Shown: positions 1-64,000 of the stretch, piece after piece | Numbering within the stretch: the stretch's first letter is position 1 | Layout: each line of letters opens with the position of its first letter | Assembly (NCBI GenBank): GCA_034190875.2 | Contig: JAXDRA010000384.1 | Span: forward strand, 1 to 64,000 | DNA: 64,000 nt | Origin: Urechis unicinctus | Lineage: Eukaryota; Annelida; Polychaeta; Xenopneusta; Urechidae | Direction: 5' to 3' | Notes under the pieces: generated by a model | Told to the model about the DNA's origin: nothing | What the model saw: only the letters and a program-made list of their open reading frames with translations | Databases searched by the model: none | Program-made: the position numbers and the translations under genes

Positions 1-737
1 AGTTCGCTATATTGACATCTCAGTCCGCTTTATATAAAGTTCGCTACGCTGACATCATTGTCCTCTGTATATAGAGTTCTCTACATTAACATCTCAGTCG
101 GCTGTACATGATGTTCGCTACGGTGACATCATAGTCGGCTGTACATAGAGTTCGCTACACTAACATCATCGTCCGCAGTATATAGAGTTCGCTACACAGA
201 TATTATCGTCCGCTGTATATAGAGTTTACATTGACATCTCAGTCAGATGTATAGAGAGTTCGCTAATCTGACATCATCGTCCGCTGTATATAGAGTTCAC
301 TACATTGACATTTCAGTCAGTTGTATATAGAGTTCGTTACAATGACATCATCGTCCGCTGTATGTAGAGTTCACCACGCTGACATCATCATGCGCTGTAT
401 ATAGAGTTCACTACGCAGCATTTCAGTCAGCTGCATATAGAGTACAATACGTTGACATCATCGTCCGCTGTACATAGAGTTCGCTACACTGACATCATCG
501 TGCGCTTTATATAATGTTCACTACAATGACATCATCGTCCGCTTTATATAGAGTTCACTACATTAACATCTCAGTCAGCTGTATATAAAGTCGAAACGCT
601 AACATTATCGTCCGCTGTTTATAGAGTTCGCTACACTGACATCATCGTCCGCTGTATTTAGAGTACACAACGTTGACATTTCAGAAAGCTGTATATAAAG
701 TTTGCTACACTGACATCATCGTCCGCTGTATATAGAG

Positions 738-774
738 TTCGCTACACTGACATCATCGTCCGCTGTATATAGAG
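738..774 (+). repeat. Class A monomer exemplar (37 bp)
   Basis: This is an exact copy of the commonest class A monomer. Landmarks are TTCGCTACAC at the left, TGACATCATCG across the junction with the core, CCGCTG, and TATATAGAG at the right. Class A is the more abundant class: in the well-preserved R4 unit it accounts for 21 of 34 monomers. Common A variants carry CTAACATCATC, CTGATATCATC (an EcoRV-type GATATC), CGTGCGCTG or CGTCTGCTG, and these variants mark fixed positions inside the HORs. Confidence 0.95.
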
Positions 775-959
775 TACACAACGTTGACATTTCAGAAAGC
801 TGTATATAGAGTTCACTACAATGACATCATCGTCCGCTTTATATAGAGTTCACTACATTGACATCTCAGTCAGCTGTATATGAAGTTCGCTACGCTGACA
901 TCATCGTCCGCTGTATATAGAGTTCGCTACACTGACATCATCGTCCGCTGTATATAGAG

Positions 960-1480
960 TACACAACGTTGACACATTCAGAAAGCTGTATATAAAGTTT
1001 GCTACACTGACATCATCGTCCGCTGTATATAGAGTTCACTACATAGACATCTCAGTCAGCTGTATATGGAGTTCACTACGCTGATATCATTGTAAGCGCT
1101 GTATATAGAGTTCGCTACTACGCTGATATCATATTCCGCTCTATATAGAGTTCACTACATTGACATCTCAGTCAGCTTTATATAAAGTTCGCTACACTAA
1201 CATCATCGTCCGCTGTTGATCGAGTTCCCTACACTGACATCATGTCCGCTGCATATAGAGTACACTATACGTTGATATTTCAGTCAGCTGTATATATAGT
1301 TCGCTACACTGACATCATCGTCCGCTTTATGTAGAGTTCACCACACACTGACATCATCGTGTGCTGTATATAGAGTTCACTACGCAGACATCTCAGTCCA
1401 GCTGTATATAGAGTACACTCTACGATGACATCATCGTCCGCTGCATATAGAGTTCGCTACAACTGACATCATAGTGCGCT
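960..1480 (+). repeat. Microindel-rich stretch within R1 copy a
   Basis: Compared with the aligned part of R1 copy b (about 4430-4940), this stretch has many extra 1-3 base pieces that repeat their neighbours: TGTAAGCGCTG against TGTAAGCTG, GCTACTACGCTG against GCTACGCTG, CACCACACACTG against CACCACACTG, TACACTCTACG against TACACTACG, GCTACAACTGAC against GCTACACTGAC. The net excess, about 13 bp, accounts for the 3,474 versus 3,461 difference in period. This could be replication slippage or sequencing and consensus error. Confidence 0.8.
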
Positions 1481-1574
1481 GTATAAAATGTTCACTACAC
1501 TGACATCATCGTCCGCTGTATATAGAGTTCACTACATTGACATCTCAGTCAGCTGTATATGAAGTTCGCTACGC

Positions 1575-1582
1575 TGACGTCA
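1575..1582 (+). promoter_or_regulatory. TGACGTCA palindrome (CRE-type bZIP site sequence), recurrent
   Basis: One class A monomer per R1 or R3 unit carries TGACGTCA, the palindrome bound by CREB/ATF-type bZIP proteins in animals, fungi and plants. Other class A monomers have TGACATCA, one base away. Exact copies start at 1575, 5036, 20663, 33763, 35885, 38010, 39148, 41526, 43575 and 46857. The motif is seen directly. Binding or any regulatory role is only inference, since an 8-bp match in a satellite may be coincidental. Confidence 0.35.
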
Positions 1583-1601
1583 TCGTCCGCTGTATATAGA
1601 G

Positions 1602-1635
1602 TTTACATTGACATCTCAGTCAGCTGTATAGATAG
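1602..1635 (+). repeat. 34-bp short class B monomer (exemplar)
   Basis: This B-class monomer starts TTTACATTGAC instead of TTCACTACATTGAC, a net loss of 3 bp at the left end, giving 34 bp. The same short form recurs at fixed places in every HOR type, often ending TATAGAGAG or TATAGATAG. It occurs three times in the R4 unit. Its presence explains why HOR lengths and deletion sizes are sums of 37 and 34 rather than multiples of 37. Confidence 0.9.
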
Positions 1636-2221
1636 TTCGCTAATCTGACATCATCGTCCGCTGTATATAGAGTTCACTACATTGACATTTCAGTCAGCTG
1701 TATATAGAGTTCGCTACACTAACATCATCGTCCGCTGTATATAGAGTTTACATTGACATCTCAGTCACCTGTATATAGAGTTCGCTACACTGATATCATC
1801 GTGCGCTTTATATAATGTTCACTACAATGACATCATCGTCCGCTTTATATAGAGTTCACTACATTAACATCTCAGTCAGCTGTATATAAAGTTCGAAACG
1901 CTAACATTATCGTCCGCTGTTTATAGAGTTTGCTACCCCGACATCATCGTCCGCTGTATTTAGAGATCACTACATTGACATCTCAGTCAGCTGTATATGG
2001 AGTTCGCTACGCTGACATCATCGTCCGCTGTAAATAGAGTTCGCTACACTAACATCATCGTCCGTTGTATATACAGTTCACTACATTGACATCTCAGTCA
2101 GCTGTATATGAAGTTCGCAACGCTGACATCATTGTCCGCTGTATATAGAGTTTACATTGACATTTCAGTCAGCTGTATATAGAGTACACTACGTTGACAT
2201 CATCGTCTGCTGTATGCAGAG

Positions 2222-2258
2222 TTCACTTTATTCACATAATTGTCAGCCGTATATTGAC
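2222..2258 (+). repeat. Most divergent monomer, a position marker of R1 and R3
   Basis: This 37-bp monomer contains TTCACATAATTGTCAGCC and ends TATATTGAC, unlike any other class, while keeping the array register. The next monomer starts TACGCTACACTGACATTATAG. The TTCACATAAT string recurs once per R1 or R3 unit, starting at 2231, 5693, 21346, 28184 (with an extra AC), 34422, 36541, 38666, 39767, 42185, 44232, 47509, 49867 and 54432. It does not occur in R2 or R4. Its spacing gives the R3 period directly (2,119 and 2,125 bp between 34422, 36541 and 38666). Confidence 0.92.
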
Positions 2259-3474
2259 TACGCTACACTGACATTATAGTCAGCTGTATATAAAGTTCGC
2301 TGAATTGACATCATTGCCAGCTGTATATAGAGTTCGCTACACTAACATGATCGTCCGCTGTTGATCGAGTTCCCTACACTGACATCATCGTCCGCTGTAT
2401 ATAGAGTACCCTACGTTGATATTTCAGTCAGCTGTATATATAGTTCGCTACACTGACATCATCGTCCGCTTTATGTAGAGTTCACCACACTGACATCATC
2501 GTGTGCTGTATATAGAGTTCACTACGCAGACATCTTAGTCAGCTGTATATAGAATACACTAGGTTGACATCATCGTCCGCTGTATATAGAGATCGCTACA
2601 CTGACATCATCGTGCGCTGTATAAAATGTTCACTACACTGACATCATCGTCCGCTGTATATAGAGTTTACTACATTGACATCTCAGTCAGCTGTATATGA
2701 AGTTCGCTACGCTGACTTCATCGTCCGCTGTATTTAGAGTTTGCATTGACATCTCAGTCAGCTGTATAGAGAGTTCGCTAATCTGACATCATCGTCCGCT
2801 GTATATAGAGTTCACTACATTGACATTTCAGTCAGCTGTATATATAGTGCGCTACACTAACATCATCGTCCGCTGTATATAGAGTTTACATTGACATCTC
2901 AGTCAGCTGTATATGGAGTTCGCTACACTGATATCATCGTCCGCTGTATATAGAGTTCGCTACATTGACATCAGTAAGCTGTATAAGAGTTCGCTACATA
3001 TGCTACGCTGACATCATCGTGCGCTGTATATAGAGTTCACTACACTGACATCATCGTGCGCTGTATATAGAGTTCACTACATTGACATCTTAGTCAGCTG
3101 TATATAAAGTTCGCTACACTAGCATCATCGTCCGCTGTTGATCGAGTTCCCTACACTGACATCATCGTCCGCTGTATATAGAGTACCCTACGTTGATATT
3201 TCAGTTAGCTGTATATATAGTTCGCTACACTGACATCATCGTCCGCTTTATGTAGAGTTCACCACACTGACATCATCGTCCGCTGTATATAGAGTTTACA
3301 TTGACATCTCAGTCAGCTGTATAGAGAGTTCGCTAATCTGACATCATCGTCCGCTGTATATAGAGTTCGCTACATTGACATCTCAGTAAGCTGTATATAG
3401 AGTTCGCTACACTAACATCATCGTCTGCTGTACGTAGAGTTCGCTATACTGACATCATAGTCCGCTGAATATAG

Positions 3475-6420
3475 AGTTCGCTATATTGACATCTCAGTCC
3501 GCTTTATATAAAGTTCGCTACGCTGACATCATTGTCCTCTGTATATAGAGTTCTCTACATTAACATCTCAGTCGGCTGTACATGATGTTCGCTACGCTGA
3601 CATCATAGTCGGCTGTACATAGAGTTCGCTACACTAACATCATCGTCCGCAGTATATAGAGTTCGCTACACAGATATTATCGTCCGCTGTATATAGAGTT
3701 TACATTGACATCTCAGTCAGATGTATAGAGAGTTCGCTAATCTGACATCATCGTCCGCTGTATATAGAGTTCACTACATTGACATTTCAGTCAGTTGTAT
3801 ATAGAGTTCGTTACAATGACATCATCGTCCGCTGTATGTAGAGTTCACCACGCTGACATCATCATGCGCTGTATATAGAGTTCACTACGCAGCATTTCAG
3901 TCAGCTGCATATAGAGTACAATACGTTGACATCATCGTCCGCTGTACATAGAGTTCGCTACACTGACATCATCGTGCGCTTTATATAATGTTCACTACAA
4001 TGACATCATCGTCCGCTTTATATAGAGTTCACTACATTAACATCTCAGTCAGCTGTATATAAAGTCGAAACGCTAACATTATCGTCCGCTGTTTATAGAG
4101 TTCGCTACACTGACATCATCGTCCGCTGTATTTAGAGTACACAACGTTGACATTTCAGAAAGCTGTATATAAAGTTTGCTACACTGACATCATCGTCCGC
4201 TGTATATAGAGTTCGCTACACTGACATCATCGTCCGCTGTATATAGAGTACACAACGTTGACATTTCAGAAAGCTGTATATAGAGTTCACTACAATGACA
4301 TCATCGTCCGCTTTATATAGAGTTCACTACATAGACATCTCAGTCAGCTGTATATGAAGTTCGCTACGCTGACATCATCGTCCGCTGTATATAGAGTTCG
4401 CTACACTGACATCATCGTCCGCTGTATATAGAGTACACAACGTTGACATTTCAGAAAGCTGTATATAAAGTTTGCTACACTGACATCATCGTCCGCTGTA
4501 TATAGAGTTCACTACATAGACATCTCAGTCAGCTGTATATGGAGTTCACTACGCTGATATCATTGTAAGCTGTATATAGAGTTCGCTACGCTGATATCAT
4601 ATTCCGCTCTATATAGAGTTCACTACATTGACATCTCAGTCAGCTTTATATAAAGTTCGCTACACTAACATCATCGTCCGCTGTTGATCGAGTTCCCTAC
4701 ACTGACATCATTGTCCGCTGCATATAGAGTACCATACGTTGATATTTCAGTCAGCTGTATATATAGTTCGCTACACTGACATCATCGTCCGCTTTATGTA
4801 GAGTTCACCACACTGACATCATCGTGTGCTGTTTATAGAGTTCACTACGCAGATATCTCAGTCATCTGTATATAGAGTACACTACGATGACATCATCGTC
4901 CGCTGCATATAGAGTTCGCTACACTGACATCATAGTGCGCTGTATAAAATGTTCACTACACTGACATCATCGTCCGCTGTATATAGAGTTCACTACATTG
5001 ACATCTCAGTCAGCTGTATATGAAGTTCGCTACGCTGACGTCATCGTCCGCTGTATATAGAGTTTACATTGACATCTCAGTCAGCTGTATAGATAGTTCG
5101 CTAATCTGACATCATCGTCCGCTGTATATAGAGTTCACTACATTGACATTTCAGTCAGCTGTATATAGAGTTCGCTACACTAACATCATCGTCCGCTGTA
5201 TATAGAGTTTACATTGACATCTCAGTCACCTGTATATAGAGTTCGCTACACTGATATCATCGTGCGCTTTATATAATGTTCACTACAATGACATCATCGT
5301 CCGCTTTATATAGAGTTCACTACATTAACATCTCAGTCAGCTGTATATAAAGTTCGAAACGCTAACATTATCGTCCGCTGTTTATAGAGTTTGCTACCCC
5401 GACATCATCGTCCGCTGTATTTAGAGATCACTACATTGACATCTCAGTCAGCTGTATATGGAGTTCGCTACGCTGACATCATCGTCCGCTGTAAATAGAG
5501 TTCGCTACACTAACATCATCGTCCGTTGTATATACAGTTCACTACATTGACATCTCAGTCAGCTGTATATGAAGTTCGCAACGCTGACATCATTGTCCGC
5601 TGTATATAGAGTTTACATTGACATTTCAGTCAGCTGTATATAGAGTACACTACGTTTGACATCATCGTCTGCTGTATGCAGAGTTCACTTTATTCACATA
5701 ATTGTCAGCCGTATATTGACTACGCTACACTGACATTATAGTCAGCTGTATATAAAGTTCGCTGAATTGACATCATTGCCAGCTGTATATAGAGTTCGCT
5801 ACACTAACATGATCGTCCGCTGTTGATCGAGTTCCCTACACTGACATCATCGTCCGCTGTATATAGAGTACCCTACGTTGATATTTCAGTCAGCTGTATA
5901 TATAGTTCGCTACACTGACATCATCGTCCGCTTTATTAGAGTTCACCACACTGACATCATCGTGTGCTGTATATAGAGTTCACTACGCAGACATCTCAGT
6001 CAGCTGTATATAGAATACACTAGGTTGACATCATCGTCCGCTGTATATAGAGATCGCTACACTGACATCATCGTGCGCTGTATAAAATGTTCACTACACT
6101 GACATCATCGTCCGCTGTATATAGAGTTTACTACATTGACATCTCAGTCAGCTGTATATGAAGTTCGCTACGCTGACTTCATCGTCCGCTGTATTTAGAG
6201 TTTTGCATTGACATCTCAGTCAGCTGTATAGAGAGTTCGCTAATCTGACATCATCGTCCGCTGTATATAGAGTTCACTACATTGACATTTCAGTCAGCTG
6301 TATATATAGTGCGCTACACTAACATCATCGTCCGCTGTATATAGAGTTTACATTGACATCTCAGTCAGCTGTATATAGAGTTCGCTACACTGATATCATC
6401 GTCCGCTGTATATAGAGTTC
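3475..6420 (+). repeat. R1 higher-order repeat, copy b, truncated
   Basis: This copy follows copy a closely, with landmarks in the same order: TGACGTCA at 5036, TTGCTACCCC at 5391, the TTCACATAAT monomer at 5693 and ACTAGGTTG at 6019. It breaks off at about 6420, where regular monomers give way to disordered ones (ACTAAGCTGTATATAG). It lacks the microindels found at 960-1480 in copy a, so it is the better reference for the R1 unit. Confidence 0.88.
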
Positions 6421-7200
6421 GCTACACTAAGCTGTATATAGAGTTCGCATCATCGTCCGCGCTGTATATAGAGTTCACTACATTGACATCATCAGTCAGC
6501 TGTATATAGAGTTACTACATTGACATTTCAGCTGTATATTCTACACTGACATCATCGTCCGCTGTATATAGAGTTCGCTACACTGACATCATCGTCCGCT
6601 GTATATTGAGTTCACTACATTGACATCTCAGTCAGCTATATATAGGAGTTCGCTACACTGACATCATCGTCCGCTGTATAGAGTTCCCTACACTGACATC
6701 ATCGTCCGCTGTATATAGAGTACCCTACATTGACATTTCAGTCAGCTGTATAGAGAGTTCGCTACACTGACATCATCGTCCGCTGTATATAGAGTTCACT
6801 ACATTGACATCATCGTCGCTGTATATAGAGTTCACTACATTGACATCATCAGTCAGCTGTATATAGAGTTATACATCATCGTCGCTGCGAATATAGAGTT
6901 CGCTACACTGACATCATCTCAGTCCGCTGTATATAGAGTTCGCTACACTGACATCATCGTCCAGCTGTATATAGAGTTCGCTACATTGACATCTCGTCCG
7001 CTGTATATAGAGTTCGCTACACTGACATCATCGTCCGCTGTATATAGAGTTCGCTACATTGACATCATCAGTCAGCTGTATATATAGTTCGCTACACTGA
7101 CATCATCGTCCGCTGTATGTAGAGTTCACTACACTGACATCATCAGTCCGCTGTATATAGAGTTCACTACGCTGACATCTCAGTCAGCTGTATAGGTTTC
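6421..7200 (+). repeat. Irregular satellite zone 1
   Basis: The 37-bp register is lost and regained several times here. Monomers are truncated (TTCAGCTGTATATTCTACAC near 6530), carry extra bases (GTCCGCGCTG near 6455), or combine halves of class A and class B (CATCATCAGTCAGCTG near 6485, 6845 and 7065). The diagnostic variants of R1 are mostly absent and plain consensus monomers dominate. R1-type sequence resumes with ACTAGGTTG at 7201. This is either a degenerate block or a poorly resolved piece of assembly. Confidence 0.75.
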
Positions 7201-8160
7201 ACTAGGTTGACATCATCGTCCGCTGTATATAGAGTTCGCTACACTGACATCATCGTGCGCTGTATAAAATGTTCACTACACTGACATCATCGTCCGCTGT
7301 ATATAGAGTTTACTACATTGACATCTCAGTCAGCTGTATATGAAGTTCGCTACGCTGACATCATCGTCCGCTGTATGTAGAGTTTTACATTGACATCTCA
7401 GTCAGATGTATAGAGAGTTCGCTAATCTGACATCATCGTCCGCTGTATATAGAGTTCACTACATTGACATTTCAGTCAGCTGTATATAGAGTGCGCTACA
7501 CTAACATCATCGTCCGCTGTATATAGAGTTTTACATTGACATCTCAGTCAGCTGTATATGGAGTTCGCTACACTGACATCATCGTCCGCTGTATATAGAG
7601 TTCGCTACATTGACATCTCAGTAAGCTGTATATAGAGTTCGCTACGCTACATCATGTCCGCTCATATGAAGTTAGCTACGCTGACATCATCGTGCGCTGT
7701 ATATAGAGTTCACTACACTGACATCATCGTGCGCTGTATATAGAGTTCACTACATTGACATCTTAGTCAGCTGTATATAAAGTTCGCTACACTAGCATCA
7801 TCGTCCGCTGTTGATCGAGTTCCCTACACTGACATCATCGTCCGCTGTATATAGAGTACCCTACGTTGATATTTCAGTTAGCTGTATATATAGTTCGCTA
7901 CACTGACATCATCGTCCGCTTTATGTAGAGTTCACCACACTGACATCATCGTCCGCTGTATATAGAGTTTACATTGACATCTCAGTCAGCTGTATAGAGA
8001 GTTCGCTAATCTGACATCATCGTCCGCTGTATATAGAGTTCGCTACATTGACATCTCAGTAAGCTGTATATAGAGTTCGCTACACTAACATCATCGTCTG
8101 CTGTACGTAGAGTTCGCTATACTGACATCATAGTCCGCTGAATATAGAGTTCGCTATATT
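7201..8160 (+). repeat. R1 3' segment, additional partial copy
   Basis: This block matches the R1 end segment starting at 2558 (copy a) and 6019 (copy b), with the same ACTAGGTTG, TATAAAATGTTC, GACTTCATCG-region and short B monomers in order. It includes a distinctive monomer at about 7641-7674 ending CTCATATGAAG, a possible longer form of the 23-bp monomer. It leads without a break into the 404-bp tandem duplication. Confidence 0.8.
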
Positions 8161-8564
8161 GACATCTTAGTCAGCTGTATATAAAGTTCGCTACACTAGC
8201 ATCATCGTCCGCTGTTGATCGAGTTCCCTACACTGACATCATCGTCCGCTGTATATAGAGTACCCTACGTTGATATTTCAGTTAGCTGTATATATAGTTC
8301 GCTACACTGACATCATCGTCCGCTTTATGTAGAGTTCACCACACTGACATCTTCGTCCGCTGTATATAGAGTTTACATTGACATCTCAGTCAGCTGTATA
8401 GAGAGTTCGCTAATCTGACATCATCGTCCGCTGTATATAGAGTTCGCTACATTGACATCTCAGTAAGCTGTATATAGAGTTCGCTACACTAACATCATCG
8501 TCTGCTGTACGTAGAGTTCGCTATACTGACATCATAGTCCGCTGAATATAGAGTTCGCTATATT
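7757..8564 (+). repeat. 404-bp tandem duplication (7757-8160 and 8161-8564)
   Basis: GACATCTTAGTCAGC begins at 7757 and again at 8161, and both copies then run through the same GTTGATCGAG, GATATTTCAGTTAGC and TCTGCTGTACG monomers. The unit is 404 bp, equal to ten 37-bp monomers plus one 34-bp monomer. The join sits inside a class B monomer: TTCGCTATATTGACATC, normally followed by TCAGTCC, is followed by TTAGTCAGC at 8161. Copy 2 has a CATCTTCG variant that later recurs in R2 near 11540, 14080 and 17270. Confidence 0.9.
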
Positions 8565-11500
8565 GACATCTCAGTCCGCTTTATATAAAGTTCGCTACGC
8601 TGACATCATTGTCCTCTGTATATAGAGTTCTCTACATTAACATCTCAGTCGGCTGTACATGATGTTCGCTACGCTGACATCATAGTCGGCTGTACATAGA
8701 GTTCGCTACACTAACATCATCGTCCGCAGTATATAGATTTCGCTACACAGATATTATCGTCCGCTGTATATAGAGTTTACATTGACATCTCAGTCAGATG
8801 TATAGAGAGTTCGCTAATCTGACATCATCGTCCGCTGTATATAGAGTTCACTACATTGACATTTCAGTCAGTTGTATATAGAGTTCGCTACAATGACATC
8901 ATCGTCCGCTGTATGTAGAGTTCACCACGCTGACATCATCATGCGCTGTATATAGAGTTCACTACGCAGCATCTCAGTCAGCTGTATATAGAGTACAATA
9001 CGTTGACATCATCGTCCGCTGTATATAGAGTTCGCTGCACTGACATCATCGTGCGCTTTATATAATGTTCACTACAATGACATCATCGTCCGCTTTAAAT
9101 AGAGTTCACTACATTAACATCTCAGTCAGCTGTATATAAAGTCGAAACGCTAACATTATCGTCCGCTGTTTATAGAGTTCGCTACACTGACATCATCGTG
9201 CGCTGTATATAAATGTTCACTACACTGACATCATCGTCCGCTGTATATAGAGTTTACTACATTGACATCTCAGTCAGCTGTATATGAAGTTCGCTACGCT
9301 GACTTCATCGTCCGCTGTATTTAGAGTTTACATTGACATCTCAGTCAGCTGTATAGAGTTCGCTAATCTGACATCATCGTCCGCTGTATATAGAGTTCAC
9401 TACATTGACATTTCAGTCAGCTGTATATATAGTGCGCTACACTAACATCATCGTCCGCTGTATATAGAGTTTACATTGACATCTCAGTCAGCTGTATATG
9501 GAGTTCGCTACACTGACATCATCGTCCGCTGTATATAGAGTTCACTACATTGACATCTCAGTCAGCTGTATATGAAGTTCGCTACGCTGACTTCATCGTC
9601 CGCTGTGTTTAGAGTTTACATTGACATCTCAGTCAGCTGTATAGAGAGTTCGCTAATCTGACATCATCGTCCGATGTATATAGAGTTCACTACATTGACA
9701 TTTCAGTCAGCTGTATATATAGTGCGCTACATTAACATCATCGTCCGCTGTATATAGAGTTTACATTGACATCTCAGTCAGCTGTATATGGAGTTCGCTA
9801 CACTGATATCATCGTCCGCTGTATATAGAGTTCGCTACATTGACATCTCAGTAAGCTGTATATAGAGTTCGCTACATTGATCATATGAAGTTAGCTACGC
9901 TGACATCATCGTGCGCTGTATATAGAGTTCACTACACTGACATCATCGTGCGCTGTATATAGAGTTCACTACATTGACATCTTAGTCAGCTGTATATAAA
10001 GTTCGCTACACTAGCATCATCGTCCGCTGTTGATCGAGTTCCCTACACTGACATCATCGTCCGCTGTATATAGAGTACCCTACGTTGATATTTCAGTTAG
10101 CTGTATATATAGTTCGCTACACTGACATCATCGTCCGCTTTATGTAGAGTTCACCACACTGACATCATCGTCCGCTGTATATAGAGTTTACATTGACATC
10201 TCAGTCAGCTGTATAGAGAGTTCGCTAATCTGACATCATCGTCCGCTGTATATAGAGTTCGCTACATTGACATCTCAGTAAGCTGTATATAGAGTTCGCT
10301 ACACTAACATCATCGTCTGCTGTATGTAGAGTTCGCTATACTGACATCATCGTCCGCTGAATATAGAGTTCGCTATATTGACATCTCAGTCCGCTTTATA
10401 TAAGTTCGCTACGCTGACATCATTGTCCTCTGTATATAGAGTTCTCTACATTAACAACTCAGTCGGCTGTACATGAAGTTCGCTACGCTGACATCATAGT
10501 CGGCTGTACATAGAGTTCGCTACACTAACATCATCTACCGCAGTATATAGAGTTCGCTACACAGATATTATCGTCCGCTGTATATAGAGTTTACATTGAC
10601 ATCTCAGTCAGATGTATAGAGAGTTCGCTAATCTGACATCATCGTCCGCTGTATATAGAGATCACTACATTGACATCTCAGTCAGCTGTATATGAAGTTC
10701 GCTACGCTGACATTATCGTCCGCTGTATCTTGAGTTCACTACACTGACATCATCGTGTGCTGTATATAGAGTTCACTACGCAGACAGCTCAGTCAGCTGT
10801 ATATAGAATACACTAGGTTGACATCATCGTCCGCTGTATATAGAGATCGCTACACTGACATCATCGTGCGCTGTATAAAATGTTCACTACACTGACATCA
10901 TCGTCCGCTGTATATAGAGTTTACTACATTGACATCTCAGTCAGCTGTATATGAAGTTCGCTACGCTGACTTCATCGTCCGCTGTATTTAGAGTTTGCAT
11001 TGACATCTCAGTCAGCTGTATAGAGAGTTCGCTAATCTGACATCATCGTCCGCTGTATATAGAGTTCACTACATTGACATTTCAGTCAGCTGTATATATA
11101 GTGCGCTACACTAACATCATCGTCCGCTGTATATAGAGTCTACATTGACATCTCAGTCAGCTGTATATGGAGTTCGCTACACTGATATCATCGTCCGCTG
11201 TATATAGAGTTCGCTACATTGACATCTCAGTAAGCTCTATATAGAGTTCGCGACATTGATCATATGAAGTTAGCTACGCTGACATCATCGTGCGCTGTAT
11301 ATAGAGTTCACTACACTGACATCATCGTGCGCTGTATATAGAGTTCACTACATTGACATCTTAGTCAGCTGTATATAAAGTTCGCTACACTAGCATCATC
11401 GTCCGCTGTTGATCGAGTTCCCTACACTGACATCATCGTCCGCTGTATATAGAGTACCCTACGTTGATATTTCAGTTAGCTGTATATATAGTTCGCTACA

Positions 11501-11745
11501 CTGACATCATCGTCCGCTTTATGTAGAGTTCACCACACTGACATCTTCGTCCGCTGTATATAGAGTTTACATTGACATCTCAGTCAGCTGTATAGAGAGT
11601 TCGCTAATCTGACATCATCGTCCGCTGTATATAGAGTTCGCTACATTGACATCTCAGTAAGCTGTATATAGAGTTCGCTACACTAACATCATCGTCTACT
11701 GTACGTAGAGTTCGCTATACTGACATCATAGTCCGCTGAATATAG
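8552..11745 (+). repeat. R2 higher-order repeat, copy a (3,194 bp)
   Basis: R2 is defined by the block TTCGCTATATTGACATCTCAG followed by CCGCTTTATATAAAG, which occurs twice per unit. In this copy the blocks begin at 8552 and 10367, and the next unit begins at 11746. The first block is followed by GTACATGATG and the second by AACAACTCAG and GTACATGAAG, so the two halves (1,815 and 1,379 bp) are related but distinguishable. The unit holds two 23-bp TGATCATATG monomers (near 9868 and 11247). Confidence 0.92.
9868..9890 (+). repeat. Truncated 23-bp monomer with TGATCATATGAAG
   Basis: This monomer has lost about 14 bp of core: TTCGCTACATTGA is joined to TCATATGAAG. It is always followed by a monomer starting TTAGCTACGC. 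The same 23-bp form recurs near 11257, 13073, 13791, 15606, 16985, 18803, 22118, 24008, 28848, 35196, 37320, 40539, 42886, 48286 and 50640, so it was fixed before R2, the mosaic and R3 amplified. A longer 34-bp relative at about 7641-7674 keeps part of the missing core and could be an intermediate or a consensus artefact. Confidence 0.88.
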
Positions 11746-14278
11746 AGTTCGCTATATTGACATCTCAGTCCGCTTTATATAAAGTTCGCTACGCTGACAT
11801 CATTGTCCTCTGTATATAGAGTTCTCTACATTAACATCTCTGTCGGCTGTACATGATGTTCGCTACGCTGACATCATAGTCGGCTGTACATAGAGTTCGC
11901 TACACTAACATCATCGTCCGCAGTATATAGAGTTCGCTACACAGATATTATCGTCCGCTGTATGTAGAGTTTACATTGACATCTCAGTCAGATGTATAGA
12001 GAGTTCGCTAATCTGACATCATCGTCCGCTGTATATAGAGTTCACTACATTGACATTTCAGTCAGTTGTATATAGAGTTCGCTACAATGACATCATCGTC
12101 CGCTGTATGTAGAGTTCACCACGCTGACATCATCATGCGCTGTATATAGAGTTCACTACGCAGCATCTCAGTCAGCTGTATATAGAGTACAATACGTTGA
12201 CATCATCGTCCGCTGTACATAGAGTTCGCTGCACTGACATCATCGTGCGCTTTATATAATGTTCACTACAATGACATCATCGTCCGCTTTAAATAGAGTT
12301 CACTACATTAACATCTCAGTCAGCTGTATATAAAGTCGAAACGCTAACATTATCGTCCGCTGTTTATAGAGTTCGCTACACTGACATCATCGTGCGCTGT
12401 ATAAAATGTTCACTACACTGACATCATCGTCCGCTGTATATAGAGTTTACTACATTGACATCTCAGTCAGCTGTATATGAAGTTCGCTACGCTGACTTCA
12501 TCGTCCGCTGTATTTAGAGTTTACATTGACATCTCAGTCAGCTGTATAGAGAGTTCGCTAATCTGACATCATCGTCCGCTGTATATAGAGTTCACTACAT
12601 TGACATTTCAGTCAGCTGTATATATAGTGCGCTACACTAACATCATCGTCCGCTGTATATAGAGTTTACATTGACATCTCAGTCAGCTGTATATGGAGTT
12701 CGCTACACTGACATCATCGTCCGCTGTATATAGAGTTCACTACATTGACATCTCAGTCAGCTGTATATGAAGTTCGCTACGCTGACTTCATCGTCCGCTG
12801 TGTTTAGAGTTTACATTGACATCTCAGTCAGCTGTATAGAGAGTTCGCTAATCTGACATCATCGTCCGCTGTATATAGAGTTCACTACATTGACATTTCA
12901 GTCAGCTGTATATATAGTGCGCTACATTAACATCATCGTCCGCTGTATATAGAGTTTACATTGACATCTCAGTCAGCTGTATATGGAGTTCCCTACACTG
13001 ATATCATCGTCCGCTGTATATAGAGTTCGCTACATTGACATCTCAGTAAGCTGTATATAGAGTTCGCTACATTGATCATATGAAGTTAGCTACGCTGACA
13101 TCATCGTGCGCTGTATATAAAGTTCACTACACTGACATCATCGTGCGCTGTATATAGAGTTCACTACATTGACATCTTAGTCAGCTGTATATAAAGTTCG
13201 CTACACTAGCATCATCGTCCGCTGTTGATCGAGTTCCCTACACTGACATCATCGTCCGCTGTATATAGAGTACCCTACGTTGATATTTCAGTTAGCTGTA
13301 TATATAGTTCGCTACACTGACATCATCGTCCGCTTTATGTAGAGTTCACCACACTGACATCATCGTCCGCTGTATATAGAGTTTACATTGACATCTCAGT
13401 CAGCTGTATAGAGAGTTCGCTAATCTGACATCATCGTCCGCTGTATATAGAGTTTACTACATTGACATCTCAGTCAGCTGTATATGAAGTTCGCTACGCT
13501 GACTTCATCGTCCGCTGTATTTAGAGTTTGCATTGACATCTCAGTCAGCTGTATAGAGAGTTCGCTAATCTGACATCATCGTCCGCTGTATATAGAGTTC
13601 ACTACATTGACATTTCAGTCAGCTGTATATATAATTCGCTACACTAACATCATCGTCCGCTGTATATAGAGTCTACATTGACATCTCAGTCAGCTGTATA
13701 TGGAGTTCGCTACACTGATATCATCGTCCGCTGTATATAGAGTTCGCTACATTGACATCTCAGTAAGCTCTATATAGAGTTCGCGACATTGATCATATGA
13801 AGTTAGCTACGCTGACATCATCGTGCGCTGTATATAGAGTTCACTACACTGACATCATCGTGCGCTGTATATAGAGTTCACTACATTGACATCTTAGTCA
13901 GCTGTATATAAAGTTCGCTACACTAGCATCATCGTCCGCTGTTGATCGAGTTCCCTACACTGACATCATCGTCCGCTGTATATAGAGTACCCTACGTTGA
14001 TATTTCAGTTAGCTGTATATATAGTTCGCTACACTGACATCATCGTCCGCTTTATGTAGAGTTCACCACACTGACATCTTCGTCCGCTGTATATAGAGTT
14101 TACATTGACATCTCAGTCAGCTGTATAGAGAGTTCGCTAATCTGACATCATCGTCCGCTGTATATAGAGTTCGCTACATTGACATCTCAGTAAGCTGTAT
14201 ATAGAGTTCGCTACACTAACATCATCGTCTGCTGTACGTAGAGTTCGCTATACTGACATCATAGTCCGCTGAATATAG
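11746..14278 (+). repeat. R2 copy b with a 663-bp internal deletion
   Basis: This copy is 2,533 bp against 3,194-3,196 bp for its neighbours. The missing part corresponds to about 10249-10911 of copy a and contains the second anchor block. At about 13450 the sequence passes from the monomer after GCTAATCTGAC straight into TTTACTACATTG, which in copy a lies 663 bp further on. The loss equals seventeen 37-bp monomers plus one 34-bp monomer, so register is kept. It shares the AACATCTCTGTCGG variant with copy c. Confidence 0.92.
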
Positions 14279-17200
14279 AGTTCGCTATATTGACATCTCA
14301 GTCCGCTTTATATAAAGTTCGCTACGCTGACATCATTGTCCTCTGTATATAGAGTTCTCTACATTAACATCTCTGTCGGCTGTACATGATGTTCGCTACG
14401 CTGACATCATAGTCGGCTGTACATAGAGTTCGCTACACTAACATCATCGTCCGCAGTATATAGAGTTCGCTACACAGATATTATCGTCCGCTGTATATAG
14501 AGTTTACATTGACATCTCAGTCAGATGTATAGAGAGTTCGCTAATCTGACATCATCGTCCGCTGTATATAGAGTTCACTACATTGACATTTCAGTCAGTT
14601 GTATATAGAGTTCGCTACAATGACATCATCGTCCGCTGTATGTAGAGTTCACCACGCTGACATCATCATGCGCTGTATATAGAGTTCACTACGCAGCATC
14701 TCAGTCAGCTGTATATAGAGTACAATACGTTGACATCATCGTCCGCTGTACATAGAGTTCGCTGCACTGACATCATCGTGCGCTTTATATAATGTTCACT
14801 ACAATGACATCATCGTCCGTTTTAAATAGAGTTCACTACATTAACATCTCAGTCAGCTGTATATAAAGTCGAAACGCTAACATTATCGTCCGCTGTTTAT
14901 AGAGTTCGCTACACTGACATCATCGTGCGCTGTATAAAATGTTCACTACACTGACATCATCGTCCGCTGTATATAGAGTTTACTACATTGACATCTCAGT
15001 CAGCTGTATATGAAGTTCGCTACGCTGACTTCATCGTCCGCTGTATTTAGAGTTTACATTGACATCTCAGTCAGCTGTATAGAGAGTTCGCTAATCTGAC
15101 ATCATCGTCCGCTGTATATAGAGTTCACTACATTGACATTTCAGTCAGCTGTATATATAGTGCGCTACACTAACATCATCGTCCGCTGTATATAGAGTTT
15201 ACATTGACATCTCAGTCAGCTGTATATGGAGTTCGCTACACTGACATCATCGTCCGCTGTATATAGAGTTCACTACATTGACATCTCAGTCAGCTGTATA
15301 TGAAGTTCGCTACGCTGACTTCATCGTCCGCTGTGTTTAGAGTTTACATTGACATCTCAGTCAGCTGTATAGAGAGTTCGCTAATCTGACATCATCGTCC
15401 GCTGTATATAGAGTTCACTACATTGACATTTCAGTCAGCTGTATATATAGTGCGCTACATTAACATCATCGTCCGCTGTATATAGAGTTTACATTGACAT
15501 CTCAGTCAGCTGTATATGGAGTTCCCTACACTGATATCATCGTCCGCTGTATATAGAGTTCGCTACATTGACATCTCAGTAAGCTGTATATAGAGTTCGC
15601 TACATTGATCATATGAAGTTAGCTACGCTGACATCATCGTGCGCTGTATATAGAGTTCACTACACTGACATCATCGTGCGCTGTATATAGAGTTCACTAC
15701 ATTGACATCTTAGTCAGCTGTATATAAAGTTCGCTACACTAGCATCATCGTCCGCTGTTGATCGAGTTCCCTACACTGACATCATCGTCCGCTGTATATA
15801 GAGTACCCTACGTTGATATTTCAGTTAGCTGTATATATAGTTCGCTACACTGACATCATCGTCCGCTTTATGTAGAGTTCACCACACTGACATCATCGTC
15901 CGCTGTATATAGAGTTTACATTGACATCTCAGTCAGCTGTATAGAGAGTTCGCTAATCTGACATCATCGTCCGCTGTATATAGAGTTCGCTACATTGACA
16001 TCTCAGTAAGCTGTATATAGAGTTCGCTACACTAACATCATCGTCTGCTGTATGTAGAGTTCGCTATACTGACATCATCGTCCGCTGAATATAGAGTTCG
16101 CTATATTGACATCTCAGTCCGCTTTATATAAAGTTCGCTACGCTGACATCATTGTCCTCTGTATATAGAGTTCTCTACATTAACAACTCAGTCGGCTGTA
16201 CATGAAGTTCGCTACGCTGACATCATAGTCGGCTGTACATAGAGTTCGCTACACTAACATCATCGTCCGCAGTATATAGAGTTCGCTACACAGATATTAT
16301 CGTCCGCTGTATATAGAGTTTACATTGACATCTCAGTCAGATGTATAGAGAGTTCGCTAATCTGACATCATCGTCCGCTGTATATAGAGATCACTACATT
16401 GACATCTCAGTCAGCTGTATATGAAGTTCGCTACGCTGACATTATCGTCCGCTGTATCTTGAGTTCACTACACTGACATCATCGTGTGCTGTATATAGAG
16501 TTCACTACGCAGACATCTCAGTCAGCTGTATATAGAATACACTAGGTTGACATCATCGTCCGCTGTATATAGAGATCGCTACACTGACATCATCGTGCGC
16601 TGTATAAATGTTCACTACACTGACATCATCGTCCGCTGTATATAGAGTTTACTACATTGACATCTCAGTCAGCTGTATATGAAGTTCGCTACGCTGACTT
16701 CATCGTCCGCTGTATTTAGAGTTTGCATTGACATCTCAGTCAGCTGTATAGAGAGTTCGCTAATCTGACATCATCGTCCGCTGTATATAGAGTTCACTAC
16801 ATTGACATTTCAGTCAGCTGTATATATAGTGCGCTACACTAACATCATCGTCCGCTGTATATAGAGTCTACATTGACATCTCAGTCAGCTGTATATGGAG
16901 TTCGCTACACTGATATCATCGTCCGCTGTATATAGAGTTCGCTACATTGACATCTCAGTAAGCTCTATATAGAGTTCGCTACATTGATCATATGAAGTTA
17001 GCTACGCTGACATCATCGTGCGCTGTATATAGAGTTCAATACACTGACATCATCGTGCGCTGTATATAGAGTTCACTACATTGACATCTTAGTCAGCTGT
17101 ATATAAAGTTCGCTACACTAGCATCATCGTCCGCTGTTGATCGAGTTCCCTACACTGACATCATCGTCCGCTGTATATAGAGTACCCTACGTTGATATTT

Positions 17201-17474
17201 CAGTTAGCTGTATATATAGTTCGCTACACTGACATCATCGTCCGCTTTATGTAGAGTTCACCACACTGACATCTTCGTCCGCTGTATATAGAGTTTTACA
17301 TTGACATCTCAGTCAGCTGTATAGAGAGTTCGCTAATCTGACATCATCGTCCGCTGTATATAGAGTTCGCTACATTGACATCTCAGTAAGCTGTATATAG
17401 AGTTCGCTACACTAACATCATCGTCTGCTGTACGTAGAGTTCGCTATACTGACATCATAGTCCGCTGAATATAG
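14279..17474 (+). repeat. R2 copy c (3,196 bp, complete)
   Basis: This is a full R2 unit with anchor blocks at 14279 and 16095 (spacing 1,816 bp) and the next unit at 17475 (1,380 bp later). The first half carries AACATCTCTGTCGG with GTACATGATG, and the second carries AACAACTCAG with GTACATGAAG, as in copy a. Length agrees with copy a to within 2 bp. Confidence 0.93.
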
Positions 17475-19735
17475 AGTTCGCTATATTGACATCTCAGTCC
17501 GCTTTATATAAAGTTCGCTACGCTGACATCATTGTCCTCTGTATATAGAGTTCTCTACATTAACATCTCAGTCGGCTGTACATGATGTTCGCTACGCTGA
17601 CATCATAGTCGGCTGTACATAGAGTTCGCTACACTAACATCATCGTCCGCAGTATATAGAGTTCGCTACACAGATATTATCGTCCGCTGTATATAGAGTT
17701 TACATTGACATCTCAGTCAGATGTATAGAGAGTTCGCTAATCTGACATCATCGTCCGCTGTATATAGAGTTCACTACATTGACATTTCAGTCAGTTGTAT
17801 ATAGAGTTCGCTACAATGACATCATCGTCCGCTGTATGTAGAGTTCACCACGCTGACATCATCATGCGCTGTATATAGAGTTCACTACGCAGCATCTCAG
17901 TCAGCTGTATATAGAGTACAATACGTTGACATCATCGTCCGCTGTACATAGAGTTCGCTGCACTGACATCATCGTGCGCTTTATATAATGTTCACTACAA
18001 TGACATCATCGTCCGCTTTAAATAGAGTTCACTACATTAACATCTCTGTCAGCTGTATATAAAGTCGAAACGCTAACATTATCGTCCGCTGTTTATAGAG
18101 TTCGCTACACTGACATCATCGTGCGCTGTATAAAATGTTCACTACACTGACATCATCGTCCGCTGTATATAGAGTTTACTACATTGACATCTCAGTCAGC
18201 TGTATATGAAGTTCGCTACGCTGACTTCATCGTCCGCTGTATTTAGAGTTTACATTGACATCTCAGTCAGCTGTATAGAGAGTTCGCTAATCTGACATCA
18301 TCGTCCGCTGTATATAGAGTTCACTACATTGACATTTCAGTCAGCTGTATATATAGTGCGCTACACTAACATCATCGTCCGCTGTATATAGAGTTTACAT
18401 TGACATCTCAGTCAGCTGTATATGGAGTTCGCTACACTGACATCATCGTCCGCTGTATATAGAGTTCACTACATTGACATCTCAGTCAGCTGTATATGAA
18501 GTTCGCTACGCTGACTTCATCGTCCGCTGTGTTTAGAGTTTACATTGACATCTCAGTCAGCTGTATAGAGAGTTCGCTAATCTGACATCATCGTCCGCTG
18601 TATATAGAGTTCACTACATTGACATTTCAGTCAGCTGTATATATAGTGCGCTACATTAACATCATCGTCCGCTGTATATAGAGTTTACATTGACATCTCA
18701 GTCAGCTGTATATGGAGTTCCCTACACTGATATCATCGTCCGCTGTATATAGAGTTCGCTACATTGACATCTCAGTAAGCTGTATATAGAGTTCGCTACA
18801 TTGATCATATGAAGTTAGCTACGCTGACATCATCGTGCGCTGTATATAGAGTTCACTACACTGACATCATCGTGCGCTGTATATAGAGTTCACTACATTG
18901 ACATCTTAGTCAGCTGTATATAAAGTTCGCTACACTAGCATCATCGTCCGCTGTTGATCGAGTTCCCTACACTGACATCATCGTCCGCTGTATATAGAGT
19001 ACCCTACGTTGATATTTCAGTTAGCTGTATATATAGTTCGCTACACTGACATCATCGTCCGCTTTATGTAGAGTTCACCACACTGACATCATCGTCCGCT
19101 GTATATAGAGTTTACATTGACATCTCAGTCAGCTGTATATGAAGTTCGCTACGCTGACTTCATCGTCCGCTGTGTTTAGAGTTTACATTGACATCTCAGT
19201 CAGCTGTATAGAGAGTTCGCTAATCTGACATCATCGTCCGCTGTATATAGAGTTCGCTACATTGACATCTCAGTAAGCTGTATATAGAGTTCGCTACACT
19301 AACATCATCGTCTGCTGTATGTAGAGTTCGCTATACTGACATCATCGTCCGCTGAATATAGAGTTCGCTATATTGACATCTCAGTCCGCTTTATATAAAG
19401 TTCGCTACGCTGACATCATTGTCCTCTGTATATAGAGTTCTCTACATTAACAACTCAGTCGGCTGTACATGAAGTTCGCTACGCTGACATCATAGTCGGC
19501 TGTACATAGAGTTCGCTACACTAACATCATCGTCCGCAGTATATAGAGTTCGCTACACAGATATTATCGTCCGCTGTGTATATAGAGTTTACATTGACAT
19601 CTCAGTCAGATGTATAGAGAGTTCGCTAATCTGATCATCATCGTCCGCTGTATATAGATCACTACATTGACATCTCAGTCAGCTGTATATGAAGTTCGCT
19701 ACGCTGACATTATCGTCCGCTGTATCTTGAGTTCA
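17475..19735 (+). repeat. R2 copy d, with a 71-bp insertion and truncated 3' end
   Basis: The anchor blocks are at 17475 and 19362, 1,887 bp apart rather than 1,815. The extra 71 bp lies at about 19134-19204 and is one 37-bp plus one 34-bp monomer (TGACTTCATCG, GTGTTTAGAG, TTTACATTGAC), duplicated from the adjacent pattern. After the second anchor the copy picks up small indels (CTGTGTATATAG near 19575, CTGATCATCATCG near 19630) and stops at about 19735, where CACTGACATC passes into TCAGTCAGCTG instead of the expected ATCGTGTGCTG. Confidence 0.88.
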
Positions 19736-22070
19736 CTACACTGACATCTCAGTCAGCTGTATATAAAGTTCGATACACTAACATCATCGTCCGCTGTATA
19801 TAGAGTTCGCTACACTGACTTCATCGTCCGCTGTATATAGAGTACACAACGTTGACATTTCAGTCAGCTGTATATAAAGTTTGCTACACTGACATCATCG
19901 TCCGCTGTATATAGAGTTCACTACAATGACATCATCATCCGCTTTATATAGAGTTCACTACATTGACATCTCAGTCAGCTGTATATGAAGTTCGCTACGC
20001 TGACATCATCGTCCGCTGTATATAGAGTTCGCTACACTGACATCATCGTCCGCTGTATATAGAGTACACAACGTTGACATTTCAGAAAGCTGTATATAAA
20101 GTTTGCTACACTGACATCATCGTCCGCTGTATATAGAGTTCACTACATAGACATCTCAGTCAGCTGTATATGGAGTTCACTACGCTGATATCATTGTCAG
20201 CTGTATATAGAGTTCGCTACGCTGATATCATATTCCGCTCTATATAGAGTTCACTACATTGACATCTCAGTCAGCTGTATATAAAGATCGCTACACTAAC
20301 ATCATCGTCCGCTGTTGATCGAGTTCCCTACACTGACATCATTGTACGCTGCATATAGAGTGCCATACGTTGATATTTCAGTCAGCTGTATATATAGTTC
20401 GCTACACTGACATCATCGTCCGCTTTATGTAGAGTTCACCACACTGACATCATCGTGTGCTGTTTATAGAGTTCACTACGCTGATATCTCAGTCATCTGT
20501 ATATAGAGTACACTACGATGACTCATCGTCCGCTGCATATGAGAGTTCGCTCACTGACATCATAGTGCGCTGTATAAAGTTCACTACACTGACATCATCG
20601 TCCGCTGTATATAGAGTTCACTACATTGACATCTCAGTCAGCTGTATATGAAGTTCGCTACGTGACGTCATCGTCCGCTGTATATAGAGTTTACATTGAC
20701 ATCTCAGTCAGCTGTATAGATAGTTCGCTAATCTGACATCATCGTCCGCTGTATATAGAGTTCACTACATTGACATTTCAGTCAGCTGTATATAGAGTTC
20801 GCTACACTAACATCATCGTCCGCTGTATATAGAGTTTACATGACATCTCAGTCACCTGTATATAGAGTTCGCTACACGCTATCATGATAGTTTCATCGTG
20901 CGCTTTATATAAGTTCACTACAATGACATCATCGTCCGCTTTATATAGAGTTCACTACATTAACATCTCAGTCAGCTGTATATAAAGTTCGACTACGCTA
21001 ACATCTCGTCCGCTGTTTATTATATCGTCCGCTGTTTATAGAGTTTGCTACCCCGACATCATCGTCCGCTGTATTTAGAGATCACTACATTGACATCTCA
21101 GTCAGCTGTATATGGAGTTCGCTACGCTGACATCATCGTCCGCTGTAAATAGAGTTCGCTACACTAACATCATCGTCCGTTGTATATACAGTTCACTACA
21201 TTGACATCTCAGTCAGCTGTATATGAAGTTCGCAACGCTGACATCATTGTCCGCTGTATATAGAGTTTACATTGACATTTCAGTCAGCTGTATATAGAGT
21301 ACACTACGTTGACATCATCGTCTGCTGTATGCAGAGTTCACTTTATTCACATAATTGTCAGCCGTATATTGACTACGCTACTCTGACATTATAGTCAGCT
21401 GTATATAAAGTTCGCTGAATTGACATCCTTGCCAGCTGTATATAGAGTTCGCTACACTAACATGATCGTCCGCTGTTGATCGAGTTCCCTACACTGACAT
21501 CATCGTCCGCTGTATATAGAGTACCCTACGTTGATATTTCAGTCAGCTGTATATATAGTTCGCTACACTGACATCATCGTCCGCTTTATGTAGAGTTCAC
21601 CACACTGACATCATCGTGTGCTGTATATAGAGTTCACTACGCAGACATCTCAGTCAGCTGTATATAGAATACACTAGGTTGACATCATCGTCCGCTGTAT
21701 ATAGAGATCGCTACACTGACATCATCGTGCGCTGTATAAAATGTTCACTACACTGACATCATCGTCCGCTGTATATAGAGTTTACTACATTGACATCTCA
21801 GTCAGCTGTATATGAAGTTCGCTACGCTGACTTCATCGTCCGCTGTATTTAGAGTTTGCATTGACATCTCAGTCAGCTGTATAGAGAGTTCGCTAATCTG
21901 ACATCATCGTCCGCTGTATATAGAGTTCACTACATTGACATTTCAGTCAGCTGTATATATAGTGCGCTACACTAACATCATCGTCCGCTGTATATAGAGT
22001 TTACATTGACATCTCAGTCAGCTGTATATGGAGTTCGCTACACTGATATCATCGTCCGCTGTATATAGAG
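19736..22070 (+). repeat. R1-like block between R2 copies
   Basis: This block follows the order of R1 copy b from about 4140 to 6420: GTACACAACGTTG, GGAGTTCACTACGCTG, GTTGATCGAG, TGACGTCA (20663), TTGCTACCCC (21045), the TTCACATAAT monomer (21346) and ACTAGGTTG (near 21673). TTGCTACCCC is offset by 15,654 bp and TTCACATAAT by 15,653 bp. R2-type sequence resumes at about 22071 with the GTAAACTCTATATAG monomer. The block was therefore exchanged or duplicated into an R2 array, or R2 grew around it. Confidence 0.87.
20510..21045 (+). repeat. Irregular satellite zone 2
   Basis: Inside the R1-like block, small indels break the 37-bp register: GATGACTCATCG near 20517, GCATATGAGAG near 20535, TTCGCTCACTG near 20546, CACGCTATCATGATAG near 20875, and a repeated CGTCCGCTGTTTAT near 21007-21030. 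A 195-bp open frame (20457-20651) exists only because these shifts remove in-frame stops; it is not a gene. Confidence 0.75.
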
Positions 22071-24060
22071 TTCGCAACATTGACATCTCAGTAAACTCTA
22101 TATAGAGTTCGCTACATTGATCATATGAAGTTAGCTACGCTGACATCATCGTGCGCTGTATATAGAGTTCACTACACTGACATCATCGTGCGCTGTATAT
22201 AGAGTTCACTACATTGACATCTTAGTCAGCTGTATATAAAGTTCGCTACACTAGCATCATCGTCCGCTGTTGATCGAGTTCCCTACACTGACATCATCGT
22301 CCGCTGTATATAGAGTACCCTACGTTGATATTTCAGTTAGCTGTATATATAGTTCGCTACACTGACATCATCGTCCGCTTTATGTAGAGTTCACCACACT
22401 GACATCATCGTCCGCTGTATATAGAGTTTACATTGACATCTCAGTCAGCTGTATAGAGAGTTCGCTAATCTGACATCATCGTCCGCTGTATATAGAGTTC
22501 GCTACATTGACATCTCAGTAAGCTGTATATAGAGTTCGCTACACTAACATCATCGTCTGCTGTACGTAGAGTTCGCTATACTGACATCATAGTCCGCTGA
22601 ATATAGAGTTCGCTATATTGACATCTCAGTCCGCTTTATATAAAGTTCGCTACGCTGACATCATTGTCCTCTGTATATAGAGTTCTCTACATTAACATCT
22701 CAGTCGGCTGTACATGATGTTCGCTACGCTGACATCATAGTCGGCTGTACATAGAGTTCGCTACACTAACATCATCGTCCGCAGTATATAGAGTTCGCTA
22801 CATAGATATTATCGTCCGCTGTATATAGAGTTTACATTGACATCTCAGTCAGATATATAGAGAGTTCGCTAATCTGACATCATCGTCCGCTGTATATAGA
22901 GTTCACTACATTGACATTTCAGTCAGTTGTATATAGAGTTCGCTACAATGACATCATCGTCCGCTGTATGTAGAGTTCACCACGCTGACATCATCATGCG
23001 CTGTATATAGAGTTCACTACGCAGCATCTCAGTCAGCTGTATATAGAGTACAATACGTTGACATCATCGTCCGCTGTACATAGAGTTCGCTACACTGACA
23101 TCATCGTGCGCTTTATATAATGTTCACTACAATGACATCATCGTCCGCTTTAAATAGAGTTCACTACATTAACATCTCAGTCAGCTGTATATAAAGTCGA
23201 AACGCTGACATTATCGTCCGCTGTTTATAGAGTTCGCTACACTGACATCATCGTGCGCTGTATAAAATGTTCACTACACTGACATCATCGTCCGCTGTAT
23301 ATAGAGTTTACTACATTGACATCTCAGTCAGCTGTATATGAAGTTCGCTACGCTGACTTCATCGTCCGCTGTATTTAGAGTTTACATTGACATCTCAGTC
23401 AGCTGTATAGAGAGTTCGCTAATCTGACATCATCGTCCGCTGTATATAGAGTTCACTACATTGACATTTCAGTCAGCTGTATATATAGTGCGCTACACTA
23501 ACATCATCGTCCGCTGTATATAGAGTTTACATTGACATCTCAGTCAGCTGTATATGGAGTTCGCTACACTGACATCATCGTCCGCTGTATATAGAGTTCA
23601 CTACATTGACATCTCAGTCAGCTGTATATGAAGTTCGCTACGCTGACTTCATCGTCCGCTGTGTTTAGAGTTTACATTGACATCTCAGTCAGCTGTATAG
23701 AGAGTTCGCTAATCTGACATCATCGTCCGCTGTATATAGAGTTCACTACATTGACATTTCAGTCAGCTGTATATATAGTGCGCTACATTAACATCATCGT
23801 CCGCTGTATATAGAGTTTACATTGACATCTCAGTCAGCTGTATATGGAGTTCCCTACACTGATATCATCGTCCGCTGTATATAGAGTTCGCTACATTGAC
23901 ATCTCAGTAAGCTGTATATAGAGTTCGCTACACTGATATCATCGTCCGCTGAATATAGAGTTCGCTACATTGACATCTCAGTAAGCTGCATATAGAGTTC
24001 GCTACATTGATCATATGAAGTTAGCTACGCTGAAATCATCGTGCGCTGTATATAGGGTTC
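22071..24060 (+). repeat. R2 copy e, with a 74-bp duplication
   Basis: R2 order returns with a 23-bp monomer near 22118 and an anchor block at 22607 followed by GTACATGATG. The next anchor is at 24497, 1,890 bp later against the usual 1,815. The excess is a two-monomer tandem duplication at about 23930-24004, which repeats CTACACTGATATC plus CTACATTGACATCTCAGTAAG just before the 23-bp monomer. One repeat has the variant CCGCTGAATATAGAG. Confidence 0.87.
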
Positions 24061-26200
24061 ACTACACTGACATCATCGTGCGCTGTATATAGAGTTCACT
24101 ACATTGACATCTTAGTCAGCTGTATATAAAGTTCGCTACACTAGCATCATCGTCCGCTGTTGATCGAGTTCCCTACACTGACATCATCGTCCGCTGTATA
24201 TAGAGTACCCTACGTTGATATTTCAGTTAGCTGTATATATAGTTCGCTACACTGACATCATCGTCCGCTTTATGTAGAGTTCACCACACTGACATCATCG
24301 TCCGCTGTATATAGAGTTTACATTGACATCTCAGTCAGCTGTATAGAGAGTTCGCTAATCTGACATCATCGTCCGCTGTATATAGAGTTCGCTACATTGA
24401 CATCTCAGCAAGCTGTATATAGAGTTCGTTACACTAACATCATCGTCTGCTGTACGTGGAGTTCGCTATACTGACATCATCGTCCGCTGAATATAGAGTT
24501 CGCTATATTGACATCTCAGTCCGCTTTATATAAAGTTCGCTATGCTGACATCATTGTCCTCTGTATATAGAGTTCTCTACATTAACATCTCAGTCGGCTG
24601 TACATGATGTTCGCTACGCTGACATCATAGTCGGCTGTACATAGAGTTCGCTACACTAACATCATCGTCCGCAGTATATAGAGTTCGCTACACAGATATT
24701 ATCGTCCGCTGTATATAGAGTTTACATTGACATCTCAGTCAGATGTATAGAGAGTTCGCTAATCTGACATCATCGTCCGCTGTATATAGAGTTCACTACA
24801 TTAACATCTCAGTCAGCTGTATATAAAGTTCGAAACGCTAACATTATCGTCCGCTGTTTATAGAGTTCGCTACACTGACATCATCGTCCGCTGTATTTAG
24901 AGTACACAACGTTGACATTTCAGAAAGCTGTATATAAAGTTTGCTACACTGACATCATCGTCCGCTGTATATAGAGATCACTACATTGACATCTCAGTCA
25001 GCTGTATATGAAGTTCGCTACGCTGACATTATCGTCCGCTGTATCTTGAGTTCACTACACTGACATCTCAGTCAGCTGTATATAAAGTTCGATACACTAA
25101 CATCATCGTCCGCAGAATATAGAGATCACTATATTGACATCTCAGTCAGCTGTATATGAAGCTCGCTACGCTGACATCATCGTGCGCTGTATATAGAGTT
25201 TACATTGACATCTCAGTCAGATGTATAGAGAGTTCGCTAATCTGACATCATCGTCCGCTGTATATAGAGTTCACTACATTGACATTTCAGTCAGCTGTAT
25301 ATAGAGTTCGCTACAATGACATCATCGTCCGCTGTATGTAGAGTTCTCCACGCTGACATCATCATGCGCTGTATATAGAGTTCACTACGCAGCATCTCAG
25401 TCAGCTGTATATAGAGTACAATACGTTGACATCATCGTCCGCTGTACATAGAGTTCGCTACACTGACATCATCGTGCGCTTTATATAATGTTCACTACAA
25501 TGACATCATCGTCCACTTTATATAGAGTTCACTACATTGACATCTCAGTCAGCTGTATATAAAGTTCGATACACTAACATTATCGTCCGCTGTTTATAGA
25601 GTTTGCTACACTGACATCATCGTCCGCTGTATATAGAGTACCCTACGTTGACATTTCATTCAGTTTTACATTGAGTTCGCTACACTAACATCATCGTCCG
25701 CTGAATATAGAGTTCGCTATATTGACATATCAGTCCGCTGAATATAAAGTTCGCTACGCTGACATCATAGTCGGCTGTACACAGAGTTCGCTACACTAAC
25801 ATAATCGTCCGCAGTATATAGAGTTCGCTACACTGATATCATCGTCCGCTGTATATAGAGTTCGAAACATTGACATCTCAGTCAGCTGTATATGGAGTTC
25901 GCTACACTAACATCATCGTCTGCTGTATGTAGAGTTCGATATACTGACATCATCGTCCGCTGAATATAGAGTTTGCTATATTGACATCTCAGTCCGCTGT
26001 ATGTAAAGTTCGCTACGCTGACATCATTGTCCGCTGAATATAGAGTTCTCTACATTAACGTCTCAGTCAGCTGTATATGAAGTTCGCTACGCTGACATTA
26101 TTGTCCGCTGTATATAGATTTTACATTGACATCTCAGTCAGCTGTATATAGAGTTCGCTACACTAACATGATCGTCAGCTGTATATAGAGTTTACATTGA
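24061..26200 (+). repeat. Mosaic segment MA, first copy
   Basis: This 2.14-kb segment matches 30261-32400 at a constant offset of 6,200 bp with no net indel, as judged by the anchor block (24497 and 30697), GCTCGCTACG (25161 and 31361) and TTCGAAACAT (25861 and 32061). Shared rare variants include TTCGCTATGCTG. It starts as R2-like sequence and passes into a new order with TATCTTGAG, GATCACTATATTG, CATTCAGTTTTAC and TTCGAAACAT monomers, the last being a hallmark of R4. Confidence 0.9.
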
Positions 26201-26518
26201 CATCTCAGTCAGCTGTATATAGAGTTCGCTACACTGATATCATCGTCCGCTGTAAACAGAGTTCACTACATTGACATTTCAGTAAGCTGTATATGAAGTT
26301 CGCTACGCTGACATCATAGTCGGCTGTACATAGAGTTCGCTACACTAACATCATCGTCCGCAGTATATAGAGTTCGCTACACAGATATCATCGTCCGCTG
26401 TATATAGAGTTCGCTACATTGACATCTCAGTAAGCTGTATATAGAGTTCGCTATATTAAGATCATCGTCTGCTGTACGTAGAGTTTGCTATACTGACATC
26501 ATCGTCCGCTGAATATAG
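26201..26518 (+). repeat. Mosaic linker including a 111-bp stretch missing from the second copy
   Basis: Bases 26201-26311 are three 37-bp monomers absent at the matching site in the second copy, where 32400 joins directly to sequence equivalent to 26312. From 26312 the offset to the second copy becomes 6,089 bp. The linker includes GTAAACAGAG and GTCGGCTGTACATAG monomers also found in R4. Confidence 0.88.
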
Positions 26519-27440
26519 AGTTCGCTATATTGACATCTCAGTCCGCTTTATATAAAGTTCGCTACGCTGACATCATTGTCCTCTGTATATAGAGTTCTCT
26601 ACATTAACATCTCAGTCGGCTGTACATGATGTTCGCTACGCTGACATCATAGTCGGCTGTACATAGAGTTCGCTACACTAACATCATCGTCCACAGTATA
26701 TAGAGTTCGCTACACAGATATTATCGTCCGCTGTATATAGAGTTTACATTGACATCTCAGTCAGATGTATAGAGAGTTCGCTAATCTGACATCATCGTCC
26801 GCTGTATATAGAGTTCACTACATTGACATTTCAGTCAGTTGTATATAGAGTTCGTTACAATGACATCATCGTCCGCTGTATGTAGAGTTCACCACGCTGA
26901 CATCATCATGCGCTGTATATAGAGTTCACTACGCAGCATTTCAGTCAGCTGTATATAGAGTACAATACGTTGACATCATCGTCCGCTGTACATAGAGTTC
27001 GCTACACTGACATCATCGTGCGCTTTATATAATGTTCACTACAATGACATCATCGTCCGCTTTATATAGAGTTCACTACATTAACATCTCAGTCAGCTGT
27101 ATATAAAGTCGAAACGCATACATTATCGTCCGCTGTTTATAGAGTTCGCTACACTGACATCATCGTCCGCTGTATTTAGAGTACACAACGTTGACATTTC
27201 AGAAAGCTGTATATAAAGTTTGCTACACTGACATCATCGTCCGCTGTATATAGAAATCACTACATTGACATCTCAGTCAGCTGTATATGAAGTTCGCTAC
27301 GCTGACATTATCGTCCGCTGTATCTTGAGTTCACTACACTGACATCTCAATCAGCTGTATATAAAGTTCGATATACTAACATCATCGTCCGCAGAATATA
27401 GAGATCACTATATTGACATCTCAGTCAGCTGTATATGAAG
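26519..27440 (+). repeat. Mosaic segment MB, first copy
   Basis: This segment matches 29336-30257 at an offset of 2,817 bp, seen at the anchor block start and at GCTCGCTACG (27440 and 30257). Both share the rare TAGAAATCAC variant. Order is anchor block, GTACATGATG, short B monomer with CAGATG, TTCGTTACAATG, CATCATCATGCGC, GTACAATACG, GTCGAAACGC, GTACACAACG, TATCTTGAG. A third, related version lies at 51128-52040. Confidence 0.88.
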
Positions 27441-29335
27441 CTCGCTACGCTGACATCATCGTGCGCTGTATATAGAGTTTACATTGACATCTCAGTCAGA
27501 TGTATAGAGAGTTCGCTAATCTGACATCATCGTCCGCTGTATATAGAGTTCACTACATTGACATTTCAGTCAGTTGTATATAGAGTTCGCTACAATGACA
27601 TCATCGTACGCTGTATGTAGAGTTCACCACGCTGACATCATCATGCGCTGTATATAGAGTTCACTACGCAGCATCTCAGTCAGCTGTATATAGAGTACAA
27701 TACGTTGACATCATCGTCCGCTGTACATAGAGTTCGCTATATTGACATCATCGTGCGCTTTATATAATGTTCACTACAATGACATCATCGTCCGCTTTAT
27801 ATAGAGTTCACTACATTGACATCTCAGTCAGCTGTATATGAAGTTCGCTACGCTGTTATCATCGTCCGCTGTTTATAGAGTTCGCTACACTGACATCATC
27901 GTCCGCTGTATTTAGAGATCACTACATTGACATCTCAGTCAGCTGTATATGGAGTTCGCTACGCTGACATCATCGTCCGCTGTAAATAGAGTTCACTACA
28001 CTAACATCATCGTCCGTTGTATATACAGTTCACTACATTGACATCTCAGTCAGCTGTATATGAAGTTCGCAACGCTGACATCATTGTCCGCTGTATATAG
28101 AGTTTACATTGACATTTCAGTCAGCTGTATATAGAGTACACTACGTTGACATCATCGTCTGCTGTATGCAGAGTTCACTTTTATTCACACATAATTGTCA
28201 GCCGTATATTGACTACGCTACACTGACATTATAGTCAGCTGTATATAAAGTTCGCTGAATTGACATCATTGTCAGCTGTATATAGAGTTCGCTACACTAA
28301 CATGATAGTCCGCTGTTGATCGAGTTCCCTACACTGACATCATCGTCCGCTGTATATAGAGTTCACTACATTGACATCTCAGTCAGCTTTATATAGAATA
28401 CACTAGGTTGACATCTTCGTCCGCTGTATATAGAGATCGCTACACTGACATCATCGTGCGCTGTATAAAATGTTCACTACACTGACATCATCGTCCGCTG
28501 TATATAGAGTTCACTACATTGACATCTCAGTCAGCTGTATATGAAGTTCGCTACGCTGACTTCATCGTCCGCTGTATTTAGAGTTTACATTGACATCTCA
28601 GTCAGCTGTATAGAGAGTTCGCTAATCTGACATCATCGTCCGCTGTATATAGAGTTCACTACATTGACATTTCAGTCAGCTGTATATATAGTGCGCTACA
28701 CTAACATCATCGTCCGCTGTATATAGAGTTTACATTGACATCTCAGTCAGCTGTATATGGAGTTCGCTACACTGATATCATCGTCCGCTGTATATAGAGT
28801 TCGCTACATTGACATCTCAGTAAGCTGTATATAGAGTTCGCTACATTGATCATATGAAGTTAGCTACGCTGAAATCATCGTGCGCTGTATATAGAGTTCA
28901 CTGCACTGACATCATCGTGCGCTGTATATAGAGTTCACTACATTGACATCTTAGTCAGCTGTATATAAAGTTCGCTACACTAGCATCATCGTCCGCTGTT
29001 GATCGAGTTCCCTACACTGACATCATCGTCCGCTGTATATAGAGTACCCTACGTTGATATTTCAGTTAGCTGTATATATAGTTCGTTACACTGAAATCAT
29101 CGTCCGCTTTATGTAGAGTTCACCACACTGACATCATCGTCCGCTGTATATAGAGTTTACATTGACATCTCAGTCAGCTGTATAGAGAGTTCGCTAATCT
29201 GACATCATCGTTCGCTGTATATAGAGTTCGCTACATTGACATCACAGTAAGCTGTATATAGAGTTCGCTACACTAACATCATCGTCTGCTGTACGTAGAG
29301 TTCGCTATACAGACATCATCGTCCGCTGAATATAG
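27441..29335 (+). repeat. Mosaic spacer, R1/R3-like, with a shortened middle
   Basis: The first part repeats the CAGATG short B monomer series and the GTACAATACG monomers. From about 27880 the order follows R3 as seen at 34130-35200: GTAAATAGAG, GTATATACAG, the divergent monomer (TTCACATAAT region at 28184, with an extra AC), ACTAGGTTG and the 23-bp monomer near 28848. Landmark spacing is about 110 bp shorter than in R3; monomers between the GTTGATCGAG group and ACTAGGTTG (near 28350) have been lost. Confidence 0.82.
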
Positions 29336-30260
29336 AGTTCGCTATATTGACATCTCAGTCCGCTTTATATAAAGTTCGCTACGCTGACATCATTGTCCTC
29401 TGTATATAGAGTTCTCTACATTAACATCTCAGTCGGCTGTACATGATGTTCGCTACGCTGACATCATAGTCGGCTGTACATAGAGTTCGCTACACTAACA
29501 TCATCGTCCGCAGTATATAGAGTTCGCTACACAGATATTATCGTCCGCTGTATATAGAGTTTACATTGACATCTCAGTCAGATGTATAGAGAGTTCGCTA
29601 ATCTGACATCATCGTCCGTTGTATATAGAGTTCACTACATTGACATTTCAGTCAGTTGTATATAGAGTTCGTTACAATGACATCATCGTCCGCTGTATGT
29701 AGAGTTCACCACGCTGACATCATCATGCGCTGTATATAGAGTTCACTACGCAGCATTTCAGTCAGCTGTATATAGAGTACAATACGTTGACATCATCGTC
29801 CGCTGTACATAGAGTTCGCTACACTGACATCATCGTGCGCTTTATATAATGTTCACTACAATGACATCATCGTCCGCTTTATATAGAGTTCACTACATTA
29901 ACATCTCAGTCAGCTGTATATAAAGTCGAAACGCTAACATTATCGTCCGCTGTTTATAGAGTTCGCTACACTGACATCATCGTCCGCTGTATTTAGAGTA
30001 CACAACGTTGACATTTCAGAAAGCTGTATATAAAGTTTGCTACACTGACATCATCGTCCGCTGTATATAGAAATCACTACATTGACATCTCAGTCAGTTG
30101 TTTATGAAGTTCGCTACGATGACATTATCGTCCGCTGTATCTTGAGTTCACTACACTGACATCTCAGTCAGCTGTATATAAAGTTCGATATACTAACATC
30201 ATCGTCCGCAGAATATAGAGATCACTATATTGACATCTCAGTCAGCTGTATATGAAGCTC
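29336..30260 (+). repeat. Mosaic segment MB, second copy
   Basis: This is the 2,817-bp-offset duplicate of 26519-27440, with occasional substitutions such as TTGTTTATGAAG near 30090 and CTACGATGACATTATCG near 30115. It ends in the GCTCGCTACG monomer, where the second MA copy begins, so MB and MA copies are directly abutted at about 30260. Confidence 0.87.
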
Positions 30261-32400
30261 GCTACGCTGACATCACCGTGCGCTGTATATAGAGTTCACT
30301 ACATTGACATCTTAGTCAGCTGTATATAAAGTTCGCTACACTAGCATCATCGTCCGCTGTTGATCGAGTTCCCTACACTGACATCATCGTCCGCTGTATA
30401 TAGAGTACCCTACGTTGATATTTCAGTTAGCTGTATATATAGTTCGCTACACTGACATCATCGTCCGCTTTATGTAGAGTTCACCACACTGACATCATCG
30501 TCCGCTGTATATAGAGTTTACATTGACATCTCAGTCAGCTGTATAGAGAGTTCGCTAATCTGACATCATCGTCCGCTGTATATAGAGTTCGCTACATTGA
30601 CATCTCAGTAAGCTGTATATAGAGTTCGCTACACTAACATCATCGTCTGCTGTATGTAGAGTTCGCTATACTGACATCATCGTCCGCTGAATATAGAGTT
30701 CGCTATATTGACATCTCAGTCCGCTTTATATAAAGTTCGCTATGCTGACATCATTGTCCTCTGTATATAGAGTTCTCTACATTAACATCTCAGTCGGCTG
30801 TACATGAAGTTAGCTACGCTGACATCATAGTCGGCTGTACATAGAGTTCGCTACACTAACATCATCGTCCGCAGTATATAGAGTTCGCTACACAGATATT
30901 ATCGTCCGCTGTATATAGAGTTTACATTGACATCTCAGTCAGATGTATAGAGAGTTCGCTAATCTGACATCATCGTCCGCTTTATATAGAGTTCACTACA
31001 TTAACATCTCAGTCAGCTGTATATAAAGTTCGAAACGCTAACATTATCGTCCGCTGTTTATAGAGTTCGCTACACTGACATCATCGTCCGCTGTATTTAG
31101 AGTACACAACGTTGACATTTCAGAAAGCTGTATATAAAGTTTGCTACACTGACATCATCGTCCGCTGTATATAGAGATCACTACATTGACATCTCAGTCA
31201 GCTGTATATGAAGTTCGCTACGCTGACATTATCGTCCGCTGTATCTTGAGTTCACTACACTGACATCTCAGTCAGCTGTATATAAAGTTCGATACACTAA
31301 CATCATCGTCCGCAGAATATAGAGATCACTATATTGACATCTCAGTCAGCTGTATATGAAGCTCGCTACGCTGACATCATCGTGCGCTGTATATAGAGTT
31401 TACATTGACATCTCAGTCAGATGTATAGAGAGTTCGCTAATCTGACATCATCGTCCGCTGTATATAGAGTTCACTACATTGACATTTCAGTCAGCTGTAT
31501 ATAGAGTTCGCTACAATGACATCATCGTCCGCTGTATGTAGAGTTCTCCACGCTGACATCATCATGCGCTGTATATAGAGTTCACTACGCAGCATCTCAG
31601 TCAGCTGTATATAGAGTACAATACGTTGACATCATCGTCCGCTGTACATAGAGTTCGCTACACTGACATCATCGTGCGCTTTATATAATGTTCACTACAA
31701 TGACATCATCGTCCGCTTTATATAGAGTTCACTGCATTGACATCTCAGTCAGCTGTATATAAAGTTCGATACACTAACATTATCGTCCGCTGTTTATAGA
31801 GTTCGCTACACTGACATCATCGTCCGCTGTATATAGAGTACCCTACGTTGACATTTCATTCAGTTTTACATTGAGTTCGCTACACTAACATCATCGTCCG
31901 CTGAATATAGAGTTCGCTATATTGACATATCAGTCCGCTGAATATAAAGTACGCTACGCTGACATCATAGTCGGCTGTACACAGAGTTCGCTACACTAAC
32001 ATAATCGTCCGCAGTATATAGAGTTCGCTACACTGATATCATCGTCCGCTGTATATAGAGTTCGAAACATTGACATCTCAGTCAGCTGTATATGGAGTTC
32101 GCTACACTAACATCATCGTCTGCTGTATGTAGAGTTCGATATACTGACATCATCGTCCGCTGAATATAGAGTTTGCTTTATTGACATCTCAGTCCGCTGT
32201 ATGTAAAGTTCGCTACGCTGACATCATTGTCCGCTGAATATAGAGTTCTCTACATTAACGTCTCAGTCAGCTGTATATGAAGTTCGCTACGCTGACATTA
32301 TTGTCCGCTGTATATAGATTTTACATTGACATCTCAGTCAGCTGTATATAGAGTTCGCTACACTAACATGATCGTCAGCTGTATATAGAGTTTACATTGA
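30261..32400 (+). repeat. Mosaic segment MA, second copy
   Basis: This duplicates 24061-26200 at an offset of 6,200 bp with only scattered substitutions, for example GTACATGAAGTTAGC against GTACATGATGTTCGC, and CACTGCATTG against CACTACATTG. It ends at a deletion join: TTTACATTGACATC runs straight into ATAGTCGG near 32402. Confidence 0.9.
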
Positions 32401-33029
32401 CATCATAGTCGGCTGTACATAGAGTTCGCTACACTAACATCATCGTCCGCAGTATATAGAGTTCGCTACACAGATATCATCGTCCGCTGTATATAGAGTT
32501 CGCTACATTGACATCTCAGTAAGCTGTATATAGAGTTCGCTATATTAAGATCATCGTCTGCTGTACGTAGAGTTTGCTATACTGACATCATCGTCCGCTG
32601 AATATAGAGTTAGCTAAATTGACATCTCAGTCCGCTGTACATAAAGTTCGCTACGCTGACATCAATGTCCGCTGTATATAGAGTTCTCTACATTAACATC
32701 TCAGTCGGCTGTATATGAAGTTCGCTAAGCTGACATCATCGTACGCTGTATATAGAGTTTACATTGACATCTCAGTCAGATGTATAGAGAGTTCGCTAAT
32801 CTGACATCATCGTCCGCTGTATATAGAGTTCACTACATTGACATTTCAGTCAGTTGTATATAGAGTTCGCTACAATGACATCATCGTCCGCTGTATGTAG
32901 AGTTCACCACGCTGACATCATCATGCGCTGTATATAGAGTTCACTACGCAGCATCTCAGTCAGCTGTATATAGAGTACAATACGTTGACATCATCGTCCG
33001 CTGTACATAGAGTTCGCTACACTGACATC
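32401..33029 (+). repeat. Mosaic to R3 transition
   Basis: This linker contains monomers later found in fixed order in R4: CTATATTAAGATC, TTAGCTAAATTG, CATCAATGTCC, the CAGATG short B monomer, TTCGCTACAATG, CATCATCATGCGC and GTACAATACG. It is thus a possible source or relative of the R4 unit about 20-27 kb away. It leads into the R3 array at about 33030. Confidence 0.8.
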
Positions 33030-35387
33030 ATCGTGCGCTTTATATAATGTTCACTACAATGACATCATCGTCCGCTTTATATAGAGTTCACTACATTGAC
33101 ATCTCAGTCAGCTGTATATGAATTTCGCTACACTGACATCATCGTCCGCTGTATATAGAGTACACAACGTTGACATTTCAGAAAGCTGTATATAAAGTTT
33201 GCTACACTGACATCATCGTCCGCTGTATATAGAGTTCACTACATAGACATCTCAGTCAGCTGTATATGGAGTTCACTACGCTGATATCATTGTCAGCTGT
33301 ATATAGAGTTCGCTACGCTGATATCATATTCCGCTCTATTTAGAGTTCACTACATTGACATCTCAGTCAGCTGTATATAATGTTCGCTACACTAACATCA
33401 TCGTCCGCTGTTGATCGAGTTCCCTACACTGACATCATTGTCCGCTGTATATAGAGTACCCTACGTTGATATTTCAGTCAGCTGTATATATAGTTCGCTA
33501 CACTGACATCATCGTCCGCTTTATGTAGAGTTCACCACACTGACATCATCGTGTGCTGTTTATAGAGTTCACTACGCAGATATCTCAGTCATCTGTATAT
33601 AGAGTACACTACGTTGACATCATCGTCCGCTGTATATAGAGTTCGCTACACTGACATCATAGTGCGCTGTATAAAATGTTCACTACACTGACATCATCGT
33701 CCGCTGTATATAGAGTTCACTACATTGACATCTCAGTCAGCTGTATATGAAGTTCGCTACGCTGACGTCATCGTCCGCTGTATATAGAGTTTACATTGAC
33801 ATCTTAGTCAGCTGTATAGATAGTTCGCTAATCTGACATCATCGTCCGCTGTATATAGAGTTCACTACATTGACATTTCAGTCAGCTGTATATAGAGTTC
33901 GCTACACTAACATCATCGTCCGCTGTATATAGAGTTTACATTGACATCTCAGTCACCTGTATATAGAGTTCGCTACACTGATATCATCGTGCGCTTTTAT
34001 ATAATGTTCACTACAATGACATCATCGTCCGCTTTATATAGAGTTCACTACATTAACATCTCAGTCAGCTGTATATAAAGTTCGAAAAACGCTAACATTA
34101 TCGTCCGCTGTTTATAGAGTTTGCTACACTGACATCATCGTCCGCTGTATTTAGAGATCACTACATTGACATCTCAGTCAGCTGTATATGGAGTTCGCTA
34201 CGCTGACATCATCGTCCGCTGTAAATAGAGTTCGCTACACTAACATCATCGTCCGTTGTATATACAGTTCACTACATTGACATCTCAGTCAGCTGTATAT
34301 GAAGTTCGCAACGCTGACATCATTGTCCGCTGTATATAGAGTTTACATTGACATTTCAGTCAGCTGTATATAGAGTACACTACGTTGACATCATCGTCTG
34401 CTGTATGCAGAGTTCACTTTATTCACATAATTGTCAGCCGTATATTGACTACGCTGCACTGACATTATAGTCAGCTGTATATAAAGTTCGCTGAATTGAC
34501 ATCATTGTCAGCTGTATATAGAGTTCGCTACACTAACATGATCGTCCGCTGTTGATCGAGTTCCCTACACTGACATCATCGTCCGCTGTATATAGAGTAC
34601 CCTACGTTGATATTTCAGTCAGCTGTATATATAGTTCGCTACACTGACATCATCGTCCGCTTTATGTAGAGTTCACCACACTGACATCATCGTGTGCTGT
34701 ATATAGAGTTCACTACGCAGACATCTCAGTCAGCTGTATATAGAATACACTAGGTTGACATCATCGTCCGCTGTATATAGAGATCGCTACACTGATATCA
34801 TCGTGCGCTGTATAAAATGTTCACTACACTGACATCATCGTCCGCTGTATATAGAGTTTACTACATTGACATCTCAGTCAGCTGTATATGAAGTTCGCTA
34901 CGCTGACTTCATCGTCCGCTGTATTTAGAGTTTACATTGACATCTCAGTCAGCTGTATAGAGAGTTCGCTAATCTGACATCATCGTCCGCTGTATATAGA
35001 GTTCACTACATTGACATTTCAGTCAGCTGTATATATAGTGCGCTACACTAACATCATCGTCCGCTGTATATAGAGTTTACATTGACATCTCAGTCAGCTG
35101 TATATGGAGTTCGCTACACTGATATCATCGTCCGCTGTATATAGAGTTCGTTACATTGACATCTCAGTAAGCTGTATATAGAGTTCGCTACATTGATCAT
35201 ATGAAGTTAGCTACGCTTACATCATCGTGCGCTGTATATAGAGTTCACTACACTGACATCATCGTGCGCTGTATATAGAGTTCACTACATTGTCATCTTA
35301 GTCAGCTGTATATAAAGTTCGCTACACTAGCATCATCGTCCGCTGTATATAGAGTTCACTACATAGACATCTCAGTCAGCTGTATAT
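33030..35387 (+). repeat. R3 array start and unit a (2,120 bp from 33268)
   Basis: R3 units are counted from GGAGTTCACTACGCTG, which starts at 33268, 35388 and 37515. The order is very like R1 (GTTGATCGAG, TGACGTCA at 33763, the TTCACATAAT monomer at 34422, ACTAGGTTG, 23-bp monomer near 35196) but the unit is about 2.12 kb, not 3.47 kb. The lead-in 33030-33267 contains the rare TATGAATTTCGC variant at 33118, which returns at 40879. Confidence 0.9.
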
Positions 35388-37514
35388 GGAGTTCACTACG
35401 CTGATATCATTGTCAGCTGTATATAGAGTTCGCTACGCTGATATCATATTCCGCTCTATTTAGAGTTCACTACATTGACATCTCAGTCAGCTGTATATAA
35501 AGTTCGCTACACTAACATCATCGTCCGCTGTTGATCGAGTTCCCTACACTGACATCATTGTCCGCTGCATATAGAGTACCCTACGTTGATATTTCAGTCT
35601 GCTGTATATATAGTTCGCTACACTGACATCATCGTCCGCTTTATGTAGAGTTCACCACACTGACATCATCGTGTGCTGTTTTTATAGAGTTCACTACGCT
35701 GATATCTCAGTCATCTGTATATAGAGTACACTACGTTGACATCATCGTCCGCTGTATATAGAGTTCGCTACACTGACATCATAGTGCGCTGTATAAAATG
35801 TTCACTACACTGACATCATCGTCCGCTGTATATAGAGTTCACTACATTGACATCTCAGTCAGCTGTATATGAAGTTCGCTACGCTGACGTCATCGTCCGC
35901 TGTATATAGAGTTTACATTGACATCTTAGTCAGCTGTATAGATAGTTCGCTAATCTGACATCATCGTCCGCTGTATATAGAGTTCACTACATTGACATTT
36001 CAGTCAGCTGTATATAGAGTTCGCTACACTAACATCATCGTCCGCTGTATATAGAGTTTACATTGACATCTCAGTCACCTGTATATAGAGTTCGCTACAC
36101 TGATATCATCGTGCGCTTTATATAATGTTCACTACAATGACATCATCGTCCGCTTTATATAGAGTTCACTACATTAACATCTCAGTCAGCTGTATATAAA
36201 GTTCGAAACGCTAACATTATCGTCCGCTGTTTATAGAGTTTGCTACACTGACATCATCGTCCGCTGTATTTAGAGATCACTACATTGACATCTCAGTCAG
36301 CTGTATATGGAGTTCGCTACGCTGACATCATCGTCCGCTGTAAATAGAGTTCGCTACACTAACATCATCGTCCGTTGTATATACAGTTCACTACATTGAC
36401 ATCTCAGTCAGCTGTATATGAAGTTCGCAACGCTGACATCATTGTCCGCTGTATATAGAGTTAACATTGACATTTCAGTCAGCTGTATATAGAGTACACT
36501 ACGTTGACATCATCGTCTGCTGTATGCAGAGTTCACTTTATTCACATAATTGTCAGCCGTATATTGACTAGGCTGCACTGACATTATAGTCAGCTGTATA
36601 TAAAGTTCGCTGAATTGACATCATTGTCAGCTGTATATAGAGTTCGCTACACTAACATGATCGTCCGCTGTTGATCGAGTTCCCTACACTGACATCATCG
36701 TCCGCTGTATATAGAGTACCCTACGTTGATATTTCAGTCAGCTGTATATATAGTTCGCTACACTGACATCATCGTCCGCTTTATGTAGAGTTCACCACAC
36801 TGACATCATCGTGTGCTGTATATAGAGTTCACTACGCAGACATCTCAGTCAGCTGTATATAGAATACACTAGGTTGACATCATCGTCCGCTGTATATAGA
36901 GATCGCTACACTACACTGACATCATCATCGTGCGCTGTATAAAATGTTCACTACACTGACATCATCGTCCGCTGTATATAGAGTTTACTACATTGACATC
37001 TCAGTCAGCTGTATATGAAGTTCGCTACGCTGACTTCATCGTCCGCTGTATTTAGAGTTTACATTGACATCTCAGTCAGCTGTATAGAGAGTTCGCTAAT
37101 CTGACATCATCGTCCGCTGTATATAGAGTTCACTACATTGACATTTCAGTCAGCTGTATATATAGTGCGCTACACTAACATCATCGTCCGCTGTATATAG
37201 AGTTTACATTGACATCTCAGTCAGCTGTATATGGAGTTCGCTACACTGATATCATCGTCCGCTGTATATAGAGTTCGCTACATTGACATCTCAGTAAGCT
37301 GTATATAGAGTTCGCTACATTGATCATATGAAGTTAGCTACGCTTACATCATCGTGCGCTGTATATAGAGTTCACTACACTGACATCATCGTGCGCTGTA
37401 TATAGAGTTCACTACATTGTCATCTTAGTCAGCTGTATATAAAGTTCGCTACACTAGCATCATCGTCCGCTGTATATAGAGTTCACTACATAGACATCTC
37501 AGTCAGCTGTATAT
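35388..37514 (+). repeat. R3 unit b (2,127 bp)
   Basis: Landmarks follow unit a, with TGACGTCA at 35885 and TTCACATAAT at 36541. Private variants are GTTAACATTGAC near 36461 and GACTAGGCTGC near 36567; both return near 44150-44260, showing that this unit was copied. About 8 extra bases at 36905-36930 (CTACACTACACTG, CATCATCATCG) account for the slightly greater length. Confidence 0.9.
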
Positions 37515-40500
37515 GGAGTTCACTACGCTGATATGATTGTCAGCTGTATATAGAGTTCGCTACGCTGATATCATATTCCGCTCTATTTAGAGTTCACTAC
37601 ATTGACATCTCAGTCAGCTGTATATAAAGTTCGCTACACTAACATCATCGTCCGCTGTTGATCGAGTTCCCTACACTGACATCATTGTCCGCTGCATATA
37701 GAGTACCCTACGTTGATATTTCAGTCTGCTGTATATATAGTTCGCTACACTGACATCATCGTCCGCTTTATGTAGAGTTCACCACACTGACATCATCGTG
37801 TGCTGTTTATAGAGTTCACTACGCAGATATCTCAGCCATCTGTATATAGAGTACACTACGTTGACATCATCGTCCGCTGTATATAGAGTTCGCTACACTG
37901 ACATCATAGTGCGCTGTATAAAATGTTCACTACACTGACATCATCGTCCGCTGTATATAGAGTTCACTACATTGACATCTCAGTCAGCTGTATATGAAGT
38001 TCGCTACGCTGACGTCATCGTCCGCTGTATATAGAGTTTACATTGACATCTCAGTCAGCTGTATAGATAGTTCGCTAATCTGACATCATCGTCCGCTGTA
38101 TATAGAGTTCACTACATTGACATTTCAGTCAGCTGTATATAGAGTTCGCTACACTAACATCATCGTCCGCTGTATATAGAGTTTACATTGACATCTCAGT
38201 CACCTGTATATAGAGTTCGCTACACTGATATCATCGTGCGCTTTATATAATGTTCACTACAATGACATCATCGTCCGCTTTATATAGAGTTCACTACATT
38301 AACATCTCAGTCAGCTGTATATAAAGTTCGAAACGCTAACATTATCGTCCGCTGTTTATAGAGTTTGCTACACTGACATCATCGTCCGCTGTATTTAGAG
38401 ATCACTACATTGACATCTCAGTCAGCTGTATATGGAGTTCGCTACGCTGACATCATCGTCCGCTGTAAATAGAGTTCGCTACACTAACATCATCGTCCGT
38501 TGTATATACAGTTCACTACATTGACATCTCAGTCAGCTGTATATGAAGTTCGCAACGCTGACATCATTGTCCGCTGTATATAGAGTTTACATTGACATTT
38601 CAGTCAGCTGTATATAGAGTACACTACGTTGACATCATCGTCTGCTGTATGCAGAGTTCACTTAATTCACATAATTGTCAGCCGTATATTGACTACGCTA
38701 CACTGACATTATAGTCAGCTGTATATAAAGTTCGCTGAATTGACATCATTGTCAGCTGTATATAGAGTTCGCTACACTAACATCATCGTCCGCTGTTGAT
38801 CGAGTTCCCTACACTGACATCATTGTCCGCTGTATATAGAGTACACTACGTTGATATTTCAGTCAGCTGTATATATAGTTCGCTACACTGACATCATCGT
38901 CCGCTTTATGTAGAGTTGACCACACTGACATCATCGTGTGCTGTTTATAGAGTTCACTACGCAGATATCTCAGTCATCTGTATATAGAGTACACTACGTT
39001 GACATCATCGTCCGCTGTATATAGAGTTCGCTACACTGACATCATAGTGCGCTGTATAAAATGTTCACTACACTGACATCATCGTCCGCTGTATATAGAG
39101 TTCACTACATTGACATCTCAGTCAGCTGTATATGAAGTTCGCTACGCTGACGTCATCGTCCGCTGTATATAGAGTTTACATTGACATCTCAGTCAGCTGT
39201 ATAGATAGTTCGCTAATCTGACATCATCGTCCGCTGTATATAGAGTTCACTACATTGACATTTCAGTCAGCTGTATATAGAGTTCGCTACACTAACATCA
39301 TCGTCCGCTGTATATAGAGTTTACATTGACATCTCAGTCACCTGTATATAGAGTTCGCTACACGGATATCATCGTGCGCTTTATATAATGTTCACTACAA
39401 TGACATCATCGTCCGCTTTATATAGAGTTCACTACATTAACATCTCAGTCAGCTGTATATGAAGTTCGAAACGCTAACATTATCGTCCGCTGTTTATAGA
39501 GTTTGCTACACTGACATCATCGTCCGCTGTATTTAGAGATCACTACATTGACATCTCAGTCAGCTGTATATGGAGTTCGCTACACTAACATCATCGTTCG
39601 TTGTATATACAGTTCACTACATTGACATCTCAGTCAGCTGTATATGAAGTTCGCAACGCTGACATCATTGTCCGCTGTATATAGAGTTTACATTGACATT
39701 TCAGTCAGCTGTATATAGAGTACACTACGTTGACATCATCGTCTGCTGTATGCAGAGTTCACTTTATTCACATAATTGTCAGCCGTATATTGACTACGCT
39801 GCACTGACATTATAGTCAGCTGTATATAAAGTTCGCTGAATTGACATCATTGTCAGCTGTATATAGAGTTCGCTACACTAACATGATCGTCCGCTGTTGA
39901 TCGAGTTCCCTACACTGACATCATCGTCCGCTGTATATAGAGTACCCTACGTTGATATTTCAGTCAGCTGTATATATAGTTCGCTACACTGACATCATCG
40001 TCCGCTTTATGTAGAGTTCACCACACTGACATCATCGTGTGCTGTATATAGAGTTCACTACGCAGACATCTCAGTCAGCTGTATATAGAATACACTAGGT
40101 TGACATCATCGTCCGCTGTATATAGAGATCGCTACACTGACATCATCGTGCGCTGTATAAAATGTTCACTACACTGACATCATCGTCCGCTGTATATAGA
40201 GTTTACTACATTGACATCTCAGTCAGCTGTATATGAAGTTCGCTACGCTGACTTCATCGTCCGCTGTATTTAGAGTTTACATTGACATCTCAGTCAGCTG
40301 TATAGAGAGTTCGCTAATCTGACATCATCGTCCGCTGTATATAGAGTTCACTACATTGACATTTCAGTCAGCTGTATATATAGTGCGCTACACTAACATC
40401 ATCGTCCGCTGTATATAGAGTTTACATTGACATCTCAGTCAGCTGTATATGGAGTTTGCTACACTGATATCATCGTCCGCTGTATATAGAGTTCGCTACA

Positions 40501-40732
40501 TTGACATCTCAGTAAGCTGTATATAGAGTTCGCTACATTGATCATATGAAGTTAGCTACGCTTACATCATCGTGCGCTGTATATAGAGTTCACTACACTG
40601 ACATCATCGTGCGCTGTATATAGAGTTCACTACATTGTCATCTTAGTCAGCTGTATATAAAGTTCGCTACACTAGCATCATCGTCCGCTGTATATAGAGT
40701 TCACTACATAGACATCTCAGTCAGCTGTATAT
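37515..40732 (+). repeat. R3 unit c enlarged by an internal tandem duplication (3,218 bp)
   Basis: Within this unit the GTTGATCG landmark appears at 37657 and 38795 (1,138 bp apart), and TTCACATAAT appears at 38666 and 39767 (1,101 bp apart). The 1,138-bp duplication equals twenty-eight 37-bp plus three 34-bp monomers. The second copy then lost one 37-bp monomer (the GTAAATAGAG position, near 39580), which explains 1,101. Both copies have TGACGTCA (38010, 39148). The first divergent monomer has the variant CTTAATTCAC, seen again at 49861. Confidence 0.92.
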
Positions 40733-41028
40733 GGAGTTCACTACGCTGATATCATTGTCAGCTGTATATAGAGTTCGCTACGCTGATATCATCGTGCGCT
40801 TTATATAATGTTCACTACAATGACATCATCGTCCGCTTTATATAGAGTTCACTACATTGACATCTCAGTCAGCTGTATATGAATTTCGCTACACTGACAT
40901 CATCGTCCGCTGTATATAGAGTACACAACGTTGACATTTCAGAAAGCTGTATATAAAGTTTGCTACACTGACATCATCGTCCGCTGTATATAGAGTTCAC
41001 TACATAGACATCTCAGTCAGCTGTATAT
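40733..41028 (+). repeat. 296-bp junction restarting the R3 array
   Basis: Eight monomers separate two GGAGTTCACTACGCTG landmarks (40733 and 41029). At about 40790, GATATCAT, usually followed by ATTCCGC, is followed by CGTGCGCTTTATATAATG, and the sequence then copies 33030 onward, including TATGAATTTCGC (AATTTCGC at 40882 against 33121, offset 7,761). This is the left join of a large duplication. Confidence 0.88.
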
Positions 41029-43078
41029 GGAGTTCACTACGCTGATATCATTGTCAGCTGTATATAGAGTTCGCTACGCTGATATCATATTCCGCTCTAT
41101 TTAGAGTTCACTACATTGACATCTCAGTCAGCTGTATATAATGTTCGCTACACTAACATCATCGTCCGCTGTTGATCGAGTTCCCTACACTGACATCATT
41201 GTCCGCTGTATATAGAGTACCCTACGTTGATATTTCAGTCAGCTGTATATATAGTTCGCTACACTGACATCATCGTCCGCTTTATGTAGAGTTCACCACA
41301 CTGACATCATCGTGTGCTGTTTATAGAGTTCACTACGCAGATATCTCAGTCATCTGTATATAGAGTACACTACGTTGACATCATCGTCCGCTGTATATAG
41401 AGTTCGCTACACTGACATCATAGTGCGCTGTATATAAAATGTTCACTACACTGACATCATCGTCCGCTGTATATAGAGTTCACTACATTGACATCTCAGT
41501 CAGCTGTATATGAAGTTCGCTACGCTGACGTCATCGTCCGCTGTATATAGAGTTTACATTGACATCTTAGTCAGCTGTATAGATAGTTCGCTAATCTGAC
41601 ATCATCGTCCGCTGTATATAGAGTTCACTACATTGACATTTCAGTCAGCTGTATATAGAGTTCGCTACACTAACATCATCGTCCGCTGTATATAGAGTTT
41701 ACATTGACATCTCAGTCACCTGTATATAGAGTTCGCTACACTGATATCATCGTGCGCTTTATATAATGTTCACTACAATGACATCATCGTCCGCTTTATA
41801 TAGAGTTCACTACATTAACATCTCAGTCAGCTGTATATAAAGTTCGAAACGCTAACATTATCGTCCGCTGTTTATAGAGTTTGCTACACTGACATCATCG
41901 TCCGCTGTATTTAGAGATCACTACATTGACATCTAGTCAGTCAGCTGTATATGGAGTTCGCTACGCTGACATCATCGTCCGCTGTAAATAGAGTTCGCTA
42001 CACTAACATCATCGTCCGTTGTATATACAGTTCACTACATTGACATCTCAGTCAGCTGTATATGAAGTTCGCAACGCTGACATCATTGTCCGCTGTATAT
42101 AGAGTTTACATTGACATTTCAGTCAGCTGTATATAGAGTACACTACGTTGACATCATCGTCTGCTGTATGCAGAGTTCACTTTATTCACATAATTGTCAG
42201 CCGTATATTGACTACGCTGCACTGACATTATAGTCAGCTGTATATAAAGTTCGCTGAATTGACATCATTGTCAGCTGTATATAGAGTACCCTACGTTGAT
42301 ATTTCAGTCAGCTGTATATATAGTTCGCTACACTGACATCATCGTCCGCTTTATGTAGAGTTCACCACACTGACATCATCGTGTGCTGTATATAGAGTTC
42401 ACTACGCAGACATCTCAGTCAGCTGTATATAGAATACACTAGGTTGACATCATCGTCCGCTGTATATAGAGATCGCTACACTGATATCATCGTGCGCTGT
42501 ATAAAATGTTCACTACACTGACATCATCGTCCGCTGTATATAGAGTTTACTACATTGACATCTCAGTCAGCTGTATATGAAGTTCGCTACGCTGACTTCA
42601 TCGTCCGCTGTATTTAGAGTTTACATTGACATCTCAGTCAGCTGTATAGAGAGTTCGCTAATCTGACATCATCGTCCGCTGTATATAGAGTTCACTACAT
42701 TGACATTTCAGTCAGCTGTATATATAGTGCGCTACACTAACATCATCGTCCGCTGTATATAGAGTTTACATTGACACATCTCAGTCAGCTGTATATGGAG
42801 TTCGCTACACTGATATCATCGTCCGCTGTATATAGAGTTCGTTACATTGACATCTCAGTAAGCTGTATATAGAGTTCGCTACATTGATCATATGAAGTTA
42901 GCTACGCTTACATCATCGTGCGCTGTATATAGAGTTCACTACACTGACATCATCGTGCGCTGTATATAGAGTTCACTACATTGTCATCTTAGTCAGCTGT
43001 ATATAAAGTTCGCTACACTAGCATCATCGTCCGCTGTATATAGAGTTCACTACATAGACATCTCAGTCAGCTGTATAT
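41029..43078 (+). repeat. R3 unit d (2,050 bp), duplicate of unit a with a 74-bp deletion
   Basis: This matches unit a at offset 7,761 at its start. Near 42280 two monomers (CTAACATGATCG and GTTGATCGAG) are missing, after which the offset is 7,691. The rare GTTACATTGAC variant at 35150 is shared at 42841, confirming direct descent. TGACGTCA lies at 41526 and TTCACATAAT at 42185. Four extra bases occur at CATCTAGTCAGTCAGC near 41930. Confidence 0.9.
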
Positions 43079-44900
43079 GGAGTTCACTACGCTGATATCA
43101 TTGTCAGCTGTATATAGAGTTCGCTACGCTGATATCATATTCCGCTCTATTTAGAGTTTCACTACATTGACATCTCAGTCAGCTGTATATAAAGTTCGCT
43201 ACACTAACATCATCGTCCGCTGTTGATCGAGTTCCCTACACTGACATCATTGTCCGCTGCATATAGAGTACCCTACGTTGATATTTCAGTCTGCTGTATA
43301 TATAGTTCGCTACACTGACATCATCGTCCGCTTTATGTAGAGTTCACCACACTGACATCATCGTGTGCTGTTTATAGAGTTCACTACGCTGATATCTCAG
43401 TCATCTGTATATAGAGTACACTACGTTGACATCATCGTCCGCTGTATATAGAGTTCGCTACACTGACATCATAGTGCGCTGTATAAAATGTTCACTACAC
43501 TGACATCATCGTCCGCTGTATATAGAGTTCACTACATTGACATCTCAGTCAGCTGTATATGAAGTTCGCTACGCTGACGTCATCGTCCGCTGTATATAGA
43601 GTTTACATTGACATCTTAGTCAGCTGTATAGATAGTTCGCTAATCTGACATCATCGTCCGCTGTATATAGAGTTCACTACATTGACATTTCAGTCAGCTG
43701 TATATAGAGTTCGCTACACTAACATCATCGTCCGCTGTATATAGAGTTTACATTGACATCTCAGTCACCTGTATATAGAGTTCGCTACACTGATATCATC
43801 GTGCGCTTATATAGAGTTCACTACAATGACATCATCGTCCGCTTTATATAGAGTTCACTACATTAACATCTCAGTCAGCTGTATATAAAGTTCGAAACGC
43901 TAACATCATCGTCCGCTGTTTATAGAGTTGCTACACTGACATCATCGTCCGCTGTATTTAGAGATCACTACATTGACATCTCAGTCAGCTGTATATGGAG
44001 TTCGCTACGCTGACATCATCGTCCGCTGTGTAAATAGAGTTCGCTACACTACACATCATCGTCCGCTGTATATACAGTTCACTACATTGACATCTCAGTC
44101 AGCTGTATATGAAGTTCGCAACGCTGACATCATTGTCCGCTGTATATAGAGTTAACATTGACAAAATTTCAGTCAGCTGTATATAGAGTACACTACGTTG
44201 ACATCATCGTCTGCTGTATGCAGAGTTCATATTCACATAATTGTCAGCCGTATATTGACTAGGCTACACTGACATTATAGTCAGCTGTATATAAAGTTCG
44301 CTGAATTGACATCATTGTCAGCTGTATATAGAGTTCGCTACACTAACATGATCGTCCGCTGTTGATCGAGTTCCCTACACTGACATCATCGTCCGCTGTA
44401 TATAGAGTACCCTACGTTGATATTTCAGTCAGCTGTATATATAGTTCGCTACACTGACATCATCGTCCGCTTTATGTAGAGTTCACCACACTGACATCAT
44501 CGTGTGCTGTATATAGAGTTCACTACGCAGACATCTCAGTCAGCTGTATATAGAATACACTAGGTTGACATCATCGTCCGCTGTATATAGAGATCGCTAC
44601 ACTGACATCATCGTGCGCTGTGTATAAAATGTTCACTACACTGACATCATCGTCCGCTGTATATAGAGTTTACTACATTGACATCTCAGTCAGCTGTATA
44701 TGAAGTTCGCTACGCTGACTTCATCGTCCGCTGTATATATAGAGTTTACATTGACATCTCAGTCAGCTGTATAGAGAGTTCGCTAATCTGACATCATCGT
44801 CCGCTGTATATAGAGTTCACTACATTGACATTTCAGTCAGCTGTATATATAGTTCGCTACACTAACATCATCGTCCGCTGTATATAGAGTTTACATTGAC
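43079..44900 (+). repeat. R3 unit e, duplicate of unit b, increasingly irregular
   Basis: The unit shares GTTAACATTGAC and GACTAGGCT with unit b at an offset of 7,691 bp (TTCACATAAT 36541 and 44232). From about 43800 small errors accumulate: CGCTTATATAGAG, CTGTGTAAATAG, CTACACTACACATC, GACAAAATTTCAG and CTGTGTATAAAATG. It loses its identity at about 44900. Confidence 0.85.
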
Positions 44901-46480
44901 ATCTCAGTCAGCTGTATATAGAGTTCGCTACACTGATATCATCGTCCGCTTTATATAGAGTTCGCTACATTGACATCATCAGTCCGCTGTATATAGAGTT
45001 CACTACATTAACATCTCAGTCATATGTAGTAAAGTTCTACGCTACATCATCGTGCGCTGTATATAGAGTTTGCTACACTGACATCATCGTCCGCTGTATA
45101 TAGAGTTCACTACATTGACATCTCAGTCAGCTGTATATGGAGTTCGCTACACTGACATCATCGTCCGCTGTATATAGAGTTTCACTACACTAGACATCAT
45201 CGTCCGCTGTATATGGAGTTCACTACATTGACATCTCAGTCAGCTGTATATGAAGTTCGCAACGCTGACATCATTGTCCGCTGTATATAGAGTTCACTAC
45301 ATTGACATCTCAGTCAGCTGTATATAGAGTTCGCTACGTTGACATCATCGTCCGCTGTATGCAGAGTTCACTACACTGACATCATTGTCCGCCGTATATA
45401 GAGTACGCTACACTGACATTTCAGTCAGCTGTATATAAAGTTCGCTACACTGACATCATCGTCCGCTGTATATAGAGTTCGCTACACTGACATCATCGTC
45501 CGCTGTTTATAGAGTTCCCTACACTGACATCATCGTCCGCTGTATATAGAGTACACTACGTTGATATTTCAGTCAGCTGTATATAGAGTTCGCTACACTG
45601 ACATCATCGTCCGCTTTATGTAGAGTTCACCACACTGACATCATCGTCCGCTGTATATAGAGTTTCACTACGCAGACATCTCAGTCAGCTGTATATAGAA
45701 GTACACTACGTTGACATCATCGTCCGCTGTATATAGAGATCGCTACACTGACATCATCGTGCGCTGTATAAATAGTTCACTACACTGACATCATCGTCCG
45801 CTGTATATAGAGTTCACTACATTGACATCTCAGTCAGCTGTATATAGAGTTCGTACGCTACACTGACTTCATCGTCCGCTGTATATAGAGTTTACATTGA
45901 CATCTCAGTCAGCTGTATATAGAGTTCGCTAACTGACATCATCGTCCGCTGTATATAGAGTTCACTACATTGACATCATCGTCAGCTGTATATAGAGTTC
46001 GCTACACTAACATCATCGTCAGCTGTATATAGAGTTTACATTGACATTCTCAGTCCGCTGTATATAGAGTTCGCTACACTGACATCATCGTCCGCTGTAT
46101 ATAGAGTTCACTACATTGACATCTCAGTAAGCTGTATATAGAGTTTCGCTACATTGATCATCGTCCGCTGTAAATAGAGTCGCTACACTAACATCATCGT
46201 GCGCTGTATATAGAGTTCACTACATTGACATCATCGTGCGCTGTATATAGAGTTCGCAACATTGACATCATAGTCAGCTGTATATAAAGTTCGTTACACT
46301 GACATCATCGTCCGCTGTATATAGAGTTCACTACATTGACATCATCGTCAGCTGTATGCAGAGTTCACTACGCTGACATCATTGTCAGCTGTATATAGAG
46401 TACGCTACACTGACATCATAGTCCGCTGTATATAGAGTTCACTACATTGACATCTCAGTCAGCTGTATATAACGTTCGCT
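44901..46480 (+). repeat. Irregular satellite zone 3
   Basis: HOR landmarks fade and near-consensus A and B monomers take over, with chimeric cores (CATCATCAGTCCGCTG near 44970) and small indels (GTCATATGTAGTAAAG near 45022, TTCGTACGCTACACTG near 45850, GACATTCTCAG near 46042). The order still resembles R3 in outline, as if R3 variants had been averaged toward consensus. Confidence 0.72.
45293..45329 (+). repeat. Class B monomer exemplar (37 bp)
   Basis: This is an exact copy of a standard class B monomer. It differs from class A mainly in the middle, where CATCTCAGTCAGCTG replaces CATCATCGTCCGCTG, and it often starts TTCACTACATTG rather than TTCGCTACACTG. The B core holds the palindrome CAGCTG, absent from class A. 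In the R4 unit, B monomers number 13 of 34 and are each followed by one to three A monomers. The exemplar lies in an irregular zone but matches B monomers throughout the array. Confidence 0.93.
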
Positions 46481-48640
46481 ACACTAACATCATCGTCCGC
46501 TGTTGATCGAGTTCCCTACACTGACATCATTGTCCGCTGCATATAGAGTACACTACGTTGATATTTCAGTCAGCTGTATATATATAGTTCGCTACACTGA
46601 CATCATCGTCCGCTTTATGTAGAGTTCACCACACTGACATCATCGTGTGCTGTTTATAGAGTTCACTACGCAGATATCTCAGTCATCTGTATATAGAGTA
46701 CACTACGTTGACATCATCGTCCGCTGTATATAGAGTTCGCTACACTGACATCATAGTGCGCTGTATAAAATGTTCACTACACTGACATCATCGTCCGCTG
46801 TATATAGAGTTCACTACATTGACATCTCAGTCAGCTGTATATGAAGTTCGCTACGCTGACGTCATCGTCCGCTGTATATAGAGTTTACATTGACATCTCA
46901 GTCAGCTGTATAGATAGTTCGCTAATCTGACATCATCGTCCGCTGTATATAGAGTTCACTACATTGACATTTCAGTCAGCTGTATATAGAGTTCGCTACA
47001 CTAACATCATCGTCCGCTGTATATAGAGTTTACATTGACATCTCAGTCACCTGTATATAGAGTTCGCTACACTGATATCATCGTGCGCTTTATATAATGT
47101 TCACTACAATGACATCATCGTCCGCTTTATATAGAGTTCACTACATTAACATCTCAGTCAGCTGTATATAAAGTTCGAAACGCTAACATTATCGTCCGCT
47201 GTTTATAGAGTTTGCTACACTGACATCATCGTCCGCTGTATTTAGAGATCACTACATTGACATCTCAGTCAGCTGTATATGGAGTTTACGCTGACTCATC
47301 GTCCGCTGTAAATAGAGTTCGCTACACTAACATCATCGTCCGTTGTATATACAGTTCACTACATTGACATCTCAGTCAGCTGTATATGAAGTTCGCAACG
47401 CTGACATCATTGTCCGCTGTATATAGAGTTTACATTGACATTTCAGTCAGCTGTATATAGAGTACACTACGTTGACATCATCGTCTGCTGTATGCAGAGT
47501 TCACTTTATTCACATAATTGTCAGCCGTATATTGACTACGCTACACTGACATTATAGTCAGCTGTATATAAAGTTCGCTGAATTGACATCATTGTCAGCT
47601 GTATATAGAGTTCGCTACACTAACATGATCGTCCGCTGTTGATCGAGTTCCCTACACTGACATCATCGTCCGCTGTATATAGAGTACCCTACGTTGATAT
47701 TTCAGTCAGCTGTATATATAGTTCGCTACACTGACATCATCGTCCGCTTTATGTAGAGTTCACCACACTGACATCATCGTGTGCTGTATATAGAGTTCAC
47801 TACGCAGACATCTCAGTCAGCTGTATATAGAATACACTAGGTTGACATCATCGTCCGCTGTATATAGAGATCGCTACACTGACATCATCGTGCGCTGTAT
47901 AAAATGTTCACTACACTGACATCATCGTCCGCTGTATATAGAGTTTACTACATTGACATCTCAGTCAGCTGTATATGAAGTTCGCTACGCTGACTTCATC
48001 GTCCGCTGTATTTAGAGTTTACATTGACATCTCAGTCAGCTGTATAGAGAGTTCGCTAATCTGACATCATCGTCCGCTGTATATAGAGTTCACTACATTG
48101 ACATTTCAGTCAGCTGTATATATAGTTCGCTACACTAACATCATCGTCCGCTGTATATAGAGTTTACATTGACATCTCAGTCAGCTGTATATGGAGTTCG
48201 CTACACTGATATCATCGTCCGCTGTATATAGAGTTCGCTACATTGACATCTCAGTAAGCTGTATATAGAGTTCGCTACATTGATCATATGAAGTTAGCTA
48301 CGCTTACATCATCGTGCGCTGTATATAGAGTTTCACTACACTGACATCATCGTGCGCTGTATATAGAGTTCACTACATTGTCATCTTAGTCAGCTGTATA
48401 TAAAGTTCGCTACACTAGCATCATCGTCCGCTGTATATAGAGTTCACTACACTGACATCTCAGTCAGCTGTATATAGGAGTTCACTACGCTGATATCATT
48501 GTCAGCTGTATATAGAGTTCGCTACGCTGATATCATATTCCGCTCTATTTAGAGTTCACTACATTGACATCTCAGTCAGCTGTATATAAAGTTCGCTACA
48601 CTAACATCATCGTCCGCTGTTGATCGAGTTCCCTACACTG
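46481..48640 (+). repeat. R3 unit f
   Basis: Regular R3 order resumes with GTTGATCGAG, TGACGTCA at 46857, GTATATACAG, the TTCACATAAT monomer at 47509, ACTAGGTTG and the 23-bp monomer near 48286. A short deletion near 47285 (GGAGTTTACGCTGACTCATCG) removes several bases. It ends in disorder after GTCCGAGTTCCC at about 48650. Confidence 0.85.
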
Positions 48641-49030
48641 ACATCATTGTCCGAGTTCCCTGCATATAGCTGTACCCTAGAGTTGATACATCATCGTCTG
48701 CTGTATATATAGTTCGCTACACTGACATCATTGTCCGTCGCTTATATGTAGAGTTGACACACACTGACATCATCGTGTGCTGTTACTAGACAGAGTCCGC
48801 TCACTACCTGACATCTCAGTATATCTAGTCATCTGAGTTCGCTACAGCTGACGACATCATCGTCCGCTGTATATAAGATTTCACTGACATATATAGAGTA
48901 TCATCGTCCGCTACGTTGACATCATCGTCCGCTGTATATAGAGTTCGCTACACTGACATCATAGTGCGCTGTATGTAGAGTTACATCAATGTTCATCGCT
49001 GTATTTTGTCATAGAGTTCACTACGCTGAC
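48641..49030 (+). repeat. Irregular satellite zone 4, the most disordered stretch
   Basis: Fragments of the monomer appear out of order: CTGCATATAGCTGTACCC, GTTACTAGACAGAGTCC, GTATATCTAGTCATCTGAG and GTATTTTGTCATAGAG. No monomer is intact for several tens of bases at a time, yet all fragments come from this satellite. It may be a broken array segment or a consensus made from misaligned reads. Confidence 0.75.
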
Positions 49031-50640
49031 ATCATCGTCCGCTGTATATAGAGTTCACTACATTGACATCTCAGTCAGCTGTATATGAAGTTCGCTACAC
49101 TGACATCATCGTGCGCTGTATAAAATGTTCACTACACTGACATCATCGTCCGCTGTATATAGAGTTCACTACATTGACATCTCAGTCAGCTGTATATGAA
49201 GTTTCGCTACGCTGACATCATCGTCCGCTGTATATAGAGTTTTACATTGACATCTCAGTCAGCTGTATATATAGTTCGCTATCTGACATCATCGTCCGCT
49301 GTATATAGAGTTCACTACATTGACATTTCAGTCAGCTGTATATAGAGTTCGCTACACTAACATCATCGTCCGCTGTATATAGAGTTTACATTGACATCTC
49401 AGTCACCTGTATATAGAGTTCGCTACACTGATATCATCGTGCGCTTTATATAATGTTCACTACAATGACATCATCGTCCGCTTTATATAGAGTTCACTAC
49501 ATTAACATCTCAGTCAGCTGTATATAAAGTTCGAAACGCTAAACATATCGTCCGCTGTTTATAGAGTTTGCTACACTGACATCATCGTCCGCTGTATTTA
49601 GAGATCACTACATTGACATCTCAGTCAGCTGTATATGGAGTTCGCTACGCTGACATCATCGTCCGCTGTAAATAGAGTTCGCTACTAACATCATCGTCCG
49701 TTGTATATACAGTTCACTACATTGACATCTCAGTCAGCTGTATATGAAGTTCGCAACGCTGACATCATTGTCCGCTGTATATAGAGTTTACATTGACATT
49801 TCAGTCAGCTGTATATAGAGTACACTACGTTGACATCATCGTCTGCTGTATGCAGAGTTCACTTAATTCACATAATTGTCAGCCGTATATTGACTACGCT
49901 ACACTGACATTATAGTCAGCTGTATATAAAGTTCGCTGAATTGACATCATTGTCAGCTGTATATAGAGTTCGCTACACTAACATCATCGTCCGCTGTTGA
50001 TCGAGTTCCCTACACTGACATCATTGTCCGCTGTATATAGAGTACCCTACGTTGATATTTCAGTCAGCTGTATATATAGTTCGCTACACTGACATCATCG
50101 TCCGCTTTATGTAGAGTTCACCACACTGACATCATCGTGTGCTGTATATAGAGTTCACTACGCAGACATCTCAGTCAGCTGTATATAGAATACACTAGGT
50201 TGACATCATCGTCCGCTGTATATAGAGATCGCTACACTGACATCATCGTGCGCTGTATAAAATGTTCACTACACTGACATCATCGTCCGCTGTATATAGA
50301 GTTTACTACATTGACATCTCAGTCAGCTGTATATGAAGTTCGCTACGCTGACTTCATCGTCCGCTGTATTTAGAGTTTACATTGACATCTCAGTCAGCTG
50401 TATAGAGAGTTCGCTAATCTGACATCATCGTCCGCTGTATATAGAGTTCACTACATTGACATTTCAGTCAGCTGTATATATAGTGCGCTACACTAACATC
50501 ATCGTCCGCTGTATATATAGTTTACATTGACATCTCAGTCAGCTGTATATGGAGTTCGCTACACTGATATCATCGTCCGCTGTATATAGAGTTCGCTACA
50601 TTGACATCTCAGTAAGCTGTATATAGAGTTCGCTACATTG
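49031..50640 (+). repeat. R3 unit g, last R3 copy
   Basis: R3 order is again clear: GTATATACAG near 49710, CTTAATTCAC with TTCACATAAT at 49867 (a variant shared only with 38666), GTTGATCGAG, ACTAGGTTG and the 23-bp monomer near 50640. The expected TGACGTCA monomer reads TGACATCA here (near 49213). The next block switches to R2/mosaic order. Confidence 0.85.
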
Positions 50641-52489
50641 ATCATATGAAGTTAGCTACGCAGACATCATCGTGTGCTGTATATAGAGTTCACTACACTG
50701 ACATCATCGTGCGCTGTATATAGAGTTCACTACATTGACATCTTAGTCAGCTGTATATAAAGTTCGCTACACTAGCATCATCGTTCGCTGTTGATCGAGT
50801 TCCCTACACTGACATCATCGTCCGCTGTATATAGAGTACCCTACGTTGATATATCAGTTAGCTGTATATATAGTTCGCTACACTGACATCATCGTCCGCT
50901 TTATGTAGAGTTCACCACACTGACATCATCGTCCGCTGTATATAGAGTTTACATTGACATCTCAGTCAGCTGTATAGAGAGTTCGCTAATCTGACATCAT
51001 CGTCCGCTGTATATAGAGTTCGCTACATTGACATCTCCGTAAGCTGTATATAGAGTTCGCTACACTAACATCATCGTCTGCTGTACGTAGAGTTCACTAT
51101 ACTGACATCATCGTCCGCTGAATATAGAGTTCGCTATATTGACATCTCAGTCCGCTTTATATAAAGTTCGCTACGCTGACATCATTGTCCTCTGTATATA
51201 GAGTTCTCTACATTAACATCTCAGTCGGCTGTACATGATGTTCGCTACGCTGACATCATAGTCGGCTGTACATAGAGTTCGCTACACTAACATCATCGTC
51301 CGCAGTATATAGAGTTCGCTACACAGATATTATCGTCCGCTGTATATAGAGTTTACATTGACATCTCAGTCAGATGTATAGAGAGTTCGCTAATCTGACA
51401 TCATCGTCCGCTGTATATAGAGTTCACTACATTGACATTTCAGTCAGTTGTATATAGAGTTCGTTACAATGACATCATCGTCCGCTGTATGTAGAGTTCA
51501 CCACGCTGACATCATCATGCGCTGTATATAGAGTTCACTACGCAGCATCTCAGTCAGCTGTATATAGAGTACAATACGTTGACATCATCGTCCGCTGTAC
51601 ATAGAGTTCGCTACACTGACATCATCGTGCGCTTTATATAATGTTCACTACAATGACATCATCGTCCGCTTTATATAGAGTTCACTACATTAACATCTCA
51701 GTCAGCTGTATATAAAGTCGAAACGCTAACATTATCGTCCGCTGTTTATAGAGTTCGCTACACTGACATCATCGTCCGCTGTATTTAGAGTACACAACGT
51801 TGACATTTCAGAAAGCTGTATATAAAGTTTGCTACACTGACATCATCGTCCGCTGTATATAGAGATCACTACATTGACATCTCAGTCAGCTGTATATGAA
51901 GTTTGCTACGCTGACATTATCGTCCGCTGTATCTTGAGTTCACTACACTGACATCTCAGTCAGCTGTATATAAATTTCGATACACTAACATCATCGTCCG
52001 CAGAATATAGAGATCACTATATTGACATCTCAGTCAGCTGTATATAGAGTTTACATTGACATCTCAGTCAGATGTATAGAGAGTTTGCTAATCTGACATC
52101 ATCGTCCGCTGTATATAGAGTTCACTACATTGACATTTCAGTCAGTTGTATATAGAGTTCGCTACAATGACATCATCGTCCGCTGTATGTAGAGTTCACC
52201 ACGCTGACATTATCATGCGCTGTATATAGAGTTCACTACGCAGCATCTCAGTCAGCTGTATATAGAGTACAATACGTTGACATCATCGTCCGCTGTACAT
52301 AGAGTTCGCTACACTGACATCATCGTGCGCTTTATATAATGTTCACTACAATGACATCATCGTCCGCTTTATATAGAGTTCACTACATTAACATCTCAGT
52401 CAGCTGTATATGAAGTTCCCTACGCTGACATCATCGTCCGCTGTTTATAGAGTTCGCTACACTGACATCATCGTCCGCTGTATATAGAG
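50641..52489 (+). repeat. R2/MB-like block
   Basis: After the 23-bp monomer the order follows R2 and then MB: anchor block at 51128 with GTACATGATG, TTCGTTACAATG, GTCGAAACGC, GTACACAACG and TATCTTGAG (near 51930). At about 52020-52075 two class B monomers are directly adjacent, because a class A monomer (GCTCGCTACG in the MB copies) is missing. The block ends in CAGATG-type monomers that lead into R4. Confidence 0.84.
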
Positions 52490-53298
52490 TTCGAAACATT
52501 GACATCTCAGTCAGCTGTATATGGAGTTCGCTACACTAACATCATCGTCTGCTGTATGTAGAGTTCGCTATACTGACATCATCGTCCGCTGAATATAGAG
52601 TTCGCTATATTGACATCTCAGTCCGCTGTATATAAAGTTCGCTACGCTGACATCATTGTCCGCTGAATATAGAGTTCTCTACATTAACGTCTCAGTCAGC
52701 TGTATATGAAGTTCGCTACGCTGACATTATCGTCCACTGTATATAGATTTTACATTGACATCTCAGTCAGCTGTATATAGAGTTCGCTACACTGATATCA
52801 TCGTCCGCTGTGTATATAGAGTTCGCTACACTAACATGATCGTCCGCTGTATATAGAGTTTACATTGACATCTCAGTCAGATGTATAGAGAGTTTGCTAA
52901 TCTGACATCATCGTCCGCTGTATATAGAGTTCACTACATTGACATTTCAGTCAGTTGTATATAGAGTTCGCTACAATGACATCATCGTCCGCTGTATGTA
53001 GAGTTCACCACGCTGACATCATCATGCGCTGTATATAGAGTTCACTACGCAGCATCTCAGTCAGCTGTATATAGAGTACAATACGTTGACATCATCGTCC
53101 GCTGTACATAGAGTTCGCTACACTGACATCATCGTGCGCTTTATATAATGTTCACTACAATGACATCATCGTCCGCTTTATATAGAGTTCACTACATTAA
53201 CATCTCAGTCAGCTGTATATGAAGTTCGCTACGCTGACATCATCGTCCGCTGTTTATAGAGTTCGCTACACTGACATCATCGTCCGCTGTATATAGAG
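52490..53298 (+). repeat. R4 short unit, first copy (809 bp; 807 plus a 2-bp insertion)
   Basis: The unit runs from TTCGAAACAT at 52490 to the next at 53299. It has R4 monomers 1-10 and 23-34 and lacks 11-22. The join is between two 34-bp B monomers that begin alike (TTTACATTGACATCTCAG). A 2-bp insertion at CTGTGTATATAG near 52808 explains 809 rather than 807. The same short form recurs at 58524. Confidence 0.93.
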
Positions 53299-53880
53299 TT
53301 CGAAACATTGACATCTCAGTCAGCTGTATATGGAGTTCGCTACACTAACATCATCGTCTGCTGTATGTAGAGTTCGCTATACTGACATCATCGTCCGCTG
53401 AATATAGAGTTCGCTATATTGACATTTCAGTCAGTTGTATATATAGTTCGCTACAATGACATCATCGTCCGCTGTATGTAGAGTTCACCACGCTGACATC
53501 ATCATGCGCTGTATATAGAGTTCACTACGCAGCATCTCAGTCAGCTGTATATAGAGTACAATACGTTGACATCATCGTCCGCTGTACATAGAGTTCGCTA
53601 CACTGACATCATCGTGCGCTTTATATAATGTTCACTACAATGACATCATCGTCCGCTTTATATAGAGTTCACTACATTAACATCTCAGTCAGCTGTATAT
53701 AAAGTCGAAACGCTAACATTATCGTCCGCTGTTTATAGAGTTCGCTACACTGACATCATCGTCCGCTGTATATAGAGATCACTACATTGACATCTCAGTC
53801 AGCTGTATATGAAGTTCGCTACGCTGACACTTATCGTCCGCTGTATCTTGAGTTCACTACACTGACATTTCAGTCAGCTG
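53299..53880 (+). repeat. R4 truncated unit
   Basis: Monomers 1-3 of R4 are followed by a chimeric monomer starting at 53410, whose left half is monomer 4 (TTCGCTATATTGACAT) and right half is monomer 25 (TTCAGTCAGTTG). Monomers 26-31 follow, then a GTCGAAACGC monomer of MB type. About 21 monomers have been lost. The unit dissolves into the irregular zone at about 53880. Confidence 0.88.
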
Positions 53881-56800
53881 TATATAAAGTTCGCTACATT
53901 GACATCATCGTCGCTGTATATAGAGTTCACTATATTGACATCTCAGTCAGCTGTATATAGAGTTCGCTACACTGACATCATCGTCCGCTGTATATAGAGT
54001 TCGCTACACTGACATCATCGTCCGCTGTATATAGAGTTCACTACATTGACATCTCAGTCAGCTGTATATAAAGTTCGCTACACTAACATCATCGTCCGCT
54101 GTATATAGAGTTCGCTATACTGACATCATCGTCCGCTGTATATAGAGTTCGCTACATTGACATCTCAGTCCGCTGTATATAAAGTTCGCTACGCTGACAT
54201 CATCGTCCGCTGTATATAGAGTTCGCTACACTGACATCATCAGTCCTGTATATATCGCTAGAGTTCATCTACTGTATATATGACATTGACATCTCAGTCA
54301 GCTGTATATGAAGTTCGCAACGCTGACATCATCGTCCGCTGTATATAGAGTTTACATTGACATTTCAGTCAGCTGTATATAGAGTTCGCTACACTGACAT
54401 CATCGTCTGCTGTATGCAGAGTTCACTTAGATTCACATAATTGTCAGCCGTATATAGAGTTCGCTACACTGACATCATCGTCCGCTGTATATAGAGTTCG
54501 CTACATTGACATCTCAGTCAGCTGTATATAGAGTTCGCTACACTAACATCATCGTCCGCTGTTGATCGAGTTTGCTACACTGACATCATCGTCCGCTGTA
54601 TATAGAGATCACTACATTGACATCTCAGTCAGCTGTATATATAGTTCGCTACACTGACATCATCGTCCGCTTATGTAGAGTTCGCTACACTGACATCATC
54701 GTCCGCTGTATATAGAGTTCACTACATTGACATCTCAGTCAGCTGTATATAGAAGTTACGCTAAGTTGACATCATCGTCCGCTGTATATAGAGATCGCTA
54801 CACTGACATCATCGTGCGCTGTATAAAATGTTCACTACACTGACATCATCAGTCAGCTGTATATAGAGTTTACTACATTGACATCTCAGTCGCTGTATAT
54901 GAAGTTCGCTACGCTGACTTCATCGTCCGCTGTATATTAGAGTTTTACATTGACATCTCAGTCAGCTGTATAGAGAGTTCGCTAATCTGACATCATCGTC
55001 CGCTGTATATAGAGTTCACTAATTTGACATTTCAGTCAGCTGTATATATAGTTCGCTACACTGACATCATCGTCCGCTGTATATAGAGTTCACCACATTG
55101 ACATCATCAGTCAGCTGTATATAGAGTTCGCTACACTGACATCATCGTCCGCTGTATATAGAGTTCGCTACATTGACATCATCGTCCGCTGTATATAGAG
55201 TTCGCTACATTGACATCATCGTCAGCTGTATATAAAGTTCACTACACTGACATCATCGTCCGCTGTATATAGAGTTCACTACACTGACATCATCGTGCGC
55301 TGTATATAGCTACGCTGACATCATCGTTCTGTATATAGAGTTTACATTGACATCTCAGTCAGCTGTATATAGAGTTCGCTACACTACACATCGACATCAT
55401 CGTTCGCTGTATATAGAGTTCGCTACACTGACATCATCGTCCGCTGTATATAGAGTTTACTACACGTTGACATCTCAGTCAGCTGTATATGGAGTTCGCT
55501 ACACTGACATCATCGTCCGCTGTATATAGAGTTTCACTACATTGACATCTCAGCTGTCAGCTGTATATGAAGTTAGCTACGCAAACACATCGTGTCGCTG
55601 TATATAGAGTTCGCTACACTGACATCATCGTCCGCTGTATATAGAGTTCGCTACATTGACATCTCAGTCAGCTGTATATAGAGTTCGCTACACTGAACAT
55701 CATCGTCCGCTGTATATAGAGTTCGCTATACATTGACATCATCGTCCGCTGTATATAGAGTTCGCTACATTGACATCATCAGTCCGCTGTATATAGAGTT
55801 CGCTACACTGACATCATCGTCCGCTGTATATAGAGTTCACCTACATTGACATCATCAGTAAGCTGTATATAGAGTCGCTACGCTGACATCTCATAGTCCG
55901 CTGTATATAGAGTTCGCTACACTGACATCATCGTCCGCTGTATATAGATACATTGACATTAGCTGTATATAGAGTTCGCTACACTGAACATCATCGTCTG
56001 CTGTATATAGAGTTCGCTACACTGACATCATCGTCCGCTGTATATAGAGTTCGCTACATTGACATCTCAGTCAGCTGTATATAAAGTTCGCTACGCTGAC
56101 ATCATCGTCCGCTGTATATAGAGTTTCTACATTGACATCTCAGTCAGATGTATAGAGAGTTCGCTAATCTGACATCATCGTCCGCTGTATATAGAGTTCG
56201 CTACATTGACATCTCAGTCAGCTGTATATAGAGTTCGCTACGTTGACATCATAGTCCGCTGTATATAGAGTTCGCTACACTGACATCATCGTCCGCTGTA
56301 TATAGAGTTCACTACATTGACATCACAGTCAGCTGTATATAGAGTTCGCTACGTTGACATCATAGTCCGCTGTATATAGAGTTCGCTACACTGACATCAT
56401 CATTCAGCTGTATATAGAGTTCGCTACACTGACATCATCGTCCGCTGTATATAGAGTTCACTACATTGACATCTCAGTCAGCTGTATATAGAGTTCGCTA
56501 CGCTGACATCATCGTCCGCTGTATATAGAGTTCGCTACACTGACATCATCGTCCGCTGTATATAGAGTTCGAAACATTGACATCTCAGTCAGCTGTATAT
56601 GGAGTTCGCTACACTAACATCATCGTCTGCTGTATGTAGAGTTCGCTATACTGACATCATCGTCCGCTGATATAGAGTTTCGCTATATTGACATCTCAGT
56701 CCGCTGTATATAAAGTTCGCTACGCTGACATCATTGTCCGCTGAATATAGAGTTCACTACATTAACATCTCAGTCAGCTGTATATGAAGTTCGCTACGCT

Positions 56801-58114
56801 GACATTATCGTCCGCTGTATATAGAGTTTTACATTGACATCTCAGTCAGCTGTATATAGAGTTCGCTACACTGATATCATCGTCCGCTGTATATAGAGTT
56901 CGCTACACTAACATGATCGTCCGCTGTATATAGAGTTTACATTGACATCTCAGTCAGCTGTATATAGAGTTCGCTACACTGACATCATCGTCCGCTGTAT
57001 ATAGAGTTCGCTACATTGACATCTCAGTAAGCTGTATATAGAGTTCGCTACGCTGACATCATAGTCCGCTGTATATAGAGTTCGCTACACTAACATCATA
57101 GTCCGCTGTATATAGAGTTCGCTATACATTGACAGTCTCAGTATATAGAGCTGTATATAAGAGTTCGCTACGCTGACATCATCGTCCGCTGAATATAGAG
57201 TTCGCTACATTGACATCTCAGTCCGCTGTATATAGAGTTCGCTACGCTGACATCATCGTCCGCTGTATATAGAGTTCTCTACATTGACATCTCAGTCAGC
57301 TGTATATAGAGTTCGCTACGCTGACATCATCAGACATCGCTGTATATATTGACATCTCGTCAGATGTATACTGACTAATCTGACATCATCGTCCGCTGTA
57401 TATAGAGTTCGCTACATTGACATTTCAGTCAGCTGTATATAGAGTTCGCTACAATGACATCATCGTCCGCTGTATATAGAGTTCACTACATTGACATTTC
57501 ATCAGCTGTATATAGAGTTCGCTACGCTGACATCATAGTCGGGCTGTATTATAGAGTTCGCTACACTGACATCATCGTCCGCTGTATATAGAGTTCGCTA
57601 CATTGACATCATCAGTGCGCTGTATATAGAGTTCGCTACAATGACATCATCGTCCGCTTTATATAGAGTTCACTACATAACATCTCAGTCAGCTGTATAT
57701 AGTTCCCTACGCTGACATCATGTCATGTTATATAGAGTTCGCTACACTGACATCATCGTCCGCTGTATATAGAGTTCGAAACATTGACATCATCAGTCGC
57801 TGCTATATGGAGTTCGCTACACATCATCATCGTCCGCTGTATGTAGAGTTCGCTATACTGACATCATCGTCCGCTGAATATAGATTTCGCTACATTGACA
57901 TCTCAGTCAGCTGTATATAAAGTTCGCTACGCTGACATCATTGTCCGCTGTATATAGAGTTCTCTACATTAACATCTCAGTCAGCTGTATATGAGAGTTC
58001 GCTAAGCTGACTCACGATTTTACATTGACATCTGTATATAGAGTTCGCTACACTGATATCATCGTCCGCTGTATATAGAGTTCGCTACACTAACATGATC
58101 GTCCGCTGTATATA
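53881..58114 (+). repeat. Irregular satellite zone 5 (about 4.2 kb)
   Basis: This is the longest irregular zone. Many monomers are plain consensus A or B, with few HOR-specific variants. Among them are A/B chimeras (CATCATCAGTCAGCTG near 55100) and scrambled pieces (TATATCGCTAGAGTTC near 54250, GACAGTCTCAGTATATAG near 57130, CATCAGACATCGCTG near 57330, GACTCACGATTTTAC near 58010). A faint R1/R3 order is visible at 54300-54960 (TTCACATAAT at 54432), and R4-like order at 56565-57080 (TTCGAAACAT). Two small open frames (55347-55529 and 57720-57920) occur here because indels displace stops; they encode repeat-derived peptides with no domain. Confidence 0.75.
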
Positions 58115-58523
58115 GAGTTTACATTGACATCTCAGTCAGATGTATAGAGAGAGTTTGCTAATCTGACATCATCGTCCGCTGTATATAGAGTTCACTACAT
58201 TGACATTTCAGTCAGTTGTATATAGAGTTCGCTACAATGACATCATCGTGCGCTGTATATAGAGTTCACTACGCAGACATCTCAGTCAGCTGTATATAGA
58301 ATACACTAGGTTGACATCATCGTCCGCTGTATATAGAGTTCGCTACACTGACATCATCGTGCGCTTTATATAATGTTCACTACAATGACATCATCGTCCG
58401 CTTTATATAGAGTTCACTACATTAACATCTCAGTCAGCTGTATATGAAGTTCGCTACGCTGACATCATCGTCCGCTGTTTATAGAGTTCGCTACACTGAC
58501 ATCATCGTCCGCTGTATATAGAG
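58115..58523 (+). repeat. R4 partial unit with an R1/R3-type intrusion
   Basis: R4 monomers 23-26 are followed near 58250-58310 by GCAGACATCTCAG and GAATACACTAGGTTG, monomers typical of R1 and R3, and then R4 monomers 30-34. This swap suggests exchange between R4 and an R1/R3-type array, or a consensus error next to the irregular zone. Confidence 0.78.
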
Positions 58524-59332
58524 TTCGAAACATTGACATCTCAGTCAGCTGTATATGGAGTTCGCTACACTAACATCATCGTCTGCTGTATGTAGAGTTC
58601 GCTATACTGACATCATCGTCCGCTGAATATAGAGTTCGCTATATTGACATCTCAGTCCGCTGTATATAAAGTTCGCTACGCTGACATCATTGTCCGCTGA
58701 ATATAGAGTTCTCTACATTAACGTCTCAGTCAGCTGTATATGAAGTTCGCTACGCTGACATTATCGTCCACTGTATATAGATTTTACATTGACATCTCAG
58801 TCAGCTGTATATAGAGTTCGCTACACTGATATCATCGTCCGCTGTATATAGAGTTCGCTACACTAACATGATCGTCCGCTGTATATAGAGTTTACATTGA
58901 CATCTCAGTCAGATGTATAGAGAGTTTGCTAATCTGACATCATCGTCCGCTGTATATAGAGTTCACTACATTGACATTTCAGTCAGTTGTATATAGAGTT
59001 CGCTACAATGACATCATCGTCCGCTGTATGTAGAGTTCACCACGCTGACATCATCATGCGCTGTATATAGAGTTCACTACGCAGCATCTCAGTCAGCTGT
59101 ATATAGAGTACAATACGTTGACATCATCGTCCGCTGTACATAGAGAGTTCGCTACACTGACATCATCGTGCGCTTTATATAATGTTCACTACAATGACAT
59201 CATCGTCCGCTTTATATAGAGTTCACTACATTAACATCTCAGTCAGCTGTATATGAAGTTCGCTACGCTGACATCATCGTCCGCTGTTTATAGAGTTCGC
59301 TACACTGACATCATCGTCCGCTGTATATAGAG
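58524..59332 (+). repeat. R4 short unit, second copy (809 bp; 807 plus a 2-bp insertion)
   Basis: It has the same composition and the same 10-to-23 monomer join as the unit at 52490. A 2-bp insertion (CATAGAGAGTTCGC near 59142) makes 809. It directly precedes three long R4 units, so long and short forms sit side by side. Confidence 0.93.
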
Positions 59333-60582
59333 TTCGAAACATTGACATCTCAGTCAGCTGTATATGGAGTTCGCTACACTAACATCATCGTCTGCTGTAT
59401 GTAGAGTTCGCTATACTGACATCATCGTCCGCTGAATATAGAGTTCGCTATATTGACATCTCAGTCCGCTGTATATAAAGTTCGCTACACGCTGACATCA
59501 TTGTCCGCTGAATATAGAGTTCTCTACATTAACGTCTCAGTCAGCTGTATATGAAGTTCGCTACGCTGACATTATCGTCCGCTGTATATAGATTTTACAT
59601 TGACATCTCAGTCAGCTGTATATAGAGTTCGCTACACTGATATCATCGTCCGCTGTATATAGAGTTCGCTACACTAACATGATCGTCCGCTGTATAAAGA
59701 GTTTACATTGACATCTCAGTCAGCTGTATATAGAGTTCGCTACACTGATATCATCGTCCGCTGTATACAGAGTTCGCTACATTGACATTTCAGTAAGCTG
59801 TATATGAAGTTCGCTACGCTGACCTCATAGTCGGCTGTACATAGAGTTCGCTACACTAACATCATCGTCCGCTGTATATAGAGTTCGCTACATTGACATC
59901 TCAGTAAGCTGTATATAGAGTTCGCTATATTAAGATCATCGTCTGCTGTACGTAGAGTTCGCTATACTGACATCATCGTCCGCTGAATATAGAGTTAGCT
60001 AAATTGACATCTCAGTCCGCTGTATATAAAGTTCGCTACGCTGACATCAATGTCCGCTGTATATAGAGTTCTCTACATTAACATCTCAGTCGGCTGTATA
60101 TGAAGTTCGCTACGCTGACATCATCGTCCGCTGTATATAGAGTTTACATTGACATCTCAGTCAGATGTATAGAGAGTTTGCTAATCTGACATCATCGTCC
60201 GCTGTATATAGAGTTCACTACATTGACATTTCAGTCAGTTGTATATAGAGTTCGCTACAATGACATCATCGTCCGCTGTATGTAGAGTTCACCACGCTGA
60301 CATCATCATGCGCTGTATATAGAGTTCACTACGCAGCATCTCAGTCAGCTGTATATAGAGTACAATACGTTGACATCATCGTCCGCTGTACATAGAGTTC
60401 GCTACACTGACATCATCGTGCGCTTTATATAATGTTCACTACAATGACATCATCGTCCGCTTTATATAGAGTTCACTACATTAACATCTCAGTCAGCTGT
60501 ATATGAAGTTCGCTACGCTGACATCATCGTCCGCTGTTTATAGAGTTCGCTACACTGACATCATCGTCCGCTGTATATAGAG
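59333..60582 (+). repeat. R4 long unit 1 (34 monomers, 1,250 bp)
   Basis: The unit runs from TTCGAAACAT to the next. It has 34 monomers: thirty of 37 bp, three of 34 bp and one of 36 bp, giving a base length of 1,248. A 2-bp insertion (CTACACGCTG near 59487) makes 1,250. A substitution occurs at GACCTCATAG near 59823. Class order is BAA BA BA BAA BA BAA BAA BA BA BA BAA BAAA BAA. Confidence 0.95.
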
Positions 60583-61833
60583 TTCGAAACATTGACATCT
60601 CAGTCAGCTGTATATGGAGTTCGCTACACTAACATCATCGTCTGCTGTATGTAGAGTTCGCTATACTGACATCATCGTCCGCTGAATATAGAGTTCGCTA
60701 TATTGACATCTCAGTCCGCTGTATATAAAGTTCGCTACGCTGACATCATTGTCCGCTGAATATAGAGTTCTCTACATTAACGTCTCAGTCAGCTGTATAT
60801 GAAGTTCGCTACGCTGACATTATCGTCCGCTGTATATAGATTTTACATTGACATCTCAGTCAGCTGTATATAGAGTTCGCTACACTGATATCATCGTCCG
60901 CTGTATATAGAGTTCGCTACACTAACATGATCGTCCGCTGTATAAAGAGTTTTACATTGACATCTCAGTCAGCTGTATATAGAGTTCGCGCTACACTGAT
61001 ATCATCGTCCGCTGTATACAGAGTTCGCTACATTGACATTTCAGTAAGCTGTATATGAAGTTCGCTACGCTGACATCATAGTCGGCTGTACATAGAGTTC
61101 GCTACACTAACATCATCGTCCGCTGTATATAGAGTTCGCTACATTGACATCTCAGTAAGCTGTATATAGAGTTCGCTATATTAAGATCATCGTCTGCTGT
61201 ACGTAGAGTTCGCTATACTGACATCATCGTCCGCTGAATATAGAGTTAGCTAAATTGACATCTCAGTCCGCTGTATATAAAGTTCGCTACGCTGACATCA
61301 ATGTCCGCTGTATATAGAGTTCTCTACATTAACATCTCAGTCGGCTGTATATGAAGTTCGCTACGCTGACATCATCGTCCGCTGTATATAGAGTTTACAT
61401 TGACATCTCAGTCAGATGTATAGAGAGTTTGCTAATCTGACATCATCGTCCGCTGTATATAGAGTTCACTACATTGACATTTCAGTCAGTTGTATATAGA
61501 GTTCGCTACAATGACATCATCGTCCGCTGTATGTAGAGTTCACCACGCTGACATCATCATGCGCTGTATATAGAGTTCACTACGCAGCATCTCAGTCAGC
61601 TGTATATAGAGTACAATACGTTGACATCATCGTCCGCTGTACATAGAGTTCGCTACACTGACATCATCGTGCGCTTTATATAATGTTCACTACAATGACA
61701 TCATCGTCCGCTTTATATAGAGTTCACTACATTAACATCTCAGTCAGCTGTATATGAAGTTCGCTACGCTGACATCATCGTCCGCTGTTTATAGAGTTCG
61801 CTACACTGACATCATCGTCCGCTGTATATAGAG
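60583..61833 (+). repeat. R4 long unit 2 (1,251 bp)
   Basis: The 34-monomer order is the same. An extra T (GAGTTTTACATTG near 60950) and an extra GC (TTCGCGCTACAC near 60988) explain 1,251 rather than 1,248. Monomers 1-8 (from 60583) resemble monomers 16-23 (from 61135) one for one, which reveals an older 15-monomer duplication inside the unit. Confidence 0.95.
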
Positions 61834-63082
61834 TTCGAAACATTGACATCTCAGTCAGCTGTATATGGAGTTCGCTACACTAACATCATCGTCTGCTGTA
61901 TGTAGAGTTCGCTATACTGACATCATCGTCCGCTGAATATAGAGTTCGCTATATTGACATCTCAGTCCGCTGTATATAAAGTTCGCTACGCTGACATCAT
62001 TGTCCGCTGAATATAGAGTTCTCTACATTAACGTCTCAGTCAGCTGTATATGAAGTTCGCTACGCTGACATTATCGTCCGCTGTATATAGATTTTTACAT
62101 TGACATCTCAGTCAGCTGTATATAGAGTTCGCTACACTGATATCATCGTCCGCTGTATATAGAGTTCGCTACACTAACATGATCGTCCGCTGTATAAAGA
62201 GTTTACATTGACATCTCAGTCAGCTGTATATAGAGTTCGCTACACTGATATCATCGTCCGCTGTATACAGAGTTCGCTACATTGACATTTCAGTAAGCTG
62301 TATATGAAGTTCGCTACGCTGACATCATAGTCGGCTGTACATAGAGTTCGCTACACTAACATCATCGTCCGCTGTATATAGAGTTCGCTACATTGACATC
62401 TCAGTAAGCTGTATATAGAGTTCGCTATATTAAGATCATCGTCTGCTGTACGTAGAGTTCGCTATACTGACATCATCGTCCGCTGAATATAGAGTTAGCT
62501 AAATTGACATCTCAGTCCGCTGTATATAAAGTTCGCTACGCTGACATCAATGTCCGCTGTATATAGAGTTCTCTACATTAACATCTCAGTCGGCTGTATA
62601 TGAAGTTCGCTACGCTGACATCATCGTCCGCTGTATATAGAGTTTACATTGACATCTCAGTCAGATGTATAGAGAGTTTGCTAATCTGACATCATCGTCC
62701 GCTGTATATAGAGTTCACTACATTGACATTTCAGTCAGTTGTATATATAGTTCGCTACAATGACATCATCGTCCGCTGTATGTAGAGTTCACCACGCTGA
62801 CATCATCATGCGCTGTATATAGAGTTCACTACGCAGCATCTCAGTCAGCTGTATATAGAGTACAATACGTTGACATCATCGTCCGCTGTACATAGAGTTC
62901 GCTACACTGACATCATCGTGCGCTTTATATAATGTTCACTACAATGACATCATCGTCCGCTTTATATAGAGTTCACTACATTAACATCTCAGTCAGCTGT
63001 ATATGAAGTTCGCTACGCTGACATCATCGTCCGCTGTTTATAGAGTTCGCTACACTGACATCATCGTCCGCTGTATATAGAG
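61834..63082 (+). repeat. R4 long unit 3 (1,249 bp)
   Basis: The 34-monomer order is the same. One extra T in GATTTTTACATTG near 62092 explains 1,249. Another difference noted is a substitution giving GTATATATAGTTCG near 62745. Otherwise it reads the same as units 1 and 2, so these are among the youngest repeats in the window. Confidence 0.95.
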
Positions 63083-64000
63083 TTCGAAACATTGACATCT
63101 CAGTCAGCTGTATATGGAGTTCGCTACACTAACATCATCGTCTGCTGTATGTAGAGTTCGCTATACTGACATCATCGTCCGCTGAATATAGAGTTCGCTA
63201 TATTGACATCTCAGTCCGCTGTATATAAAGTTCGCTACGCTGACATCATTGTCCGCTGAATATAGAGTTCTCTACATTAACGTCTCAGTCAGCTGTATAT
63301 GAAGTTCGCTACGCTGACATTATCGTCCGCTGTATATAGATTTTACATTGACATCTCAGTCAGCTGTATATAGAGTTCGCTACACTGATATCATCGTCCG
63401 CTGTATATAGAGTTCGCTACACTAACATGATCGTCCGCTGTATAAAGAGTTTACATTGACATCTCAGTCAGCTGTATATAGAGTTCGCTACACTGATATC
63501 ATCGTCCGCTGTATACAGAGTTCGCTACATTGACATTTCAGTAAGCTGTATATGAAGTTCGCTACGCTGACATCATAGTCGGCTGTACATAGAGTTCGCT
63601 ACACTAACATCATCGTCCGCTGTATATAGAGTTCGCTACATTGACATCTCAGTAAGCTGTATATAGAGTTCGCTATATTAAGATCATCGTCTGCTGTACG
63701 TAGAGTTCGCTATACTGACATCATCGTCCGCTGAATATAGAGTTAGCTAAATTGACATCTCAGTCCGCTGTATATAAAGTTCGCTACGCTGACATCAATG
63801 TCCGCTGTATATAGAGTTCTCTACATTAACATCTCAGTCGGCTGTATATGAAGTTCGCTACGCTGACATCATCGTCCGCTGTATATAGAGTTTACATTGA
63901 CATCTCAGTCAGATGTATAGAGAGTTTGCTAATCTGACATCATCGTCCGCTGTATATAGAGTTCACTACATTGACATTTCAGTCAGTTGTATATAGAGTT
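63083..64000 (+). repeat. R4 long unit 4, cut by the window end
   Basis: The unit starts with TTCGAAACAT at 63083 and follows the long-form order, including monomers 11-22, up to monomer 25 at the last base. The R4 array therefore continues beyond the window. Confidence 0.95.

Follow-up and report, generated by a model that had tools for sequence, protein, structure and literature searches.

Can a repeat unit of only 37 bp be built into large higher-order repeats (HORs), and is an array of this kind a centromeric satellite? The question is raised by a contig of the annelid Urechis unicinctus (C257; 64,569 bp), of which bases 1-64000 were analysed (the window, 64,000 bp). TRF detected one array that fills the window (1-64000, forward strand), with a period of 37 bp (1,729 copies) and also a period of 111. 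Decomposition yielded 1,749 monomers with 448 distinct sequences; 1,404 of the monomers are exactly 37 bp and 140 are 34 bp long. On average, the monomers are 87.8% identical to the consensus AGTTCGCTACACTGACATCATCGTCCGCTGTATATAG and 80.3% identical to one another. They are arranged head-to-tail throughout, the window contains neither unique DNA nor N bases, and the lack of any minus-strand self-match within it shows that there is a single orientation. The array begins at the contig start, and the final 569 bp of the contig consist of the same repeat, which places the contig end (64,569) inside the array. Both TRF and the decomposition thus bear out the first-pass annotation in its description of an uninterrupted array of 37-bp monomers across the whole 64 kb. 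Long, head-to-tail, non-coding arrays are what is expected of satellite DNA. Coding potential was rejected (the longest stop-free stretch in the window has 117 codons, compared to 216 in one base-shuffled window), and the window gave no Rfam matches at gathering scores. A 29-mer had no exact matches in viral contigs.

The best local lags in the window include 94, 88, 58 and 34 monomers (about 3,474, 3,196, 2,125 and 1,250 bp), and further lags of 31, 38, 50, 52, 56, 64, 70, 77, 89, 91, 96, 108 and other numbers of monomers were found. When block pairs were counted at an identity of at least 97% and at lags of 3-199 monomers, 177 pairs spanned 85.6% of the window monomers. This is far more than chance would produce, since no block pairs at this identity were left after the monomers had been put into random order, in each of three trials. 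At positions 1-6426 (forward strand, as are all blocks described here), a block of 94 monomers (R1; 3,474 bp) is followed by a partial second copy, 1-2952 being 98.7-99.1% identical to 3475-6426. In a gapped match, 1-2964 corresponds to 3475-6426 (about 1.85 copies, 99.1%). A near-duplication of 158 monomers (about 5.7 kb) at 8111-19179 comprises 1.93 copies that are 99.2% identical over the aligned part, and it encloses R2 (88 monomers, 3,196 bp; 1.7-1.8 copies) as well as nested lags of 38, 50 and 70 monomers. The tandem block R3 (58 monomers, about 2,126 bp) at 33196-38950 is present in 2.7 copies at the 97% cut. Over a fixed step, its second copy is 98.6% and its incomplete third copy 95.9% identical, and about 3.3 copies are reached in a gapped match at 95.2%. 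Finally, the tandem block R4 (34 monomers, about 1,250 bp) at 58852-63996 is present in at least 4.1 copies. Compared at fixed steps of 1,250 bp, these copies are 98.9-99.0% identical; compared monomer by monomer, they are 99.2-99.9% identical.

HORs are expected to consist of tandem blocks that are far more alike than their constituent monomers, and this was observed for R3 and R4 (95.9-99.0% versus 80%). They are also expected to repeat one block regularly over most of the array. Instead, many lags coexist, and the lags of 34, 58 and 70 monomers cover parts of the window. Two full copies at the 97% cut were found only for lags of 70 (2.03), 58 (2.71) and 34 (4.12; also seen as 68), and more than 2.5 copies only for the 58-mer (2.7) and the 34-mer (at least 4.1). 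Because few lags reach two full copies and many different lags occur, the window is a mosaic of nested duplications rather than a set of four clean HOR types. Four HOR types of about 94, 87, 57 and 34 monomers had been proposed from the sequence at first sight; the sizes are real (94, 88, 58 and 34), but they do not form four regular HOR arrays.

It could be argued that the blocks arose mostly during assembly, from repeats that were joined wrongly or duplicated artificially in this contig of 64 kb. Indeed, the window belongs to a small separate contig outside the scaffolds, four contigs have lengths of exactly 10,000, 10,000, 20,000 and 30,000, and two arrays on scaffold C9 adjoin N gaps. However, the first 400 bp of the window recur several times at 99% identity inside two other contigs (C492 and C676), and the block copies are not identical but differ by up to about 1%. 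We therefore consider this explanation improbable.

The 37-bp satellite is also found far beyond this contig. In the assembly (1.19 Gb, 926 contigs, 17 chromosome-scale scaffolds C1-C17 of 43.8-90.8 Mb), the exact 28-mer GACATCATCGTCCGCTGTATATAGAGTT occurs 6,292 times, 195 times in the window, and its reversed control does not occur. Scaled from the 28-mer density, the satellite amounts to 2.1 Mb (density of the window) to 2.8 Mb (density of ten other stretches), which is about 0.2% of the assembly. At least six of the 17 large scaffolds carry copies (C4, C5, C8, C9, C11 and C17); for scaffolds after C5 this is known from searches other than that with the 28-mer. Thus, the array is neither confined to a single locus nor short in the genome, and the presence of many copies, spread over several sites in the genome, is again typical of satellite DNA. 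Together with the block structure, the 28-mer count also upholds the view of a large HOR-like satellite in many copies. An exact 74-mer has 79 copies in the genome, of which one each lies on C5, C8 and C11, two on C17, 15 on C9 and 59 on 30 other contigs (that of the window included). The contigs above C17 together make up about 22.4 Mb (1.9% of the assembly). Among them, the 198-kb contig C857 was satellite in all six stretches sampled, one of which, at the contig start, is degraded.

On C5, arrays lie at 53.4, 64.95 and 65.23 Mb of a scaffold of 65.29 Mb; on C9, they lie at 0.08-0.11, 0.335-0.41 and 7.15 Mb and are scattered from 18.9 to 20.45 Mb, and the points sampled at 0.15-0.30 and 19.0-19.7 Mb are not satellite. 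Two of the C5 arrays (64.95 and 65.23 Mb), the C8 array at 0.15 Mb and two of the C9 arrays (0.08-0.11 and 0.335-0.41 Mb) are near scaffold ends, and the others are internal. The two C9 end stretches begin or end with no obvious telomere repeat. Since two C9 arrays adjoin N gaps, a scaffolding error is possible. As to other sequences of the assembly, no match to COX1 was found, and a haemocyanin model had no hit, a weak negative given that it had none in the controls either. A 53-residue myosin exon was most similar to Myosin-7 entries, with molluscan entries ranking lower, and does not point to a single phylum.

This distribution bears on the suggestion of the first-pass annotation that the array is a candidate major satellite, possibly centromeric. 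The array could be a CENH3-binding satellite either of the whole animal or of C9 alone, as suggested by its HOR-like structure, the cluster of scattered arrays at 18.9-20.45 Mb of C9, the location on C9 of 15 of the 20 exact 74-mer copies on large scaffolds, the N gaps next to two C9 arrays and the 59 of 79 74-mer copies on other contigs. However, C5 and C9 bear arrays at several distant sites, where a centromeric satellite would be expected at one major site on every chromosome, and no copy was seen on C1-C3 among the 28-mer matches listed, which are ordered by contig, begin with C4 and end within C5. Furthermore, one C5 array runs into ordinary sequence without a gap, and an amount of about 0.2% of the assembly is modest. 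In the oyster Crassostrea gigas, CENH3 ChIP reportedly revealed no centromere-specific repeat, even though FISH signals of the commonest satellite are centromeric on several chromosomes (PMC8268682). The reading as a universal centromeric satellite is therefore unsupported, and we regard a centromeric role, be it in the whole animal or on C9 alone, as unlikely. Because 59 of the 79 74-mer copies sit outside the 17 large scaffolds, centromeres may be absent from the scaffolds. Structural or neutral heterochromatin would be the most likely cellular role of the arrays.

What is new in the 37-bp satellite is an ordering rule between two types of unit. The monomers fall into two classes, each with variants: class B carries CATCTCAGTCAGC (GTCAGC core) and class A carries CATCATCGTCCGC (GTCCGC core). 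B monomers account for 566 of the 1,749 monomers in the window, and two of them are neighbours (BB) only once, versus 183 expected pairs; if the class rule is written in a second way, there are 446 B monomers and two BB pairs. In 15 other groups of sampled arrays (from C4, C5, C8, C9, C11, C17 and other contigs), BB pairs sum up to 8 versus about 335 expected, most of the larger groups having been chosen for their resemblance to the window and thus not being independent. Among 318 monomers in small samples from C4, C5, C8, C11 and C17, there is no BB pair, versus 16.4 expected. The rule is not absolute, as exceptions occur in C201 (5 versus 16.1 expected) and in small samples of unplaced contigs (2 versus 7.2); a single pair was found in C403 (1 versus 33.3). 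Upon removal of duplicates, a single BB pair was left among 740 distinct neighbour pairs, where 63 would be expected; among 373 type pairs, there were two, compared to an expectation of 31. The persistence of the rule among non-duplicated pairs also argues against an assembly artefact as the source of the block structure.

How could the two classes be kept in this order? In a small simulation of unequal exchange, no BB pairs arose in any of 15 runs when exchange was allowed only between like monomers, whereas 10-188 BB pairs arose in 15 of 15 class-blind runs. Like-with-like unequal exchange is thus sufficient to keep the rule in this model, and selection would not be needed. The rule would be a natural outcome of a founder array without BB pairs, provided that exchange requires matching monomers. 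Alternatively, the rule may reflect selection for a protein-binding inverted repeat in class B whose copies have to keep a distance of no less than two monomers (74 bp). In the window, a perfect TGAC...GTCA pair is concentrated in class B (333 of 566 monomers, versus 54 of 1,183 in class A), 504 of the 565 B-B intervals in the window measure 2, 3 or 4 monomers, and the rule was also seen in samples from other chromosomes. On the other hand, no binding protein is known, the simulated exchange keeps the rule by itself, and unusually strong single-strand folding was found for neither the ancestral-type trimer (z -0.87) nor the B-A-B trimer (z 0.82). The class-A trimer, as single-stranded DNA, folds worse than all of 200 shuffles (z +3.63). 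Selection on the spacing of B monomers therefore has a low probability in our view. We give even less credence to a more far-reaching version, a two-letter satellite grammar in which those B monomers whose inverted-repeat arm is intact would be putative protein-binding boxes, their spacing (2-4 monomers, 74-148 bp) would be kept by selection, and the whole would be a convergent counterpart, on a 37-bp unit, of the spacing of CENP-B boxes in alpha satellite.

The array edges provide some information on which class came first. The array of contig C361 terminates near 138.5 kb, and its final 1.9 kb are degraded. At this edge, GTCAGC accounts for 94% of 36 cores, and 12 of the 14 full cores are TGACATCATAGTCAGC. 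The GTCAGC share is 40% of 213 cores in the remainder of the sampled C361 stretch and 34% of 1,326 cores in the window. Beyond the edge lies an old 33-bp repeat. Kinship between this degraded repeat and the 37-bp unit was rejected, since cyclic alignments were no better than those of shuffles (136-253 of 300 reached the score in four comparisons); an exact 31-mer of the guessed 33-bp consensus, a guess that may be wrong, had no matches. The edge composition offers a thin indication that the GTCAGC form is ancestral and that class A may have mostly lost the GTCA arm. The GTCAGC share of 43-50% in the small samples from C4, C5, C8, C11 and C17 favours this reading. By contrast, an exact ancestral-type 53-mer was found at just one place in the genome, on C8, and the one further edge that was counted, at the start of C857 (260 bp), has a single scorable core, which is of the type GTCTGC; both count against it.

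The arrays also differ from locus to locus. When samples of 800 bp were matched against the window, the 80 pieces of the window itself had best partners in the rest of the window with a median identity of 99.1%. For C492, C857, C676, C403, C361 and two C9 sites (0.38-0.40 and 19.85-19.88 Mb), the medians were 86.8-98.9% and the maxima 95.5-99.25%. Lower values were obtained for C440 (median 87.1, maximum 93.1), C201 (median 82.5, maximum 87.8), seven further contigs with one sample each (83.4-88.6%), the remaining C9 sites (80.7-89.9%) and the samples from C4, C5, C8, C11 and C17 (at most 88.4%); the samples C11:18.213 and C9:20.043 had no match of 600 bp. For some pieces of the window, the identity to stretches of C9 and to other contigs is 97-99%. 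The window thus shares a subfamily with two C9 sites and several small contigs but is not assignable to C9, and the samples from the five other chromosomes (C4, C5, C8, C11 and C17) represent other subfamilies.

We consider the following account of the 37-bp non-coding satellite as a whole to be probable. An ancestral monomer with a short inverted repeat (TGACATCATAGTCA) would have diverged into class A, with a GTCCGC core and a mostly lost inverted-repeat arm, and class B, with a GTCAGC core. Aligned monomers of like class would then have undergone unequal homologous exchange, by which blocks of about 30-160 monomers were duplicated again and again, and each locus would have acquired its own subfamily through local exchange. 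The events probably occurred in this order, and the engine was probably exchange and not a rolling-circle mechanism or another form of amplification.

The human alpha satellite, with monomers of 171 bp and locus-specific subfamilies, is one of the closest known systems. In both systems, tandem monomers have been multiplied in near-identical blocks, a short motif is borne by one of two monomer classes, and subfamilies are specific to a locus. In the human HOR dimer, one unit bears the CENP-B box (PMC8122249). By contrast, the unit described here has 37 bp, the blocks are irregular and nested, and few exceed two copies. Satellite arrays with similarly short monomers (44-50 bp) are present in Vicia faba, where they are reported to be centromeric by a study employing CenH3 ChIP-seq (PMC5895790), whereas the present array is known from its sequence. 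The satellitome of C. gigas has 52 members with monomers of 21-3,287 bp (PMC8268682). The oyster satellites resemble the 37-bp family in being low-abundance, scattered tandem repeats, some of them with monomers of tens of bp; however, the term "higher order" is absent from the main text of that paper (PMC8268682), and the arrays described here span at least 64 kb and contain large blocks. Minisatellites or VNTRs share the unit length and the mosaic of variant repeats, but their mean lengths of 0.5-30 kb (PMC8122249) are exceeded by the present arrays, as in the 198-kb contig C857 with satellite in all six sampled stretches. No description of a 37-bp satellite family of this kind was found in the partial literature searched by monomer letters and "37-bp" phrases. 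Judged from these sources, it looks like a novel satellite family of a familiar kind.

For the biology of satellites, the 37-bp family provides a well-resolved case in which the footprints of exchange are directly readable, and the near-absence of BB pairs discriminates like-with-like from class-blind exchange. It also illustrates that large HOR-like blocks can arise on a unit of 37 bp. If any of the arrays were centromeric, the satellite would be a source of a centromere probe for this animal.

Several contigs of the assembly have round-number sizes, namely C19 and C20 with 10,000 bp each, C21 with 20,000 bp and C201 with 30,000 bp, which suggests that cuts were introduced during scaffolding. 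The surroundings of other 37-bp arrays contain further tandem repeats. In contig C361, a strongly degraded 33-bp tandem repeat, with a unit of about TTCCATCTTATGACAGCTTTGTGGCTACATTGG, adjoins the 37-bp array (positions 4950-6100 of the stretch L023). The same degraded repeat is present near 37-bp arrays at two places of the chromosome-scale scaffold C9, at 19.825 Mb (L045) and at 20.200 Mb (L070). At a further place of this scaffold (C9:0.415-0.425 Mb; stretch L015), past a 37-bp array and its gap, long reading frames extend from position 176 to 4640 of the stretch, and they resemble those of a putative NACHT-type ATPase with WD40 repeats behind the ATPase part. Positions 4931-5214 of L015 hold 6.8 tandem copies of a 42-bp unit, with 88% matches between them.

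As single-stranded DNA, the consensus trimer of the class-A monomer, which carries the GTCCGC core, folded worse than all of 200 shuffled sequences (z +3.63).

The window contains 17 monomers of 23 bp as well as 12 occurrences of a 97-bp doublet, located at positions 9786, 11165, 13698, 16893, 22026, 23922, 28755, 35102, 37229, 40447, 42793 and 50547. Judged by length alone, the doublet fits two full monomers plus one 23-bp monomer. The recurrent doublet could possibly serve as a block marker of the array in the window.
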